A DNA stretch of 64,000 bases from Aridibaculum aurantiacum (GTDB taxonomy: Bacteria > Bacteroidota > Bacteroidia > Chitinophagales > Chitinophagaceae), in contig NZ_JAFEWC010000003.1 of NCBI RefSeq assembly GCF_017355875.1, positions 811,001 through 875,000 on the forward strand, in the 5' to 3' direction. Of the stretch, positions 1-64,000 are shown piece by piece. A program made the translations under genes and the position numbers. The stretch's first letter is position 1; the number at the start of each line of letters is the position of its first letter. The notes beneath the pieces are model-generated. The model ran no database searches. It worked only from the letters and a program-made list of their open reading frames with translations, and was not told the origin of the DNA.

Positions 1-45
1 GGTAAGCCTTCGGAGCAGAGAGTACTGTTTGCACGTGCTTATTAA
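1..45 (+). CDS. C-terminal tail of an upstream gene (partial)
   Basis: Frame 1 from the window edge is open for 14 codons and ends in TAA at 43-45; it reads GKPSEQRVLFARAY, a composition that looks like a protein end. The next gene starts 6 nt later, so an operon is likely. The product cannot be named from this piece, and chance openness over 14 codons is possible. Confidence 0.4.
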   Translation, partial: GKPSEQRVLFARAY

Positions 46-51
46 TATAAC

Positions 52-372
52 ATGTTTTACTACCTGCTAATACTAGATTGGCTGGAGAAGCACTTACTAC
101 AGTGCCCGACAAAAGCGCTGCTCAATATCGATTGCCCGGGCTGTGGCATCCAGCGTAGCTTTCTCCTTTTAGTGAAGGGAAATATTGTTGAAAGTATACT
201 AATGTATCCTGCACTGATACCTATTCTATTTCTTCTCATTTACACCATTCTTCATCTTAGGTATAAGTTTGAAAAGGGCGCCAGGAACATAAAGATTTTT
301 CACATAGTGACTGCTTCCATAATTGTTTGCTTCTATATTTACAAAATAGTAAACCACAAACTAATTGCGTAA
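52..372 (+). CDS. DUF2752 family small membrane protein
   Basis: 106 residues. The N-terminal third carries the DUF2752 signature: a CPGCGIQRS motif at residues 28-36, following a short hydrophobic stretch, and then two or three membrane helices (about 48-68 and 84-100). The family is of unknown function, is common in Bacteroidota and often stands beside a CCC-motif membrane protein, as here: the next ATG begins one base after this stop codon. The two cysteines suggest metal binding or a disulfide, but that is inference. Confidence 0.8.
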   Translation: MFYYLLILDWLEKHLLQCPTKALLNIDCPGCGIQRSFLLLVKGNIVESILMYPALIPILFLLIYTILHLRYKFEKGARNIKIFHIVTASIIVCFYIYKIVNHKLIA

Positions 373-373
373 A

Positions 374-724
374 ATGGAAAACAACTATTACCAAGGTTAT
401 CAAGCACAGGAACCTTTACCAAACTCTACGGCTATTCTTGTTTTGGGAATTAGTTCTATTGTAGGCTGCTTTTGTTATGGACTTCCGGGAACTGTTTTAG
501 CCATCATTTCACTTGTACTTGCTTCTAAGTCGAAGCAATTGTACAATGCAAATCCTACAGCATACACACCCGGATCGGTAAGCAATATGAACACCGGGAG
601 AATATGTGCCATCATTGGATTAACGATATCTATTTTGTTTTTAGCATTAGCGATCTTTGGTATCGCTTATTTCGGAATGGAAGCTTTGCGCAATCCTGAA
701 GAATACATGAAGCGTTACGAATAA
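374..724 (+). CDS. CCC-motif / DUF4190-like membrane protein
   Basis: 116 residues from the ATG at 374; an upstream in-frame TTG at 365 overlaps the preceding stop and is less likely. Two hydrophobic hairpin helices (about 18-47 and 76-104) flank a hydrophilic loop rich in Asn, Tyr and Thr. The first helix contains the small-residue and Cys pattern of the family Bacteroidota annotators call CCC-motif membrane protein. It is translationally coupled to the DUF2752 gene and followed by a perfect 16-bp terminator hairpin. Function unknown. Confidence 0.7.
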   Translation: MENNYYQGYQAQEPLPNSTAILVLGISSIVGCFCYGLPGTVLAIISLVLASKSKQLYNANPTAYTPGSVSNMNTGRICAIIGLTISILFLALAIFGIAYFGMEALRNPEEYMKRYE

Positions 725-740
725 TCAACTTCTATATTGA

Positions 741-783
741 AGCCTTGTTGTTGTAACATTTTACAACAACAAGGCTTTTTTTA
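741..783 (+). terminator. Strong intrinsic terminator
   Basis: A perfect 16-bp stem (741-756 with 761-776), a 4-nt loop and a T-run to 782 follow the CCC-motif gene by 16 nt. The T-run lies on the plus-strand side, so it serves the plus-strand operon. Confidence 0.92.
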
Positions 784-792
784 TGCTGGTAG

Positions 793-1185
793 TTACTTAT
801 CCCAAAGACCTGCTTCAACAATCTCTACCAAATGACCATCAGGATCATTGAAATAGCAGGAGCGTACGCCGTTTGGCCATTCATGCTCGTGTACAATTTT
901 TACGTGTTGTTGCTGCAGTTCAGATAAAGTAGCAGCATAATCTGCTTTTGCTACCTCAAATGCAAAATGAATAACACCACTGGCTCCATGTGGAGGAAGT
1001 ATTTTTTCTTGTTCGGTTTTGGCTGCAATAAAACATAGAAGTACAGAACTGCCTGCCCTAAAAAAAACATGTCGTCCTTCTACAAGCGAAATCATAGGAA
1101 GACCAAGCTTACCATGGTAAAACTGCCTTGTCGCCTCCAGGTCCTTTACATAAAGGCAAGTCTCTTTTATCTGTGAAATTTTCAT
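793..1185 (-). CDS. VOC family (glyoxalase/bleomycin-resistance fold) protein
   Basis: 130 residues with the paired beta-alpha-beta-beta-beta modules of the vicinal oxygen chelate fold. The first module reads ETCLYVKDLEATRQFYHGKLG (about 8-28) and the second ends in CYFNDPDGHLVEIVEAG, the classic C-terminal signature with a metal-ligand Glu. A His at about 93 in the IHFAFEV strand is a further ligand candidate. It probably binds a divalent metal; the substrate cannot be read. It stands alone between two convergent or divergent neighbours. Confidence 0.85.
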   Translation of the reverse strand: MKISQIKETCLYVKDLEATRQFYHGKLGLPMISLVEGRHVFFRAGSSVLLCFIAAKTEQEKILPPHGASGVIHFAFEVAKADYAATLSELQQQHVKIVHEHEWPNGVRSCYFNDPDGHLVEIVEAGLWDK

Positions 1186-1233
1186 GAAGCAGTTTTTGGT
1201 TTACCTACAGCGGAGCAGTTTTTACCTATTATC

Positions 1234-1902
1234 TCAATGTCCTCGTGATTCACCGGAAGAATATCCCCTGTGGGACCTGCCTGCGCGACCGCCTGGCGAT
1301 TGAATTGTCCGCTCATTTATCACCACCTTACCTGTAGTTGATGGGGTAGTCTCACCAGAGTTGTTGACGGTAGCTTCTTTCTCAAAATTGCTTTCTTCTA
1401 CATCGGGTGGAGCGGCTTCTTTATTATAACCTGAAGTAGCAAGTGCTGTCAGCAGGTCATCCGCATCGTACTCTTCGTTAAGCGTTTCCAGCAGCATCTG
1501 CTCCACTTCATGCAGGTGAAGCTGCTGGGCATATGCCACGGCTGTTCCATATGAGCATATTTCATAGTGCTCCATTTTCTGGACGCTAAAAATGATGGCA
1601 GGATCAATAGCATCTTTTGATATAGGTGAACCTATGATTTCAGTAGCTTCTTGTATTAAGCCTTGCATTCCTTTACAAACGGTCTCTTTGTTTCCGTCAC
1701 TTTCTAATACTCGCAGGATCTTTTCAAGGCGTTTCACCTGCTCACCTGTTTGTTGGTGATGATGTTGTAGTGCATTCTTCAGCGAACGATGATTTGCTTT
1801 CTCTATTATTTGCGGGATGGCTTCCTGTGACTGTACCTCTGCACTTCTCATCTGCGTGACCAGGTGAATTAGCAGGTCCTGGAGATCATTGATGTCTTTC
1901 AT
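1234..1902 (-). CDS. DUF892 (YciE/YciF) ferritin-like protein
   Basis: 222 residues. The first 160 form the four-helix DUF892 domain, starting with INDLQDLLIHLVTQMRSAE and containing the helix HHHQQTGEQVKRLEKIL and the EHYEICSYGTAVAYAQQL stretch, with Glu/His positions expected for a di-iron ferritin-like site. The family is linked to stress responses in other bacteria. The C-terminal 60 residues are a low-complexity Gly/Ser/Arg tail (GGRAGRSHRGYSSGESRGH), unusual for the family and possibly nucleic-acid binding (inference). It is transcribed away from the lipoprotein gene. Confidence 0.85.
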   Translation of the reverse strand: MKDINDLQDLLIHLVTQMRSAEVQSQEAIPQIIEKANHRSLKNALQHHHQQTGEQVKRLEKILRVLESDGNKETVCKGMQGLIQEATEIIGSPISKDAIDPAIIFSVQKMEHYEICSYGTAVAYAQQLHLHEVEQMLLETLNEEYDADDLLTALATSGYNKEAAPPDVEESNFEKEATVNNSGETTPSTTGKVVINERTIQSPGGRAGRSHRGYSSGESRGH

Positions 1903-1983
1903 ATGGCTTTTCTTAAATGTCGGAAAAAATTATGCCTTTTGCAAAATGCTGAATGCCTTACATTGAAAGCTGATTCTAAACCA

Positions 1984-2766
1984 ATGACTAAGAACAGCTT
2001 CATCAAACTAACCATTCCTGCTTTTGCTTTTGCAACAATTACTATGCTTTTTACCGCCTGCGGCTTCGGCTCTTCAGGCAATAAACTGTGGTTCTTTACC
2101 CACCACGGAGGAAGTTCAGATGCAGGAAGTTTTAAGCCTTCTCATTTTATTTACCTGAAAAACGATGGCAGCTTCACAGCTGACCTAGGGATGTTTGAAC
2201 ATGGAACATGGGACAGGGCGGGAGACAACCTGGTGCTTACCAACAACAATAGAAAGATCACAACTTTAAGTATAGAAAAAGAAAGTAAAAAGGAGCTGCA
2301 GGTAAAGGTGAAGCATTCAATCTCTCATTTTGAAGCGCAGCCTGCAGAATTTGAGACAAATGATGCAGATCCTTTTTCACTGGCTAACAACCAATGGCGG
2401 CTACGTGCCACAGGAAAAGAATCTGCTAAAGAAATAAGAGAACGCCTCATCAACCACTGTAAATTTTGGGAGGCATATTTTACATGGGGCATCGCCAGTG
2501 ATCTTTCTACATTAGATGTGCGTAGTACGCCTACACCTATAAAGATCTACGGCAATGGGGTAGGGCTTAAAGGATATGATGATCTTCCCCCTGCCTGGTG
2601 TTCCTATTTTTATGATACTACCGACTGTTATATGGCCACCGATATCTTGAGGGAGACGTTCAGGAAAAACGAGATAGAATGGCCTAAGACGGAGAATAAG
2701 TTCAAGATATTTCTTTCCGCATTCCAGCAGATAAGAACGCATTTACAAAAAGGCAGCAATAATTAA
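1984..2766 (+). CDS. Hypothetical lipoprotein
   Basis: The open frame begins at 1903, but the ATG at 1984 gives a proper lipoprotein signal: MTKN, hydrophobic core, then FTAC with the lipidated Cys at residue 24. The 260-residue product continues with a beta-rich region resembling a lipocalin-like or META-like layout (FIYLKNDGSFTADLGMFEHGTW) and a helical C-terminal half with several Trp and Cys. I do not recognise the family. It ends inside its own terminator hairpin. Confidence 0.7.
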   Translation: MTKNSFIKLTIPAFAFATITMLFTACGFGSSGNKLWFFTHHGGSSDAGSFKPSHFIYLKNDGSFTADLGMFEHGTWDRAGDNLVLTNNNRKITTLSIEKESKKELQVKVKHSISHFEAQPAEFETNDADPFSLANNQWRLRATGKESAKEIRERLINHCKFWEAYFTWGIASDLSTLDVRSTPTPIKIYGNGVGLKGYDDLPPAWCSYFYDTTDCYMATDILRETFRKNEIEWPKTENKFKIFLSAFQQIRTHLQKGSNN

Positions 2767-2780
2767 TTGCTGCCTTTTCT
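2747..2780 (+). terminator. Intrinsic terminator overlapping a stop codon
   Basis: Ten-bp stem 2751-2760 with 2766-2775, loop AATTA, flanked by A- and T-runs; the TAA stop of the lipoprotein gene lies in the loop and 3' arm. Confidence 0.75.
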
Positions 2781-2781
2781 T

Positions 2782-2928
2782 TTACAAGTATTCCTTTAAC
2801 AGGTCCTTTGATGTATGCTCTATGTGTTCAATAACTTCTTTTTTGTCCTCGCTTTTTAGGCGGGTAAAAAGGAAGTATCCAACTGCTATCAGGCCTGCTG
2901 TTAATAGTGTGCTCCTGTTATGTAACAT
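2782..2928 (-). CDS. Very small single-span membrane protein (48 aa)
   Basis: Reading the minus strand from ATG at 2928 to TAA at 2784-2782 gives 48 residues: a basic N-terminus, one hydrophobic helix (LLTAGLIAVGYFLF, about 8-21) and an amphipathic charged tail (SEDKKEVIEHIEHTSKDLL). That layout is typical of small YtxH-like or stress-related anchors. It lies in the same orientation as the two small hydrophilic genes just upstream. Codon use is coding-like; family unknown. Confidence 0.6.
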   Translation of the reverse strand: MLHNRSTLLTAGLIAVGYFLFTRLKSEDKKEVIEHIEHTSKDLLKEYL

Positions 2929-2952
2929 GACTTCTGATTTTATTTAAATCAA

Positions 2953-3177
2953 TTAATCCGCACCGGCGGATGGTTCTTTTGTGGAGTCAGTACCAGGTTC
3001 AGCGTAACTTCTTTTTCCATAGTTGCCTTCCTGCACTTCTTCAGCAGCATCCGGAATTGCCTCCCTATCTGGTGGTCGTGAAGGTGGCTCATCATTAGCT
3101 GGCAGCTCATTTCTTGGCACCTCCCGCATCTTCGTTACCTGGTCAATAACTGTCTCCCTGTTTTCCTGCTCGTTCAT
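2953..3177 (-). CDS. Small hydrophilic Pro/Glu-rich protein
   Basis: 74 residues from the ATG at 3177 (the frame is open further upstream, but this ATG sits 1 nt after the stop of the previous gene and fits coupling). The product has no hydrophobic core, is rich in Glu, Pro, Arg and Asp (NELPANDEPPSRPPDREAIP), and is probably disordered. No family recognised. It probably belongs to a small operon with its neighbours on the same strand. Confidence 0.55.
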   Translation of the reverse strand: MNEQENRETVIDQVTKMREVPRNELPANDEPPSRPPDREAIPDAAEEVQEGNYGKRSYAEPGTDSTKEPSAGAD

Positions 3178-3178
3178 A

Positions 3179-3394
3179 CTAATCTTCTTTATTCTGATTG
3201 GCTTTATTAGCAGCTTGCTCTGCTTCTTCACCTGAAAGTGTGCGAGGACCATCTGTTACATTCTGTGCTTCCTCTTCAAAATTTATCGGCTGGTCACCAG
3301 GCATTTCAGGCTGGCCATATTTATCAGGATTGGTGCCTGCAAAATCTGATTGCTTGTGCCCTGTTGCTTCGTTATGATCATTTGCTTTGTCCAT
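3179..3394 (-). CDS. Small hydrophilic disordered protein
   Basis: 71 residues, highly charged and rich in Asn, Gln, Glu and Gly, with no membrane segment. The composition (MDKANDHNEATGHKQSDF, later SGEEAEQAANKANQ) resembles small stress-induced or desiccation-type proteins, but no known family can be named. It is first in a run of three small minus-strand genes, with a 1-nt gap to the next. Confidence 0.6.
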   Translation of the reverse strand: MDKANDHNEATGHKQSDFAGTNPDKYGQPEMPGDQPINFEEEAQNVTDGPRTLSGEEAEQAANKANQNKED

Positions 3395-3584
3395 AGTATT
3401 TAGTTTTCAGATTCTGCTAAAAAGAACATGCCGCAAATGATCTACAGCTGCAGGTGTTATAGTAGTTCAGCAAGAAGGAGCAATAAGAAAGAAGTAACTA
3501 AGCAGCAGGAATGCACTTGATGAAATGATGTTTACCCTTACAAGAGTTTGCGAAGTGTAGAAAGAAGAGAATAATGAACAATAA

Positions 3585-3608
3585 AAAAGGGAAGCGAACT
3601 TCCCTTTT
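3585..3608 (-). terminator. Intrinsic terminator with TTCG loop
   Basis: Ten-bp stem 3585-3594 with 3599-3608; read on the minus strand the loop is TTCG and the stem is followed by six T. It terminates the SH3-domain gene that ends at 3610. Confidence 0.85.
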
Positions 3609-3609
3609 C

Positions 3610-4254
3610 CTATTTCAATACGTTGTTCTTAATGAACCCGGTAGATGTGCTTCCGGGCGTGCCTACGATCTTTTTTACCGTAACGTGCGACCAGCCGTTG
3701 TTTGATTTCATTACTGAAACGATACTACCTGCCTGCAGCACAGTGATAGGATCAAATTCTAACCCGGGGCCTGAGCGTAGGTGAACATCATTAGTAAGCG
3801 TTACATCATATTCATTTCCTGTAGCTACCGGCTCAGCTTTCTTTTTTACAGGTGTTGATTTAACTGCACTATTAGATGCTGTGGTATTCCCCAGTTGCAA
3901 CTTCAACTGATCTGGCGATTGAACAATGATCTCAGGCATTCCACGGTATTCCACCAGTTTGCCGGTAACACATACATCAGTGTTAGGATAATATTCTTCC
4001 GGCTTGAACGGGAACTTATTCCTATCGCCTTCAAAAATGGCAATGGTTACCAGTTGATTTGGATAATTGCCTCCAAGGTTCAGCAGGGTTGGTTGATTTT
4101 TGCTGCTGGGCAAGAACTTTGCGCTGTAAATTTTTCCGCAAATTGATACCACTTCACCAATATGCTTTTTCGCATCAATGGCATTAATACTCACTTGGGA
4201 ATTAGCGCCTATAGTCAATACCATAGCCATAGCTAGCAATACATTTCTCTTCAT
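3610..4254 (-). CDS. Exported SH3-domain protein with OB-like N-terminal domain
   Basis: 214 residues. A Sec signal peptide (MKRNVLLAMAMVLTIGANSQ) is followed by an OB-fold-like domain (about 22-118: GEVVSICGKIYSAKF, then DVCVTGKLVEYRGMPEIIV), which resembles the exported nucleic-acid-binding-type OB domain. A Lys/Val linker leads to a bacterial SH3_3 domain (about 148-214, HLRSGPGLEFDPITVLQAGSI). SH3_3 domains commonly bind cell-wall peptides, so a periplasmic role at peptidoglycan is plausible (inference). Confidence 0.75.
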   Translation of the reverse strand: MKRNVLLAMAMVLTIGANSQVSINAIDAKKHIGEVVSICGKIYSAKFLPSSKNQPTLLNLGGNYPNQLVTIAIFEGDRNKFPFKPEEYYPNTDVCVTGKLVEYRGMPEIIVQSPDQLKLQLGNTTASNSAVKSTPVKKKAEPVATGNEYDVTLTNDVHLRSGPGLEFDPITVLQAGSIVSVMKSNNGWSHVTVKKIVGTPGSTSTGFIKNNVLK

Positions 4255-4550
4255 ATAAGGTACAGATTAAGGCCGCTAATGTAGGGAAAGTTTATTCGCT
4301 TGCTGCAGCGCATATATTTTTCTTTTAATAAATAATTCCAGAAAAGTAGATGATATAGTGGCTTGGAAACTAAATTTCCTGCAAACGAGCATTAAGGGCA
4401 AAATGTTTAATATATACTGCTGTAAGTATTTCTACATAAGAAGTTGCCTATCTTTCGGCACTTTACAGCAAAATTTTGAACACCAATAGGTAGAAAACAC
4501 TGTCTACTATAACTTTAAACTTTTGAATAACTACTAAAACCAATATAAGA

Positions 4551-5570
4551 ATGTCGAATATCAACCGCAGGGTACAGACTTTAGATGAATTTACAATTCA
4601 GCAGCTACGCGAGTTTCCACAGGCTACAGGCGAATTAAGTATGTTGTTAAGGGATATTGGTCTTGCAGCTAAGCGTGTAAATGTAGAAGTAAACAAAGCT
4701 GGTTTGGTAGACATTCTTGGTGAAGCAGGTAGTGTGAACGTGCAGGGAGAAGATGTAAAGAAACTGGATGTTTTTGCAAACAACCAGTTCATTGGTGTAC
4801 TTAAACACGGTATAAGCTGCGCAGGTGTTGGTAGTGAAGAGAATGATGACATTGTAGTTTTTGATGATGATGTAAGCAACAACAGCAAATACGTGCTACT
4901 GATGGATCCGCTTGATGGTAGTGGAAATATAGATGTGAACGTTTCTATTGGAACCATTTTTAGCGTCTACCGCCGTGTGAGCGAAAGAGGTAAGCCTTGT
5001 ACTATTGAAGATTTTCTGCAGCCGGGCAACCAGCAGGTAGCCGCTGGTTATATTATTTATGGATCAAGCACCATGTTGGTGTATGCTACGCGTCGTGGAG
5101 TAAATGGATTCACGCTTGATCCTTCAATCGGCGAATTTTGCCTGAGCCATCCTAACATACAATGTCCTGAAAGCGGCAATATCTACTCTGTAAACCACGG
5201 TAATTTCTTCCGTTATGAAGAGGGCGTTCGCAAATACATCAATGTTTGCCAGGCCAAAGAAAAATCTACTGGCGGTCCATACACACAGCGTTATATAGGA
5301 AGTATGGTGGCCGATGTGCATCGCAACCTCATCAAAGGTGGCATCTTTATGTACCCTGGCACCATAGATAAACCTAAAGGCAAGTTGCGCCTGCTGTACG
5401 AGTGCAATCCATTTGCATTCATAGTAGAAAAAGCTGGTGGTAAAGCAACTGACGGTACCCGCAGAATTTTAGACATCGTTCCTACAGAATTGCACCAGCG
5501 TTCACCTTTCTTTATTGGAAGCCGCAAGATGATGGAAGAACTGGAATCGCATACGCAAGGCGTTAATTGA
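4551..5570 (+). CDS. fbp: Class I fructose-1,6-bisphosphatase
   Basis: 339 residues, normal length. It hydrolyses fructose-1,6-bisphosphate to fructose-6-phosphate in gluconeogenesis. The metal-binding signature [12 protein letters not shown] lies at residues 119-130, preceded by [10 protein letters not shown] (the upstream acidic metal ligands). The substrate-binding [22 protein letters not shown] block is at about 275-296. It is preceded by 296 bp of intergenic sequence in which I see no gene. The next gene starts within 10 nt, so fbp probably leads a short operon. Confidence 0.95.
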
Positions 5571-5578
5571 AATATTGG

Positions 5579-6337
5579 ATGAAGAAGATCATTGAGGTAA
5601 AAGACCTGGTAAAGAATTATGGAAATTTCCAGGCAGTGAAGGGGATAAGTTTTGACGTATTTGAAGGTGAGATTTTCGGACTTCTTGGTCCAAATGGTGC
5701 AGGCAAGAGTACTACACTAGAGATCATCGAAACCTTGCGCGACAAGACCAGCGGTAAAGTTTATGTAGATGGCCACGACCTGGACACCCATCCAAACCAT
5801 ATAAAGAAGATAATGGGTGTTCAGTTGCAGGCTTCCGGTTATTATCCCGGTCTTAACCTTACTGAACTGATACATCTTTTCAACGGGTTGTACAACCGCC
5901 ATACAGATGTAATGGAGCTGCTCGACCTGGTAAACCTGCGCGATAAAGCAAAGGCTAAATTCAAGGAATTGAGCGGCGGGCAGAAGCAACGATTTTCAGT
6001 CGCTACTACACTCATCAACGAGCCAAAGATCATTTTCTTAGATGAGCCCACCACAGGGCTCGACCCGCAGGCACGTCGCAGCCTGTGGGACCTTATCCGC
6101 AACATCCGCGCAAAAGGCACCACCGTTATCATCACTACTCACTATATGGATGAAGCCGAAGTGCTTTGCGATAGGGTAGCTGTGGTAGATAACGGCAAAA
6201 TCATAGCCATCGATACGCCTGATAAGTTAATAGACGATCTTGTCTCCACCGGCTTCGAACGCCCAAAAAGTGTTAAAGCTGCTACGTTAGAAGATGTTTT
6301 TATACATCTTACAGGCAAAAGTCTTCGCGAAGATTAG
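5579..6337 (+). CDS. ABC transporter ATP-binding protein without a permease beside it
   Basis: 252 residues from the ATG at 5579 (an in-frame TTG at 5567 overlaps the fbp stop). Walker A GPNGAGKST at 37-45, signature LSGGQ at 131-135, Walker B IIFLDEPTTG at 151-160 and the switch His in TTHYMDEAE. The pattern with CVEV-type DrrA/CcmA resemblance (YYPGLNLTELIHLF) places it with ABC-2-type exporters. No integral membrane partner is found upstream or downstream in the window, so the transported substrate cannot be inferred. It sits tightly behind fbp. Confidence 0.9.
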   Translation: MKKIIEVKDLVKNYGNFQAVKGISFDVFEGEIFGLLGPNGAGKSTTLEIIETLRDKTSGKVYVDGHDLDTHPNHIKKIMGVQLQASGYYPGLNLTELIHLFNGLYNRHTDVMELLDLVNLRDKAKAKFKELSGGQKQRFSVATTLINEPKIIFLDEPTTGLDPQARRSLWDLIRNIRAKGTTVIITTHYMDEAEVLCDRVAVVDNGKIIAIDTPDKLIDDLVSTGFERPKSVKAATLEDVFIHLTGKSLRED

Positions 6338-6362
6338 TTTATTCGTTTCACAAAAATAAAAT

Positions 6363-7097
6363 ATGAAAAAGTCACTCCTGGGAATTGGTGTACTGGCAAT
6401 GTGTGTTTCAGTGCAGGCCCAAACAAAAACTACTAAACCTGCAGCTAAGCCAGCAGCTAAACCAGCGCCTACAGCTGCCGCCGCACTTAAAACAACCAAC
6501 GACAGCCTTTCTTATGCATTTGGTGTTTCTCTTGGTTCTTACCTCAAAAGCCAGGACATTAAGACCATAAACTTTGCAGTAATGAACAAGGCAATTGACC
6601 AGACATTGAAAGGTCAGCCAACTACCCTGGATATGAACGCTGCCAACCAGCTGATGGGACGTATGGCAGAAGAAAAGAGCCGTAAAGCAAGTGGCGCCGA
6701 AAAAGAAAAGGGCATTGCTTTTCTTGCGCAAAACAAGAAGCGTTCAGGTGTAGTAGAAACAGCAACAGGCCTCCAGTACGAGATCATTACAGCAGGTACA
6801 GGTCCTAAGCCTACGGCTGCTGATACCATTGTAGCGCATTATCGTGGTACGCTTATCAATGGCAACGAATTCGATAATTCTTATTCTCGTGGCGAGCCTA
6901 TCACCATACCTGTTTCAGGTGTTATTGCTGGCTGGACAGAAGCCCTTCAGTTGATGCCTGTTGGCAGCAAGTGGAAACTATTCATTCCGTCTGCATTGGC
7001 TTATGGCGATTATGGTCCTGGTCCTGAGATCCCAGGTGGCGCTACCCTTGTTTTCGATGTAGAACTTTTAAGCATTAAAGGCAAGGCCGACAGGTAA
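6363..7097 (+). CDS. Exported FKBP-type peptidyl-prolyl isomerase
   Basis: 244 residues: signal peptide (about 1-19), an Ala/Lys/Pro-rich linker, an FKBP_N dimerisation domain (SYAFGVSLGSYLKSQ through MAEEKSRKASG, about 48-115) and a C-terminal FKBP domain (about 145-240). The domain contains the active-site stretches YRGTLINGNEFDNSY, VIAGWTEALQLMPVGSKW and AYGDYG. Like FkpA/Mip it should speed proline isomerisation and act as a chaperone in the periplasm. It starts 25 nt after the ABC gene and may be co-transcribed. Confidence 0.92.
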   Translation: MKKSLLGIGVLAMCVSVQAQTKTTKPAAKPAAKPAPTAAAALKTTNDSLSYAFGVSLGSYLKSQDIKTINFAVMNKAIDQTLKGQPTTLDMNAANQLMGRMAEEKSRKASGAEKEKGIAFLAQNKKRSGVVETATGLQYEIITAGTGPKPTAADTIVAHYRGTLINGNEFDNSYSRGEPITIPVSGVIAGWTEALQLMPVGSKWKLFIPSALAYGDYGPGPEIPGGATLVFDVELLSIKGKADR

Positions 7098-7114
7098 TAC
7101 CTTCTTATCTTTCT

Positions 7115-7234
7115 AGCCGTTTAGTAGCGATTGTTGTGTATGGAACCAGCAGTGAAGCGTAACTCAAATTTTGTTGTGTCACACACTTGTACTGATTGTT
7201 CTTTGCGCGGCAGGCACTTCTAAACGGCTTTTTT
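7115..7234 (+). ncRNA. Candidate structured small RNA, 6S-like architecture
   Basis: This 120-nt non-coding stretch is closed by a perfect 10-bp stem (7115-7124 with 7220-7229) running straight into a T-run, so it ends as an intrinsic terminator. Inside, both strands form a large open bubble (7125-7141 and 7203-7219). Above it is an irregular hairpin: GGAAC 7142-7146 with 7198-7202, CAGT 7150-7153 with 7191-7194, AAGCGT 7155-7160 with 7183-7188 (one mismatch). Closing stem, central bubble and long apical hairpin are the layout of 6S RNA, and the length fits the short 6S-type RNAs known from Bacteroidota. A partial -7 box (TATCTTTC, 7106-7113) lies just upstream. It may also be only a long-range terminator. 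Confidence 0.5.
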
Positions 7235-7253
7235 GTTCATCAATCATGCAGCC

Positions 7254-7793
7254 ATGACAACTACTAACATTGATCCACGTTACCCGATCGGGGAGTTTCA
7301 ACTGCAGCCTTTTAGTCACAAGCTAAAGGAGCAATACCTAACGGATCTTACTTTTCTTCCTACAGATGTAGAGATGGCTGTACTCAATCTTGATGAACCT
7401 CAACTGGACACTCCTTATCGCGAAGGCGGCTGGACGATCCGTCAACTGGTTCACCACATTGCTGATAGCCATATGAACGCCTACATCCGCTTCAAGCTGG
7501 CAATGACGGAGGATAATCCTACCATTACACCTTACCAGGAAAAACACTGGGCAAACCTGGCTGATGTGTACGATGAACCAATCAATATGTCTATCACCTT
7601 GCTGCATGCACTGCATCGCAGGCTGGTAACAGCACTTCGCAGCATTGAAGATGGTGACTGGGAAAGCCGCAGTGTTTTTCATCCGGGTCACCAGCGTAAA
7701 CTAACGCTATGGGAGTTACTCGGTATATATAGCTGGCACAGCCGCCATCATGTAGCACATATTAAGGCACTTAGAGAAGAAAAGGGTTGGTGA
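7254..7793 (+). CDS. YfiT/BstA-like DinB-fold transferase
   Basis: 179 residues from the ATG at 7254. This is a DinB four-helix protein of the YfiT / bacillithiol S-transferase group. The start is DPRYPIGEF, helix 2 reads WTIRQLVHHIADSHMNAYIRFK (metal His near 67-68) and the C-terminal helix WHSRHHVAHIKALR supplies the other two His ligands (162, 166). Family members use a divalent metal to transfer a low-molecular-weight thiol to electrophiles. It follows the small-RNA candidate by 20 nt. Thiol specificity is inferred from the family. Confidence 0.85.
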   Translation: MTTTNIDPRYPIGEFQLQPFSHKLKEQYLTDLTFLPTDVEMAVLNLDEPQLDTPYREGGWTIRQLVHHIADSHMNAYIRFKLAMTEDNPTITPYQEKHWANLADVYDEPINMSITLLHALHRRLVTALRSIEDGDWESRSVFHPGHQRKLTLWELLGIYSWHSRHHVAHIKALREEKGW

Positions 7794-7799
7794 GGAGAG

Positions 7800-7940
7800 A
7801 AAGTCACAAGTCAAAGACAAAAATCAAAAGTCAAAAAGCAAAAGGTACAAACCTGGAACCAGGAACAAGAAACTAGAAACTAAAAACTAGAAACCAGAAA
7901 CCCAAACCTCACACCTCTTACCCCACACCTCAAACCTCAC
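7800..7940. repeat. Purine-rich short-word degenerate repeats
   Basis: The 149-bp gap between two genes is made of drifting short words: AAGTCAAAAG-like units (7800-7842), then AACTAGAAAC-like units (7868-7905), then CCTCACACC-like units (7908-7940). The 16-mer AACCTGGAACCAGGAA at 7850-7865 recurs inverted near 62775-62795. No hairpin terminator and no start upstream of 7943 is seen. It resembles the other dispersed intergenic repeats of this genome. Confidence 0.6.
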
Positions 7941-7942
7941 CC

Positions 7943-8515
7943 ATGAAATGGCAGCTTCTTTCTTCTGAATACTTATTTACCGATTCGTGGTTGCGGGCAC
8001 GCCGTGACCGATGCCTGCGACCCGATGGGCAGGAGGTGTATCCTTACTATGTAATGGAATATCCTACATGGGTTACTGCAGTTGCGCTTACAGAAGATAA
8101 CCAGGTAGTATTGGTAAAGCAATACCGCCACGCTCTTGGTGAAGTGTGTATAGAAACACCCGGTGGTTGTGTAGATGCTACTGATACCGACAATGCAGAA
8201 GCTGTAAAACGCGAACTGCTGGAAGAGACTGGTTATGCTTTCAATGAGGTGCATTATCTCGGCCGCACATCGCCTAACCCTTCTACAAATAATAACCTGA
8301 TGCACCTATACCTTTTGCGAGGCGGCAAAAAAGTTCAGGAGCAGGAGTTAGATCAAAATGAAGATATAGAGGTGGTGCTGGTATCACTGGATGAATTGAA
8401 AAATATGCTGGAGCGCAACGAGATCATCCAAGCTATGCACGTAACCTGTATCTTTTATGCATTGCAAAAGCTGGAAAAACTACAAGGGCAATACCAGCAG
8501 GAAAGTATTCATTAA
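7943..8515 (+). CDS. Nudix hydrolase, ADP-ribose pyrophosphatase type
   Basis: 190 residues. The Nudix box reads GGCVDATDTDNAEAVKREL followed by LEETGY (about 75-99) and is one residue longer than the usual spacing, with the first Glu replaced. The REL.EE core that binds Mg2+ is intact. The N-terminal half (PYYVMEYPTWVTAVALT, QYRHALGE) and the downstream SPNPSTNNNL loop resemble ADP-ribose or other nucleoside-diphosphate pyrophosphatases. It is convergent with the next Nudix gene, 51 bp apart. Substrate uncertain. Confidence 0.85.
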   Translation: MKWQLLSSEYLFTDSWLRARRDRCLRPDGQEVYPYYVMEYPTWVTAVALTEDNQVVLVKQYRHALGEVCIETPGGCVDATDTDNAEAVKRELLEETGYAFNEVHYLGRTSPNPSTNNNLMHLYLLRGGKKVQEQELDQNEDIEVVLVSLDELKNMLERNEIIQAMHVTCIFYALQKLEKLQGQYQQESIH

Positions 8516-8566
8516 AACCTAAAGGTTAATGCATTTCTTGTAAGAGAAGATGCTTTTAACTACCTG

Positions 8567-9169
8567 CTACAGTACATCAAAAACTTTTTCTGGTGTAAAC
8601 ACATGCAGCTTTGCATATTGCAGTAGCTGTACTGTTTTTGCATCACGGATAGTGCCGTTTTCTATCATCAGGTAAGCATCCTTGAACGCCATTTCAAGCA
8701 CCTCAATATTCTCCTGTTCGTCATCTAATCCACCTCCATCGCTTACCTTATTTCCTGGTTGGTAACGGGCAATATAGTAGTGCAGTTTTTCTGTGGTAGC
8801 ACCAGGAGAAGAGTATAGTTCAAATATCTTTTCTACATCTTCTACTTTATATCCTGTTTCTTCTTCTATTTCGCGTACAATGGTTTCATCCGCTGAACCA
8901 TCTTCTATAATACCAGCGCATGCTTCTATCATCATGCCGCTATCATTTCCATTGAGCATAGTGGCTACTCTAAACTGACGAGTAAGTATCACAGTCTCTT
9001 TTTCTACATTATACAATAGAACAGTAGCGCCATTGGCTGTATGATATACTTCGCGCTTTTGCTCTTCTGCTTGTCCTTCTTTATTAGCAAGATCGAATGT
9101 GACTTTCTTAAGTGTAAAAAACCCATCTGATAAAACTTCTTCTTTCTTTATGGTTACTTTATTTTCCAT
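8567..9169 (-). CDS. nudK: NudK-type GDP-mannose pyrophosphatase
   Basis: 200 residues. The sequence runs along the E. coli NudK pattern: an N-terminal LSDGFFTLKKVTFDL strand pair, KREVYHTANGATVLLYN, QFRVATMLNGNDSG, Nudix region CAGIIEDGSADETIVREIEEETGY (spread over about 95-118), ELYSSPGATTEKLHYYIA and the GGGLDDEQENIEVLEM end. NudK cleaves GDP-mannose and related sugar nucleotides to GMP and sugar-1-phosphate. The assignment rests on this whole-length motif agreement. Confidence 0.85.
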   Translation of the reverse strand: MENKVTIKKEEVLSDGFFTLKKVTFDLANKEGQAEEQKREVYHTANGATVLLYNVEKETVILTRQFRVATMLNGNDSGMMIEACAGIIEDGSADETIVREIEEETGYKVEDVEKIFELYSSPGATTEKLHYYIARYQPGNKVSDGGGLDDEQENIEVLEMAFKDAYLMIENGTIRDAKTVQLLQYAKLHVFTPEKVFDVL

Positions 9170-9264
9170 GCATGTTGTTTAACTATAGGATGCAAATCTT
9201 ATGCTACTGCATTCGACAAGTTTTTCGGGTACGATTTTCATATATTTTGTAGCAATCAAAGTAT

Positions 9265-11331
9265 ATGAAATTTAGCTGCTTATTAGCCACACTCGTAGTA
9301 CCTGCTTTAGTTTTTTCACAAGAAGTAACAGATACTATACAATCAACCGGCAATTATCAGGCAACTGTGCGGGCTTATGAACAATACCGTGCTATTGGTG
9401 ATGTGCCTGCCGCTATCAACTATGTAAGTAGAAATGACTTAAACCGTTTTTCTAACACCAGTATTGTACCTGCACTTAACGCAACCGCCGGCGTAAGAAT
9501 GGAAGAGCGTTCTCCCGGCAGCTACCGGCTCAATATCCGCGGCAGTTCTTTGCGTTCTCCCTTTGGAGTGCGCAATGTAAAAGTGTATTATAATGATATT
9601 CCTTTTACCGATCCGGGTGGACATACTTACCTGAACCAATTGGGCTTTTACAACATTCAATCACTTGAAGTAATTAAAGGGCCGGGTAGTAGTTTATATG
9701 GTGCAGGTACGGGAGGCGTAATGCTCATAAATAATGATGCAAGTTTGCGGCAGGCAGGAGTGATAGTTGACCAGGTGGTAGGTAGCTTTGGAACGAGCAA
9801 TACAAATATCAATATCAACTTTGGTAGCGACCGGCACAGGAGCATGGTAAATTATCAACACCAACAAAGCGATGGCTACCGTCAACATTCAGCCATGCGG
9901 CGCGATGTGTTGTCATGGGAAGCTACTTCTCATCTTTCTGCAAAAGATAAACTTACGGCTACCTTTTTATACGGCGACCTGTTCTACCAAACACCTGGCG
10001 CTCTTACACGTGCAGAATATGAAGCCAATCCAGCTATGGCTCGTCCTGCGGTTGGTTTTATACCAGGATCTGCAGATGTTGGTGCTTCTATTAGGCAACG
10101 TACATTTTTAGCGGGAGCTTCCTACCGGCATCTTTTTAATGAACGATGGCAAAGTACAACTTCATTATACGGAGCTTTTACTGGTTTAGAAAATCCAACC
10201 ATACGCAATTACGGCCGGGCCAATGAGCCACACGTAGGTGGAAGAAGTTCTGTTACCTACAGCAATACATTTGGTGTTACAAAACTGAGCTGGCAGGCGG
10301 GCGCTGAACTGCAGCAAGGTTTTACGACTATACGGATCTATGACAACCGTGGCGGCCGTCCTGATACATTACGTTCCGATGATGAGATAAATAACCTGGC
10401 GTATTTTCTTTTCTCGCAGTTAAACCTGGAGCACAACAGGTGGAACTTTTCATTAGGAGCAAGCTACAACCAACAACAGCTACGACTTATTCACCTCACG
10501 CCATTGCCTTACCGGCAGAGCAATATCAACTTCAATAATAAGCTGGCGCCAAGGCTGGCGGTTCTGTATAAAATAAAGCCAACCGTTTCTCTTTACACTT
10601 CTTTATCTCGTGGATTTTCTCCGCCTACTACTGCAGAACTATATCCAACAGGCAGCATTTCCAATCCTAACCTGCAGGCAGAAGAAGGGTGGAACTACGA
10701 TATTGGCTTGAAGGGAAATGTATATTCGCCGCGGCTATTTGTTGATGTAAATGCATTTTACTTCAGGCTGCAGAACACCATTGTGCAGCGGCGTGATGCT
10801 GCAGGAGGTGATTATTTTGAAAATGCAGGTAGCACCCGCCAGCGTGGATTAGAAGCACAGGCCTGGTACCAGCTGTTTCCCCGCAGTGCCACTTTTGCTC
10901 CAAGCAGGTTGTGGATGAACTATACCTACTATCATTTCAGGTACAAAGACTTTAAGCAAGTCACCAATGACTTTTCAGGGAATCGTTTACCTGGTGTAGC
11001 ACCACATACTGTGGGGGCTGGTGCAGATATCAGCTTAAAAAAAGGCTTTTACACCAACCTTACGTACCAGTTCGTTGATGATATTCCTTTGAATGATGCC
11101 AATTCAGCTATTGCTGAAAGCTTTCACTTGCTTACTGCCCGATTTGGATTTAGACGATCAATTGAAGGAAGATACACCATTGATGTGTTTGCAGGTGGTG
11201 ATAACCTGCTGAACATGCGGTATAGCCTGGGAAATGATATCAATGGTTTTGGTGGAAGGTTTTTCAATGCCGCTCCTGCACGCAATTATTTTGCAGGTGT
11301 TTCCGTTGGGGTATTGAAAAGGCAGCAGTAA
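9265..11331 (+). CDS. TonB-dependent outer-membrane receptor
   Basis: 688 residues, compact for the family. Signal peptide to about FSQ at 19, no carboxypeptidase-like extension, a plug domain (about 45-160: PALNATAGVRMEERSPGS, LNIRGSSLR, LEVIKGPGSSLYGAGTGGVM) and a 22-strand-type barrel with the receptor motifs SLYTSLSRGFSPPTTAELYPTG and a terminal aromatic-rich strand (ARNYFAGVSVGV). No SusD or periplasmic binding partner stands nearby, which suggests a siderophore- or cofactor-type receptor rather than a glycan system; the ligand cannot be read. Confidence 0.92.
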   Translation: MKFSCLLATLVVPALVFSQEVTDTIQSTGNYQATVRAYEQYRAIGDVPAAINYVSRNDLNRFSNTSIVPALNATAGVRMEERSPGSYRLNIRGSSLRSPFGVRNVKVYYNDIPFTDPGGHTYLNQLGFYNIQSLEVIKGPGSSLYGAGTGGVMLINNDASLRQAGVIVDQVVGSFGTSNTNININFGSDRHRSMVNYQHQQSDGYRQHSAMRRDVLSWEATSHLSAKDKLTATFLYGDLFYQTPGALTRAEYEANPAMARPAVGFIPGSADVGASIRQRTFLAGASYRHLFNERWQSTTSLYGAFTGLENPTIRNYGRANEPHVGGRSSVTYSNTFGVTKLSWQAGAELQQGFTTIRIYDNRGGRPDTLRSDDEINNLAYFLFSQLNLEHNRWNFSLGASYNQQQLRLIHLTPLPYRQSNINFNNKLAPRLAVLYKIKPTVSLYTSLSRGFSPPTTAELYPTGSISNPNLQAEEGWNYDIGLKGNVYSPRLFVDVNAFYFRLQNTIVQRRDAAGGDYFENAGSTRQRGLEAQAWYQLFPRSATFAPSRLWMNYTYYHFRYKDFKQVTNDFSGNRLPGVAPHTVGAGADISLKKGFYTNLTYQFVDDIPLNDANSAIAESFHLLTARFGFRRSIEGRYTIDVFAGGDNLLNMRYSLGNDINGFGGRFFNAAPARNYFAGVSVGVLKRQQ

Positions 11332-11486
11332 ATATTAGTTCTTCCTGCTGGTAATTTAAAACAAGTGAATTGGTTTATAATCCTTCCCGCGTAGGTAGTA
11401 AAAGAAAAACATCTGGATGCTGATTTCAAAAGGAGGTGCTGTAGCTGCTGAGAAAAAATTTCTACAGTTTTAGAAGCAGATATTAG

Positions 11487-12059
11487 CTATGCGAAATCTT
11501 TATCTACTGAAAAATTTTCCGGGAACTTCCCTTTGAAACCTTTGTAGAACTGCATGATTTTGCGCATATCTTCCTCGTAATTGCTGGGATAGATAATGTC
11601 ACCAACGCCTGTCATCTTTTTACTGTAGTCGATATAGCCTAATACAATAGGAACATTAGCCTGCAAGGCAATATGGTAGAAGCCGGTTTTCCATTTTTCT
11701 ACTTTAGACCTGGTTCCTTCTGGGGTAATGATGATAACAAGCTCTTTGTTGTTATTGAACAATTCTACCATCACTTCTATGAAGCTGCGGCGAGCCTCGC
11801 CTGCATGGCGAGGACGACGATCTATGGCTATACCACCTAATGGTTTTGTGATCAGGCTAAAGGGGAAGCGCATCCACTCTATCTTAATAGTGAAGCGGCT
11901 GTTGATACGTAGAATGGAAAGAAACGCCATTGCATAAAAGAAGTCCCAGTTACTGGTATGTGGTGGAGCAAGCACAATACATTTTTTCAGGTCCCCCGGA
12001 AGTTGGTGCTGAACCTTCCAGCCGGTGATCTTTAATATGAACTGGTATATATGGCGCAA
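11487..12059 (-). CDS. PlsC-family lysophospholipid acyltransferase
   Basis: 190 residues with a TTG start at 12059; no ATG or GTG is available in frame between the stop of plsX and this point. The acyltransferase block I is HTSNWD (HX4D, about 34-39), block III is PEGTRS (about 114-119) and block II lies in GGIAIDRRPR. It is expected to acylate lysophosphatidic acid or a related acceptor at the membrane. It follows plsX by 65 bp on the same strand, in the place where fabH usually stands. A weak hairpin with T-run follows near 11455-11475. Confidence 0.85.
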   Translation of the reverse strand: MRHIYQFILKITGWKVQHQLPGDLKKCIVLAPPHTSNWDFFYAMAFLSILRINSRFTIKIEWMRFPFSLITKPLGGIAIDRRPRHAGEARRSFIEVMVELFNNNKELVIIITPEGTRSKVEKWKTGFYHIALQANVPIVLGYIDYSKKMTGVGDIIYPSNYEEDMRKIMQFYKGFKGKFPENFSVDKDFA

Positions 12060-12124
12060 ATTGTAGCTTTTGGTTTGGAGTAAATATGTCGCCTCTGTAG
12101 GTCTTGGTGGAAATGCTGGAGGAG

Positions 12125-13096
12125 TTAACTTGACAACTCATCAACTGTGGAAGTTTCTTTAAAGCTCTCTACCATTTCACGGCAAATATTGGAGGCAACC
12201 ATCTTTTCTGCAAGCGCGATCATGTTTGAGAAAGCTGTTCCGTTACTTATTCCATGACCAATGATCACAGGTTTATTTACACCAAGTACTGGCGTTCCGC
12301 CATAGTTTTCGTAGTGGAAGCGGCTCATGTAACTATCCTGGTGCAGGTTGCGGCTTTTGGCAATGTCATAAAGGCTTTCCGCCATCTTAAGTAAGATGTT
12401 GCCTGTGAACCCTTCACAAACTATTACATCAGCCTTATCCATCAGTACGTCCCTGCCTTCAACGTTTCCAATAAAATTGATGCGGGAATTTTCTTTCAGT
12501 AGGGGATAAGTTGCCTGCGCAAGCAGGTTGCCTTTACCTTCTTCTTCTCCTACATTCAATAAACCAACTTTTGGATCTGTGATGCCCAGGATCTCCTTTG
12601 CATACAGGCTTCCAAGAATAGCAAACTGGTTCAGGTTTTCAGGCTTGCAATCAGCATTCAGGCCAACATCAAGCAATAAGCCAGTGCCGCCATTCAACTT
12701 AGGTACTACAGTAGAAATGGTTGGCCGTAGCACACCTTCAATGGCTTTTATGCTGTACATAGCGCCAACCAACATAGCGCCGGTATTTCCGGCACTTATG
12801 AATGCATCTATTTTGCCTGTGGCAAGCATGTAAAAGCCAACAGCAATTGAAGATTGTTGTTTCTCTTTTAGCGCCTTTGTCGGGTGTTCATGCATTTCTA
12901 TAACCTGTGGAGCATGAACTGTAACCACCTTCGTCTCATCTATCGCATGAAGCGCCAACAAAGGTTTCACCTGTTCTTCATCACCTATACAAAAGAGTGT
13001 GGTGTTTTTGCTACCTGTAGAAAGGAAGTGCTGTAAACCTAGTACTGCTTCTAAGGGTGCAAAATCACCACCCATCATGTCTATTCCAATTTTCAT
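12125..13096 (-). CDS. plsX: Phosphate acyltransferase PlsX
   Basis: 323 residues, normal length. It makes acyl-phosphate from acyl-ACP for the first acylation of glycerol-3-phosphate. Motifs: MKIGIDMMGGDFAP at the N-terminus, SAGNTGAMLVGAMY (about 101-114), VGLLNVGEEEGKGN (about 177-190), FIGNVEGRD (about 207-215) and CEGFTGN. It is third in the conserved yceD-rpmF-plsX order, with a 137-bp gap after rpmF that may hold a secondary promoter. Confidence 0.95.
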   Translation of the reverse strand: MKIGIDMMGGDFAPLEAVLGLQHFLSTGSKNTTLFCIGDEEQVKPLLALHAIDETKVVTVHAPQVIEMHEHPTKALKEKQQSSIAVGFYMLATGKIDAFISAGNTGAMLVGAMYSIKAIEGVLRPTISTVVPKLNGGTGLLLDVGLNADCKPENLNQFAILGSLYAKEILGITDPKVGLLNVGEEEGKGNLLAQATYPLLKENSRINFIGNVEGRDVLMDKADVIVCEGFTGNILLKMAESLYDIAKSRNLHQDSYMSRFHYENYGGTPVLGVNKPVIIGHGISNGTAFSNMIALAEKMVASNICREMVESFKETSTVDELSS

Positions 13097-13233
13097 ACGC
13101 GGAAAGCTAAAGATTTTTTGTGAACAGTATTGGCTTATGCAACAGAAGCAAAAGAGATCAGGACCTTATATAAATAAAAAATTATCCATCCTTTTCAGGT
13201 ATGAATAACTCTTTATAAATAGATGAGGGGGAA

Positions 13234-13428
13234 CTACGCTTTCAGTGGTGCTTTCTCAGCTACCAACTTTCCTTTGTAGTACAGTTTTCCTTCGCTTACG
13301 TGAGCGCGATGGCGTACATGCAGTTCACCTGTAGTAGTGTCTTTACTTAAAGTAACACCCTCTGCTTTGTAATGTGTTCTTCTTTTTGCACTGCGTTGCT
13401 GCGAGTGTCTCCTTTTAGGATTAGGCAT
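13234..13428 (-). CDS. rpmF: 50S ribosomal protein L32
   Basis: 64 residues with the typical L32 start MPNPKRRHSQQRSAKRRTH and the C-terminal CHRAH-like region here as VRHRAHVSEG. The zinc-binding Cys pairs present in many L32 proteins are absent, so this is the Zn-free type. It lies 26 bp after yceD, in the classic yceD-rpmF-plsX order that links translation and lipid synthesis. Confidence 0.95.
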   Translation of the reverse strand: MPNPKRRHSQQRSAKRRTHYKAEGVTLSKDTTTGELHVRHRAHVSEGKLYYKGKLVAEKAPLKA

Positions 13429-13454
13429 AACTCAAATTTTAATATCTAAAAACG

Positions 13455-13997
13455 TTATTGTAAATCTTTAAACTGGTCCAAACCTTTCCACAACGAATTG
13501 CTGGATAGTTTGGCATCTTCTTCCATTTTTTTCAGCTTTTCTAGTACCTCGGTATTGCACTGTGGGCCTCCAATTTCATCATCCTTACACATCTTTTGCA
13601 TTGGTATGCTCAGGTTAATGAATTCGTAGATCCATTCAGCTACATCCAGGTGACTTTCTGTTTTGCTGATATAATATACATCCGGGTCCTCTTCGCGTTC
13701 ATTCATCATCTCCGGCTCATCCACCATCTTTACCACCAGGTTGAACTCGTCCCACAATTGTATTGGCAAAGTATTGCCGCAACGATCGCATATCACTTCC
13801 ACTTTCCCGTCCACATCAAACTTCAGCATCATAAAGCCATTGTTCTTCTCAAGCTTCAATTTTACCTGTGCTTTGCAGTTGGCAAAATCCTGCTCCTGAT
13901 ATGGCTCAAAGAACTTGTCAGTGATTTCATAGGAAAATTCATGATCCCCTGGTTTCAACCCAACAAAAGCAATCTCATATTCTCTCCTATGACTCAT
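13455..13997 (-). CDS. YceD/DUF177 family protein
   Basis: 180 residues. The DUF177 core contains the CDRC metal-binding-like pair (about 70-73) after a VDGKVEV strand, and the C-terminal part has MCKDDEIGGPQCN, the usual second Cys pair. Homologues take part in 23S rRNA maturation in some bacteria, and the gene always travels with rpmF. First gene of this minus-strand operon; the 298-bp divergent spacer to 14296 holds no gene that I can see. Confidence 0.9.
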   Translation of the reverse strand: MSHRREYEIAFVGLKPGDHEFSYEITDKFFEPYQEQDFANCKAQVKLKLEKNNGFMMLKFDVDGKVEVICDRCGNTLPIQLWDEFNLVVKMVDEPEMMNEREEDPDVYYISKTESHLDVAEWIYEFINLSIPMQKMCKDDEIGGPQCNTEVLEKLKKMEEDAKLSSNSLWKGLDQFKDLQ

Positions 13998-14295
13998 ACT
14001 GAAAAATTAGGGGTGGCAAAGGTAGGAGAATATACTGAAAATCCAACTGTATTAAGTAAAGTTTATAGCATTTACTACTATAACTCCTGGTAGAAGAGGC
14101 TAAGGAAGTAGAAAAACGACCGCGGCGTGCAAAATAAACTGTTTGGAACGTGAGGAACAAATCATTCTGTAGCCAATCAAATTTTTAAAAATTACATATT
14201 GTAGAAAATGAGTTGGTACAACAATTACTTGACCTTCATTGTTGGTTCGTCACAAATATTCCCACAATTTACAAGCTGATGTATGGAGACTTTTT

Positions 14296-15387
14296 ATGAA
14301 AGGAAGGATAATTACTAATAAAACTACTTTTTTAGCGGGCCTTGGCTTGTTGATACTCATCATTCTGATAAAAGTTGCCACCTTTTTCCCGGGATGGATC
14401 GAAAGCTTCTATAGTACGGGCATGTATGTATATATATCCCGCTTTTACCGGATTGTTTTTGGTTGGTTCCCGCTTAGTGTAGGCGACCTGTTGTACCTGA
14501 CGGTCATGGTATATTTCGCGGTTAAACTTTACAGGTTGTTCTTGATTCTGCGGCACAAACGGTGGGACCTGCTGAAAATAAAAGTTGGATACACACGTCC
14601 CTTTTTCATATTGGCAACTGTATACATCATCTTTAATCTTTCGTGGGGGCTCAACTACAACAGGTTAGGAATTGCACACCAGCTACAATTGCAGCCACAG
14701 GAACACACCGTTCCTGATCTAAAGGCAGTAACGCAAGTACTGGTGGAAAGGCTAAATACACATCGACGTTCGTTGGGCAGGGTTATCAAACAACGTTCTT
14801 ATCAAACCATTTTTGACCAGGCACATCGTTCCTACCAATTGGCAGCAGCCAAATACCCGTTTCTCAGTTATGAAACCGAGTCGGTAAAACGATCTATATA
14901 TGGAAGAGCAGGGATATATCTCGGTTTCCTTGGCTACTATAATCCATTTACCGGCGAATCCCAACTGAACCTAACGCAGCCCAAATTCATGCTACCATTT
15001 GTTACTTGTCACGAAATGGCACACCAACTTGGTTATGCCAGCGAAAGTGAAGCAAATTTTGTTGGTTACCTGGTGGCGGCAAATTCTGACCAACCTATCT
15101 TCCAGTATTCTGCTTACTTCGACATGTTCAATTATGCTAACAACGAATTGTTGCGCCTGGATAGCAATCTTGCCAGGACTACTTACAGTAAGCTGGACAC
15201 ACTGGTAAAAAAAGATTATAAAGAACTGCGGGAGTATTATAAAAAAAGCGACAACCTGGTAGAGCCAATAATTAAGCTATTTTACGACCAATACCTAAAG
15301 GCAAACCAACAGGTAGAGGGAGTACACAGCTATAACGAAGTGGTAGGCTGGCTGATAGCGTACTACAAGAAATATGGCACTTTATAA
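14296..15387 (+). CDS. DUF3810 membrane protein with HExxH motif
   Basis: 363 residues from the ATG at 14296 (the frame is open to a TTG at 14239, but the ATG gives a proper membrane-protein start). Three N-terminal helices (about 9-30, 55-75 and 100-118) are followed by a soluble domain with CHEMAHQLGYASESEANFVGYL (about 236-257): an HExxH zinc site plus a downstream Glu, the gluzincin arrangement. The family is Bacteroidota-restricted and uncharacterised; a membrane-anchored metalloprotease is the simplest reading. Confidence 0.85.
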   Translation: MKGRIITNKTTFLAGLGLLILIILIKVATFFPGWIESFYSTGMYVYISRFYRIVFGWFPLSVGDLLYLTVMVYFAVKLYRLFLILRHKRWDLLKIKVGYTRPFFILATVYIIFNLSWGLNYNRLGIAHQLQLQPQEHTVPDLKAVTQVLVERLNTHRRSLGRVIKQRSYQTIFDQAHRSYQLAAAKYPFLSYETESVKRSIYGRAGIYLGFLGYYNPFTGESQLNLTQPKFMLPFVTCHEMAHQLGYASESEANFVGYLVAANSDQPIFQYSAYFDMFNYANNELLRLDSNLARTTYSKLDTLVKKDYKELREYYKKSDNLVEPIIKLFYDQYLKANQQVEGVHSYNEVVGWLIAYYKKYGTL

Positions 15388-15464
15388 CACTCACATTTCT
15401 ATTTTGAAATAGGTTCAAATTGCTTCTTCATCTACTGGCAAGGTTTTTAATTGCTTATGAGTGA

Positions 15465-18035
15465 ATGAACTACTTAATGAAGAACCAGATCAAGTGCCTG
15501 TCAGGCATACTCATTTTTCAATTTGCCTTTTTAGTGGCAGGCGCTCAGCAAATGCCAGGAAAAATCAATTCAAAAGATACAGTAGTAATTGCAGGGCCTG
15601 AATATGGCACTTCCGGCAGGCACCAGTGGTTATGGGGCAGGAACTACCGTAAAGATTGGACGGTGCCCGTTAAGGTGCCAATCATTGACTTGAGTACAAC
15701 GTATGGTGGATTGAAACCTGTAAAAGCAGGTGGAGGTAACCAAACGAAATCTCTGCAGGTAGAAACAAAAGATGGCAAGCTGTACGCTTTACGTACGGTG
15801 AACAAAACACTCGGTAAAGTATTACCTAAAGAATTCCTGGGAACTTTCATAGAGGATTTGGTAGACGATAAAGTTTCTATGTCGCACCCTTATGGTGCTG
15901 CGGCTGTACCACTTTTGGCTAAAACTGCAGGCGTATACCATACCTACCCTCAATATGTTTACCTGCCACGCCAGCCTGCCCTCGACACCTTCAACGATAA
16001 GTTTGCAGACAAACTATACTTATTTGAACAAAAGATAGACAGCGACTGGGAAGATTCTGACAACCTCGGCAACTACAAGAAATACATTAGCACCAAAAAC
16101 CTGCTGGGCAAAAAGTTGGAGGATAATGATAATACTGTGGACCAGCGGGCATATCTAAGGGCACGTTTCCTGGATTTATTTATAAACGATTGGGATCGCC
16201 ACGAAGATCAGTGGGAGTGGGGTGAGCGCAAAACCGATAGCCTGACTGTGTATACTGCTGTGCCCCAAGACCGCGACCAGGCATTTTTTACTTTTAATGG
16301 TGTGCTTCTGAAAACGTTGATAGGCGTTTCCGGCTTAAGCTATTTCCAGCCTTTTAAGGATGATCTGAAGAATGTAAAACGCTTCAACTACGAACAAAGA
16401 AATCTTGACCGCTTTTTTGCCAATGAACTTTCCAAAGCTGACTGGATGCAAACAGCAAAGCAAATGCAGGCAGTACTTACAGATTCTGTAATTGAAGCTG
16501 CCGTTAGGCAAATGCCACCGGAAAGCTTCGCCATTTCAGGCCAAAACATCATTCAGACCCTGAAGGCCAGGAGAGAAAAGATAGATGACTGGGCAAACGA
16601 GTATTACCTGTTTTTAGCCAGGGAAGTAGACATTGCAGGCAGCGAAAAGCATGAAAAGTTTGAAGTGAAAAGGCTGGATGAAAAACGTGTAGCGGTAAAT
16701 ATTTACAAGATCACTAAAGAGGGAAAGCAAAAGGAGACACCTTTGTATTCACGAGTTTTTACCACAGATGAAACCCGTGAGATACGCTTGTACGGCATCT
16801 CAGGAAATGATGTATTTGATGTTTCGGGCCAGGAGAAATTCGGATTGAAGATCCGTCTGATAGGTGGTGATGAAACAGACTCTTTCCTGGTGAGGAGCTC
16901 CAAAATTCATATTTATGATAACAGGGATAACTACATAAATGCACCTGGCGTACGAAAGCATTTATCATCGGATACATCCATCCATTCCTTTAAGTACAAC
17001 AGCTTCCTGTACAGTAAACGAGGATTGGCTCCAACCATATTCTTTAGCAACGATGACCGTTTATTTGTAGGTCTCCGCTATAGCATTCTTACCAATAAAT
17101 GGAGGAAAGAACCATTTGCTTCAAAACAAGCTATACAAGCCAATTATTCCATATCCCAGCGAGGGTTCAGTGGTATCTATTCAGGTTATTTTCCAAAAGC
17201 AGTTGGAAGGGCTGACATGGAATTGTACGGTATGTACGACCAAATAAGATGGACCAACTTCTTTGGCCTTGGTAACGAAACAGAGTTTGCTGTTGATGAT
17301 ATTGATTACTACCGTGCACGTACAGAGGAGTGGGAAGGACGTGCTGGTCTGTTGCGCCGGATGGGGCGGCATCATGTAAGGCTGAATGCAAACTTCAGAA
17401 GAGTGCGTGTAATTCAAGACCTGGATAGATTTGTAGGCAAACAAGTAGCTGATCCTAATAACGAAATGTATAAACCTAAAGCTTTTGCAGGGCCGCAATT
17501 GGGTTACTACTTCCATATTTTAAATGACTCCATTGCACCAACTAAAGGCATCCAATTATATGCGAATGCTTCTTATATGCAGAACCTGCAGGCAAGGGAT
17601 AGGGCAGTAGGAGATTTTTCGGCTGATGCTATGTTTTATATTCCGCTGGTGCCAGATTTCTCATTGGCCCTCCGTGCAGGTGCTAAAACTGTAACTGGTA
17701 ATCCTGAGTTTTACCAGTATGCCTCACTGGGTGGTAGCCAGGAAATGCGAGCCTTTAGACGGGGAAGGTATTGGGGTAAGACTGCCGTTTACAACAGCAA
17801 TGAACTGCGATATATAAAAGATGTAAAAAGCTACGTCTACAATGGAAAGTTAGGCTTCCTGTTTTTCTATGACAACGGAAGGGTGTGGATGCCTAACGAA
17901 AAATCGAATGTATGGCACGATGGCTATGGTTTTGGCGTCTTCCTTGCGCCATTCAATAAAATCTCAGCAGATGTTACTTACGGCTTCTCCCGCGATGACA
18001 GGTTGATCCAGTTGCGCCTTGCCAGGACTTTCTAA
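15465..18035 (+). CDS. Outer-membrane barrel protein with kinase-like N-terminal domain
   Basis: 856 residues (an ATG at 15477 would also serve). A signal peptide ends near GAQQ at 29. Residues about 80-400 show a protein-kinase-like order: glycine loop GGGNQTKS (89-96), strand KLYALRTVNK (105-114), catalytic-loop-like NDWDRHEDQW (241-250) and a metal-site-like PQDRDQAF (267-274), comparable to HipA/CotH/FAM20-type kinases. From about 530 the protein is beta-barrel-like and ends in an aromatic strand (RLIQLRLARTF), as in BamA/TamA-type surface antigens. In related Bacteroidota proteins this part can follow a metallophosphoesterase, which is missing here. The kinase assignment is my inference. 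Confidence 0.7.
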   Translation: MNYLMKNQIKCLSGILIFQFAFLVAGAQQMPGKINSKDTVVIAGPEYGTSGRHQWLWGRNYRKDWTVPVKVPIIDLSTTYGGLKPVKAGGGNQTKSLQVETKDGKLYALRTVNKTLGKVLPKEFLGTFIEDLVDDKVSMSHPYGAAAVPLLAKTAGVYHTYPQYVYLPRQPALDTFNDKFADKLYLFEQKIDSDWEDSDNLGNYKKYISTKNLLGKKLEDNDNTVDQRAYLRARFLDLFINDWDRHEDQWEWGERKTDSLTVYTAVPQDRDQAFFTFNGVLLKTLIGVSGLSYFQPFKDDLKNVKRFNYEQRNLDRFFANELSKADWMQTAKQMQAVLTDSVIEAAVRQMPPESFAISGQNIIQTLKARREKIDDWANEYYLFLAREVDIAGSEKHEKFEVKRLDEKRVAVNIYKITKEGKQKETPLYSRVFTTDETREIRLYGISGNDVFDVSGQEKFGLKIRLIGGDETDSFLVRSSKIHIYDNRDNYINAPGVRKHLSSDTSIHSFKYNSFLYSKRGLAPTIFFSNDDRLFVGLRYSILTNKWRKEPFASKQAIQANYSISQRGFSGIYSGYFPKAVGRADMELYGMYDQIRWTNFFGLGNETEFAVDDIDYYRARTEEWEGRAGLLRRMGRHHVRLNANFRRVRVIQDLDRFVGKQVADPNNEMYKPKAFAGPQLGYYFHILNDSIAPTKGIQLYANASYMQNLQARDRAVGDFSADAMFYIPLVPDFSLALRAGAKTVTGNPEFYQYASLGGSQEMRAFRRGRYWGKTAVYNSNELRYIKDVKSYVYNGKLGFLFFYDNGRVWMPNEKSNVWHDGYGFGVFLAPFNKISADVTYGFSRDDRLIQLRLARTF

Positions 18036-18194
18036 TCATCCTCAACATTTCACCTGCTTTACTTGATGGTGACAACTGTCAGCTTCATTTGTGTGAAACG
18101 GTGACAACAAGTGGTTTTGCCTTTCAGGATTATAAATTTCTTTGTACGGACCAGTTTTGGCTGGTTACTGCTGTTGAAGTATATTTAATAGTCT

Positions 18195-18226
18195 CACATG
18201 TAAATGTGATGTACAACCCACTTTTG
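18195..18226 (+). promoter_or_regulatory. Dyad TCACAT-N4-ATGTGA before the TPR lipoprotein gene
   Basis: A perfect 6+6 dyad (TCACAT 18194-18199, ATGTGA 18204-18209) lies 40 nt before the start codon at 18250. A -7-like box, CACTTTTG at 18219-18226 (7 of 8 to TAnnTTTG), follows 10 nt after the 5+5 core. The same dyad precedes four other genes of the window. Here the spacing to the -7 box is shorter than at the others (24 nt), so it may act as an operator rather than an activator site, or another promoter is used. Confidence 0.5.
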
Positions 18227-18249
18227 TTTAACCTTAAAACAAGCTCCAT

Positions 18250-18918
18250 ATGAAGCCATTTATTACTCTCTCTGTTGTTATTGGTTTACTTGCATCCTGT
18301 GTTTCCCCTCAAGAGAAAGCCGCAAAAGCTTACGATGAAGGCGTGGCACTTGCTAAACAGGCTGAAGCCACCAAGGAAAAAGGTGATGCGCAAGCTGCAT
18401 TAGCACTAAGCAAACAATCTCTCGACAAGCTGAACGAAGCTAAGCAGCATGATTCCACGCATGCAGGACTGCATACTGCAATGGCGCACAGTTATTTTGT
18501 AGCTGGACAACATGCTGAAGCAATGAGCCAATATAAAATAGCAAACGCTAAAGAAGGCGAGAAAGCAGCGAATTATCGCGAAATGGGGCTAATCAAATTA
18601 ATCCAGGGCGAGTTGAGCGAAGGTCACGATCTGCTGGATAAAGCCGTTGCACTTGATCATTCTAAAGACATGATTGATGAGATCAATAAAGGTGTGGTAC
18701 AAGTAGGAGAAAAGAGCTTTCAGAATGGAGAGGAAGTAAAAGCTAAAGGTGATAAGGAAACAGCTAAAAAACACTACAGCTATGCAATGAATGTTATGAT
18801 GCTTGCATACTATTACGACAACAACAGGAAAGATGTAGCAGAGAAGATTGCAAAATATGCAGATGAATATGGAGATTATACTATTAAGGTTCAATATACA
18901 AAGCTGAGCCAGCAGTAA
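18250..18918 (+). CDS. TPR-type lipoprotein
   Basis: 222 residues. Lipoprotein signal MKPFITLSVVIGLLASC with the lipidated Cys at 17. The mature protein is helical, with tetratricopeptide-like repeats (AGLHTAMAHSYFVAGQHAEAMSQY at about 76-99 and following units) and many Ala/Lys residues. It should be anchored in the periplasmic or outer-membrane face and act as a scaffold. Its promoter carries the shared dyad, tying it to the receptor, regulator and kinase genes below. Confidence 0.75.
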   Translation: MKPFITLSVVIGLLASCVSPQEKAAKAYDEGVALAKQAEATKEKGDAQAALALSKQSLDKLNEAKQHDSTHAGLHTAMAHSYFVAGQHAEAMSQYKIANAKEGEKAANYREMGLIKLIQGELSEGHDLLDKAVALDHSKDMIDEINKGVVQVGEKSFQNGEEVKAKGDKETAKKHYSYAMNVMMLAYYYDNNRKDVAEKIAKYADEYGDYTIKVQYTKLSQQ

Positions 18919-18948
18919 GCATATTCTTTACTTATTTACTAAAATGAA

Positions 18949-18972
18949 AGAAGCCCCAGGAATGGGGCTTCT
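18949..18972 (+). terminator. Probable terminator, possibly two-way
   Basis: Ten-bp stem 18949-18958 with 18963-18972 and a GGAA loop follow the TPR gene by 30 nt and precede the end of the convergent small gene. T-runs on both sides are weak. Confidence 0.6.
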
Positions 18973-18993
18973 TGTATAAGTGGAAAACAATGT

Positions 18994-19179
18994 CTAAAAA
19001 TTGAATTTACTGGTGAGCGTCCAGGCGTTTATTTCTTCTGTAGTCTTGGTTTTCTTAACCTGCTTAACTACCTCCTCTTTTTTTTCTGTCGTAGAGCAGG
19101 CAACCGAGCAGCAATTGGTTTGTTTGGAAGTTAAAACCAGGATAACCAGTGGCGCAATCATCTTAAGTAAAGTTTTCAT
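18994..19179 (-). CDS. Small exported Cys-containing peptide
   Basis: 61 residues from the ATG at 19179 (the frame is open to 19200). It has a hydrophobic signal MKTLLKMIAPLVILVL, then TSKQTNCCSVACST and a Lys/Glu/Thr-rich tail. The Cys cluster after the signal could be a lipobox variant or a disulfide/metal site. No family recognised. The well-formed promoter upstream (TTG-N20-TACTTTTG with the abutting dyad) supports that it is a real gene belonging with the receptor and regulator genes. Confidence 0.6.
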   Translation of the reverse strand: MKTLLKMIAPLVILVLTSKQTNCCSVACSTTEKKEEVVKQVKKTKTTEEINAWTLTSKFNF

Positions 19180-19197
19180 AACCAGTTGTTGATGAAG

Positions 19198-19243
19198 CAA
19201 AAGTAATGTGACAGTGATGTGTGTACAATCACATAAATGGGTG
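19198..19243 (-). promoter_or_regulatory. Promoter with abutting dyad for the small exported peptide
   Basis: On the minus strand: -7 box TACTTTTG (19205-19198), a perfect match to TAnnTTTG, 20 nt below a TTG. Directly above that TTG is the dyad half CACAT at 19230-19234, with a degenerate partner (GGGTG, 19239-19243). The dyad-to--7 gap is 24 nt, the same as at the receptor and regulator genes. The -7 box is 18 nt from the ATG. Confidence 0.6.
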
Positions 19244-19274
19244 AAAAAGGTGAACCGGATTGTTCTGAAACTAA

Positions 19275-19309
19275 AAGTTCCACAGCCTCTTATAAGAGAT
19301 GTGGAACTT
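19275..19309 (-). terminator. Terminator of the outer-membrane receptor gene
   Basis: Ten-bp stem 19275-19284 with 19300-19309, topped by the palindrome CTCTTATAAGAG, lies 62 nt after the receptor stop on the minus strand; a short TTTT follows. Confidence 0.7.
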
Positions 19310-19371
19310 AAATCAACACTACACCTATGATCTGGAACTGCTTTTTTGAGTGTGTTTCTTTCTAGGAGGAA

Positions 19372-21810
19372 CTAGCCGCCGATCCTGTTTTGTTCCTCCA
19401 TTGCGCTACCGGTACTTCTTTTCTTTTGTGCGAATGTTTTACCAAACCTGTAGGTGAAAGAAAGTGATGTTACCCTGTTGTCCCACTGGCTATTGATGGT
19501 TGCATCTACGGTTGAGAACTTAGTGTAACCATTGTATTTCTGAATATAGAATGGGTCGCGAACGTTAAGCGTGATCTTTCCTTTGTTCTGTAAAACTGAT
19601 TTTGATGCGGCCAGGTTGAAAACTCCCATTGATCCGCTTCTGGATACTCCCTCAGCACTTCTTGTATTGTACCAGCCATTGATTTCTGCATCCCAGCCCT
19701 TTTGTAGTTTGAACTGCAGTGCTGCATAAAAATTAGCTGATATTGCTTTGTTATCTACATCTGTTTCACCTACACGTCCTTTAAAGCTGTTGTGAAAAAC
19801 AATATTGTTTGATACTACTGTCAGCCATTTATTAAGCGGCTTGTTGATGTTTACAGCAAGTCCAAATTGCTTCAGCGATGCAATGTTCTTTTTTATCAAT
19901 GTCACTTCTCTTGTGCCTGGCGTTGGTTCTACTACTTCAGAAATGGCATTGTCTACCTGTGTATAATGAAGTGTGGTGGTAATAGCATTTTTGTAGCTAT
20001 GACTGAACTCTATATTGTGGCTAAACTGCGGCTGCAGGTATGGATTACCTTGTTGTGATGTATACTGGTCAATGATAAAGATGAACGGGTTCAGATCGCG
20101 GTACTGCGGCCTGGTAATCCTGCGGCCATAGTTCAAGTTGAAATTGTTCTTATCATTTGCGGCATAGCTGAAATACACGGTTGGAAACAATTTGCCATAC
20201 TTATTGGTGAAGGTTGAGTTTCTTGTAACTGAGCGGCCACGGCCATGAGTATATTCATAACGTAAACCTGTTTGTACACTTAGCTTTTTACTAAGCGGCG
20301 TATTGAAGTTTACATAGCCTGCGTATACATTTTCCTGGTAAATAAAATGGTTGCTACGCTTTACATCCAACACCGAGTTGCCATAATAGATAGTGTCGAA
20401 CCTGATGTCGTTATCGCTGTTTACATAACTCACCTTTCCGCCTACTTCCAATTTTGATTTGTTGCTAAACGGCTTGCTGAAATCGATCTTAGCAGCATAT
20501 ACATCGAAGCCTGTAGGTAAGTATCCAAAAATAGTATCTGCTTTGCCTAATGGAGTGTGGTTGCCATCAAAGAAGCTATTGTAAAATCTTTGTTTGTGTT
20601 TGTCATTATAACTAATATAGTCTGCATCAAACACCAGCTCAGTTCCGGCACTATCCAATTTGTGTGTAAGGTTTAAGTTACTCCTGATGTTGGTAACATT
20701 TGGTATCATGTGGGTGCGACCATAGTTCACCGTTTGCAGGTCACCTACACGATCAAATATTTCGTTCACACTTTGTGCATTGTAATCCATTTTAGTATTG
20801 AAAGCAGTTACAGATGCTGAGGCTGATGTATTTTTAGAAAAATCATAGTCGATACCAATCTTGCCATTCATTGAATTTCTTGTCTCTGGCATAAATGTTC
20901 GTTGGCGGAAGATGAAATCTATAGCATTGGTTTGCTTATTCAGGATATTTCTCGACACCGAAAACTCCTGGAAGTTACCACGATATGCATAGTTGCCTGA
21001 AGTATACAAATTGAATTTCTTGTTGCGGTAGTTCAGGTTATAGCCGCCATTTACTTTAGGATAAACACCTTGTCCATAGCTGGCATTCACACTGCCATTG
21101 ATACCTACGGTTCTGCTTTTCTTTGTTTTTATATTGATGATACCTGAGTTGCCTGCTGCATCATACTTAGCAGGAGGATTGGTCATTATCTCTATCTGAT
21201 CCAGTTCTGATGCCGTCATGCCTTTTAGCATATTCGCCAGGTCAGAACCACTGATGAAGCTAGGTTTTCCATCAATATATACTTGCACGCCTTGCTTGCC
21301 TTTCAGGCTGATGTTTCCTTCTCTGTCTACTGTTACGCCTGGTGCTTTTTCCAACACCTCTAATGCTGTACTTCCTGCATTGGAAGGAGCTGCCTCTACA
21401 TTCACCACCATTTTATCGGCTTTCATTTCTACATATGGCTTGCGTGCAGTAACTACTACATCAGCTAGTTTTTTTGTTTGCTGCTGCAGTTCTATAGTAG
21501 GAAGCTCTACATCTTTATCAGCTACAGTAAAAGGATTACTTGATTGTTCCTGCACACCAACACCAGTCAACTTTACCAGGTATACCCCAGGTGTAACGTT
21601 AGTAAACATGAACCCGCCTTGTTTGTTGGTGATCTCGATCTTAACTACAGAATAGTCTGCAGCTTTAAGTAACGTAACAGAGATGTTCTCTATTCCTGTG
21701 CCTTTGCTTAATCCTCTACCTGATACTTTATAGCTGCCTGTCTGAGCATTTGCTATATAGCTGTTAGCGCTCATAACCAGCACCAGGAGAATTGCAATTA
21801 GCTTTTTCAT
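19372..21810 (-). CDS. Outer-membrane beta-barrel receptor (OMP_b-brl_3 type)
   Basis: 812 residues. Signal peptide to about 22, then a carboxypeptidase-regulatory-like beta-sandwich (about 25-115, KVSGRGLSKGTGIENISVTLL), then a plug (VVVTARKPYVEMKADKMVVNV, TALEVLEKAPGVTVDREGNISLKGKQGVQVYIDGKPSF, MTNPPAKYDAAGNSGIINIKTKK) and a barrel to the end. This is the layout of the Bacteroidota outer-membrane barrel family related to TonB-dependent receptors. The ligand is unknown. It has its own promoter with the shared dyad and lies immediately below the LuxR-type regulator gene. Confidence 0.9.
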   Translation of the reverse strand: MKKLIAILLVLVMSANSYIANAQTGSYKVSGRGLSKGTGIENISVTLLKAADYSVVKIEITNKQGGFMFTNVTPGVYLVKLTGVGVQEQSSNPFTVADKDVELPTIELQQQTKKLADVVVTARKPYVEMKADKMVVNVEAAPSNAGSTALEVLEKAPGVTVDREGNISLKGKQGVQVYIDGKPSFISGSDLANMLKGMTASELDQIEIMTNPPAKYDAAGNSGIINIKTKKSRTVGINGSVNASYGQGVYPKVNGGYNLNYRNKKFNLYTSGNYAYRGNFQEFSVSRNILNKQTNAIDFIFRQRTFMPETRNSMNGKIGIDYDFSKNTSASASVTAFNTKMDYNAQSVNEIFDRVGDLQTVNYGRTHMIPNVTNIRSNLNLTHKLDSAGTELVFDADYISYNDKHKQRFYNSFFDGNHTPLGKADTIFGYLPTGFDVYAAKIDFSKPFSNKSKLEVGGKVSYVNSDNDIRFDTIYYGNSVLDVKRSNHFIYQENVYAGYVNFNTPLSKKLSVQTGLRYEYTHGRGRSVTRNSTFTNKYGKLFPTVYFSYAANDKNNFNLNYGRRITRPQYRDLNPFIFIIDQYTSQQGNPYLQPQFSHNIEFSHSYKNAITTTLHYTQVDNAISEVVEPTPGTREVTLIKKNIASLKQFGLAVNINKPLNKWLTVVSNNIVFHNSFKGRVGETDVDNKAISANFYAALQFKLQKGWDAEINGWYNTRSAEGVSRSGSMGVFNLAASKSVLQNKGKITLNVRDPFYIQKYNGYTKFSTVDATINSQWDNRVTSLSFTYRFGKTFAQKKRSTGSAMEEQNRIGG

Positions 21811-21835
21811 TTTGTGTATTTTTTGCTTTGTAACG

Positions 21836-21881
21836 CAAATGTGGGCGATAGGTAACAGGCGTTCAATAGCATAACTATGTG
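21836..21881 (-). promoter_or_regulatory. Promoter with abutting dyad for the receptor gene
   Basis: Minus strand: -7 box CACATTTG (21843-21836, 7 of 8), TTG 20 nt above it, and directly above this the dyad AGCAT-N4-ATGTG (plus-strand reading, 21868-21881; 8 of 10 to the consensus). The gap between dyad and -7 box is 24 nt. Confidence 0.6.
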
Positions 21882-21921
21882 ACTTGGTATGTGCGGTAAA
21901 TGATGGGTATGAAGGGCAATA

Positions 21922-21949
21922 AAAAAGGACCGCTGTTGCGGTCCTTTTT
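21922..21949 (-). terminator. Strong terminator of the response-regulator gene
   Basis: Twelve-bp perfect stem 21922-21933 with 21938-21949, loop TGTT, T-run on the minus strand, 17 nt after the stop at 21967. Confidence 0.92.
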
Positions 21950-21966
21950 CAGAATGTGATAAACGG

Positions 21967-22599
21967 TTATACAAGTTTATCCTTGAAAGCTTTTGCTACT
22001 GCTTCACTTTTACTATTCACATGTAGCTTCTCGTATATCTTCTTTATATGACTACGCACTGTATCAATAGCTATATACATTTCAGCAGCAATCATCTTGT
22101 AACTATAGCCATCAACCAATAATTGTAACACTTGTTTTTCACGATCGCTCAGGTTGTAGTCTTCACCTTTTTCATTGTTCATGGCAGAAAACATCTTGAG
22201 CACCTGCGTAGCAATAGATGCGGTCATAGGTGCACCACCTGTTTGTGCTTCAGCAATGTATTCTAACAAACGTGCTGGCGGTGTTTTCTTTAATATATAT
22301 CCATTGGCGCCATTGCTTATGGCTTCAAATACATTTTTATTATCATCAAATACAGTAAGCATTAAAATCTTCACATCTGTATTTACAGCTCGTATTTTCT
22401 TTAATCCTTCAATGCCGTTTACAATAGGCATATCTATATCCATTAAAATGACATCTGGTTGGTAAGCCTCTACTTCGGCTACTACGTTCTCGCAGTTTTT
22501 AAAAGCAGCCAGCACTTCAAATCCATCTGAACCATTTATCAGCATAGTTAACCCTTCGCGCAGTTGAGGATTGTCTTCGTACAAAACGAGCTTGATCAT
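21967..22599 (-). CDS. LuxR/NarL-type response regulator
   Basis: 210 residues from the ATG at 22599 (the frame is open to 22647). Receiver domain with acidic pocket (YEDN at 7-10), phosphoacceptor D54 in ILMDIDMP, Thr in LMLTVFDD and Lys in ILKKTPP. C-terminal LuxR helix-turn-helix: LSDREKQVLQLLVDGYS and IAAEMYIAIDTVRSHIKKIYEKL. No kinase is adjacent; the only HisKA_3-type kinase in the window, the usual partner class, is at 38.8-41.9 kb and shares its upstream dyad. It probably regulates itself and the receptor. Confidence 0.92.
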   Translation of the reverse strand: MIKLVLYEDNPQLREGLTMLINGSDGFEVLAAFKNCENVVAEVEAYQPDVILMDIDMPIVNGIEGLKKIRAVNTDVKILMLTVFDDNKNVFEAISNGANGYILKKTPPARLLEYIAEAQTGGAPMTASIATQVLKMFSAMNNEKGEDYNLSDREKQVLQLLVDGYSYKMIAAEMYIAIDTVRSHIKKIYEKLHVNSKSEAVAKAFKDKLV

Positions 22600-22617
22600 A
22601 AGCAATAAATATTTTAG

Positions 22618-22663
22618 CAAATGTAACACGCTGTCAGGTGGCAGCAAATCACATAAGTATGTT
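22618..22663 (-). promoter_or_regulatory. Promoter with abutting dyad for the response-regulator gene
   Basis: Minus strand: -7 box TACATTTG (22625-22618), a perfect match, TTTG 19 nt above it, and directly above this the dyad CACAT-N4-ATGTT (22650-22663, 9 of 10). The gap between dyad and -7 box is 24 nt and from -7 box to ATG 18 nt, as at the small exported peptide gene. The dyad centre would lie near -44, a class-II activator position. Confidence 0.65.
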
Positions 22664-22816
22664 AGGAGAATGAACCAGTTATGACAGAAAAGAATTATAT
22701 GCGACCATTAGGAAGCTGATCCTGTACAAACAAAACTAAAACAGCGCCGATTGGAGGATCAAGGATTAACATATCCGGCATGGTATGAAATATGAATCAT
22801 CCTATGAAAAAACTTT

Positions 22817-23245
22817 ATGGAAAACATGCTTCCTGATACAGATATCACACTTGAGCATTCTACACCTGTGGAAAAAAGTATCCAGCACAACCTGAATGAA
22901 TATTACCAGCAACAAGAAGCAATAGAGCGCCGCTTACTTGAACTGGACAATGAATGGGACCTGGAGCGGGTGTTGTTTTTATTATCATCCTCTGTTACTA
23001 TACCATCGCTTTTACTTTCGCTAAAGCAGAGCCAGAAGTGGCTTATTCTGCCAGCTATACTTTCAGGCGCTATGCTCAGTCATGCCATCACCAACTGGTG
23101 TCCGCCTACACCACTTCTTAAAAGAATGGGTTTTAGAAGCAGGGTAGAGATAGAAAAAGAGCGCTATGCATTAAAAGCTTTACGAGGCGATTTTCGTGAT
23201 ATGTTGGATGTACCAAATTCAGTTTGGAATGCGGTGAATAAGTAA
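22817..23245 (+). CDS. Small DUF2892-like membrane protein
   Basis: 142 residues: a hydrophilic N-terminal half with a coiled-coil-like stretch (LNEYYQQQEAIERRLLELDNEWDLER) and a helical membrane hairpin (about 53-66 and 73-95) followed by NWCPPTPLLKRMGFR and EIEKERYALKALRGDF. The hairpin plus CPP/LLKRMG pattern resembles YgaP-type DUF2892 domains. Function unknown. It is divergent from the response-regulator gene. Confidence 0.65.
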   Translation: MENMLPDTDITLEHSTPVEKSIQHNLNEYYQQQEAIERRLLELDNEWDLERVLFLLSSSVTIPSLLLSLKQSQKWLILPAILSGAMLSHAITNWCPPTPLLKRMGFRSRVEIEKERYALKALRGDFRDMLDVPNSVWNAVNK

Positions 23246-23365
23246 GGCAGCTCCACTGCACGTCTTATGCGTTATGCCTTGTTTATTTAGATTTGCACAT
23301 CATATTCAATGTAAATAATATGGCATGCTTATTATGCTGAAGATGATGATTCAACTAAACAAACA

Positions 23366-23833
23366 ATGAAATTAACTGCTATGAAAAGAAGACTTGTCTT
23401 GTGGGTAGCCATTGGGCTGTTTGCCCTGCCTGCCAATGTATTTGCCGTTTCAGGTTCTGTAGACATTGCTGAAGCCGCTAAAGAAGTAACGCATGAGCCT
23501 GCAATTGGTTCCATTCAGCAGGCAATGAAAGATTTCAGGGAGTTATCCCGCAAAGAAAAGAAGTCTAAGATCAAGCAGATGAAAGCTGCTATCAAAGATT
23601 ACAAAAAGCAAAAAGCAGCAGGTGATGCAGATGTGAACATGCTCCTGTTGGTTTTGCTTGCTATCCTGATACCACCATTAGCAGTGTACCTGCACGAAGG
23701 TGAGATCAACACCAAGTTTTGGATATCATTGTTGCTAACCATTCTTGGTTTCGCTCTTTTTGGTTCGTTTGGTGCTATTTTCTTAGGATCATTATTAGGT
23801 ATCATTTATGCCTTGATCGTAGTTCTGTCTTAA
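23366..23833 (+). CDS. YqaE/Pmp3-family membrane protein with long N-terminus
   Basis: 155 residues (an ATG at 23381 is an alternative start). A signal peptide (to about FAVSG), a charged linker (REKKSKIKQMKAAIKDYKKQK) and a C-terminal Pmp3 domain (about 93-155): LLLVLLAILIPPLAVYLHEGEINTKFW then LLLTILGFALFGSFGAIFLGSLLGIIYALIV. Pmp3 proteins are small stress-linked membrane proteins; the exported N-terminal region is an addition seen in Bacteroidota. A perfect -7 box TAGATTTG stands at 23288-23295. Confidence 0.85.
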   Translation: MKLTAMKRRLVLWVAIGLFALPANVFAVSGSVDIAEAAKEVTHEPAIGSIQQAMKDFRELSRKEKKSKIKQMKAAIKDYKKQKAAGDADVNMLLLVLLAILIPPLAVYLHEGEINTKFWISLLLTILGFALFGSFGAIFLGSLLGIIYALIVVLS

Positions 23834-23857
23834 GCACCATTATCATAAGAAATAAAA

Positions 23858-23880
23858 AGACCCGCTGAAAAAGCGGGTCT
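23858..23880 (+). terminator. Intrinsic terminator
   Basis: Nine-bp stem 23858-23866 with 23872-23880, A-rich loop, 24 nt after the Pmp3-family gene; it can also serve the convergent small gene. Confidence 0.8.
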
Positions 23881-23902
23881 TATATGTTTAAGAAAGTTCT
23901 TT

Positions 23903-24055
23903 TTATAACAGGTCCATTGCTTTTGCAAAAAACGTTACAACCAATGGAAGCAATAGCCAGAAATATTCGGCTTTAAAGATCAACATCAGTATCATTCCTA
24001 TGAGCGATAAAAAGAAGTAAAGCCAATATTTGCCGGTAGATTTAGTTGTTTCCAT
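23903..24055 (-). CDS. Small two-helix membrane protein (50 aa)
   Basis: 50 residues from the ATG at 24055 (the frame is open to 24100). Two hydrophobic helices (YWLYFFLSLIGMILMLIF and FWLLLPLVVTFFAKAM) fill nearly the whole chain. It is convergent with the Pmp3-family gene. No family recognised; composition and length support a real small membrane protein. Confidence 0.55.
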   Translation of the reverse strand: METTKSTGKYWLYFFLSLIGMILMLIFKAEYFWLLLPLVVTFFAKAMDLL

Positions 24056-24176
24056 GAATAAAATTTTGGGCAAAAATAGGCCTTGCTGTTTTTCATCCAA
24101 ATAAATTGTTTTGATAGTGTATTAATTACACTATTGATATGTTTAGAGTATTTTCGCCATCTAAAAACCTACTACT

Positions 24177-27100
24177 TTGAGTATTGATGCAAACATTCCA
24201 GGAGAAGAGAAGAATCAACCAGTAGATAATGGTGCTGCAGGTAATGAAACCGGTGCAACAAAAGGATCTGGAAAGCCTTCTGTTAAGCGCAATAATAAGG
24301 GTACAGAACCCTTACCGGCTGCAGCAGAACAAGCTAATGATACAACTTCAAACGTAGCTGAGGGTTCTTCTAACGAGGTGCCCCAGAAAAAAGAAAAAAT
24401 AAAAGCCGCACCTAAAAAAGCTGCAGCTAAACCCACGCCTCCTTCTACGGAAGAAACTCCGGTTGCGAATACTGTGGCCGCTATACCTACGGCTCCTGAA
24501 GCGGTAGAAACGGTGCCGGTTGCAAAAAAAGCTGCCGTTAAATCTACCTCATCAAAAGCACCAGCAGAAGCGCCGGTACCAAAAAAAGCTGCTCCTAAAA
24601 AAGCAACTATAACGCCTGAGCCGGTAAAGGAAGAGGTGAAGCTTGCCGTGAAAAAAGCGACAAAGAAAGTAGAAGAGTCAAATGATAAAAAGCCTACTGG
24701 TAAGGCTGCTAAACCAACTGCTGAACCTGCCCGCCCTGCAGCTAAAAAGCGTTCTGCTCCAGCAGCTCCACAGGTTACTGCAGAAGCAGGTACAACTACA
24801 TCACCAACAGTAAACCAGGAAAATGTTAAAGGGTTGCGCAGGATCGTATTCCAGTTGAGGTTCTATACGCATCACGGACAGTCGCTTTCAGTTTCTGGTA
24901 ATCATCCACTGCTCGGTAATGGTGATCCTGAAAAAGCATTCCCATTACAATTCTTAGACAGGGACAACTGGTATGGCATCTTAGAAGTTCCCGCAGGAGA
25001 AGTGCTTGAGCAGCCTATTAGCTATAATTATTTACTTCATGAAGCTGGTAATACTACTGCTGAATGGGGTGCAGATAAATTGCTTAATCCTACCAATTAT
25101 GATGTAGAAGAAGTATTATTGATAGATAGCTGGAACGACTCCTCTTTCATCGAAAATAGTTTTTATACAGAGCCTTTCAAGCAGGTTTTACTGCGTGAAA
25201 ATTTTACACCTTATACCGCTGACGAGCCAGCTACGTATACACATCTTTTCAGGGTAAAAGCTCCATTGCTGAAGCAAGGGCAGGTAATGTGCCTGCTCGG
25301 TTCCGGACCACAACTGGGAGAGTGGAATGAAGCGCAACCCATACTGATGCAACGAGAAGATGGCGAAGATTACTTCCAGGTAAAGCTTGACCTCACGGGG
25401 ATATCTTTTCCTATCGTGTACAAGTACGGAGTTTACGACCTGAATAATTGGCGTTTTGTACGGTATGAGGATGGCAATAACCGGATCATCTTTGATAATA
25501 TATCTCCTAAAAAACTTACAGTAGTTTCAGATGGATTTGCTGTCCTTCCAAACAATGGTTTCAGAGGTGCTGGTGTAGCAATACCTGTTTTCAGCCTTCG
25601 TAGCCATAACAGCTTTGGCGTAGGTGAATTTAATGATATGAAGCTATTGGTAGACTGGGCAAAGCAGGTAGGACTGAAGCTGGTGCAAATACTTCCGGTA
25701 AACGATACAACTGCTACGCATACCAGTGCCGATAGTTATCCCTATGCTGCTATTTCAGCCTTTGCATTGCATCCGCAATATTTACATATACCTGCTGTCA
25801 TAAGAAATGCAGATTCTTCTATTCTTTCTGAAGTGGAAGATCAGCGGATCTACCTGCAGCAACAGGAGAATATAGATTATGAAGGAGTGATGGCTTTGAA
25901 ATGGAGACTGCTTCGCCAGATATTCCCTGCAGAAAAAGAAGAAACCTTTGGCAGCGATAATTTCAATTCCTTCTTCCAGTCAAACAAACATTGGCTGGTG
26001 CCTTACGCAGCTTTTAGTTATTTCAGGGATCAGAATGGCACAGCTGATTTTAGCACGTGGACAAGCCACAGCAGTTACAATGAACAGGAGGTAAGCCAGC
26101 TTGCTGGAGATCCTACCACCGCACCGGATGATGTTGCTATTCATTATTTTATACAATATCATCTTCACTTGCAATTGCAAGCTGCAGCAGCGTATGCACA
26201 TGCAAATGGAATAATTGTAAAAGGAGACATTCCGATTGGTATCTATCGCAATAGCTGCGATGCATGGCAGCAGCCTGAACTGTACAACATGGAAATGCAG
26301 GCTGGTGCACCTCCCGATGATTTTGCTGTAAAAGGCCAGAACTGGGGTTTTCCAACATACAATTGGCAGAGGATGCAGCAGGATGGCTTCAACTGGTGGA
26401 AGCTACGCTTCGAACAGATGAGCTACTATTTTGATGCATTCAGGATTGATCATATCCTAGGCTTTTTCAGGATATGGAGTATTCCAATGCATGCTGTAGA
26501 AGGTATATTAGGACATTTTGTTCCTGCCTTACCTATACATATAAATGAATTGGTAGAAAGAGGTATTCATGTAGATAAGCAACGTTTTGTTCAGCCATAC
26601 ATCACTGATGAGATCCTGGACGAAATCTTCGGTAACGAACAATATTGGATCAAAGATGAGTTTCTGCAGGTAAAAGGAAATGGTGAATACCTGCTGAAGG
26701 AGCAGTACAATACGCAGCGGAAAATTGAAGACCTTTTTAATACGTATGAAAAGAACCCGCATAACCTGTTCCTGAAGTTGGGCCTATTCGATCTTATTTC
26801 AAATGTGTTGATGTTCGAGGTAGAAGGTTCAGGAGGCCAGCAGTTCCACTTCCGTATTTCTATGGAAGATACCCGTTCTTTCCAGGCGCTGGATCTGCAT
26901 ACACAGCAGCAGCTGCGTGAGCTTTACATCAACTACTTCTACCGCAGGCAAGACAATTTCTGGGAAAGGGAAGCCATGCAGAAGCTGCCTGAATTGAAGC
27001 GAAGCACCAACATGCTTATTTGTGGCGAGGATCTTGGAATGGTACCTGATTGTGTTCCCGGAGTAATGAAGCGCCTGAGCATTCTCAGCCTCGAAATCCA

Positions 27101-27542
27101 GCGGATGCCAAAGGATCCAACACGTGAATTTTTCCATCCAGGCGATGCTCCATACCTGAGTGTGGTTACACCATCTACTCACGATATGAGCACCATACGC
27201 GGCTGGTGGGAAGAGGATCGTGCACGTACCCAGCTATTCTTCAACCAGGAGATGGGGCAGTGGGGTGAAGCGCCTTACTACTGCGAGCCATGGATAAACA
27301 AAGCAATCGTGTTGCAGCATTTTTATTCACCCGCCATGTGGAGCATTTTCCAATTGCAAGATTTGTTAGGTTCAAGTGAAAAATTGAGACGTGCTAATCC
27401 TAATGATGAGCGTATAAATATCCCGGCAGATCCAAAGCACTACTGGCGCTACCGCCTGCATTTTCCACTGGAGACGCTGCTTGAAGAAGACTTGTTCAAT
27501 ACAGACCTTCGGAATACAATTACCGTTTGTGGTAGATCATAA
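24177..27542 (+). CDS. malQ: 4-alpha-glucanotransferase (GH77) with CBM20 pair and H1-like N-terminal extension
   Basis: 1121 residues, translated from a TTG at 24177; an in-frame stop at 24162 and the absence of an in-frame ATG before residue 350 leave no better start. Residues 1-218 are Ala/Lys/Pro-rich, low complexity and histone-H1-like (KKAAPKKATITPEP). Two starch-binding CBM20 domains follow (about 219-305 and 355-445), then the GH77 catalytic domain (about 460-1110) with IIVKGDIPIG, the nucleophile region YYFDAFRIDHILGFFR, acid/base ICGEDLGMVPD and STHDMSTIRGWW. It transfers alpha-1,4-glucan segments in glycogen or maltodextrin use. The basic extension is the unusual part. Confidence 0.92.
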   Translation: MSIDANIPGEEKNQPVDNGAAGNETGATKGSGKPSVKRNNKGTEPLPAAAEQANDTTSNVAEGSSNEVPQKKEKIKAAPKKAAAKPTPPSTEETPVANTVAAIPTAPEAVETVPVAKKAAVKSTSSKAPAEAPVPKKAAPKKATITPEPVKEEVKLAVKKATKKVEESNDKKPTGKAAKPTAEPARPAAKKRSAPAAPQVTAEAGTTTSPTVNQENVKGLRRIVFQLRFYTHHGQSLSVSGNHPLLGNGDPEKAFPLQFLDRDNWYGILEVPAGEVLEQPISYNYLLHEAGNTTAEWGADKLLNPTNYDVEEVLLIDSWNDSSFIENSFYTEPFKQVLLRENFTPYTADEPATYTHLFRVKAPLLKQGQVMCLLGSGPQLGEWNEAQPILMQREDGEDYFQVKLDLTGISFPIVYKYGVYDLNNWRFVRYEDGNNRIIFDNISPKKLTVVSDGFAVLPNNGFRGAGVAIPVFSLRSHNSFGVGEFNDMKLLVDWAKQVGLKLVQILPVNDTTATHTSADSYPYAAISAFALHPQYLHIPAVIRNADSSILSEVEDQRIYLQQQENIDYEGVMALKWRLLRQIFPAEKEETFGSDNFNSFFQSNKHWLVPYAAFSYFRDQNGTADFSTWTSHSSYNEQEVSQLAGDPTTAPDDVAIHYFIQYHLHLQLQAAAAYAHANGIIVKGDIPIGIYRNSCDAWQQPELYNMEMQAGAPPDDFAVKGQNWGFPTYNWQRMQQDGFNWWKLRFEQMSYYFDAFRIDHILGFFRIWSIPMHAVEGILGHFVPALPIHINELVERGIHVDKQRFVQPYITDEILDEIFGNEQYWIKDEFLQVKGNGEYLLKEQYNTQRKIEDLFNTYEKNPHNLFLKLGLFDLISNVLMFEVEGSGGQQFHFRISMEDTRSFQALDLHTQQQLRELYINYFYRRQDNFWEREAMQKLPELKRSTNMLICGEDLGMVPDCVPGVMKRLSILSLEIQRMPKDPTREFFHPGDAPYLSVVTPSTHDMSTIRGWWEEDRARTQLFFNQEMGQWGEAPYYCEPWINKAIVLQHFYSPAMWSIFQLQDLLGSSEKLRRANPNDERINIPADPKHYWRYRLHFPLETLLEEDLFNTDLRNTITVCGRS

Positions 27543-27565
27543 ATTGATTTCACATTTTCATTCAT

Positions 27566-27590
27566 AAGCCCCTGCAAAGGGGCTTTTTTT
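27566..27590 (+). terminator. Intrinsic terminator after malQ
   Basis: Seven-bp GC-rich stem 27566-27572 with 27579-27585 and a run of seven T. Confidence 0.9.
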
Positions 27591-27718
27591 ATGGTCGGCG
27601 ATGATTGAAAAAGGAACTTGTAAAACTATGTTAATGGCTTCTCCTCATCTAAACTCAGGGAAAGCATTATGGTCTTAAACAGTATAAAACACAACGCAAA
27701 AACATCAAATCACCAGTT

Positions 27719-28363
27719 ATGAAAAAACTTATACTTTCTCTTTCTATAGCTGCTTTTTTTGCAGCATGTAGTAACCCTGCAACCACTGAAACAACTTCAG
27801 TGGCAACCACTCAACAACCAGATACTTCAGGCCTTGCAGCCTTCAACAGCTGGAAAGAACAACAAGCCGCTTTTGAAATGCAGGGTGTAAATGAAGTACC
27901 TGTTCAGGCAGAGCGAATAGAACAACCGCAGCCAGCACCAGTTATTGTTTACCGCGAAGCTCCAGCAAAAAAACGTGCTGTAGCAGCCGCACCAGCGCCA
28001 GCACCTAAGCGTACTGTAGCAAGATCTTCTAACCCTGTTAGGCAGAGTTCTCACAGGAACCAGGTACCGGCTTCTACCAATCCTGATCTAGGTCCTGGTA
28101 CATCTACCTCAGATGCAGGTGTAGGCACAGGAACAGGTACCGGCGCAGGAACTGGAGATGTAGCCACCGCTCCTCAGCCAGCTAAAAAAGAAGGTTGGAG
28201 CAAAGCTGCACAAGGAACCGCAATTGGTGGTGCTTCAGGTGCAGTGGTAGGTGCGATCATCAGTAAGAACAAAACTAAAGGAGCCATTATTGGCGGTGTA
28301 GTAGGAGCAGCCGGTGGATATGTTTTAGGCCGTTCTAAGGATAAAAAAGATGGCAGATACTAG
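27719..28363 (+). CDS. Lipoprotein with glycine-zipper domain
   Basis: 214 residues. Lipobox FFAAC with Cys at 17. A long Pro/Ala/Gln linker with a Gly-Thr-Gly-Thr stretch (GVGTGTGTGAGTGD, about 138-151) leads to a C-terminal YMGG-like glycine zipper: TAIGGASGAVVGAIISKNKTKGAIIGGVVGAAGGYVLG (split over about 170-207), which should insert in or oligomerise at a membrane. A perfect terminator follows. Function beyond envelope association is unknown. Confidence 0.75.
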   Translation: MKKLILSLSIAAFFAACSNPATTETTSVATTQQPDTSGLAAFNSWKEQQAAFEMQGVNEVPVQAERIEQPQPAPVIVYREAPAKKRAVAAAPAPAPKRTVARSSNPVRQSSHRNQVPASTNPDLGPGTSTSDAGVGTGTGTGAGTGDVATAPQPAKKEGWSKAAQGTAIGGASGAVVGAIISKNKTKGAIIGGVVGAAGGYVLGRSKDKKDGRY

Positions 28364-28382
28364 TGGAAAACCAATATACAGT

Positions 28383-28418
28383 AAGAGGCATAGATATTTT
28401 TCTATGCCTCTTTTTTTT
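28383..28418 (+). terminator. Strong intrinsic terminator
   Basis: Twelve-bp stem 28383-28394 with 28401-28412, loop TATTTT, eight T. Confidence 0.92.
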
Positions 28419-28591
28419 GCTCATGCTGATCAAGGTAATTTTTTTACATTTCTTGAGCTAATAGTAGCCTTCAGCACTTTTCCCAGTGCCCTATTCTGCA
28501 TCACAGGAAACATACTTTGGTAATATTATTAAAGTTCGTGTACTGAAAGGAAAGAAGCATTTTGTATGACCAGGTAGGCCGCTAAATAGGT

Positions 28592-28810
28592 TCAAGGGAA
28601 TGTTGTATAATAATGTTGGTCTATCAGAAATGCCCGCTGCTGTAGATCTTTCAGCTTCTTTTCAGAGACCTCTGTTGTATCATCGGTGGTTAATTGTTGC
28701 TTTACAACCTCCATCTCTTTATATATTTCCAGCTTCTTTTTTCGTGGTGCCCCATGTAGTAAATAGGCTTTTACGCCAACACCCGTAAATAAAGCAGGAA
28801 CGTTTTTTAT
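28592..28810 (-). pseudogene. Coding-like stretch without a usual start codon
   Basis: Within the 430-bp gap between the terminator at 28418 and the MFS gene, the minus strand is open from just below a TAG near 28835 to TGA at 28594-28592. It reads as a plausible protein, for example VPALFTGVGVKAYLLHGAPRK and then a charged coiled-coil-like tail (LEIYKEMEVVKQQLTTDD). No ATG, GTG or TTG precedes this; the best position is an ATA at 28810 followed by AAA, so either the start is mutated or the gene is truncated. The internal ATG at about 28703 would give only 36 residues. In the rest of the gap (28419-28591) I see no gene. Confidence 0.35.
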
Positions 28811-28851
28811 GTTTGAACAATGCTTTCGCTTATTCTACTGAATTTTGATTG

Positions 28852-30048
28852 ATGCTTCCTTTCTTACTGCTGTATAAACAAGCTTACCAGGGTTTGAGTA
28901 GACAAACATGGTACCTGAGCCTGGTGATTCTTATTAACAGGAGTGGCACCATGGTGGTTCCTTTTATGACCATGTATGCAACGCAGCGGTTGGGTTTTTC
29001 TATAACGGAGGCAGGTATTATAATGGCTTTATTTGGTGCAGGAGCTATAGTAGGTGCATTTATAGGTGGAAGATTAACAGATGCAATTGGTTTTCATAAA
29101 GTGCAGTTGTTTGCTTTGTTTGGTGGCGGGTTGATGTTTATTGTCGTAGGCTATCTTACCACTTTTCCTTTACTGGCAGCAGGTACTTTTGTACTTAGCG
29201 TGATCAACGAAAGCTTCAGGCCTGCTAATTCAACTGCTATTGCCTATTACAGTAACACCGCCAACCGAACCCGTTCTTATTCTTTAAACCGTTTAGCTAT
29301 TAACCTCGGTTGGGCATTTGGTGGTGCACTGGGAGGATTTTTGGCAGCTACCAGTTATCACTTGCTATTTTGGGTAGATGGCCTAACTAACATCTCTGCT
29401 GGTATCTTGTTGTTCTTTGTTTTGCCTGCACCCGTAAGACAACAACCTGCAACAGGAAAAGAAGTAGTGAAGCCTGCAGCTATTTCTGCTTATAAAGACA
29501 AGCCTTACCTCGTCTTCATTTTCCTTACCATCTTGTTTGCTTTTTGTTTTTTCCAGATGTTCACCATACTGCCAGTATACCTGAAGCAGGAGCTGGGGTT
29601 GACTGAAAAACTGATTGGAACTTTAATGGCTATCAACGGCCTTATCATCGCTTTCATCGAAATGGTGCTTGTATATAGAATTGAAAAGTCACCATCTCCA
29701 TTGCGGTTTATAAAGTATGGGGTGTGGCTGGTTGGGATTTCGTACGGGCTTTATAATTTATTGGAAGGACAATTCCTGCTGGCGCTTCTTTCGGTGCTGG
29801 TTATTACTGTAGGCGAAATGCTTTCTATGCCATTTATGAACACGTATTGGATAAGCCGGAGTAGTGATCACAACAGGGGACAATATGCAGCCTTGTATAC
29901 TATGGCGTGGGGTACTGCACAAGTTGCTGCTCCATCTGTAGGAGGTTTTGTAGCTGATCAATATTCCTTTGCAGCGCTTTGGTGGCTGGTGTTATTTGTA
30001 AGTCTTGTTGCCGGAACCGGTTTTCATTTTCTAACTAAGAGAAAATAA
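28852..30048 (+). CDS. MFS transporter
   Basis: 398 residues from the ATG at 28852. Twelve hydrophobic helices, with the MFS loop 2-3 motif GGRLTDAIGFHKVQ (about 74-87) and a central hydrophilic linker (about 195-217). The C-terminal half contains NRGQYAALYTMAWGTAQVAAP. This is the drug/sugar-efflux-like 12-helix arrangement; the substrate cannot be read. It is transcribed alone and convergent with an FKBP gene. Confidence 0.9.
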   Translation: MLPFLLLYKQAYQGLSRQTWYLSLVILINRSGTMVVPFMTMYATQRLGFSITEAGIIMALFGAGAIVGAFIGGRLTDAIGFHKVQLFALFGGGLMFIVVGYLTTFPLLAAGTFVLSVINESFRPANSTAIAYYSNTANRTRSYSLNRLAINLGWAFGGALGGFLAATSYHLLFWVDGLTNISAGILLFFVLPAPVRQQPATGKEVVKPAAISAYKDKPYLVFIFLTILFAFCFFQMFTILPVYLKQELGLTEKLIGTLMAINGLIIAFIEMVLVYRIEKSPSPLRFIKYGVWLVGISYGLYNLLEGQFLLALLSVLVITVGEMLSMPFMNTYWISRSSDHNRGQYAALYTMAWGTAQVAAPSVGGFVADQYSFAALWWLVLFVSLVAGTGFHFLTKRK

Positions 30049-30162
30049 GTAAGAGCTGTGCCCGTAGTTCAATAGCATGCATCCTTGTTGCTTTATGGAT
30101 GGTGCTGTTAGAAAGAAGAATAGTTAGTAGGAGGTATTAAAGGAATATGCTAGCAATTAAAA

Positions 30163-30186
30163 GGAAGCAGTAGGTAATCTGCTTCC
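30163..30186 (-). terminator. Intrinsic terminator of the FKBP gene
   Basis: Eight-bp stem 30163-30170 with 30179-30186; TTTT on the minus strand, 9 nt past the stop. Confidence 0.65.
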
Positions 30187-30195
30187 CTTTAGATC

Positions 30196-30633
30196 TTATT
30201 TAATCTCTAACAATTCTACATCGAATATCAAAGTGCTGAATGGTTGAATGTGTGCACCTGCACTGCGGTCGCCATAAGCAAGTGATGGATGAAGGAAGAA
30301 ACGATACGTGTCTCCAACGCTCATCAATTGTAAGCCTTCGGTCCATCCGCGGATCACCATGTTAAGAGGAAAGGAAGCAGGTTGATTACGGACCTTTGAG
30401 CTGTCGAATACGGTACCGTTAATTAATGTGCCATGGTAATGGCATTTTACCGTACTGGTAGCTCTCGGTTTTTCTGTATTTCCTGATTCTTTAAGTATCT
30501 CGTATTGCAAACCACTGCTGGTGGTTTTTACTTCAGGGCGCTCTTTATTTTTTTCTAGAAATTCTTCACCTGCTTTCAGGTTGGCGGCTGCTTTTTCTTC
30601 TTTCATTTTTGCGAGTTTTTCTGCAACAGACAT
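30196..30633 (-). CDS. Cytosolic FKBP-type peptidyl-prolyl isomerase
   Basis: 145 residues without a signal peptide. A short helical N-terminus (VAEKLAKMKEEKAAANLKAGEEFLEKN) leads to an FKBP domain: TSSGLQYEILKESG, VKCHYHGTLINGTVFDSS, VIRGWTEGLQLMSVGD, LAYGDRSAGAHIQPFSTLIFDVELL. It resembles FklB; the difference from the FKBP at 6.4 kb is the location, cytoplasm rather than periplasm. Confidence 0.92.
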   Translation of the reverse strand: MSVAEKLAKMKEEKAAANLKAGEEFLEKNKERPEVKTTSSGLQYEILKESGNTEKPRATSTVKCHYHGTLINGTVFDSSKVRNQPASFPLNMVIRGWTEGLQLMSVGDTYRFFLHPSLAYGDRSAGAHIQPFSTLIFDVELLEIK

Positions 30634-30764
30634 ATGTTGTTGTTTATTGGCGTCAAAAATAATGATGCCACTTCAGCTTTCAAGAATTAAAAAAGGTTGT
30701 CACGGTATAAGCTTAAGATATGCATCTTTGTGCTCTTTATTTTTTACTATACAAGCTATACTTT

Positions 30765-31205
30765 ATGCCTGAACCATACATATTGCCGCTGGACATACGC
30801 TGGAGCGATCTTGATCCTAATTTTCATATTCGTCATTCTGTATACTACGACTTTGGTGCTTTTATCCGGATGTCTTTTTTCACGCAGTTTGGTTTAGATG
30901 AAAAAGTGCTGTTGGCCAATCATCTTGGTCCTATTCTGTTTAGGGAAGAATGTATTTTCAGAAGAGAGATACGCTTTGGTGATGATGTAACCATCAACCT
31001 GCAGTTGAGCAAAGCTAGCGAAAGCTTTAGTCGCTGGAGCATTCGCCACCACATAGTAAAGGATAAGGAAACGCTGGCTGCCATCATAAATGTAGATGGA
31101 GCATGGATAGATACGCAGCGTCGTAAGCTTACTGTTCCTACTGATGTAGTGGCTGCTACTTTTGGTAAACTAGTTAAGACGGAAGACTTTGAGTGGGTGA
31201 AGTAA
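30765..31205 (+). CDS. Hotdog-fold acyl-CoA thioesterase (YbgC/4HBT type)
   Basis: 146 residues from the ATG at 30765 (the frame is open to 30720). 4HBT layout: LDIRWSDLDPNFHIRHSVYYDFG (the Asp and the His of the active site in DLDPNFHIRH, with the family's Asp-x-x-x-His order) followed by five strands including CIFRREIRFGDDVTINLQL. It is expected to hydrolyse acyl-CoA or acyl-ACP thioesters. It ends 4 nt from the convergent YdcF gene. Confidence 0.8.
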   Translation: MPEPYILPLDIRWSDLDPNFHIRHSVYYDFGAFIRMSFFTQFGLDEKVLLANHLGPILFREECIFRREIRFGDDVTINLQLSKASESFSRWSIRHHIVKDKETLAAIINVDGAWIDTQRRKLTVPTDVVAATFGKLVKTEDFEWVK

Positions 31206-31209
31206 AAAC

Positions 31210-31968
31210 TCAGGCTTTATTCGTAAGCTTATATCCTAAAACACCAACAAATTCTTTTATCAATAACCTCCAGGTGTCAAGTGTTTTTACCTGCGGTATA
31301 AGTATATCTGTGAGTGCAGGTGTTTTATCTACCGCCAGGTAATTAGAAGGATACATGATAGCCTCAACATTAGCATGTTCAAAAACCTTTTTTGTACGTG
31401 GTACATGAAAGGCTGAAGTGATAACTACATAAGGTGGAGGTAGCTGCAGTTGCAGCAATTTTTGTTTGCTGAATACCGCATTTTGATGGGTGTTCATTGC
31501 CCTGTTCTCTACTATTACATCTTCGGCTCGCACGCCGGCGTTTACCAACTCCGGCAGCAGGTAGTCCGCTTCTGGTGGCTCATCTGAACCTAAAGTGGCA
31601 CCTGTTATCAGCACCTTTTTTATTATGCCTCTATGGTACAGTTGCACGGTTTGGATGAACCTGTCTGATGCATCATTAAAGAAGCCATTGCCATTGCGGT
31701 CTGATTGAGATAAACCTCCTAAGAGTATACCGGCACTAAATCCAGCAGAGTCTTCCAGTGCTGCTTTGGGTGGTTGCCATGCATTTGCAACTACAGAAAA
31801 AAGAGCTTGGTTGCTAAAGACGATGAACAAGATGAAGGCTGCTATTTGAAGCCGCTTCTTTACATGTTGCTTTTTGATGAAGAAAGTAATGACCAGCAAA
31901 ATGATGATCCAATGTGCTGGTGCTAAAAAGAAATTGACAAACTTGCTAAGCAGGTAAAACAAACTCAT
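31210..31968 (-). CDS. YdcF/SanA-like DUF218 membrane protein
   Basis: 252 residues. Two N-terminal helices (about 9-30 and 38-58) anchor a Rossmann-like DUF218 domain: GILLGGLSQSDRNGNG, KVLITGATLGSDEPPEADYLLPELVNAG, DVIVENRAMNTHQNAVFS and YVVITSAFHVPRTKKVFEHA. The family includes ElyC/SanA, which affect cell-envelope assembly; a nucleotide-sugar-like ligand has been suggested from the fold. Probably an inner-membrane protein with an extracytoplasmic domain. Confidence 0.9.
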   Translation of the reverse strand: MSLFYLLSKFVNFFLAPAHWIIILLVITFFIKKQHVKKRLQIAAFILFIVFSNQALFSVVANAWQPPKAALEDSAGFSAGILLGGLSQSDRNGNGFFNDASDRFIQTVQLYHRGIIKKVLITGATLGSDEPPEADYLLPELVNAGVRAEDVIVENRAMNTHQNAVFSKQKLLQLQLPPPYVVITSAFHVPRTKKVFEHANVEAIMYPSNYLAVDKTPALTDILIPQVKTLDTWRLLIKEFVGVLGYKLTNKA

Positions 31969-32022
31969 ATGAAAAGATGAGCTGCAATATAAAAGACCGC
32001 GTGGAATTAATTCCTCAATGCG

Positions 32023-32934
32023 CTACTTATTGTCTTTATCATCTGCATCATTCGGATCTGGTGGAAGAAGAATGTGAAGTTGCCCAGGAAGTATCTCTGC
32101 GGAAACAGATTTCACCTTTCCAAGGTATTCACCATCCACCTGGAAGTGAACACGTTTAGGTGTTTTTATGTGCACCGATTCAGCGTGTATCACTTCTATA
32201 TTTTCCGGATTAAAAGGCCGTGGACGGAACCACATTTTGAACAACTCGGAAAGCGGAAGTTTCCTAATAATGACTACTTCAAATAAACCATCATAAAGAT
32301 CGCCTTCAGGATTGATAACTGCACCTGTACCATATTTACTTGCATTGGCAAGCACAACCATGAATGCATTTCGCTTTAGTTGCTTTCCCTGCGTTTCAAT
32401 GATAAGCTGCATGTAGGTTTTACGCAGCAGCGTTTTTATAGCAACTTTTGCATAACCCAGTTTACCACGTGTATTCCCTTCTTCAAAGTATTTGATGAGG
32501 CGTGCATTCAAGCCAATATCGCTTAGGTGCAGGCACACCTGGTTGTTGATGCTGATGACATCCGCTTTTTTAATCACTCCCGTTTCAACTATTTTCAAAG
32601 CATCATTCAATGCAATGGGTATGTTTAGTTCGCGGGCCATACCGTTTGCTGAACCTGCTGGTATAATACCCATTTGAATACCTGTACTAAGCAAGGTTTT
32701 GGCAACCATGGATACTGTACCATCTCCACCTACAGCAATCACTTTATGCGGTTGCATTTTCACGAGTTTGGCAGTGAGTTGCTGTGCATCATTTTTGCCT
32801 GTAAGATTGTAAAATTCTATAGTGTGAGGGAGGTTTTCAAAATAAGCACGAATGGTAGGTTCAAATTCGCCTTTTTCCCTTCCACCTGAAATGGGGTTAA
32901 TAACGAACAAATATTTATGTGGGCCTTCTTGCAT
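32023..32934 (-). CDS. Diacylglycerol-kinase-like lipid kinase (YegS/BmrU family)
   Basis: 303 residues from the ATG at 32934 (a TTG two codons earlier is possible). Motifs: FVINPISGGREKGE at the N-terminus, VIAVGGDGTVSMVAKTLL (about 66-83) and MGIIPAGSANGMARELNIP, the kinase nucleotide and lipid signatures. It phosphorylates diacylglycerol or a related lipid at the membrane. It is divergent from the App1-like phosphatase gene, with only 21 bp between the ATGs; the two enzymes catalyse opposite steps on phosphatidate. Confidence 0.9.
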   Translation of the reverse strand: MQEGPHKYLFVINPISGGREKGEFEPTIRAYFENLPHTIEFYNLTGKNDAQQLTAKLVKMQPHKVIAVGGDGTVSMVAKTLLSTGIQMGIIPAGSANGMARELNIPIALNDALKIVETGVIKKADVISINNQVCLHLSDIGLNARLIKYFEEGNTRGKLGYAKVAIKTLLRKTYMQLIIETQGKQLKRNAFMVVLANASKYGTGAVINPEGDLYDGLFEVVIIRKLPLSELFKMWFRPRPFNPENIEVIHAESVHIKTPKRVHFQVDGEYLGKVKSVSAEILPGQLHILLPPDPNDADDKDNK

Positions 32935-32955
32935 TTGCAATAAAAGTTATAGCGT

Positions 32956-34053
32956 ATGAATGAAGTTTCTATCAATAATCATGAACGAAAATTATCTCTC
33001 TGGCAAAAGATCAGGAAGAAGTTCCTGCACCTGTTGCGCCTTACAGACGACAAAGTATTAAAAGTGTACCATGGCTATGGAAGCAGGAACGAGATGATAC
33101 TTTTTGGGCATGTATTTAGCCTGAGCCCGCTACCACGGAAGCGCTATCGTAAAAACTTTTGGACGAACACACTTGCATTGCTACGCAGTTTTATGGTGGT
33201 GCCGGTGCGTGGTGCTACGGTTACTTTAGAGGCTGGAGGTAAATTAATAGAAACAACTACAGCAACGGATGGTTTTTTCAGGCTGGATTGGCATACGGAA
33301 AAAGTATTGCCACCAGGGCTTCATACGGTGCAGGTACAACTGCGTAAAGATGGAAGCGGCTCACCTGTTATTGCTACTGCACCAGGTCATATTATAGTTC
33401 CTCATACCAATCAATATGCTTTTGTTTCCGATATAGATGATACTTTCCTGGTATCACATTCAGCAACCTTTTTCAGGAAGCTGTATGTGTTGTTTACCAA
33501 AAATGCGCATAGCAGGAAACCTTTTGAAGGTGTTGTAAAACATTACCGTTTACTAGCTAATGCTCATGCAGGAAATGGTCAGCCCAATCCTTTCTTTTAT
33601 GTTTCGAGCAGCGAGTGGAACCTGTATGATTTCATTAAAGAATTCATCAGGAAGAATGACCTGCCGGAAGGAGTCTTTTTGCTAAGCCAGGTAAAGAAGT
33701 TTTACCAGGTATTCAAAACAGGTGCTAATAAACACGCAACAAAGTTTATGCGGATAGCGCGTATTCTGGAAGCATATCCTGTTCAGAAATTTATTTTATT
33801 GGGAGACGATTCGCAGATGGATCCTGTGATTTATGCTAAGATAGTGGAGCATTTTCCAGATAGGATTCATAGCGTATACCTGCGCCATGTATATGAAAAG
33901 AACCTGACCAACGTGCGTGAGCTGATAGAGAAAATAGAAGCAGCAGGAGTACCGGTTTGTCACTTTGAGCATAGCAGCGAAGCCATTACCCATTCAGTAA
34001 GTTTTGGCCTTATAACAAATCTGGAACTATCAGCTTACCTGGTAGAAAATTAA
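32956..34053 (+). CDS. App1-family (DUF2183) phosphatidate-phosphatase-like protein
   Basis: 365 residues. A beta-rich N-terminal region (about 35-145, including VPVRGATVTLEAGG and a C2-like FRLDWHTEK strand) leads to a HAD-like App1 domain with DIDDT at 159-163 (nucleophile Asp 159, acid Asp 161), FYVSSSEWNLYDFIKEFI, KHATKFMRIARILEAYP and LLGDDSQMDPVIYAKI. Yeast App1 dephosphorylates phosphatidate to diacylglycerol. Followed by a terminator and paired head-to-head with the lipid kinase. Confidence 0.88.
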   Translation: MNEVSINNHERKLSLWQKIRKKFLHLLRLTDDKVLKVYHGYGSRNEMILFGHVFSLSPLPRKRYRKNFWTNTLALLRSFMVVPVRGATVTLEAGGKLIETTTATDGFFRLDWHTEKVLPPGLHTVQVQLRKDGSGSPVIATAPGHIIVPHTNQYAFVSDIDDTFLVSHSATFFRKLYVLFTKNAHSRKPFEGVVKHYRLLANAHAGNGQPNPFFYVSSSEWNLYDFIKEFIRKNDLPEGVFLLSQVKKFYQVFKTGANKHATKFMRIARILEAYPVQKFILLGDDSQMDPVIYAKIVEHFPDRIHSVYLRHVYEKNLTNVRELIEKIEAAGVPVCHFEHSSEAITHSVSFGLITNLELSAYLVEN

Positions 34054-34084
34054 AAGGCGCCTTATTACTAAGACGCCTTTTGTT
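34052..34084 (+). terminator. Intrinsic terminator after the App1 gene
   Basis: Stem 34052-34064 with 34069-34081 (one C-A mismatch) and TTTTG. Confidence 0.82.
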
Positions 34085-34101
34085 ATTGTATCAACCCAAT
34101 C

Positions 34102-34662
34102 TTAAAACTGCCGTTCGTGATCGGCAAATTTTTCACTTTCTTCATGTCTCCACAATTCTACCAATGCTCCTTGTTCTCCAAATACAGGATCTTTTGCCGG
34201 TAGCGGAACTTTGCTGATGTTTTCTACTGCCGCTTCAAGTTCTTCAGGTTTGCAATAGTTCATGTCGTATTGCTGGCCTTCCGGGTATGCGCCAATACAT
34301 TTGAAATCTGCGCTGGCTCCTACATTTTTATGAGCTACACCGGCAGGTAGTACCAGCACATCTCCTTGCTGCACCTTTTGAATATTGCCATCATCACCAC
34401 CTAACTCCACCATACAGTTGCCACTTAATACAGCCAGCACTTCATGTGCTGTACTATGATAGTGGTGATAGGTATAGATGTCGCCTGTCCATGAGTCTTT
34501 CCAGCCGTTCTCCGAGAAAAGATTTTTTATGGCTTGTTCGCCTGCATCTGACTGCAGCACATGTTTGTAGTACAGTACTGGCAGCGACAGGTTGTTTGGC
34601 ACATTACCATCTGGTGCCATTGTGTGGTGCGAATAAGAAGCATCTTTGTTTACTATACTCAT
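34102..34662 (-). CDS. Cupin-domain protein
   Basis: 186 residues. A single cupin with YHHYHSTAHEVLAVLSGNCMVELGGDDGNIQKVQQGDVLVLPAGVAHKNVG (the first cupin motif with two His and a Glu, the second with PAGVAHK). The rest is a C-terminal helical extension (YCKPEELEAAVENISKVP and more). The family with this lead-in (VLYYKHVLQSDAGEQAIKNLFSENGWKDSW) is annotated only as cupin. A metal-dependent enzyme or sensor is possible; no substrate can be given. Confidence 0.8.
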   Translation of the reverse strand: MSIVNKDASYSHHTMAPDGNVPNNLSLPVLYYKHVLQSDAGEQAIKNLFSENGWKDSWTGDIYTYHHYHSTAHEVLAVLSGNCMVELGGDDGNIQKVQQGDVLVLPAGVAHKNVGASADFKCIGAYPEGQQYDMNYCKPEELEAAVENISKVPLPAKDPVFGEQGALVELWRHEESEKFADHERQF

Positions 34663-34680
34663 AGTTGATCTTTATGATGA

Positions 34681-34869
34681 TTAACCTAAAGAACGGATCC
34701 AAGCCACAACCTCGTCTTTAGTTTTGCCAAGCTTCTGCTGCAGCCTGCCAAACAGCTCATCATCTTTACCTTCTTCGTAACGCAGATCATCGTCAGTAAG
34801 ATCTCCATGTTCTTGCTTGATCTTACCCTTGAGTTCATTCCATTTTCCTTTTAATTCTAACTTATCCAT
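34681..34869 (-). CDS. CsbD-family stress protein
   Basis: 62 residues: [29 protein letters not shown] fits the CsbD signature (repeated WNELKGKIK helices). CsbD-like proteins are small, general-stress-induced and of unknown activity. It lies 18 nt after the cupin gene and near the Hsp20 gene, consistent with a stress neighbourhood. Confidence 0.9.
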
Positions 34870-34993
34870 AGTAGTAGTTTAAGCAAAAGGAACAAAAAAA
34901 TGATGCCATTGAAATGAGTGCTGGCATGATAGAATATTCAGTCAATGATGCAGTTATGGTTAACAATATTCTTGTAAATCAAGCTTTAAATAA

Positions 34994-35021
34994 AAAATTA
35001 AGGGCTGGAAAACCAGCCCTT
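34994..35021 (-). terminator. Terminator of the Hsp20 gene
   Basis: Nine-bp stem 35000-35008 with 35013-35021, loop AAAA, T-run (minus strand) 34994-34999; the stop of the Hsp20 gene at 35028 is 6 nt away. Confidence 0.9.
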
Positions 35022-35027
35022 GTAAGC

Positions 35028-35480
35028 TTAAGAAATGTTGATGAGGCGAGCAGGTTTCTGCTTCACTTCTTCCTTCTTTGGAATGGAAAGTCTTAGTACG
35101 CCATTCTCATATTTCGCTATGATATTCTCACTGTCCACCACGTCCTTAGAAAGTGTAAAGCTGCGCTGGAACGACTGGTAACTAAACTCCTTCCTGGTAT
35201 ATTTTTCACCTTCCTTCTCTTCGTGCTCTTTCTTCATCTCGCTGCTAATGGTCAGAATGTTGTTGTCCAGTTCTACTTTAAAATCTTCTTTGTTCATTCC
35301 GGGAGCAGCCATTTCCACTTCAAAAGTATCTGCAGTTTCTTTTACATTCACCGCAGGAACAGTGGTGTTGGTGTTTGAGAAATTAGATGACCTCCAGTCG
35401 AACAAGTCTCTAGTAAAGAAGTCATCAAACAAAGATGGCATGCTGTGAGCCATGTTGCCGTTTCTTTTCATGAGTGTCAT
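35028..35480 (-). CDS. Hsp20/alpha-crystallin small heat-shock protein
   Basis: 150 residues from the ATG at 35480, which has a clear AAGGAGG 4 nt upstream (unusual in this genome); the frame is open to 35570. The N-terminal arm (SLFDDFFTRDLFDW) precedes the alpha-crystallin domain (about 45-145: VKETADTFEVEMAAPGMNKEDFKVELDNNILTISS) with the closing GVLRLSIPKKE motif and a C-terminal ARLINIS. ATP-independent holdase chaperone. Confidence 0.95.
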   Translation of the reverse strand: MTLMKRNGNMAHSMPSLFDDFFTRDLFDWRSSNFSNTNTTVPAVNVKETADTFEVEMAAPGMNKEDFKVELDNNILTISSEMKKEHEEKEGEKYTRKEFSYQSFQRSFTLSKDVVDSENIIAKYENGVLRLSIPKKEEVKQKPARLINIS

Positions 35481-35718
35481 AATGCCTCCTTTTTTAGTAG
35501 TTAATTTTAGAATTTTCAACACCAGTAAATCAAGCAAAATGCCAGCGCAGCATAACTGAAATATTTTCATTTTCTAAATGAAGAAGCTGTAAAATTTTCA
35601 AGTTTATGCTGCAGTTTTTGCAGCCTGTTTTTACTGTAGTGCCTTCATTAACAGCGGGTTTACTACATCATTTTTTCTATAATGGCATGAAAGTTTTAAT
35701 GCTGATTTAAACATCATT

Positions 35719-36222
35719 ATGAAAAACTTTTTAATTGTTGCAGCCCTTGGAGGAACAGTATTATGGGGTTGTAAAGATGCTACCGGTGAATTTGTTGATC
35801 TTAATTCAGGACAAAAAATCACTGTTGAAAAAGACCAGGAAAAAGGTTACATGGTAAATGCTGATACACGCAAAGCAGTGTATTTATATGTAGATCCTGA
35901 AACGCGTGATACATTTTATGGAAGAACAGGAAGGGTGGTAAACAACAATATTACACGCGATGGTAGCGGCATGTTTAGGTATACAGGCGATGAAGATTAT
36001 GTATATAAAAATGGTGATTATAAAGTAAAAGCGGAAGCCGACGGTGATCTAAAAGTGAAGGATGGCGACTACAAATTGAAAGTAGATGAGGACGGCGATA
36101 TGAAAGTTAAGGATGGTGACTATAAGAAAAAAGTAGAAGCCGATGGAGATATGAAAATTAAGGATGGTGATACAAAAGTAAAAGTGGACGATGGAAAGGT
36201 GAAGGTGAAAAAGGATGACTAG
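35719..36222 (+). CDS. Lipoprotein with 17-residue Lys/Asp tandem repeats
   Basis: 167 residues. Lipobox VLWGC with Cys at 18. After a small domain (about 20-96) come tandem repeats of 17 residues from residue 98: NGDYKVKAEADGDLKVK, DGDYKLKVDEDGDMKVK, DGDYKKKVEADGDMKIK and a shortened last unit to residue 167. In DNA this is a 51-bp repeat from 36010 to 36222. The alternating D-G-D and K-x-K pattern suggests a surface-exposed, possibly ion-binding repeat. No family recognised. Confidence 0.75.
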   Translation: MKNFLIVAALGGTVLWGCKDATGEFVDLNSGQKITVEKDQEKGYMVNADTRKAVYLYVDPETRDTFYGRTGRVVNNNITRDGSGMFRYTGDEDYVYKNGDYKVKAEADGDLKVKDGDYKLKVDEDGDMKVKDGDYKKKVEADGDMKIKDGDTKVKVDDGKVKVKKDD

Positions 36223-36244
36223 TTTTTCTGTTGTTATTTGATAT

Positions 36245-36270
36245 AAGGCTGCTTCAAACAAAGCAGCCTT
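36245..36270. terminator. Two-way terminator
   Basis: Ten-bp stem 36245-36254 with 36261-36270, loop CAAACA, between the convergent lipoprotein and MATE genes. Confidence 0.75.
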
Positions 36271-36275
36271 TGTTG

Positions 36276-37598
36276 TTATTGCAATTTTGTTTTATGAAGA
36301 AATCTTGCATTAAGTAGTACAGAAGAAATCGTTAGCCCGCAAACAAATCCTAACCATATACCTGCAGCTTCTAATTTCAAGTGGAAGGCTAATAAATAAC
36401 CTACCGGTATACCAATAATCCAATAGGCAATGGCTACATAAATGGTAGGCATGGTCACATCTTTTATTCCGCGCAATAGACCTACGCCTATAGCCTGTGT
36501 AGCATCAGAGATCTGGAATAAGGCAGCATAAATAAGCAGGGAAGACGCTACCATAGCCACATTGTTGTCGTTGGTAAAAAAGCCCGGTAGAACATTCTGC
36601 AGCAGTATAAATAACAATGCGCAGATGGTTCCATAACCAAGGCCGCCTGCTATGGTGCTTTTGCCAATGTTTCGTAAGCCAATTTTATCGTACCTGCCAA
36701 AGGCATTTGCTACTCTTATAGAGCCAGCCAGAGATAAACCCAGTGCAGCCATGAAAGTAGTAGAAGCTAGGTTCAGCGCTATCTGGTGTGCGGCCTGTGC
36801 AGTGGCACCTAACCAGCCTATCATGATTCCTGAAACTGAAAAGGCACCTGCTTCCATACCGTACTGAAGACTGCTTGGCACTCCCAGGTTTAGCAGTTCT
36901 TTCCAAAGTTTTTTATTAAGCTTCCATGCCTGGTGCCGCACTTGTATATAAGGCCTGAAAGTGCGATGCTTCAGGATAATAATGATCAGTAGTACAGCAA
37001 TCAGAATACGTGTGATAAGTGTAGCTATACCTGCTCCATAGAGCTCCAGTCTTGGGACACCAAATTGGCCATAGATAAAGATCCAGTTTAGAAAAGCATT
37101 GAGCGGTAACGATAAGATGGAAAGGATCATTGCTGTCCTGGTGAATTCAAGTGCATCCGCAAATTGTTTTACGGCTATATAGATCATCATCGGGATGAGA
37201 GACCAAGCCATCACCACATAATAATCACGAGCAAAAAAAGCGACTTCTGCATCTTGTCCTAAATGAAAAAGCATACGCTGCCCTAACACCATTCCAATAG
37301 CTATGATACAGGCAGCTATAGTAGAAAGTAAAACACCATTGTATACCACCCGCGATGCTGTATGAATATCTTTCCTTCCATTGGCCATGGCCACTAATGG
37401 TGATATAGCCATGGTAATACCAATACCAAATACCTGCGGTATCGCCAGCACATTTATCACCAGCGAAGATGCAGCCAGCTGCCGGTAATCAATAGCACCA
37501 ATCATTGCACTATCTATCAGTCCCAGTCCTACCTGCGACAGGTTGCCAATAATGATAGGCCCTGCGATCTTCAAGGTGTTATTAAATTCTTTCCACAT
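36276..37598 (-). CDS. MATE-family efflux transporter
   Basis: 440 residues from the ATG at 37598. Twelve helices with the MATE repeats: GPIIIGNLSQVGLGLIDSAMIGAIDYRQLAASSLV near the N-terminus and GVPSSLQYGMEAGAFSVSGIMIGWLGATAQAAHQIALN (about 243-280) at the start of the second half. It exports cationic drugs or metabolites in exchange for H+ or Na+. No regulator or partner beside it. Confidence 0.95.
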   Translation of the reverse strand: MWKEFNNTLKIAGPIIIGNLSQVGLGLIDSAMIGAIDYRQLAASSLVINVLAIPQVFGIGITMAISPLVAMANGRKDIHTASRVVYNGVLLSTIAACIIAIGMVLGQRMLFHLGQDAEVAFFARDYYVVMAWSLIPMMIYIAVKQFADALEFTRTAMILSILSLPLNAFLNWIFIYGQFGVPRLELYGAGIATLITRILIAVLLIIIILKHRTFRPYIQVRHQAWKLNKKLWKELLNLGVPSSLQYGMEAGAFSVSGIMIGWLGATAQAAHQIALNLASTTFMAALGLSLAGSIRVANAFGRYDKIGLRNIGKSTIAGGLGYGTICALLFILLQNVLPGFFTNDNNVAMVASSLLIYAALFQISDATQAIGVGLLRGIKDVTMPTIYVAIAYWIIGIPVGYLLAFHLKLEAAGIWLGFVCGLTISSVLLNARFLHKTKLQ

Positions 37599-37651
37599 GG
37601 GTGGCAAAAGTAACGGTTCGTGCTGTCATTAGCATCGGGAAGAGGAAGTCT

Positions 37652-38704
37652 TTAGAAACCTCTGCCACCAGTAGCTATTCTATAAAAACGTGGGAATGCT
37701 GCTCGTAATAGTGCACCAACACCCATGCAGATAAACAACACCAACACAGGAACAACCAGGTAGGTGAGTAGCCGGTAGTAGGCAAATCCTTTTACGTACA
37801 AGAAAGCAAGACGCGTTAGATAGTGTGTGAGTGGAACGTGAAGCGCATAAATGATAAAAGCAAAAGATACTGACCACAGAAACCATCTTTTGTGCATAAA
37901 AAATTTCACCAGTGCATCGCCTCCAAACCAGATAACGATGATGCCGGAAACTACACTAACCAGGTGCAGCGTCGTAAGAATATAGCGGGTTTCAATATGG
38001 TCTGGCTCCAGCTCAAAAGCCATAAAAGTTTTGATGATACTAATCCCGATAAAGAATAACCATCCAAGAAAATGGCTGAACCATTCAGGCTTTTTTTCTA
38101 TTGGAAATTCGGTTTTGCAGATCCATATGCCAAGGGTAAAAAAGAAGATTCCCTGCGCTTCTAAAAACAAAAAAGTAGTCATAGAGTACCAACCTATGAA
38201 TGCTATGGAGAACCATATAACAGGATATTTGGTAACTGCCCACCTGAAAAATGGGTATAGCAGGTTGTAGAAAAACAAACTCCTGATAAACCACAGCTGG
38301 AAGGATGGAGGACGGTATATAAACCGAATGAACAGCTGCTCCCATGTCATTTCGCTATACGGCCTGTTATCCCCCAGTTGATCGAGTTGTGCATCGTAAA
38401 CAGCTTGTGCCGTTACCGGGTGCTGCTGCCATAAATAAGTAATCAACATGCCTACGGCACTCCAGATAAAGAAAGGAATGATTAGCGTGTTGAACCGCTT
38501 TGCAATTCTTTGCGCATAGGGTTTATTATCCTGCAAGGCATATATATAGCCCGATATGATAAACAAGAGTGGAATGCGAAAACGTAAAGCACCATTGGCT
38601 AAAAAGTATTCGATGAAAGTGGTAAAAGTCAGTCGCTCCTTTACCAGGCTATAAGGCGTGAGGTATGTTTCATTTAAGTTGTAGCCATGCACAAACAATA
38701 GCAA
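37652..38704 (-). CDS. Acyltransferase-3 family membrane protein; true start uncertain
   Basis: The given frame starts at a TTG (38704) in the middle of helix 1. It continues, open, to a TAA at 38783-38785, and the upstream part reads KPEIQVLFFSLIALLLFVHG, a proper first helix with the conserved His. There is no in-frame ATG or GTG, so a non-standard start or a start-codon change must be assumed. At least ten helices, including NGALRFRIPLLFIISGY, follow. The family transfers O-acyl groups to sugars or lipids. It stands 12-90 nt after the propeller-kinase gene and may share its transcript. Confidence 0.7.
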   Translation of the reverse strand: MLLFVHGYNLNETYLTPYSLVKERLTFTTFIEYFLANGALRFRIPLLFIISGYIYALQDNKPYAQRIAKRFNTLIIPFFIWSAVGMLITYLWQQHPVTAQAVYDAQLDQLGDNRPYSEMTWEQLFIRFIYRPPSFQLWFIRSLFFYNLLYPFFRWAVTKYPVIWFSIAFIGWYSMTTFLFLEAQGIFFFTLGIWICKTEFPIEKKPEWFSHFLGWLFFIGISIIKTFMAFELEPDHIETRYILTTLHLVSVVSGIIVIWFGGDALVKFFMHKRWFLWSVSFAFIIYALHVPLTHYLTRLAFLYVKGFAYYRLLTYLVVPVLVLFICMGVGALLRAAFPRFYRIATGGRGF

Positions 38705-38796
38705 TGCTATAAGAGAAAAGAATAAAACCTGAATTTCTGGCTTAAGAAACGGTTCATATTTATAGTTCCGGGGGTTGTTAGTTTAATCGGAAACGG

Positions 38797-41700
38797 CTAT
38801 TGTAATGGCATAACCAATTTCACGGTTGTTCCTTCTCCAGGTGATGATTTAATATTGATCTTGCCGTTCACATTGTCAGCTCGCTTCTGCATATTTCCAA
38901 GGCCATTTCCACCATCTGCATCCTTTACCACAAAGCCTCTTCCATCATCTTTTACCAATAATGCCAGCTTGTTATTTTCTAGTGTAACATGAACAGTAAC
39001 CTTACCGGCTTTACTATATTTCGCAGCATTGTTCACAGCTTCTTTAAAAATGAGGAAGAAATCGCGACGTGCTTCCATATTCAGTTTCACCTCGTATACC
39101 TGGTCGTCGATCATAAAATCCATGTCCATTTCTTTTGCTTCCAATACATTGGTAGCAAACTCACGCATGCGTGCCGTTATCTTCTGCATGCTGTCATTGG
39201 TTGGTTTTATACTCCAAACAATATCATCCATAGCCTCCATCATCCGCTGGCTGTTGTCGCTTATTTTGGTTATGTATTCACTGGTTTTAACAGTGTCGGT
39301 GGCTATTTTACTTTTAGCCATCGAGCTAAGAATGTTAATGGTGCTAAGGGTACTACCCATATCGTCGTGAAGATCGCGGGCCACACGTGTTCGTATTTTT
39401 TCTACAGCCAGCAGCTTGTTTACACGTAAATCGTGTATGGCGTAAATCAACAAGATAATGGTGAATAGAATGGAGCTATAAAACCACCAGGTTCTCCAGA
39501 ACGGCGAACGAACAAAGATTTGCATCGTGGTAATTTCTTGTGAACGCATGCCTTCAATGTTTTCGCAAAAGACCTTAAAAGTGTACCTGCCGGGCGGTAA
39601 CTGCGAATAGTTTACGTAGTACGATCTGTCTGCTTTTACCCACTGCTTGTCCAGTCCTTCCATTTTGTAATAGTAGGTAAGCTTGTCGCGCTGCCGGTAG
39701 CTGAGTGAAGCAAAATAGATGCTGATCGAATTCTGGTCGTGCGCTAGCTTAACCTCGTTCAATTGAAGTAAAGAGTCAACAGGCACAAACGTGTTGAATA
39801 ACTTAAAGTCAGTAATAGAAACAGTAGGAGGAGGTTGAGTGCTGGTAAATATCTCCGGGTCAAAAAATAAGACAGCATTATTGCCAGCAAAGATCAATTG
39901 GTTCTTACTCGTTACATAATCTGCAGATGAGGTTTGTTCAGCCATTACAATCCCATCTTTTCTGCCATACGGTGTAATGCGCCTGTTGTTGGGATTGTAC
40001 CTGCACAATCCATTTGCAGTTACTACCCATAAGTACCCTTTGAAGTCGGTCCGTATCCTTTTAACTGTATTAGATGGAAGACCATCTTCATACGACAGTA
40101 CTTCTACCTTGCCTGTTATTTTATTGATGAAGTTTAAAGCACCTGCACCAAAAACAATGGTGCTGTCATTGAGTAATTCAACGTCGTTGCCTGTATTGCT
40201 GTACAATTTATTTTCACCGGTTCCATGGGTGTAATGCTGCAGTGTATTTCCTGTGGCAGGGTCAACAGCCATCAATCCTTTTTCGTGAGTAGCAAGCCAC
40301 AGCCATCCTTGTTTATCTACCAGTACTTTGTAGATGATGGTGCCGATCTCCTTTTTTACACTGAACTCTTTACCGTTCCAGCTTATCAGGCGGCCGCCCT
40401 GTGTACTAAACCAGATGGTTCCTTTTTTATCTTGTACTATATAACGGATGGTGCTTTGGTTGAATTCCGGCGGTGCCAGGTATTCAGTAGAATTTTTAGC
40501 CGGATCATGTACTACCAGTACGCCACCATTGCAACCGATCCAAATTTTACCGGTGCTGCTTTCGCGGCACATATTCCATGTAAGCAGCGTATTATTTACT
40601 TCTGCAGGTGTCCATGATTTTGGTGGCTTTTGCCGGTAAATATCATGCTGCTTTTTCTTCATGGTTTTATCTATCACTCGTACTCCCTGCCCCCATGATG
40701 TGAACCAGTAATCACCATTTGGCATCTCCAGTATATCTGTCAGGTTAGTGGCTTCAGCCTGGTTGCTGAATATGAGGTTGATAACAGAAAAGAAGCCTGA
40801 ACCATACGAAGTATAGAATAATCCTTTGTCGGTGGCCAACCATAAACTTCCATCTTTGTCTTCCACTATCTGGTTCACTACATCGTACTGTATGTTGATG
40901 CCATTGTTGTCTGTAGTGCTCCTGTTGAAGAAAAACCTCTTTGAATTGTTGTCGTAATTCAGCAAGACTTTCAAGCCATAGATCCACAGGTTTCCGCCAC
41001 TTGTTTCTAAGAATTTGTGATATTCTGTGTATTCACCCGTATGGAAGTTCAGGCCCAACGTATCGTTTGCAAGGAATTTACCGGTGCTGTCAAAAACCAA
41101 TTTCTTTTGTCCGCCACCGCCCCATACTTGCCATCCAAACACCCATATCCTTCTCTGCTTGTCAATAAAGATCTCGGTTGTATTATCTCCTAATAATGGA
41201 TGTTCTAATAAAGGAAGCTTCTGAGGGTTATTGAGCTTTGACCACATTTGCTTGCTGCGCCTGTCGTACACGCATAGCCCGTTCTGCGTAGTAAACCATA
41301 CTTGTTGCTTTACCGGGTCGTCGTGTACACCGGCTACACTTGGCAGCCATCCTGGAGGAAAATCAAATGGATGATCATCTACAAATTCCTGTGTCCGCTT
41401 ATTATAACGAAGTACTCCATAGCGCAGCACGTTCACATATATCTCGCCGGTAGAACTTTTCCATAACCGGAACTCTGCGCGGGGTGGTAGTGCGGTAGCG
41501 GTTTTAAGTGGAATTATTTTAAATGTAAAATCTGCAGGATTAAAAATTCCAAACTCACGCCTGGCTGACATAGCAAGGAAAAGCTTTCCGCTATCGGCGG
41601 GAATTATTTGCGAAATATCTGTATTAGGTAGCCTGTCTACACTTTTCCTCGACTCGGTAAATTGTATGAATTTACTGCCGTCAAATCGTTGCAGCCCATT

Positions 41701-41868
41701 GGCTGTACCTACCCATATAAAACCTTTTTCATCCTGGTATAAGCTCGAGACAACATTGCTGGCTAGTCCCAATCCATCGTCGGTAGTAATTTGTGTAAAT
41801 GCAAAACCCTGCTGTGCGTAGCAAGCCTGGGTTAAGAGTGTTAGGAGTATAATGAAGATGCCTCTCAT
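38797..41868 (-). CDS. Two-component-propeller sensor histidine kinase (HisKA_3)
   Basis: 1023 residues. A signal peptide (to about 19) and a periplasmic array of Reg_prop beta-propeller repeats (for example GFIWVGTANGLQRFDG, DGSLWLATDKGLFYTS, GWLWLATHEKGLM) are followed by a Y_Y_Y domain (about 690-765), one membrane helix (about 785-805), HisKA_3 with H834 in ARDLHDDMGSTLS, and a HATPase_c domain (NNAAKYSKAG, DDGRGF, GLGNM). Unlike the hybrid type it carries no receiver or AraC part, so its partner must be a separate, normally LuxR-type, regulator. Ligand unknown, presumably sensed outside by the propeller. Confidence 0.93.
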   Translation of the reverse strand: MRGIFIILLTLLTQACYAQQGFAFTQITTDDGLGLASNVVSSLYQDEKGFIWVGTANGLQRFDGSKFIQFTESRKSVDRLPNTDISQIIPADSGKLFLAMSARREFGIFNPADFTFKIIPLKTATALPPRAEFRLWKSSTGEIYVNVLRYGVLRYNKRTQEFVDDHPFDFPPGWLPSVAGVHDDPVKQQVWFTTQNGLCVYDRRSKQMWSKLNNPQKLPLLEHPLLGDNTTEIFIDKQRRIWVFGWQVWGGGGQKKLVFDSTGKFLANDTLGLNFHTGEYTEYHKFLETSGGNLWIYGLKVLLNYDNNSKRFFFNRSTTDNNGINIQYDVVNQIVEDKDGSLWLATDKGLFYTSYGSGFFSVINLIFSNQAEATNLTDILEMPNGDYWFTSWGQGVRVIDKTMKKKQHDIYRQKPPKSWTPAEVNNTLLTWNMCRESSTGKIWIGCNGGVLVVHDPAKNSTEYLAPPEFNQSTIRYIVQDKKGTIWFSTQGGRLISWNGKEFSVKKEIGTIIYKVLVDKQGWLWLATHEKGLMAVDPATGNTLQHYTHGTGENKLYSNTGNDVELLNDSTIVFGAGALNFINKITGKVEVLSYEDGLPSNTVKRIRTDFKGYLWVVTANGLCRYNPNNRRITPYGRKDGIVMAEQTSSADYVTSKNQLIFAGNNAVLFFDPEIFTSTQPPPTVSITDFKLFNTFVPVDSLLQLNEVKLAHDQNSISIYFASLSYRQRDKLTYYYKMEGLDKQWVKADRSYYVNYSQLPPGRYTFKVFCENIEGMRSQEITTMQIFVRSPFWRTWWFYSSILFTIILLIYAIHDLRVNKLLAVEKIRTRVARDLHDDMGSTLSTINILSSMAKSKIATDTVKTSEYITKISDNSQRMMEAMDDIVWSIKPTNDSMQKITARMREFATNVLEAKEMDMDFMIDDQVYEVKLNMEARRDFFLIFKEAVNNAAKYSKAGKVTVHVTLENNKLALLVKDDGRGFVVKDADGGNGLGNMQKRADNVNGKINIKSSPGEGTTVKLVMPLQ

Positions 41869-41878
41869 GTAGGGGGTA

Positions 41879-41938
41879 CAAATCTAATACTTGAACGTGG
41901 TAAATATTTTTTGCATCACCAAATCACATCTTTATGTG
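41879..41938 (-). promoter_or_regulatory. Promoter with dyad for the propeller-kinase gene
   Basis: Minus strand: -7 box TAGATTTG (41886-41879), a perfect match, 10 nt before the ATG. The dyad CACAT-N4-ATGTG (41925-41938), perfect over the ten core bases, is followed at once by ATTTG as at the regulator gene. The gap to the -7 box is 38 nt here, 14 nt more than at the three best sites, so the promoter geometry differs. Confidence 0.5.
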
Positions 41939-42066
41939 GTGAAATGTGCAGCTTTTCAGGGGCTAATTGAAGATGAGCGGTAACAATAGATGATAAAGCG
42001 TGTAACATTCGTTTAAACAGCATTTGCACCACCGGTTGTCCCACTTTTTTTCACCTTGTTATGCGA

Positions 42067-42097
42067 TTGTGAACCTTCTTTTCTCACTGCATTTTTG
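42067..42097 (+). promoter_or_regulatory. Bacteroidota-type promoter
   Basis: TTG at 42067-42069, 20-nt spacer, -7 box CATTTTTG at 42090-42097 (7 of 8), 41 nt before the small gene at 42139. Confidence 0.4.
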
Positions 42098-42138
42098 CAA
42101 TATCAAATCAAAACAAAAACAATAAAAAACTTAATGCA

Positions 42139-42330
42139 ATGAGAGGAAAATTCATCACCACAAACTTAAAGCTGGCAGTGCTGGCAGGTGGCAAAAAACG
42201 TACAATGGATGTGAAAGAAACAAAAGCATCTCTAGAAAATTTCGAGATCATTTGGAGTAAATCATTCTTCCAGGTAAAACAAGATCTTATACAGAAAGTA
42301 AAAACCAATGAGCCTGAAATGGTTTTCTAA
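42139..42330 (+). CDS. Small basic protein (63 aa)
   Basis: 63 residues, basic first half (MRGKFITTNLKLAVLAGGKKR) and a Trp-containing second half (ENFEIIWSKSFFQVKQDLIQK). A Gly-Gly at residues 17-18 after a leader-like stretch recalls bacteriocin-type leaders, but the composition downstream does not settle this. It has its own promoter and precedes another small frame and the cytochrome gene. Family unknown. Confidence 0.5.
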   Translation: MRGKFITTNLKLAVLAGGKKRTMDVKETKASLENFEIIWSKSFFQVKQDLIQKVKTNEPEMVF

Positions 42331-42469
42331 CACAGGGATAGCAGGTAAGCGATCATCATTTTAAAAAGTAACGGTTGCACAAAATTACCTGCTTCACCTG
42401 TTGGTAGAACTTCCAACAAAGGCTATCACACTTCCCGTACCACAACCAAAACAACTAATACACATTGCC

Positions 42470-42574
42470 ATGATCGACAAATTCTTCCAACTGATGGATC
42501 ACTTTTTCACTATCCTGATTATGTTATCAGGTGATGATTTAAGCGAAGACGTATCAATCAACAACATACTGTAA
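42470..42574 (+). CDS. Possible 34-residue peptide ahead of the cytochrome gene
   Basis: ATG at 42470 to TAA at 42572-42574: MIDKFFQLMDHFFTILIMLS followed by GDDLSEDVSINNIL. A hydrophobic, helix-like first half and an acidic end; the stop is 18 nt before the cytochrome ATG. It could be a small membrane peptide or a chance frame. Confidence 0.35.
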   Translation: MIDKFFQLMDHFFTILIMLSGDDLSEDVSINNIL

Positions 42575-42592
42575 ACAACATAAACCAAAACA

Positions 42593-43201
42593 ATGAAAAG
42601 AATCTCGATCAGCATTTTGTTGCTGCTGGTAACAGGAAGTGCACTCATGCTCTCATGCAACAGCCAAAACGAAACTGTAGCTGTAAATAGTAAAGGTGTG
42701 CCAATGGATAGTATGGTAAAACATGGAGAATACCTGGTTACTATAATGGGCTGCGACGATTGCCACACACCTAAAGTTTTTGGACCTAAAGGACCTGAAC
42801 TTGATATGGCTAAACGTTTGTCAGGGCATCCATCTGAGATACCTGTGGGGCAGGTACACAAAGAAGACCTGAAGACATGGGTATTATTTAATCATCTTAC
42901 TACTGCCTATGTTGGCCCTTGGGGTACTTCTTTTGCCGCCAACCTTACCAGCGATGAAACAGGTGTTGGTAATTGGACAGAGAAGCAATTTCTGAAAGCT
43001 ATGCGCGAAGGAAAATATAAAGGCATAGAAAATTCCCGCCCCATGCTTCCGCCTATGCCGTGGCAGAACTTTAGCAAAGCAACTGATGATGACCTGAAAG
43101 CAATCTTTGCTTATTTGAAATCAACCAAGCCGGTACATAATTTGGTTCCTGCACCTATACCGCCTACGCATCTTGCCGATGCAGATATAGAACCAAAATA
43201 A
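42593..43201 (+). CDS. Lipoprotein cytochrome c
   Basis: 202 residues. Lipobox LMLSC with Cys at 22. The single haem motif CDDCH (about 54-58) and a distal Met in PMLPPMPWQNF (about 142-152) mark a class-I-like cytochrome c. Helical segments DDDLKAIFAYLKSTKPV close the fold. It should pass electrons at the periplasmic or outer-membrane face. The oxidoreductase partner is not in the window. Confidence 0.9.
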   Translation: MKRISISILLLLVTGSALMLSCNSQNETVAVNSKGVPMDSMVKHGEYLVTIMGCDDCHTPKVFGPKGPELDMAKRLSGHPSEIPVGQVHKEDLKTWVLFNHLTTAYVGPWGTSFAANLTSDETGVGNWTEKQFLKAMREGKYKGIENSRPMLPPMPWQNFSKATDDDLKAIFAYLKSTKPVHNLVPAPIPPTHLADADIEPK

Positions 43202-43223
43202 ATTCCCTCTATTATACATGTAA

Positions 43224-43257
43224 ATGCCTGCAGTTTGTGCTGCAGGCATCTTTATTT
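43224..43257 (+). terminator. Terminator of the cytochrome gene
   Basis: Ten-bp stem 43224-43233 with 43240-43249, loop TTTGTG, followed by a T-rich tract. Confidence 0.85.
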
Positions 43258-43280
43258 TCAATAAGTACTTGTATAGAGAA

Positions 43281-44042
43281 TTATCTTCCCATCCATCCAC
43301 CATCTACTGTGAGTATGGTTCCATTTATATAATCAGATGCCGGTGATGAAAGAAAGACAGTAGCGCCGGCTATGTCTTCAGCAGTACCCCAGCGGCCTGC
43401 AGGAATCCTTGAAAGTATAGAAGCACTTCTATCAGGATCGTTGCGCAGCTGCTCAGTATTATCCGTAGAAATATAACCTGGTGCAATACCATTTACGTTA
43501 ATACCATGTTGCGCCCATTCGTTAGCAAAAGCTTTCAGTAATGAAGCAATAGCACCCTTGCTGGCTGCATATCCCGGAACATTGATGCCGCCCTGGAAGC
43601 TGAGCAAAGAAGCAGTGAAAACAATCTTCCCTTCTTTACGCTCCAGCATTTTTTTACCTATTTCTCTTGTAAGTACAAATTGAGAATTCAGGTTTATGTT
43701 TATGATCGTATCCCAATATTCATCCGGGTGTTCTGCTACAGGCTTACGCAAAATATTACCTGCATTGTTCACCAGTATATCTATCACCGGGTGATCAGCA
43801 TTTACCTTTTCAATAAAAGCATACAACGACTCGCGGTTGCTAAAGTCGCACTGGTAAGGGTAAAACTTTTTACCTGCAGCAATCACTTCTTTTTCTACAT
43901 CGCTGCCCGATGCAGGCATTGAATGGCTAACACCAATGATATCAGCACCTGCTTCAGCAAGTGCTACCGCCATTGCTTTACCAATACCACGGCTACACCC
44001 GGTTACTAAAGCCAGTTTATTATCTACACGAAAATTGATCAT
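43281..44042 (-). CDS. kduD: 2-deoxy-D-gluconate/5-keto-4-deoxyuronate pathway SDR (KduD)
   Basis: 253 residues, a short-chain dehydrogenase: TGCSRGIGKA nucleotide loop (about 14-23), NNAGN, catalytic Ser in VFTASLLSFQGG and YAASKGA (Tyr, Lys). The C-terminal SRIPAGRWGTAEDIAGATVFLSS and DGGWMGR fit KduD. It reduces 3-deoxy-D-glycero-2,5-hexodiulosonate to 2-keto-3-deoxygluconate with NAD(P)H in pectin or uronate use. It follows kduI by 5 nt. Confidence 0.9.
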   Translation of the reverse strand: MINFRVDNKLALVTGCSRGIGKAMAVALAEAGADIIGVSHSMPASGSDVEKEVIAAGKKFYPYQCDFSNRESLYAFIEKVNADHPVIDILVNNAGNILRKPVAEHPDEYWDTIININLNSQFVLTREIGKKMLERKEGKIVFTASLLSFQGGINVPGYAASKGAIASLLKAFANEWAQHGINVNGIAPGYISTDNTEQLRNDPDRSASILSRIPAGRWGTAEDIAGATVFLSSPASDYINGTILTVDGGWMGR

Positions 44043-44047
44043 GAGGA

Positions 44048-44878
44048 TTATTTAAGGGTTTTGATGTCAATGAAATCCATGTCGGTAAATGAAAGGTTTT
44101 CTCCGGCCATTGCCCATATAAAGCTATAGCTGGCTGTAGCTACACCAGAGTGTATGCTCCAGGCCGGTGAAACAATTGCTTCTTCATTGGCCACAAACAT
44201 ATGTCGGGTTTCTTCTGCTTCACCCATAAAGTGGATCACGCGCTGGTTCTCCGGCAAGTTGAAGTAGAAGTACACTTCGCTACGACGATCATGTGTATGC
44301 GCCGGCATTGTATTCCAAAGACTGCCAGGCTTAAAGTTCGTAAGACCCATAACTAGTTGGCAACTCTTCAAACCATCAGCATGAATATACTTATTGATCA
44401 CGCGGTGATTGGCGGTTTCCGCTGTTCCCAGTTCTGTAGGAGTAGCATCAGCAGGATGCATCAACTGGACAGGGTGTTCTTTATGTGCCGGGCAACTGAT
44501 CAACACAAACTTTGCAGGTTCTTCTGCATTGTTGCTGCTAAAAACCACCTCCTTTTTTCCTTTACCAACATATAAACAGTCAAGCCTGTTCATGGTATAT
44601 TTTTCACCATCTACCTGTACTGTTCCTGTGCCTGCTATATTGATGATGCCCACCTCGCGGCGCTCCAGGAAGTACTCGCTTTTCAACTGATCGTAAGTAA
44701 CCAGTTCAATGGGTTTGGTTACAGGAAAAGCTACACCGCACATCATACGATCGTAATGGGTATAGGTTTGAATGATGGCATCTTGTTGTACAAGATTGTT
44801 CAGTAAGAATTTGTCCCGGATCTGCTGCGTATTATAACGTGCAAAATCTTCGGGATGTACCTGGTGTATAACTCTCAT
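44048..44878 (-). CDS. kduI: 5-keto-4-deoxyuronate isomerase (KduI)
   Basis: 276 residues from the ATG at 44878 (the frame is open to 44983, but family length and the start RVIHQVHPEDFARYNTQQIR fit this ATG). The C-terminal cupin has the zinc signature PAHTHDRRSEVYFYFNLP and the MFVANEEAIVSPAWSIHSG block. It converts 5-keto-4-deoxyuronate to the substrate of KduD. The two form a bicistronic operon without lyases or transporters beside them. Confidence 0.95.
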   Translation of the reverse strand: MRVIHQVHPEDFARYNTQQIRDKFLLNNLVQQDAIIQTYTHYDRMMCGVAFPVTKPIELVTYDQLKSEYFLERREVGIINIAGTGTVQVDGEKYTMNRLDCLYVGKGKKEVVFSSNNAEEPAKFVLISCPAHKEHPVQLMHPADATPTELGTAETANHRVINKYIHADGLKSCQLVMGLTNFKPGSLWNTMPAHTHDRRSEVYFYFNLPENQRVIHFMGEAEETRHMFVANEEAIVSPAWSIHSGVATASYSFIWAMAGENLSFTDMDFIDIKTLK

Positions 44879-44956
44879 TGTTGCAGAATTTTTTAGATAA
44901 AGAAAAATAGTAAACCGGCAGCAAGCAAGGCGCAAAGTTGCCTTGAAATGAGAAGA

Positions 44957-44990
44957 AAAAAAAATGAGGCTTCTCAGCCTCATTTTTTTA
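44957..44990 (-). terminator. Terminator overlapping a stop codon
   Basis: Eight-bp core stem 44964-44971 with 44976-44983 extended by A- and T-runs; the TAA of the RHS-like gene at 44988-44990 sits beside the upstream arm. Confidence 0.85.
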
Positions 44991-45812
44991 TTGGTAAGTA
45001 TATTCTACTTTTCCTAAATATTCTTTCGCTTTATTATAAACTTGCTCTTTTTCTTTTAGACCGCGGTCGTTGTATACATAGCGGTATACCAAGTAGTTGG
45101 CGCTGGTTGCCTGCCTTTGTATCATTTGAGCAATACGGCCATTGGCATCATATTCAAAAATATAATCTGGAAGGTGTTGGTTTGCCTTACGGTTGAAACG
45201 AACAATATCTGTAAGGCGCTGCTGATCGTAATAATAATAGTAGGTCTCTAAAGTGCGGTTCTTTTTCTTCCAGATCTCTTCGCTTACGTTATTCTGTCCA
45301 TCAAGTTTAAAAGTAACATAAGTGGTATCTGCGCCATTCTTCACTTTAAGCATTTGCTGAGGCAACCCGTTTTCGTTGTAGCTCCACAAGTGCGATTCGG
45401 TGCTGGAGAATTTACCATCAAAGTCTTTGCTGGTGGCATGTGTAGCCACCAACCGTCCTTGTGCATCATATGTATAATCTACCGTGTTGATGGCATGCGC
45501 GCTGCTATCGTAAGTTCTGCTTATACGACCATCTTTGTAAGTACTGGTAAATAAAGACTCGCCGGTACCAATGGTAGCTGAACGTGTGATGATCTGCTGG
45601 CCATTATTAGCTACCTGTTGTTCCAGTAAGAAATCTTTGGTTGGTTGGTTATTGGATTCAAAACCGGTAGCAGATACCCGCTTTACCTGGCTTGAATGCA
45701 TAAGTTGATATTGTTGGTTTGTTTGTTTGGTACCAAGTATATCAGAATAATAATATTGGCTGTATGCATTTACAGATGATACCAACAACAACGCACAGAG
45801 AAGTTTCTTCAT
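44988..45812 (-). CDS. Exported RHS/YD-repeat-like protein
   Basis: 274 residues. Signal peptide (MKKLLCALLLVSSVNAYSQ) and then repeated YD-type units: NTVDYTYDAQGRLVATH, WSYNENGLPQQML, YYYYYDQQRLTDIV, YIFEYDANGRIAQM and YVYNDRGLKEKEQ. These are typical of beta-strand wrap proteins (RHS-like) but short and without a toxin end. A secreted or surface beta-structured protein of unknown role. Confidence 0.75.
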   Translation of the reverse strand: MKKLLCALLLVSSVNAYSQYYYSDILGTKQTNQQYQLMHSSQVKRVSATGFESNNQPTKDFLLEQQVANNGQQIITRSATIGTGESLFTSTYKDGRISRTYDSSAHAINTVDYTYDAQGRLVATHATSKDFDGKFSSTESHLWSYNENGLPQQMLKVKNGADTTYVTFKLDGQNNVSEEIWKKKNRTLETYYYYYDQQRLTDIVRFNRKANQHLPDYIFEYDANGRIAQMIQRQATSANYLVYRYVYNDRGLKEKEQVYNKAKEYLGKVEYTYQ

Positions 45813-45928
45813 GTATTTATTTTGAACCCTTCAAAAATAGCCGCTCAACTGTTAAGGAAAAAACATAGGGCGGAAGCAGCTTATAGGGCAATAGGTTTTG
45901 TATGTACATTTAGCCAAATTTTAACAGC

Positions 45929-47044
45929 GTGTCGCACAGGCCTCAACGGAAGGAAAATGATTGCTTAAACTGTGGTGCAATAGTGAATGGCAGGTACTGT
46001 AGCATTTGTGGCCAGGAGAATACAGAACCTAAAGAAACCTTCTGGCACCTGGTTACACATTTTGTTTACGACATCACGCACTTCGATGGTAAGTTCTTCA
46101 GTACTGTAAAATATCTTTTGCTAAAGCCTGGTTTTCTTTCGCGGCAGTATATGATGGGCAGAAGGAACAGTTACCTGAACCCGATAAAGATGTACGTGTT
46201 CACGTCTGCGTTCTTTTTTATATTTTTCTTCTCATTCATCAATACAAAGAACTTACTGGATAAAGGCAGTGAAGCAAGCACCGCAGCTGATATACGCCAG
46301 GTATTACTTAACCAGCAGCAGCGTTTACAGAAACAACTAAAAGACAGTTCAACCCGCTTATCTGCAAGTGGTATTATAAAGCAACAACAGTTGCAAAAAA
46401 TAAATGAAGACCTTGAGCAATTGCAAAGGGATACTACTGCATTACACCTTCTGAACTATTACCGCGATAGAGAATTGTTGCTCTCATCAAAGAAAAAGCA
46501 ATTCACTTCAGAAGCTGCCTATGACTCCATTCAACAAACACTTCCAAAAGAAAAGAGGGATAATTGGGTGAAGCGAAAGTTTGAATTGAAACAACTGGAA
46601 GTGCAACAGAAATATGGCGCCAATGCAGATGGTTATTTGAGCGTAGCGTTAGACAAATTCATGCATTACTTCCCGCAGATCATGTTTGTGTCGCTTCCCA
46701 TTTTTGCACTTATCCTCCAGTTGTTATATTTCAGGCGCAAGCAGTACTATTATGCTGATCATGGCATTTTCACGGTTCACCTGTACTGTGCTATGTATAT
46801 CTTCATCTTTATCCAGTTGCTGTTAGAGAAGTTAGATGGTGTTGCATATTTTGGCTGGGTTGACTACCTGGCCACATTTTTTGTTTTTTACATGTTGTGG
46901 TATATATACCGGTCTATGAAAGTCTTTTATATGCAAAGCACTAAAAAGACTTTTCTAAAGTACCTGTTGTTATGGATCATCTGTTCGGTAGTGATGGGTT
47001 TCCTGTTTCTTACTTACTTCGTTGTTTCATTGTTTACAGTATAA
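45929..47044 (+). CDS. DUF3667 membrane protein with N-terminal zinc ribbon
   Basis: 371 residues from a GTG at 45929. Residues 12-27 hold CLNCGAIVNGRYCSIC, a four-Cys ribbon, followed by the amphipathic region ETFWHLVTHFVYDITHFDGKFFSTVKYLLLKPG. After it come a membrane helix near 90-105, a long coiled-coil-like segment (about 130-225) and three C-terminal helices. The family is common in Bacteroidota and its function is unknown. It lies 3 nt before mazG, in one operon. Confidence 0.85.
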   Translation: MSHRPQRKENDCLNCGAIVNGRYCSICGQENTEPKETFWHLVTHFVYDITHFDGKFFSTVKYLLLKPGFLSRQYMMGRRNSYLNPIKMYVFTSAFFFIFFFSFINTKNLLDKGSEASTAADIRQVLLNQQQRLQKQLKDSSTRLSASGIIKQQQLQKINEDLEQLQRDTTALHLLNYYRDRELLLSSKKKQFTSEAAYDSIQQTLPKEKRDNWVKRKFELKQLEVQQKYGANADGYLSVALDKFMHYFPQIMFVSLPIFALILQLLYFRRKQYYYADHGIFTVHLYCAMYIFIFIQLLLEKLDGVAYFGWVDYLATFFVFYMLWYIYRSMKVFYMQSTKKTFLKYLLLWIICSVVMGFLFLTYFVVSLFTV

Positions 47045-47047
47045 AAA

Positions 47048-47824
47048 ATGCATATGAGTGTTGAGAATAGTTTTTTGAGATTAGTGAAGATCATGGATGA
47101 ACTGAGGGAGCAATGCCCGTGGGATAAAAAGCAAACAATAGATACACTGCGTCCACTAACGTTAGAAGAGACTTATGAACTAGCTGACGCGATCACTACA
47201 CAAGATTGGAAAGGGATAAAGGAAGAGCTTGGCGACCTGATGCTACATATGATCTTTTATGCAAAGATTGGCAGTGAGCAAGGGCACTTTACACTAGAAG
47301 ATGTGCTGGAAGGAATAAGCGATAAGCTGGTTGCAAGGCATCCGCATATATACGGTGATGTAAAAGTGAATGACGAGGAAGATGTAAAGAAGAATTGGGA
47401 GCAACTGAAAATGAAAGAAGGCAAGAAGTCGGTGCTTAGTGGAGTGCCGCCATCATTGCCTGCTATGGTTAAGGCCACACGCATACAGGATAAGGCACGC
47501 CAGGTAGGCTTTGAATGGGATAACAAAGAAGATGTATGGAAAAAGGTAGAGGAGGAGATAGGCGAATTACACGAAGCTGTTGCCAGTGGAGACCAATCAC
47601 ATGTAGAAGAAGAGTTTGGTGATGTAATGTTCAGCTTAATAAATTATGCACGGTTTTTGCAAATAGACGCCGAAGGCGTTTTAGAAAAAACGAACAAGAA
47701 ATTTATTCATCGCTTTACTTCAATGGAAGAAGAGGCAAAAGCCCACGGCCGCAACCTTGCCAACATGACTCTGCAGGAAATGGATGAGATATGGAACTCC
47801 ATTAAAAACAAAAGACCCAAGTGA
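47048..47824 (+). CDS. mazG: Nucleoside triphosphate pyrophosphohydrolase MazG
   Basis: 258 residues, two MazG domains. The first (about 1-105) has LEETYELADAI and KEELGDLMLHMIFYAK, the second (about 155-240) EIGELHEAVAS and EEEFGDVMFSLINYARF: the EExxE and ExxD magnesium motifs. It removes pyrophosphate from (d)NTPs, including damaged ones. It overlaps the start of the following kinase gene by 4 nt. Confidence 0.95.
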   Translation: MHMSVENSFLRLVKIMDELREQCPWDKKQTIDTLRPLTLEETYELADAITTQDWKGIKEELGDLMLHMIFYAKIGSEQGHFTLEDVLEGISDKLVARHPHIYGDVKVNDEEDVKKNWEQLKMKEGKKSVLSGVPPSLPAMVKATRIQDKARQVGFEWDNKEDVWKKVEEEIGELHEAVASGDQSHVEEEFGDVMFSLINYARFLQIDAEGVLEKTNKKFIHRFTSMEEEAKAHGRNLANMTLQEMDEIWNSIKNKRPK

Positions 47825-50800
47825 AGGAAACTTTAAGAAGAAGTTTTTACAAGAACAGATACCTGGCCATCATTAGCCTGTGGTTGTATGTCCTTTCTTT
47901 ATTTTTTTCTGCATCATGGTCTATTAAAAAATCACCTGCAAGTATAAGGGAAACCTTTACCAGGTACCTGGTAGAAAAAGAACAGGCATTTGAAAGGTTT
48001 GCTTCGGACACTGCTGCGCTGCGTGCTGTGGTACTGGAAGACGAATTGCCTGAACCTACCTTCAAATATGTTTCTTATGCAGAGCAGGAAACTTACCTGT
48101 ATGTATACACACTAAATGATATCGGCAATCCTCTCATAACATTTTGGAATAATAATAAAGCAGCTCCGCAACCATCCGATCTCGATCTTCCTGATGGAAA
48201 GCACCTGGTAGAGCATGCTAATGGTGAATTTGAATTTGTAAAAAGAACTACCAGAGCCGGTGGGAGAGCGGTGATCGTAGCTGGAATGATTCCGCTGCGG
48301 TGGAATTACTTCATGAACAATAAATACCTGTCGACTAATTTTCCTGCTTTAGGCACTGGCGGTAAAAATTACGAGTTCGTGAATAAGGGTGGCAGTATAA
48401 CCATCAAGAATGGCGATGGCAAACCCTTGTTTGGATTGAAAGTGAAGGAACAGGTAAGGAAAACTATTCCGGGGATATGGTCGCTGCTGTGCAAGGTGCT
48501 GTCTATCTGTTTCCTTTTGGTATTCATCAATATGGTTGCCTTTGATGTTTCTCGTGTTAAAGGTTGGAGAACTGGGATAGCCTTCCTGGTGAGCGTGGTG
48601 GTTTCGTTGAGGCTGATCAGTTACTTTTTCTCGTTTCCGTTTCACTACCGGCGGCTCGACCTTTTTGACCCCGGCATATATGCTTCCAATATGTTTCACC
48701 CTTCCTTGGGTGACCTGTTGATAAATATGCTCCTCCTGTTTTGGATACTTAGCTTTGTTCGTTACACCTCTATAAAGTACCTGCGCCAGTTGTCGCCTTA
48801 CACAGGTAAGCGTGCGAGGAATGTAACCATCCTTGTTTCACTGTTACTTGTCATCGTTTCTTTCACAGCTTCGGGAGTGGTGCGTAGCCTTATTGTTGAT
48901 TCAAAAATTTCTTTTGATGTAGCCAATTTCTTCCGGCTAAATATCAACTCGCTTATCAGTTTTATTACCCTGTGTTTTATCATGCTGTGCTTTTTCAACA
49001 TCAGTCAACTGTTGTTGCTGCACGCTTATAAATGCAAGAAGGTTCCTGCTTATCAAAAGTATTTAGCCATAGCCATTGCAGGTCTTTTATTTCTTACTGT
49101 GAAGATGGAGAACCAGGCTGTCACCACGCATCTTATGGTGCTTGCATGGCTGCTGCTGTTCACGCTCATTATGGAGTTCAGGCGCGAAGACATTTACATA
49201 CCACTGATGCGTTCGCCATTCTTTCTTTTATGGTTAATGATCTTTGCTGCCAGTATTTCTGCACTTATCATTTACGAAAGCAGGGATAAAGAGTTAGCAG
49301 AACGCGAAACACATGCAAAGAAATTAGCGTCCCAGGCTGATCCATCTTCCGAAAGTCTTTTGAATATAGGCATTGGTAACTTCAGCAATTTCCTTTTAGC
49401 GCCCAACTTTCATAGGTTCTACAATGAGCAGGAGAATAAGAACCTAAAGGACAGCCTGATCAAGGAAAACTTTTCCGGCTACCTCAATAAGTATGATACG
49501 CGGGTATACACCTACGATAGTTCAACTAAAGAATTGTTCAACGATGAATCGCTTCCATTCGAGGTGATGCAGAATAACCTAACCAACCAAAGCCGCAGGA
49601 CTACATCACCAGATATATATTACCACGAGAATGCCTTTGACAAGTTCAGTTACTTCTACTTTAAAGTTGTAAGAAGTTTTGAAGGTGATACGTTGGGCTA
49701 TTTTTTCGTAGTGGCCAATCCGAAAAAATACAAGCATGAAACGCTGTACCCGGAGCTGTTCAAGCAGGTAAGAGATAATTCAGCTGATTATGAAATCACC
49801 AGTGCATACGCTGTTTATAATCGAGGTAATATAGTTCTTCATTCAGGTGATTATGGCTTCGTATCGAGCATAAGCAGAAGCGAGTACCCGAAAAAAGATT
49901 TTGAAGAAAGAAGAAGAAATGGCTTTAGCGAACTATGGCACAATGCAGGTAATGGTAAAGTGGTGGTCATTGTAAAATCAACAACGCTTACCTACCAGGC
50001 AGTCACTTTATTTGCTTACCTGTTCGGTACATTCCTGTTCATTATAGTCATATTTCATGGTGTTCAGTTTTTGATTAAATCAAGATTTAGGTGGAACAGG
50101 ATTATTGAAAACCTCCGGCTTAATATCAGGAGCCAGATACAAGCAACCATTATATTCATCAGTGTATTTTCTTTTGTGGTGATAGCAGCTGCCACCATTG
50201 CTTTTTATGTAGATCGTTTTGATAAGAACAACCGGCAGCGGCTGGTGAAGACCATCAACATGATGGCAAATGAGATCAAACACCAGGTAGCTACGCATGC
50301 CATGTTTGATGATGGTATTAAGCTATACGACCTGGGACCACGTGACCAGCTGGAGCGTGTTATAAATGATATAGCCGAAATACATGGTATTGATGTGAAC
50401 TTCTATGACCTCTCGGGTGAACTTAAAGTATCTACGCAACCTTATATACATCGCAAGAAGGTAGTTAGCTCTTTGATGGAGCCCAAAGCTTATTATAAAC
50501 TGCATTACCGGAAAGAAATACAGGTAATTCAAAAAGAAAACATCGGCAGCTTTGAGTTCATGAGCATTTACACACCAGTGACTGATGGTACTGGTATGCC
50601 GTATGCTTACCTCAATGTTCCTTACTTGAGTTCTGAGGCTGAGCTGGACCAGGAGATATCTAATTTCCTTGTGACGCTCATCAACCTGAATGCTTTCATT
50701 TTTGTGTTTGCAGGTGCAATTGCTTTCCTTGTTACCAATCGTATCACTCGCTCTTTTTCACTTATCAGTAGCAAAATGCAGGAGGTTAATCTTGGTAAAG

Positions 50801-51591
50801 CAAATGAAGAAATAGATTGGCGCACTAATGATGAAATAGGCGCCTTGGTTAATGAATACAATAAGATGGTGCGCAAACTGGAAGAGAGTGCACATGCATT
50901 GGCTAAGAGTGAGCGGGAAGGAGCGTGGAGAGAAATGGCGCGGCAGGTAGCTCACGAGATCAAGAACCCACTTACGCCGATGAAGCTTAGCATACAGTAC
51001 CTGCAGCGGAGTATACAAGAGAAAAATCCTGATGTAGAAAAGCTATCGCAAAAGGTGGCAAATACATTGGTAGAACAAATAGATCAACTGGCAAAGATCG
51101 CATCCGACTTTTCGCAGTTTGCTAATATTGGCCAGGTAAAGGTGGAAGACTTTGATGTACATGAAGTGCTTGCATCGCTGGTGAATTTATACAGCACCAA
51201 CGAGAAGGTAGAGATACGTTGGAATGCACTTAAAAAACCTGCGCTTATTAGTGCCGACAGGAACCAGGTGCATCGCTTGTTTACCAACCTGCTTCAGAAT
51301 GCAGTGGAGGCATCATCTGAAAATGATGAGGTAATCATTTCAATTGATGAACATAAAGAAGGGAACAAGTTGAAGATATCTATAACAGACTCGGGTATGG
51401 GCATACCAGCAGAAAAACATGATAAGATCTTTACGCCCAACTTCACAACTAAAACTTCAGGTACAGGATTAGGTCTTGCTATTTGCAAAGGCATAGTAGA
51501 AAAAGCCAATGGTAAGATATGGTTTGATACCAAAGAAGGTGAGGGAACAACCTTTCATGTACTGCTACCGCTGGTGGGAATGCCGGAGTAG
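47821..51591 (+). CDS. NtrY-like membrane sensor histidine kinase
   Basis: 1256 residues from a GTG that overlaps the mazG stop (GTGA). Many hydrophobic helices (one near 20-35, then a block at about 220-480, one at about 725-750 and another at about 780-800, plus one near 965-985), two extracytoplasmic regions, a HAMP domain (after about 985), HisKA with H1045 in ARQVAHEIKNPLTPMKLSIQYLQ and HATPase_c (NLLQNAVEAS, DSGMGIP, GTGLGLAICKGI). It resembles NtrY. No response regulator is beside it, so its partner is elsewhere. Confidence 0.93.
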   Translation: MKETLRRSFYKNRYLAIISLWLYVLSLFFSASWSIKKSPASIRETFTRYLVEKEQAFERFASDTAALRAVVLEDELPEPTFKYVSYAEQETYLYVYTLNDIGNPLITFWNNNKAAPQPSDLDLPDGKHLVEHANGEFEFVKRTTRAGGRAVIVAGMIPLRWNYFMNNKYLSTNFPALGTGGKNYEFVNKGGSITIKNGDGKPLFGLKVKEQVRKTIPGIWSLLCKVLSICFLLVFINMVAFDVSRVKGWRTGIAFLVSVVVSLRLISYFFSFPFHYRRLDLFDPGIYASNMFHPSLGDLLINMLLLFWILSFVRYTSIKYLRQLSPYTGKRARNVTILVSLLLVIVSFTASGVVRSLIVDSKISFDVANFFRLNINSLISFITLCFIMLCFFNISQLLLLHAYKCKKVPAYQKYLAIAIAGLLFLTVKMENQAVTTHLMVLAWLLLFTLIMEFRREDIYIPLMRSPFFLLWLMIFAASISALIIYESRDKELAERETHAKKLASQADPSSESLLNIGIGNFSNFLLAPNFHRFYNEQENKNLKDSLIKENFSGYLNKYDTRVYTYDSSTKELFNDESLPFEVMQNNLTNQSRRTTSPDIYYHENAFDKFSYFYFKVVRSFEGDTLGYFFVVANPKKYKHETLYPELFKQVRDNSADYEITSAYAVYNRGNIVLHSGDYGFVSSISRSEYPKKDFEERRRNGFSELWHNAGNGKVVVIVKSTTLTYQAVTLFAYLFGTFLFIIVIFHGVQFLIKSRFRWNRIIENLRLNIRSQIQATIIFISVFSFVVIAAATIAFYVDRFDKNNRQRLVKTINMMANEIKHQVATHAMFDDGIKLYDLGPRDQLERVINDIAEIHGIDVNFYDLSGELKVSTQPYIHRKKVVSSLMEPKAYYKLHYRKEIQVIQKENIGSFEFMSIYTPVTDGTGMPYAYLNVPYLSSEAELDQEISNFLVTLINLNAFIFVFAGAIAFLVTNRITRSFSLISSKMQEVNLGKANEEIDWRTNDEIGALVNEYNKMVRKLEESAHALAKSEREGAWREMARQVAHEIKNPLTPMKLSIQYLQRSIQEKNPDVEKLSQKVANTLVEQIDQLAKIASDFSQFANIGQVKVEDFDVHEVLASLVNLYSTNEKVEIRWNALKKPALISADRNQVHRLFTNLLQNAVEASSENDEVIISIDEHKEGNKLKISITDSGMGIPAEKHDKIFTPNFTTKTSGTGLGLAICKGIVEKANGKIWFDTKEGEGTTFHVLLPLVGMPE

Positions 51592-51692
51592 GTGTGTAGT
51601 TGTTAGTTGTTAGATGTAGTTGTGAGAAGAGTGTGTCATGGCATGTTAGGTAAAGAAAGTAATCCAATAACATTTATTAGTCTAAAGCCTAA

Positions 51693-53366
51693 TTACTTTT
51701 CATTTTGCATTTTCATTTGCAAAAAAGATTCAAATTCTTGTAAAGAAAAGCTGCTTAAATTTTTTTCTTTTGTCAGTCCGCCTTTTTGTGCAGCAAGTAC
51801 ACCGCTACGCACATGGTTATATTCATCTATAGAATGTGCATCAGGATCTATAGATAGCAATACACCTTTTTCTAATGCATAAGGAATAAAATGATAATCC
51901 ATGTCGAGGCGACGCGGGTGTGCGTTGATCTCAATCACAACATTGTGTTCGGCACAAGCATCAATGATTGCTTTATGATCAACAGGATAACCATTCCTGC
52001 TTAATAACAACCGACCGGTCATATGCCCGAGTATCCTGGTGTAAGGATTAGCAATTGCTTTTAGCAGCCGCGCCATTGCTTTCTCTTCAGGCATCTTCAG
52101 GTTAGAATGAACAGAAGCAATCACAAGATCAAAAGAAGCAAGTATCTCATCAGGATAATCAAGGCTGCCATCACTCAATATGTCAGACTCTATGCTCTTA
52201 AATATCTTGAAAGGTGCAAGCTTTTTATTCAGCTCATCCACCAATTTATGTTGTTCTATTATCTTCTCCGGGAACAAACCACCGGCATAATAAGCAGACT
52301 GCGAGTGATCGCTGATAACAAGATATTCCAGCCCTTGCTTCTTTGCAGCCTTAGCCATTTCTTCAATAGTATTTACGCCATCGCTCCAGTTGCTGTGCGA
52401 GTGTATAATGCCACGTACATCTCCTGGCTCTATCACAACCGGCAATGATTGCTGGGCAGCTTTATCTATGAATAGTGGCAGTTCGCGCAGGTAAGGAGGG
52501 ATGAAAGAAAGTTTGTGTTGGCTAAAGACTTCCTCTTCCGAAGAATAGGAGGCGGTTTCATCCCAGCCAAAACGGTTCTTCCATTTTTCGAAAAATTCAC
52601 TGCAACAGTTATTCTCAAACAACCGTGTATACAACTCCGCTTTTGGTGTAACAATACATTCAATAGCTACATTTTCAGGTCCCTTTGCCTGCAACAGATT
52701 GCCTGCTATTTCAACAGTATATTCTTTGCTTTCAAAAAATTCCTTTAGTTCATTGATAGCAGCATCAGTTACCCATTCCAGCTTGTGCACCACCAGGTCG
52801 TGGCGATTGAATGCTCCTGTTGGTAAAAACGTATTTGCAGGAAACTCAGCTTGCAGGATCTCGGTAAACTTCTTTCCGAATTCTTCTATTTGGCTAAATA
52901 AAAAAGAGCCCTGGCTGGCAAGGTAAAAGGTAATGCCGTCCTTTATGTTCTGTTGGGTTTTGGCTCCAAAACCTTTGTATAGTAGCAGCCTGTTCTCTTC
53001 ACAGGCATACAGTAATTCTCCAATGTTTTCAATTCCTAGTTCTTTCCAAACGGTGCAGATCTTTTTCGGTCCCAGGCCTTTTATCCGCAACATCTCGATG
53101 ATGCCCGGCGGCGTCTTTATAATATATTCATCCAGCGACTGAAGCCTTCCTGTTTCCAACTGCTCTATGATCTTTTTTCCAATGGCTTGTCCTATACCTT
53201 TTATGGCAAACAATTTTGCAGAAGGTAGTTCTGCTACCTGCATCGGCAGTTTCTCTAAAGTGAAAGCAGCCGATGAGTAAGACTTGGCTTTGAAACTATC
53301 GTCGCCGTGTATATCTATAAGTTTAGCAAGCAGCGAGAAATTATCTGCTAATGCATAGTTATCCAT
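51693..53366 (-). CDS. polX: PolX-like protein with degenerate polymerase core and intact PHP domain
   Basis: 557 residues. Helix-hairpin-helix regions (about 45-140: AIKGIGQAIGKKI, RIKGLGPKKI, YKGFGAKTQ) precede a region (about 180-265) aligned in order with the PolX palm. It lacks the GDID metal motif: TGAFNRHDLVVHKLEWV stands where AGS.RRG...GDID is expected, and IECIV where D is expected. The C-terminal PHP domain (about 315-557) is intact (HSHSNWSDG with H322 and H324, SDHS, ESDI, ASVHSN, INAHPRR, DPDAH). A nuclease or phosphoesterase role without polymerisation is likely. Confidence 0.85.
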   Translation of the reverse strand: MDNYALADNFSLLAKLIDIHGDDSFKAKSYSSAAFTLEKLPMQVAELPSAKLFAIKGIGQAIGKKIIEQLETGRLQSLDEYIIKTPPGIIEMLRIKGLGPKKICTVWKELGIENIGELLYACEENRLLLYKGFGAKTQQNIKDGITFYLASQGSFLFSQIEEFGKKFTEILQAEFPANTFLPTGAFNRHDLVVHKLEWVTDAAINELKEFFESKEYTVEIAGNLLQAKGPENVAIECIVTPKAELYTRLFENNCCSEFFEKWKNRFGWDETASYSSEEEVFSQHKLSFIPPYLRELPLFIDKAAQQSLPVVIEPGDVRGIIHSHSNWSDGVNTIEEMAKAAKKQGLEYLVISDHSQSAYYAGGLFPEKIIEQHKLVDELNKKLAPFKIFKSIESDILSDGSLDYPDEILASFDLVIASVHSNLKMPEEKAMARLLKAIANPYTRILGHMTGRLLLSRNGYPVDHKAIIDACAEHNVVIEINAHPRRLDMDYHFIPYALEKGVLLSIDPDAHSIDEYNHVRSGVLAAQKGGLTKEKNLSSFSLQEFESFLQMKMQNEK

Positions 53367-53392
53367 AAGAGCCCGTTGTAAGACTATAGAAA

Positions 53393-53845
53393 TTAATTTT
53401 CTTCTTTCTGCTGTTCTTGCTTGCTGAAGTATGCAGAAAGATTTTCATTGGCCATCAATTCATACAAACCTTCTGTGGTCAATGGTTTGTTGATGAAGTC
53501 GATCACTGTATCGCTGTACCGGTTAGCCCTGTTAAAATCTTCAGGATTAACGGTAGAAGAGATGATAACCACTTTGGTTCCAGGCAACCTGTCTGAGTAT
53601 TTCATCAGGTAGTCTTCCAGGAAATCCCAACCGTTCATTACCGGCATATTCAGATCGAGGAATATAACTTGTGGTGGATCGCCATCGCCTCCTTTCTTGG
53701 AAAAATAGGAAGAAAACCATGCTAATCCTTCTTTACCATTTTTTGCTGTAACCACTTCACTTGCGAAACCCGCTTTTTTTATCACCAGTTCGCACAGCAC
53801 CAATGTTATTTGGTCATCATCAATACATAAAACCTTACTGATCAT
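53393..53845 (-). CDS. Single-domain response regulator
   Basis: 150 residues, a receiver with acidic DDDQ at 9-12, Asp in VIFLDLNMPVMNGWDFLEDY, Ser/Thr in KVVIISSTVN and Lys in FINKPL. No output domain. It overlaps the upstream hybrid kinase gene by 11 nt and is last in a four-gene cluster. Confidence 0.92.
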   Translation of the reverse strand: MISKVLCIDDDQITLVLCELVIKKAGFASEVVTAKNGKEGLAWFSSYFSKKGGDGDPPQVIFLDLNMPVMNGWDFLEDYLMKYSDRLPGTKVVIISSTVNPEDFNRANRYSDTVIDFINKPLTTEGLYELMANENLSAYFSKQEQQKEEN

Positions 53846-55694
53846 AAACGTTTTCTTGTTTAAAGGTGATTATAAAGGTTGTCCCTTTGTCCACTTCACT
53901 CTCAATATCAATTTCGCCACCCATCACCCGTATCTGCGAGTTTACGATGTAAAGGCCAAGGCCCTTACTATCTGCATGATCGTGAAACCTCTGGTACAAT
54001 CCAAAGATGCGATCTTTATACCTGTTTAAATCAATTCCTAATCCATTATCACTGAAATAAAGTTTAACCGATCCGTCGGCCATGCGTTTGGTATATGCAT
54101 GCACCTCGGGCTTGCGTTTAGGAGATTTATATTTTACTGCATTTGTAAGAAGGTTAAGCAGAATGCTTTCCAAATAAGTACGGTTGAAATCAACCTCTGT
54201 TACTTCTTCAAAATTTGCATGCACTTTCATTTCTCCTGCTTCCAGCGTGGTCTGAATGCTGTTGATCACGCGGTCAAAGATTTTGCTGATGTCCAGCCTT
54301 TCTTTTTTCGCATTCACATTGTTCTTAATGATCAGCACATTGATCAGGTCATTCACCGTATCGTTCAGCTGCAGTGTACATTCTTCGAAATTCTTCAGCA
54401 GCAGCGAAGTCATGGGGTCTTGTACTTCCGAAGTATCTAGCAGCTTTATAATGCCTAGCAGGTTGGATAATGGTGCCCGCAGGTTGTGCGAGGTAATGTA
54501 CGAGAACTGCCTGAGGTCACTGTTGTTTTGCGTCAACTCTTCTATCAGCATTTCCTTCTCTACTTCATTACGCTTCTGCGCAGTTATATTTTGCGACGCT
54601 ATCAATATCCTGTTGATGGTTCCATCAATTTCTTTTAGCGGAACCGCGCTTATCATATAGCTGTGCAGGTCGTTGGAGGCTTCAAAAACTACGCTGTTGC
54701 CATTGAAGACATCCAGCAATTGCGCTTCCAGGTCCTGGCGTGTAGGATGGGTAAAATGTGTAGTATAAACTTTGTTTTTGAAGTATAAAGCATCTTCACC
54801 GGGAACAGGAAATTCTTTACCTGCTATGTAATGCACTTTCAGATCACAATCCAAAATAGCCACTGCTCCATTCGGGAAGTTTTCAGAAATGGTTCTGAAC
54901 ATCTGCTCACTTTGCCTTAGTTGTTCTTTGGCGCGGTTGCGTTCTGTTACATCGTGCAGTACGGCCAGGTAAGCTTTAGTTCCTTCCAGCACAATGCTGT
55001 GCGTTTGCATCTCTACATCTATGGTTTCACCATTTTTTTTCAGGTGCTTTAGATCCGATGCATAGTTTTTTGTGAGAGAAGATCTTTTCAAAAAAGAATT
55101 AGAAACAGCATGTTCAGCATCCTCGAAAACTTCAATATCGTGAATGCTCATTTTCAGGAATTCCTCTTCGCTATAGCCATAGTGCTTCTGTGCTGCCCCA
55201 TTCACCATTATAAAATTGCCTTCTTGTTTGTCGAAGGCCCACATGGGTAATGGGTTATTCTGGAAAAGATATTTGTACTGTTCTTCGCTCTTCTTCAGGT
55301 GGTCGAGCACCTTACTTCTTTCAATGCCATACTGTATGCTCTTTTGCAGTACAGTAGGGCTGCTGTCATCTTTTACAATATAGTCCTGCGCGCCATACTT
55401 TACACTCTCCAGTGCAATTTCCCTATCGCCTATACCTGTAAGTATAATGATGGGAACAAGTGGAGCAATATTATGTATGGAATGGAATGACTCTATGCCC
55501 ATACCATCAGGAAGCGTAAGATCCAATAGCACTACATCCACCTGCTTTTCCTGGAGAATGGGTGTGGCAGAATTGATAGAAGTAGCATGAATAATAGAGG
55601 CATTAGAAAAACACTCCTCTAGATATTCTTTAACCAATACATAATCCCCGGGATTATCCTCTATTACTAAAATATTAATAGCTTGTTGCAGCAT
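53835..55694 (-). CDS. Receiver-PAS-PAS histidine kinase
   Basis: 619 residues with unusual order: an N-terminal receiver (about 5-125, VVLLDLTLPDGMG and ILTGIGD and IVKDD), two PAS domains (about 135-255 and 265-375), HisKA with His in ITSHNLRAPLSNLLGI and HATPase_c (NLLTNAVKYKSP, DNGLGID, GLGLYIVNSQI). The receiver-first form suggests it is switched by an upstream kinase; the one encoded two genes above is the obvious candidate. Confidence 0.92.
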   Translation of the reverse strand: MLQQAINILVIEDNPGDYVLVKEYLEECFSNASIIHATSINSATPILQEKQVDVVLLDLTLPDGMGIESFHSIHNIAPLVPIIILTGIGDREIALESVKYGAQDYIVKDDSSPTVLQKSIQYGIERSKVLDHLKKSEEQYKYLFQNNPLPMWAFDKQEGNFIMVNGAAQKHYGYSEEEFLKMSIHDIEVFEDAEHAVSNSFLKRSSLTKNYASDLKHLKKNGETIDVEMQTHSIVLEGTKAYLAVLHDVTERNRAKEQLRQSEQMFRTISENFPNGAVAILDCDLKVHYIAGKEFPVPGEDALYFKNKVYTTHFTHPTRQDLEAQLLDVFNGNSVVFEASNDLHSYMISAVPLKEIDGTINRILIASQNITAQKRNEVEKEMLIEELTQNNSDLRQFSYITSHNLRAPLSNLLGIIKLLDTSEVQDPMTSLLLKNFEECTLQLNDTVNDLINVLIIKNNVNAKKERLDISKIFDRVINSIQTTLEAGEMKVHANFEEVTEVDFNRTYLESILLNLLTNAVKYKSPKRKPEVHAYTKRMADGSVKLYFSDNGLGIDLNRYKDRIFGLYQRFHDHADSKGLGLYIVNSQIRVMGGEIDIESEVDKGTTFIITFKQENVYDQ

Positions 55695-55695
55695 T

Positions 55696-56124
55696 TTATT
55701 CTTTTGATGGCAGCTTCACAATTGTTATCCAAAAGTCCTCGATCACTTTCACCACGTTAAAAAATTTATCGAGGTCAACCGGTTTGGTAATAAAACAATT
55801 TGCGTGATTATTATAAGATTCTCTTATGTCTATTTCTGATGAAGAAGTAGTCAACATAACGACGGGAATTTTCTTCAATAAGTCGTCATTCTTTATTGCA
55901 GCCAAAACTTCTTTACCATCTATTTTAGGGAGATTAATATCTAACAGTACCAGGTCGGGAAGCAGGTGCGGGTTTGGCTTTCTATCATTCAAATAATCCA
56001 TTGCCTCAGCGCCATCCCTTACTACTACCACTTCATTTTTAAGTTTAGCGTCCGACAATGCTTCCTGTGTAAGTACAATATCTCCTTCGTTATCCTCTAC
56101 CAGTAAAATTTTAATGCTTTTCAT
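55696..56124 (-). CDS. Rcp1-like response regulator
   Basis: 142 residues: LLVEDNEGDIVLTQEAL, LVLLDINLPKIDGKEVLAAIK, VVMLTTSSSE, FITKPVDLDKFFNVVKVIEDFW. This is the Rcp1-type receiver usual beside phytochrome-like kinases. Nine nt below the PAS-kinase gene and 1 nt above the next. Confidence 0.94.
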   Translation of the reverse strand: MKSIKILLVEDNEGDIVLTQEALSDAKLKNEVVVVRDGAEAMDYLNDRKPNPHLLPDLVLLDINLPKIDGKEVLAAIKNDDLLKKIPVVMLTTSSSEIDIRESYNNHANCFITKPVDLDKFFNVVKVIEDFWITIVKLPSKE

Positions 56125-56133
56125 TGAATTGGT

Positions 56134-58341
56134 TTATTGGGGTAGGGTAAAGTAAAAAGTGCTGCCTTTTCCTGGCGTGGAAGTTAGCCAAATTTTACCT
56201 CCGTGTCGTTCTACAATTTTTTTACATATGGCTAGCCCGATGCCTGTTCCTGAATAATGTTCCCTGTTATGTAACCGTTGAAAAATAATAAATATTTTAT
56301 GAAAGAAGCGTTCATCAATTCCAATTCCATTATCAGATATAGCAAATTCTATATAATTACCAGCCTTCTTATAGGTAATGTTTATAATAGGTGGTTCTGC
56401 ACTTCTATACTTAAGTGCATTACTTATTATATTTTGAAAAAGCTGCATAACCTGCGTACGCGTACCATGTACATTCGGCAGATCATCGCATATTATTTCG
56501 CCATTTGTTTCCTGCAGTACATTATTGTAGGTAAGCCTTACTTCTTCTATTATTTTATTTGTTTCTACTTTTTCCCGTTCTTCTTTACTTGTATTCACAC
56601 GCGAATACTCCAGCAGGTCGAGTATCAGGCCTTTCATTCTTTCGGCGCCATCCACAGCAAAGGCTATGTACTCATGCGCTTTTACATCCAGCTTTTCTTT
56701 GTATCGTTTTTCTAATAGTTGTAAAAAACTTGAAACCATCCGCAGCGGCTCTTGCAGGTCGTGCGATGCCACGTATGCAAAGCGTTCTAGTTCTGCGTTA
56801 CTCTCTGCCAATTCTCTTGCGCGTTTTTCCAGCGAAAAATTCAGCTCTTTTAGTTTCAGCTCATTCGACTTAAGATCGCTTACATCCTGCATAGCACCCA
56901 GCATTCTCAGCGGGGTTTTATTTTCATCATAAATAATGAAACCGCGATCGAAGATATGTTTGTAGCTACCATCAGCGCAGGTGAAACGGTATTCATCTTC
57001 CCAGTGGTGATGCCTGTCATTGATGTGTCGCTGCAGGTTCGTCACCACGCGTTCCCTGTCATCAGGGTGTAGATGTTTTTGCCACCATTTCACATCACCT
57101 ATTTCCTCGCTAGTATAGCCAAACATTTCTACTGCTATATCATTCCATTCAATGATATCCAATTGTAAGTCCCAATCCCACACCACATTAAAGGTGGCCT
57201 TACTTACATAAGAATATCTTTCGTTAGTGCGGATGATCTCTTGTTCTGCCAGTACCTGCTGCGTTCTATCAGAAGCCAGTACAAGCTTTGCACGCTTCCC
57301 CTCATAATCCAGTTGGTGGGCTGTTATCTCCACCTGCATCAGCGTTCCATCTTTCTTGCTATGTACCCAATAACCCTGGTGTACGGGCGTATTTAGCCCC
57401 TGTAGTTTATGCAGTTGAAGGAGCCGTTGTTTTTCTTCATCAGGCCTTAGCTCCAGGATGGTCATCTGCAGGAACTCTTCACGGGAGAAGCCATAGCTTT
57501 CTGTGGCTGCTTCATTTACTTCTAAAAACCGCAATGTTTCGAGCTCGAAAATCCACATAGGCAGCGGGTTCTTATAAAAGAGGAGCTTGTATTTTCCCTC
57601 CGAATCCAGCAGTTCCTGTTCGCTTTTTTTCTTATCCGTTACATCGCGCCCTACACCATAAAACCGTTTGTCAACGCTATCCCACTTCATGCTCCACATG
57701 AGTGGTATCAGCCTGCCGTCCTTGTGCACAAACCTGTTCTCGAGATCTTTTGAATCATAGCCCTGTTTGATCTTTTCAGCAGCACGAATGGTACGGCCCA
57801 CATCAAAAGGATGCGCAAGCTTTAGATAGTACTGCCCGATAAGTTCTCTAGGTGTATAGCCTAATATGTATTTGCTCGCCTCGCTGATGGTAATGAACCT
57901 TCCTTCCTCGTCGATGGTGCAAATAATATCGAGCGATGAAGACATGATCTTCTCCAGGTCATTCACCAGCCATTTCAGCTGCAGTTCATTCTCACTTTGT
58001 CCTGCAGAAGTTACGGGTGTGCCAATGAGCTCATAAGTTAGTTTGCTATCTATGTCGTAAGCGGCTATTTCCCAGTTCACCACCTGTGTGGGTCCAATAT
58101 GGCCAATGAAGCTTCCAGGCGTGCTTTCGTTTTTATTGAGCTGGCTGATGGTATGGCGCCAATGTTTAATGAGGTGTCCCGGCAGCAGTGCAGGAAAATG
58201 AACTTCCTGCAGCGGTTTATCGCCAAAAAGTTTTTGAAAAGCTTTATTGTAAGAGGTGATGTTCTCTTTATCATCCAATGATACAAAGTAGCAGTTGGAG
58301 GATTGTAGTAGTATGGAACCCAATTGCTTTTGTTGGTTCAT
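56134..58341 (-). CDS. Multi-PAS sensor histidine kinase, phytochrome-type core
   Basis: 735 residues, no membrane segment. PAS domains from about 15-110, 125-245, 250-365 and 370-490, then HisKA with His in YVASHDLQEPLRMVSSFLQLLEKRY (phytochrome-kinase-like) and HATPase_c (NIISNALKYRSAE, DNGIGIDERF, GTGIGLAICKKI). Cytosolic sensing by PAS is likely; the ligand is unknown. First gene of the four-gene signalling cluster. Confidence 0.94.
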   Translation of the reverse strand: MNQQKQLGSILLQSSNCYFVSLDDKENITSYNKAFQKLFGDKPLQEVHFPALLPGHLIKHWRHTISQLNKNESTPGSFIGHIGPTQVVNWEIAAYDIDSKLTYELIGTPVTSAGQSENELQLKWLVNDLEKIMSSSLDIICTIDEEGRFITISEASKYILGYTPRELIGQYYLKLAHPFDVGRTIRAAEKIKQGYDSKDLENRFVHKDGRLIPLMWSMKWDSVDKRFYGVGRDVTDKKKSEQELLDSEGKYKLLFYKNPLPMWIFELETLRFLEVNEAATESYGFSREEFLQMTILELRPDEEKQRLLQLHKLQGLNTPVHQGYWVHSKKDGTLMQVEITAHQLDYEGKRAKLVLASDRTQQVLAEQEIIRTNERYSYVSKATFNVVWDWDLQLDIIEWNDIAVEMFGYTSEEIGDVKWWQKHLHPDDRERVVTNLQRHINDRHHHWEDEYRFTCADGSYKHIFDRGFIIYDENKTPLRMLGAMQDVSDLKSNELKLKELNFSLEKRARELAESNAELERFAYVASHDLQEPLRMVSSFLQLLEKRYKEKLDVKAHEYIAFAVDGAERMKGLILDLLEYSRVNTSKEEREKVETNKIIEEVRLTYNNVLQETNGEIICDDLPNVHGTRTQVMQLFQNIISNALKYRSAEPPIINITYKKAGNYIEFAISDNGIGIDERFFHKIFIIFQRLHNREHYSGTGIGLAICKKIVERHGGKIWLTSTPGKGSTFYFTLPQ

Positions 58342-58461
58342 AGAATGGCGAATAAAGTGGAAGATATTGAATCAGGTGAAAAAACAACTGAAAGCTTTAG
58401 AAGATTAGTGGAATTAGTGTTTTGGAAGATCAGGAGAAGAACGCTTTGCCTATAGGTAAAA

Positions 58462-58493
58462 TAAAAAGACCAACGCCCTGGTGAACGTTGGCC
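58462..58493 (-). terminator. Terminator of ssrA
   Basis: Eight-bp stem 58468-58475 with 58486-58493 (one G-U), run of T on the minus strand (58462-58467), 11 nt past the tmRNA 3' end. Confidence 0.88.
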
Positions 58494-58503
58494 TTAGTTG
58501 CTT

Positions 58504-58880
58504 TGGTGGAGCTGACCGGAGTCGAACCGGTGTCCAAACATATTTGCCATAAGCCTTCTACATGCTTATTCCGGAATTATTTGTCGGGAAGAAACCGGGA
58601 CCGGACGAACCAATCTCCTCCTTAGCTGGATGGTCTTACACTACAGTCACAGCCTTCTGCAGTGGCAACCCGTTTTGTTATTTGATTGGGCGGGGAAGCT
58701 TGGCAACAGGTCAGCCTGCGTTCCCGGCCATAATGGGTGCTAATTCACTGAATTAGGCAGCCATGGCGTAAGTATTCTCGCCTTTTATTGTTTGAGTCTT
58801 CAGATTTAAGTGCTAATAACCCAACGCACTGCATGCTTATACCTACAACAACCTATGCTGTCAAAACCAAATACAGCCCC
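58504..58880 (-). ncRNA. ssrA: Transfer-messenger RNA (tmRNA)
   Basis: 377 nt on the minus strand. The acceptor stem forms from GGGGCTG (58880-58874) and CAGCTCC before ACCA; the CCA end is encoded (58504-58506). The T-arm GGTTCGACTCC stands near the 3' end. The tag frame at 58782-58753 reads GENTYAMAA followed by TAA, with resume codon GGC; it ends in AMAA like that of Cytophaga. It rescues stalled ribosomes and marks proteins for proteolysis. It is a one-piece, not a permuted, tmRNA. Confidence 0.96.
58753..58782 (-). other. tmRNA proteolysis-tag reading frame
   Basis: Nine codons GENTYAMAA and TAA. The hydrophobic AMAA end suits ClpXP-type recognition. Confidence 0.9.
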
Positions 58881-58990
58881 AAGTTGATGAACAGCGAAAT
58901 TACAACCATTAATGGTAGAAACTGGTGCTAATAATTTGAATTAACAAAAACTAGTAGCTGCAGTCAATGAATATCCTTGCCTGACGTCAA

Positions 58991-59179
58991 CTATTCATCA
59001 CTTGCCGGTTGTTTATGAATAAGATCATCAAGATCCTGCTCCTCATCTTCTTTATAGGTAGCCCCGGTTTCTAAACCACTTTCTTCTGTCAGCGCTTGTT
59101 CTGCAGTTAGTTCCTCTTCCTCCTCAGGTGTAGGAGCTGCCGGATCAACTGCTGTAGCTTCAAAATTGTACAGTGCCAT
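58991..59179 (-). CDS. Small acidic hydrophilic protein (62 aa)
   Basis: 62 residues, strongly acidic (EEEEELTAEQALTEESG and EDEEQDLDDLI), no hydrophobic core, probably disordered. No family recognised; of the same kind as the small hydrophilic genes at 3 kb. Confidence 0.55.
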   Translation of the reverse strand: MALYNFEATAVDPAAPTPEEEEELTAEQALTEESGLETGATYKEDEEQDLDDLIHKQPASDE

Positions 59180-59306
59180 ATTGGTAGGTTTTAAATGAGA
59201 TTATGTTTGAAAGATCATGAACTCATTCTTCCAAAAATTTTATGCCTTGCGTACAGCAGGTGCCTAATAATTGAATGATTACTTTAGCTGAAACTCCAGC
59301 CACTAT

Positions 59307-59669
59307 ATGATTTGGAAAGTAAACGTGAAAGAGAAGCTACAGCAGGTGGATGACTATTGGAACCCGCGGATAGTAGGCGAACTAAATGGGCAGCACGTAA
59401 AGCTGGTTAAGTTCCAGGGACCATTTGTATGGCATAAACACGACCATGAAGATGAATTGTTTTTTGTAGTAGAAGGCCAGTTTATCATGGAGCTGGAGGA
59501 TGGAAATGTAGAACTGGCAGAAGGTGATTTCATCATCATTCCAAAGGGTACCATGCACCGGCCTGTAGCAGATAAAGAGGTGCATGTGATGCTATTTGAA
59601 CCTGCGTCTACTTTGAATACAGGTGACGCAGAGTCTGATCTTACCAAGACGGATCTTGAAAGATTGTAG
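59307..59669 (+). CDS. Small cupin-domain protein
   Basis: 120 residues: a single cupin with WHKHDHEDELFFVVEGQFIMELEDG (His, His, Glu of motif 1 at about 42-52) and PKGTMHRPVADKEVHVMLFEP (His of motif 2). Typical length for the small mannose-isomerase-like cupins. Substrate unknown; monocistronic. Confidence 0.88.
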   Translation: MIWKVNVKEKLQQVDDYWNPRIVGELNGQHVKLVKFQGPFVWHKHDHEDELFFVVEGQFIMELEDGNVELAEGDFIIIPKGTMHRPVADKEVHVMLFEPASTLNTGDAESDLTKTDLERL

Positions 59670-59764
59670 TACTTCCCGTTGCTATGCAATCATTATAAAC
59701 AGCTAACAATCGTCATGATTTGTAGAAGGAGCGGCCAGTAGTTTTGCCGCCCTTTTACTTCGTA

Positions 59765-60190
59765 ATGATACAGATAACAAAGATCTTCCGCTTCGAAATG
59801 GCACATGCCGTACATGGTTATGCAGGTAAGTGCAGCAATGTTCATGGCCATTCATACCATCTTGAAATAACTGTAGCGTCTGCTGCTGATGACTACTATA
59901 TACCTGCTCCCGGGTTCATTATAGATTTCAAAGAAATAAAGAAGGTAGTGCAGAGCGCTGTGATTGACCAATTGGATCATATGCTGGTGCTGTCGGAGGA
60001 TTTCTTGCAGGCTAATAATGCTTTTGCCTCACTTCCTAATCTATCAGTTTGGCCTTATGAGCCCACTGCTGAAAATATTCTTTTACATATAAAAGAAAAG
60101 CTGGAGCATAAACTTCCTGCTCATGTGCACCTGTGCAAGGTGAAACTATACGAAACCGCTGATTCCTTTGCCGAATGGCTGCTCCCTTAA
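59765..60190 (+). CDS. queD: 6-carboxytetrahydropterin synthase-like protein (QueD/PTPS family)
   Basis: 141 residues from the ATG at 59765. Zinc His at FEMAHAVHGY, the QueD-type CSNVHGHSYHLEITV (C-x3-HGH, about 21-35), the QLDHMLVL stretch with the catalytic Asp-His and PTAENILLHIKEKL. It makes 6-carboxy-5,6,7,8-tetrahydropterin in queuosine synthesis; the CxxxHGH form favours QueD over true PTPS. Other queuosine genes are not in the window. Confidence 0.88.
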   Translation: MIQITKIFRFEMAHAVHGYAGKCSNVHGHSYHLEITVASAADDYYIPAPGFIIDFKEIKKVVQSAVIDQLDHMLVLSEDFLQANNAFASLPNLSVWPYEPTAENILLHIKEKLEHKLPAHVHLCKVKLYETADSFAEWLLP

Positions 60191-60439
60191 CTACTCTTCT
60201 GGCTCATTTGGATTAGCATAAAAGATTGCCTTATTGCAGCAAGTAACGCGCCTGCAGGTGGTGTTAATATTTTGTTTTCCTCTATACAGAAGTTTTGGAT
60301 GTTACAACATTGATGTGTTTCTTTGCAGCTCTTATGGCAGCACATCCACATATAAGTACTCCTTCCCATTATTGGTGCTGTTGTTGTAGCTAGTATCCCG
60401 GTACCTGTTTTTCTACATTTTCATTTTCTTAAAAATTTT

Positions 60440-61402
60440 ATGAACAAAACAATTGGCGTTTTTTACGAGCACCCTGAGTGGTTCAAGCCATTTTTCAAAA
60501 CCCTGGACGAAAAAGGTTTGCAGTACGAAAAGATACATGCAGGCTTTCACAATTTCGATCCATTGAAGCAGCCACCGTATAGCGTGGTCATCAATCGCGT
60601 TAGCTCTTCATCGTACCTGCGTGGCCATGGGCAGGCAATATTTTATTCAAAAGCTTTTATTGGTTACCTGGAGGAGAATGGTGTAAGGGTGATCAATGGA
60701 AGTCGGGCAACAGAAATAGAAACTTCTAAGGCGCTGCAGCTGGTATTGTTCAAGAAGCTGGGTGTGAAGTTTCCAAAGGCAGTTGTAGTAAATCATGCTT
60801 CTCAAATTGTAGATGCAGCTAAGACCATTGGTTTTCCTTTAGCAGTGAAACCGAATATTGGTGGTAGCGGTGCAGGCATCATTCGTTTTGATTCCATGGA
60901 AGCTTTGGAAGAAGCAGTAGAAAGTAATTCCATTCAGCTGGGTATAGATGAAACTGCATTGGTGCAGGAATTCATACCAGTGCGTGGTGGACACATCAAC
61001 AGGGTAGAGACTTTGAACGGCAAGTTCCTGTACGCAATTAAAGTTTACACCACCGGCGAAAGCTTTAACCTGTGCCCTGCGGAAATATGCCAGGTGCCAC
61101 AGCAACCGCAGCCACAACCTGTAGGTGAAGCATGCGTAATTGAAGCCGTTAAAAAAGGTTTGAAAGTGGAAGCGTTCACTCCGCCGGCAGAGATCATTGC
61201 TGCCGTAGAAAGCATAGTAAAGGAAGCTAAGATAGATGTAGGAGGAATTGAATACATGATCGATGATCGCACAGGAGATGTATTGTTTTACGACATCAAT
61301 GCTCTTTCAAATTTCATAGCTGATGCTGTGAATGTTGTAGGTTTTGATCCTTTCAAGAACCTGGTGGATTTTATTGAAAAACTCGCAAACGAAAATATTT
61401 AA
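60440..61402 (+). CDS. ATP-grasp ligase, RimK-like
   Basis: 320 residues. N-terminal pre-ATP-grasp region (to about 100), then SKALQLVLFKKLGVKFPKAVVV, glycine-rich loop VKPNIGGSGAGI (about 137-148), ALVQEFIP and the metal-binding VGGIEYMIDDRTGDVLFYDINALSNF. It is an ATP-dependent carboxylate-amine ligase of the RimK/glutathione-synthetase superfamily. The substrates are unknown. The stop is 3 nt before the flavin-monooxygenase gene, so the two are one operon. I see no gene in the 249 bp before it. Confidence 0.85.
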   Translation: MNKTIGVFYEHPEWFKPFFKTLDEKGLQYEKIHAGFHNFDPLKQPPYSVVINRVSSSSYLRGHGQAIFYSKAFIGYLEENGVRVINGSRATEIETSKALQLVLFKKLGVKFPKAVVVNHASQIVDAAKTIGFPLAVKPNIGGSGAGIIRFDSMEALEEAVESNSIQLGIDETALVQEFIPVRGGHINRVETLNGKFLYAIKVYTTGESFNLCPAEICQVPQQPQPQPVGEACVIEAVKKGLKVEAFTPPAEIIAAVESIVKEAKIDVGGIEYMIDDRTGDVLFYDINALSNFIADAVNVVGFDPFKNLVDFIEKLANENI

Positions 61403-61405
61403 GCT

Positions 61406-62416
61406 ATGAGATTCGGATTTTGGTTACCCGTATTTGGTGGATGGCTTCGCAATGTGGAAGACGAGCAGATGGAAACCAGCTGGAACTACGTGAAGCGTCT
61501 TGCACAGCGTAGTGAACAAATAGGTTATGATCTTGCTTTGATAGCGGAGCTTTTCCTGAATGATATAAAAGGTAAAGATGCGCCTTCGCTCGATGCACTT
61601 ACTACAACAGCAGCACTTGCCGCAGTTACAGAACACCTGGAACTGATGGTAGCTGTAAGACCAACCTTTCACCGCCCGGCCATATTTGCCAAGCAGGCGG
61701 CTAACATAGCTAATATCAGCAACGGTCGTTTGTCGCTAAATGTGGTTTCATCGTGGTGGAGAGAAGAGGCAGAGAAATATGGAATAGAGTATGAGCAACA
61801 CGACGATCGGTATGCACGCATGGAAGAATGGGTGAAGGTTGTTACTTCTATGTGGGACCAGGACAATGTGAACTTTGAAGGCAAGTACTACAGTGCCAGC
61901 GATACTATTCTGCAACCAAAGCCTGTAGTAAGGCCACCCATTTATGCGGGTGGAGAATCGGAGGCTGGTAAAAACCTGATAGCACGTGTGTGTGATGGGT
62001 ATGTGATGCATGGCGACAATCCAGAAGTAATAGCCAAACGAATAGCCGATGTAAAAGAAAGACGTGAAAAGCTGGGACTGGCTCCGATGACTTTTGGCGT
62101 TGCTGGTTATTCTATTGTGCGCAGTACTGAGCAGGAAGTAAAGAAAGAGATTGAACGTATTACCAATGTGAATGCTTCTGCTGTTGGTTATGATAACTAC
62201 CAGCAATGGCTTAGTGGAACACAGCTGGAGAAGCGCGTTTCACTGGAAGACTATTCTGTTTCTAACCGTGGATTGCGTACGGGCTTAGCAGGTACACCCG
62301 CACAATTAGCTGATCGTATCGGTGAGTTTGAAAGGGCAGGAGTAGACTTCTTCCTTTTACAAAGCAGCCCGCAGATAGAGGAGATGGAAAGGTTTGCTGA
62401 AGCAGTTATCAGGTAG
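61406..62416 (+). CDS. LLM-class FMN-dependent monooxygenase
   Basis: 336 residues with the luciferase-like TIM barrel: MRFGFWLPVFGGW, IGYDLALIAELFLNDIKG, ELMVAVRPTFHRPAIFAKQAANIANISNGRLSLNVVSSWWREEAEKYG, the FMN/sulfur-type GGESEAGKNLIARVCDGYVMHGD. It is close to SsuD/SfnG-type alkanesulfonate or dimethylsulfone monooxygenases. A flavin reductase partner is not in the window. It is coupled to the ATP-grasp gene. Confidence 0.9.
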   Translation: MRFGFWLPVFGGWLRNVEDEQMETSWNYVKRLAQRSEQIGYDLALIAELFLNDIKGKDAPSLDALTTTAALAAVTEHLELMVAVRPTFHRPAIFAKQAANIANISNGRLSLNVVSSWWREEAEKYGIEYEQHDDRYARMEEWVKVVTSMWDQDNVNFEGKYYSASDTILQPKPVVRPPIYAGGESEAGKNLIARVCDGYVMHGDNPEVIAKRIADVKERREKLGLAPMTFGVAGYSIVRSTEQEVKKEIERITNVNASAVGYDNYQQWLSGTQLEKRVSLEDYSVSNRGLRTGLAGTPAQLADRIGEFERAGVDFFLLQSSPQIEEMERFAEAVIR

Positions 62417-63010
62417 TTGGTAGGTGGTAGGTGGTAGGTGGTAGAAATGCCGATTTAAATAGAACGCAGAAAAGGCGGATGAAGGAGAAGAACACAGTTG
62501 TTCACTTGCTTCATCCGCTTCTGTTTTTTGATGGTGCCTTAGTATTTCGACCTTAATGAGTCGTTGGTTCCTGGTTCCTGGTTGGGTTTCCGCTTCTGTC
62601 ATGCCGACCAAGGAGGCATCTCTTCCTTATTTATTAGGGGATCCCTCGTACCTCAGGATGACAACAGGTGAGGCATTAGGAATAAGGCAATAGGCTTTAG
62701 TTCCTTCTCAGGATAACAGAAGATGCTTGTCATGCCGACGAAGGAGGCATCCCCTTATGCGGTTCTTGGTTCCTGCTTCCTGGTTCCAGGTTGGCTTCCC
62801 GCTTCTGTCAACATCTTGCGATGATTTCAACATCAAGCATCAAACAAATAACATCTATCATCTTCATGAGATCCCTCCTTTGTCGGGATGACACCAAATG
62901 AGCCATCAGCATCCAGTATTTGACTTCCGAAGTCCAGCATATAACATCCAACATCCAACACCAAACATCTAACATCTTCATGGGATCCCTTTTTCGTCGG
63001 GATGACAAAA
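62417..63010. repeat. Intergenic repeat cluster with inverted REP-like units
   Basis: This 700-bp region (62417-63116) holds no gene I can support. It contains four TAGGTGG-type units (62417-62443), GGTTCCTGG words (62568-62582, 62758-62792), ACATC/ACATCC strings (62829-62975) and five copies of a 25-nt hairpin unit with ATCCC and GGGAT-type arms: 62598-62622 and 62729-62753 in one orientation; 62638-62662, 62868-62892 and 62982-63006 in the other. The arms pair within a unit, as in REP elements. Confidence 0.75.
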
Positions 63011-63116
63011 ACATCCGACATCACCACATCAGACATCAGACATGTGCGAGCTTTTTCTTCCAGCGGTAACTAAACTTAAGGATCGTTTATATATTTTCAT
63101 CTCTTACTAATTCCTG

Positions 63117-64000
63117 ATGAACATGATAAATCAACTGAAGCATAAACTGGCTTATGCTTTACTCCTTATCTCTCCCATATTTGCACATGCACAAGGCGAT
63201 CTTTCACAGGTACAGGGGGTGCATTATTTTTCTGATCCTGCTATCTCACCTAATGCTACTGAAATAGCCTTTGTTTCCGGAGGTGATATATGGACTGTTT
63301 CTGCTAATGGTGGCGATGCAAGATTATTGGTCTCCCATCCTGATCATGAGTCACGTCCTATGTATTCTCCTGATGGAAAACAACTTGCTTTTGTTTCTAC
63401 ACGGTCTGGCAACGGTGATATCTACCTGCTGACCATTGCTACTGGCGAACTTAAGAGGCTGACTTTTGATGATGCTGCTGATGAATTAAGTGGCTGGTCA
63501 CGCGATGGAAAATATATATACTTCTCTTCTACAGGCAGGGATATAGCGGGTATGCGCGATGTGTATCGTGTGCCTGTGCAAGGTGGCACTCCCATGACTG
63601 TTACAGATGATCGTTATGTAAATGAATTCTTCGCTATGCCTTCACCTGATGGAAAAACACTAGCCTTCACTGCACGCGGTGTTGCTTCTCACCAATGGTG
63701 GCGCAATGGTCATAGTCATTTAGATGAATCTGAAATATGGTTGAAACATGAAGCCAATAACAACTATCAAAAAATAACTGAACGCGGTGCAAAGAACCTT
63801 TGGCCAATGTGGAGCGATGATGGTAAGTCGGTTTATTTTATTTCGGATAGAACAGGAACCGAAAACCTGTATGTACAACCCATAGGTGGTGCAGCCAAAC
63901 AGCTTACATCTTTTACAAAAGGCCGTATGCTTTGGCCAACCATTGCACACAATGGAAAAGCAATAGTTTTTGAAAAGGATTTTAATGTATGGTTGTTTGA
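63117..64000 (+). CDS. Tricorn-type S41 peptidase with beta-propeller (partial, runs off the window)
   Basis: Starts at ATG 63117 and is open to the window end (294 residues seen). A signal peptide (MNMINQLKHKLAYALLLISP... FAHAQ) is followed by PD40/TolB-type beta-propeller blades: VHYFSDPAISPNATEIAFVS, HPDHESRPMYSPDGKQLAFVS, TFDDAADELSGWSRDGKYIYFSS, AMPSPDGKTLAFTARG and LWPMWSDDGKSVYFISDR. Such an exported propeller normally leads to PDZ and S41 peptidase domains, not visible here. An amidohydrolase with the same N-terminal blades is the alternative. Confidence 0.82.
   Translation, partial: MNMINQLKHKLAYALLLISPIFAHAQGDLSQVQGVHYFSDPAISPNATEIAFVSGGDIWTVSANGGDARLLVSHPDHESRPMYSPDGKQLAFVSTRSGNGDIYLLTIATGELKRLTFDDAADELSGWSRDGKYIYFSSTGRDIAGMRDVYRVPVQGGTPMTVTDDRYVNEFFAMPSPDGKTLAFTARGVASHQWWRNGHSHLDESEIWLKHEANNNYQKITERGAKNLWPMWSDDGKSVYFISDRTGTENLYVQPIGGAAKQLTSFTKGRMLWPTIAHNGKAIVFEKDFNVWLF

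Follow-up and report, generated by a model that had tools for sequence, protein, structure and literature searches.

Propeller/Y_Y_Y sensor kinases of Bacteroidota occur as hybrid two-component systems, and the sites of NarL follow a 7-2-7 layout. To our knowledge, few operators are known for LuxR-type regulators of Bacteroidota. According to the excerpted text of PMC7366714, sigma-ABfr promoters of Bacteroidota carry TAnnTTTG at -7 and TTTG near -33. In the PhoP/PhoQ system with the small feedback protein MgrB (PMC2789325), the genes under the regulator's control include its own and that of a small membrane peptide.

The window analysed here, a 64,000-nt stretch of the Aridibaculum aurantiacum genome, encodes a kinase with the same Reg_prop and Y_Y_Y sensor part (Table 1); unlike in the hybrid kinases, the regulator is unfused and is encoded by a separate LuxR-type gene 16 kb away. 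Kinase orthologs are present in the regulator-bearing genomes, where the two genes are adjacent or within 2 kb of each other in three cases (G003, G011, and G013). The kinase contains all four domain types of a propeller histidine kinase, and the regulator has the receiver domain (PF00072, E-value 7.5e-25) and C-terminal GerE helix-turn-helix (PF00196, 3.3e-17) of the NarL/FixJ (LuxR-type) family; Pfam thus agreed with the gene types that a sequence-only reading had assigned to these two genes and to the TonB-type outer-membrane protein. The NarL- and VraR-type response regulators (PDB 1a04 and 5hev) share the receiver and GerE domains over their full length, VraR (4.3e-29) and NarL (1.7e-28) being the best matches among solved structures. 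The arms of the operator, TCACATA-NN-TATGTGA, are inverted around 2 bp and laid out like NarL sites, but the arm sequence is different, the distance to the -33/-7 promoter of Bacteroidota is fixed, and the targets are the system's own. Both sigma-ABfr boxes, as given in PMC7366714, also occur at the class A sites described below; what the promoters here have in addition is a regulator dyad, which lies upstream at either of two fixed distances. As with MgrB, the regulator is predicted from sequence to control its own genes and a small peptide; the comparison involves no sequence relation, and the peptides of the present system diverge rapidly, many of them with an aromatic residue at the C terminus. 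Among the matches listed, no description of this regulon or operator was found in the open-licence literature, and the locus appears to represent an undescribed envelope gene switch common to this soil-type bacterium and many Bacteroidota relatives.

Table 1. Features of the putative regulon in the window
Feature	Position	Strand	Details
Perfect dyad upstream of lipoprotein gene	18194-18209	+	regulatory role unsupported by spacing
Lipoprotein, doubtful target	18250-18918	+	homolog search of 12 relatives empty
61-aa predicted exported peptide	18994-19179	-	ORF; ends LTSKFNF
Small-peptide promoter	19198-19244	-	dyad 19229-19244, TTG, -7 box 19198-19205; composite score 31.9
TonB-dependent-receptor-like outer-membrane beta-barrel protein	19372-21810	-	Pfam OMP_b-brl_3
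TonB-receptor promoter	21836-21882	-	weak dyad 21867-21882, TTG, box CACATTTG; composite score 23.1
NarL/LuxR-type response regulator, 210 aa	21967-22599	-	Pfam Response_reg and GerE; recognition helix TVRSHIKKIYEK
Regulator promoter	22618-22664	-	dyad 22649-22664, 23 nt, -7 box 22618-22625; composite score 33.4; conserved in relatives
Propeller sensor histidine kinase	38797-41868	-	Pfam Reg_prop, Y_Y_Y, HisKA_3, HATPase_c
Kinase promoter	41879-41939	-	dyad 41924-41939, 37 nt, -7 box TAGATTTG 41879-41886; class 37-39 nt
Sixth site	42051-42097	+	dyad 42051-42066, TTG, box CATTTTTG 42090-42097; composite score 23.3
63-aa peptide	42139-42330	+	homologs in relatives; family encoded near kinase family there
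Cytochrome c lipoprotein	42593-43201	+	Pfam Cytochrom_C

Five dyads of the TCACAT-N4-ATGTGA type had been read in the window, and a scan found all five where they had been placed (as 16-mers here, as 14-mers earlier), with no mismatch at the lipoprotein gene, one each at the regulator and kinase promoters, and two each at the small-peptide and TonB-receptor promoters. The list was incomplete, since the class A site at 42051 had been overlooked. The dyad by itself is unremarkable in the window (7 matches at two or fewer mismatches versus 3.72 expected, equalled in 8 of 100 shuffles), and it gave 17 matches versus 12 for the control in the own genome; being too frequent in both, it was discarded as evidence when taken alone. 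By position weight matrix, the window peptide and TonB dyads are weak (9.3 and 8.4 on the strand of their gene, where the lowest-scoring training site reached 14.0). The significance sits in the promoter geometry. One architecture is common to the regulator, small-peptide, and TonB-receptor promoters and the 42051 site, here called class A: a dyad, a TTG (TTTG at the regulator), 23 nt, and then a TAnnTTTG-type box. The identical geometry noted earlier for the first three held, the first base of a [TC]AnnTTTG box following the 16-mer dyad at exactly 23 nt (24 nt from the 14-mer), as did the distance of 18 nt from the -7 box to the ATG of the peptide and regulator genes. Beside the four composite scores in Table 1, the next best in the window was 6.1, and none of 40 shuffled windows contained a score of at least 16.

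The distances from 280 dyads in related loci to TAnnTTTG boxes were bimodal, with 95 of 125 boxes at 22-23 nt and 24 at 37-39 nt; a single box lay at 9 nt, and a distance of 10 nt did not occur. A reversed-box control gave 28 boxes with distances spread out. The 37-nt spacing of the kinase promoter, which had been thought possibly due to chance, belongs to a conserved second class. The lipoprotein dyad has its sole TTTTG box at 10 nt, outside both classes.

The sites, their geometry, their conservation, and their co-occurrence with the regulator are demonstrated in silico. Very probably, the propeller kinase and the NarL/LuxR-type regulator form a two-component system that activates a single autoregulated regulon via the dyad. 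We infer that the kinase, in response to a signal, would phosphorylate the regulator, which as a phosphorylated dimer would bind TCACAT-N4-ATGTGA. In class A, the dyad adjoins the -33 TTG and ends 23 nt before TAnnTTTG, so that its centre would lie near -41, like that of a class II activator site; in class B, found at kinase promoters, it stands 37-39 nt upstream of the box and would lie near -56. The regulator would switch on itself and the kinase together with envelope proteins and small exported peptides, so that the loop would be autoregulatory. It is unlikely that the regulator is instead a repressor under negative autoregulation: the dyad adjoins the -33 TTG, and steric exclusion of RNA polymerase is therefore conceivable, but the two fixed spacings upstream of the core promoter, which accommodate 119 of the 125 boxes, fit activator sites, for which fixed spacing is expected, whereas the positions of repressors may vary.

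A single undescribed regulon, probably autoregulated, as the sequence-only reading had proposed, is further supported by the retention of the dyad at the same promoters in relatives and by its avoidance of genes. Among 79 relatives (75-93% identity, from several Bacteroidota families), 67 kept the strict core at the regulator promoter, where the dyad has the form YNACATNNTTATGTGATTG; one locus (L145) had no credible dyad there and another (L140) half a dyad. The spacing was 23 nt in 63 of 74 regulator-promoter matches, and the helix TVRSHIKKIY[ED]K was kept in 77 of the 79. All 10 genomes with a regulator ortholog of at least 79% identity, the own genome included, had an own-promoter dyad matching at least 9 of 12 positions, in a set that overlaps with the 79 loci. 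A kinase-family member was encoded in 68 of 80 regulator loci, and the dyad was kept in 9 of 11 members with an intact 5' end, a count that includes the own gene and one second copy; among these 11, the G005 gene had no dyad and that of G006 a degenerate one. One operator type is thus conserved at both regulator and kinase promoters. The earlier reading had named two findings that would speak against a regulon: relatives whose same promoters lack the dyad, which these counts contradict, and dyads as frequent inside genes as at promoters. On the latter, in 80 related loci, only 10 of 280 dyads lay inside open reading frames of at least 100 aa, which make up 0.835 of the window and these loci combined. 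In the own genome, 6 of 17 dyads (at most one mismatch) lay inside such frames.

In a fixed-geometry scan, the composite site gave 97 matches versus 13 controls in 10 regulator-positive genomes and 21 versus 24 in 10 regulator-negative genomes (Fisher p 1.5e-7, with 8 of the 10 positives belonging to one genus and the negatives hand-picked by the analyst). A pattern with free outer bases gave 50 matches versus 1 control across 195 family genomes, and 34 of the 50 carried [TC]G[AG] after ATG. With one genome per genus (98 genomes), this pattern occurred in 7 of 10 regulator-positive versus 5 of 88 regulator-negative genomes, and with [TC]G[AG] or CTA as outer bases in 7 of 10 versus 1 of 88. 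Sites are also present in some genomes that lack a close regulator (E<=1e-75), such as G062 with two. The own genome had 13 composite matches versus 3 in the control and none to the stricter free-outer-base pattern. Two other searches were set aside, the half-site plus box ATGTGA-N21-25-TAnnTTTG being uninformative in the own genome (5 matches versus 3 in the control) and a search that allowed 20-50 nt between dyad and box being too loose over the 98 family genomes; fixed geometry took its place.

The outer bases of the dyad appear to follow the recognition helix. In three genomes, sister regulators with VRFH or VQFH accompany an altered dyad, CTACAT-N4-ATGTAG; at all six of its sites there (two known beforehand, four new), NAnnTTT[GA] stands at exactly 23 nt and the distance to a gene start is 46-60 nt. 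The box geometry was found at none of four such sites in the other seven genomes, and no CTACAT-type dyad was found for a regulator paralog with RFH in its helix (L026). This covariation, shown in silico in few cases, bears on whether another co-occurring DNA-binding protein, such as one of the CRP/FNR type, reads the dyad, with the regulator gene as one of its targets. The TGTGA and TCACA half-sites do resemble the CRP consensus, TGTGA-N6-TCACA, but their order in the window is the opposite, TCACA-N6-TGTGA, and a CRP/FNR regulon was set aside for that reason; a different reader in general is quite improbable, as the enrichment tracks the presence of this regulator and the outer bases shift with its helix. 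Chance dyads beside common Bacteroidota promoter boxes can practically be dismissed, since the mild over-representation of the dyad alone in window and genome is outweighed by geometry, conservation, co-occurrence, and covariation, already at the regulator, kinase, and peptide promoters, the lipoprotein excepted. The analysis yields an operator that can be read from the DNA, two promoter geometries of fixed spacing, a putative kinase-regulator pair, and a list of candidate envelope targets; regulons may become predictable from sequence, and helix-to-base specificity could be checked with single substitutions.

Of the 98 family genomes, 10 contain the regulator (E<=1e-75), as do 4 of 395 phylum genomes (E<=1e-80), a narrow distribution that rules it out as a phylum-wide core gene. 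Regulator-bearing records were named Chitinophagaceae, Cyclobacteriaceae, Prolixibacteraceae, and Flavobacteriaceae.

Recurrent targets appear, from their upstream sites, to be the regulator, the kinase, outer-membrane proteins, OmpA, cytochrome c, and predicted exported peptides of about 60 aa; the target-conservation count is partly circular, because loci L242-L271 were chosen for carrying the composite site and only L092-L171 are unbiased. The TonB receptor has no ortholog in close relatives (top identity 45%), and none of 16 other TonB homologs (an own paralog and those of relatives) had a dyad matching more than 9 of 12 positions within 140 nt. Its homologs in regulator loci, from about two lineages, all have dyads within 330 nt upstream (7 of 7), outside class A. 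We retained it as a candidate target only because the window site is class A and because, in other genera, dyads accompany the homologs encoded close to the regulator. The site at 18194, upstream of the lipoprotein gene, is unproven as a member of the regulon: the dyad is real, no homolog was found in the 12 relatives searched, and Pfam lent no support to the TPR assignment, giving no family at E<=0.001.

Downstream of class A promoters, 35 different peptides are encoded that are 51-95 aa long, hydrophobic at the N terminus, and predicted to be exported. An aromatic C terminus occurs in 17 of these versus 80 of 761, with a p-value inflated because related peptides were counted separately. The 61-aa peptide has no family in the Pfam search, and a 61-aa peptide ending LTSKFEF is encoded downstream of the regulator in one relative (L092). 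The analysis also draws attention to a group of small, predicted exported peptides that fall in no Pfam family. Feedback or an envelope function would be their most likely role. More tentatively, and with considerable doubt, these fast-diverging peptides of about 60 aa, many of which have [FY]x[FY] or W at their end and in this resemble the final strand of an outer-membrane barrel, might belong to a Bacteroidota envelope-signalling family in which they are made under the regulator and read by the propeller kinase as a feedback or cell-to-cell signal. Sister systems would then be insulated from one another by one recognition-helix residue and one dyad-arm base. Homologs of the 63-aa peptide gave four locus matches but three organisms, since L093 and L243 are one and the same. 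Each match has an upstream dyad, and three of the four are class A. The cytochrome c gene is probably in one operon with this peptide, and members of its family have an upstream dyad in 18 of 28 loci. Orthologous OmpA genes follow pattern matches in the own genome, G003, and G009.

All five dyads (TCACAT-N4-ATGTGA or near versions) claimed by the sequence-only reading are present in the window. The dyad by itself is weak evidence, with 7 window matches at two or fewer mismatches against 3.72 expected, and in the 4.86-Mb own genome 17 matches at one or no mismatch, where the reversed pattern has 12; the promoter arrangement, rather than the dyad alone, carries the signal. A 47-bp composite model (dyad, TTG, spacer, and TAnnTTTG box), built from 110 strand hits in 80 related loci with the window excluded, matched four window sites with scores of at least 23.1 (see the table), after which the next-best match scores 6.1; when the window was resampled 40 times with a first-order Markov model, no score reached 16. 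The geometry said to be shared by the regulator, small-peptide, and TonB-receptor promoters is indeed the same at all three, but that list was incomplete. It lacked the site facing away from the kinase, which has the full class A geometry (dyad adjoining TTG, box 22 to 23 nt away); the genes that follow it encode a 63-aa peptide and a cytochrome c lipoprotein.

Features in the window and predicted exported peptides of ~60 aa in related loci, the latter each with a class A promoter; scores are against the 47-bp model
Feature	Coordinates	Score
Response regulator	21967-22599 (-)	
Composite site, regulator promoter	22618-22664	33.4
Composite site, small-peptide promoter	19198-19244	31.9
Composite site facing away from kinase	42051-42097	23.3
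Composite site, TonB-receptor promoter	21836-21882	23.1
63-aa peptide, starting MRGKFITTNLKLAVLAGGKK, together with the dyad before it	42051-42330	
Exported ~60-aa peptide (predicted)	L268:1836-2423	
Exported ~60-aa peptide (predicted)	L254:2803-2994	
Exported ~60-aa peptide (predicted)	L262:2698-2892	
Exported ~60-aa peptide (predicted)	L267:2724-2915	
Exported ~60-aa peptide (predicted)	L242:3446-3625	

The regulator has receiver and GerE domains, and the solved structures closest to it in sequence are VraR and NarL. Its homologs were followed in the best 80 of 309 loci (75 to 93% identity), headed by a Segetibacter record, which makes a Segetibacter-like source for the window probable, and including Sediminibacterium, Ferruginibacter, Lacibacter, Algoriphagus, Maribellus, Arenibacter, and others. 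Of the 79 loci with sequence ahead of the regulator (L146, lacking any, was left out), 67 have a strict core, [AG]CA[TC]-N4-ATG[TC]G[AG], no more than 115 nt before the gene; 11 further loci have degenerate dyads, at least one of them certainly chance (L145), and L140 retains one half of the dyad. The recognition helix TVRSHIKKIY[ED]K was found in 77 of the 79 relatives, and in relatives G004 and G006 the two dyad arms have changed in concert, CAC to CGC. A promoter-comparison set of nine relatives is not independent of the 80 loci, because seven of its nine records are common to both.

The possibility, raised with the original claim, that dyads occur in genes as often as at promoters is not borne out: only 10 of the 280 distinct dyads scoring at least 13 in the 80 loci lie inside ORFs of at least 100 aa, although such ORFs make up 0.835 of the sequence (window and 80 loci together). 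Dyad-to-box distances in these loci fall at 22 to 23 nt (95 cases) or 37 to 39 nt (24 cases), with 6 elsewhere; a reversed-box control gave 28 matches at scattered distances. With regulator promoters excluded, the two classes hold 48 and 22 cases, respectively. The longer class, of sequence flavor TCACATAAACATGTGGTTTT, is typical for kinase promoters, and the window kinase, whose 38-nt spacing had been feared to be chance, falls within it (37 nt).

We consider it very likely that these sites belong to a two-component regulon in which the regulator would read the dyad. Ten genomes that have the regulator gave 97 matches to the composite pattern (at most three mismatches) and 13 to its reversed control; ten family members lacking a close regulator, picked by the analyst, gave 21 and 24. 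With free outer bases, 195 family genomes gave 50 matches against 1 control match (this pattern, stricter than the composite one, has none in the own genome); by hand count the bases after ATG were [TC]G[AG] in 34, TAG in 5, CTA in 4, and other in 7. Among 98 one-per-genus genomes, all within that search, a free-outer-base match occurs in 7 of 10 with the regulator versus 5 of 88 without (hand count; Fisher P = 5.9e-6), and [TC]G[AG] or CTA sites alone occur in 7 of 10 versus 1 of 88 (hand count; Fisher P = 6.7e-8), the single regulator-less genome being G062, with two sites. In three distant regulators the helix contains Phe (VRFH, VRFH, and VQFH), and CTACAT-N4-ATGTAG-like dyads stand upstream of them (L027, L029, and L038). 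An exact search for this dyad in the three sister-regulator genomes gave six sites, two already known, all with NAnnTTT[GA] at exactly 23 nt towards a gene starting 46 to 60 nt away and four with an adjoining TTG; seven other genomes held four such sites, two within ORFs and none with the box/gene-start geometry or TTG. Nothing else points as strongly to the regulator itself as the reader as this covariation of helix and dyad, although it rests on three genomes. That a different protein reads the dyad seems improbable, but slightly less so given that a fourth regulator with RFH in its helix (L026) has no such altered dyad upstream and that the target counts are partly circular; both points also make the regulon reading slightly less likely. 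The pairing of VRFH/VQFH sister regulators with CTACAT-N4-ATGTAG dyads at 23 nt was seen across loci L027, L029, L038, L275, and L277-L281.

Kinase and regulator lie 16 kb apart in the window, and the shared operator is therefore the link between them. The distance is ~60 nt in G011 and 1.7 to 1.8 kb in G003 and G013, and 68 of the 80 regulator loci contain a kinase-family member. Kinase orthologs (42 to 64% identity) occur in genomes having the regulator; in G008 (88% complete) the kinase was found and the regulator was not. Counting the own gene and the second G003 copy, 11 kinase genes are complete at the 5' end (L080 is not and stands outside the count); a dyad lies upstream of 9, the exceptions being G005, with none, and G006, with a degenerate one.

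Families recurring downstream of dyads are the regulator, the kinase, cytochrome c (dyad upstream in 18 of 28 loci), S41 peptidases, DUF2807 proteins, and ECF sigma factors. All seven homologs of TonB-type outer membrane proteins in regulator loci have a dyad scoring at least 11 within 330 nt, against a background of 94 in 974 other genes of at least 100 aa in these loci; the seven (37 to 39% identity) represent about two lineages, with class A at none. An eighth (L245 in G003; 34%) has class A, but its locus was fetched for its site. Orthologous OmpA genes (60% identity) of the own genome, G003, and G009 each follow a pattern-found composite site; of two more OmpA homologs chosen without regard to site, L111 has the site and L165 lacks it. 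Further own-genome sites precede a hemerythrin, an outer membrane barrel, a T9SS-tailed protein, and, at a distance of 212 nt, a START protein; some of the own-genome sites are judged to be chance because 3 control matches stand beside the 13. The own genome has a second concentration of sites (L237:1-4651; G000:C3:482500-489500), where three dyads are flanked by genes for a propeller-like protein and an OmpA-family protein. In a Lacibacter locus (L127:12302-19437), exported proteins of beta-lactamase-fold, S41, and other types follow one another downstream of the regulator, with a dyad before each.

Positive autoregulation from two fixed positions is the most likely mechanism, the dyads lying at about -41 and -56 as estimated from the boxes; activation is favored because of the fixed spacings. 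It is speculation that the signal could be envelope or redox stress, suggested by the cytochrome c, hemerythrin, and outer membrane targets. The component types are already known: a NarL-type regulator, a propeller kinase, and a sigma-ABfr promoter (PMC7366714). The literature searches listed no description of the operator, its two geometries, the regulon, or the peptide class.

Behind class A promoters stand 35 distinct ORFs of 51 to 95 aa with a hydrophobic N terminus, predicted to be exported; a class A small ORF follows the regulator within 3 kb in 29 of 78 loci, a few of them spurious. Seven were tested, and none had a Pfam family. A C-terminal F, W, or Y ends 17 of the 35 peptides versus 80 of 761 control ORFs, a contrast inflated by kinship among the peptides. 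Endings include LTSKFNF (window), LTSKFEF, RFELW, and, among the ~60-aa peptides of the table, several such as HSEILFRY and HGEMLFRF; two peptides stand in tandem in G004. Aromatic endings are not shared by the Algoriphagus peptides or by the 63-aa family. That family is found near the kinase family in relatives, and its window member contains LAVLAGGK, which we take to resemble a double-glycine leader.
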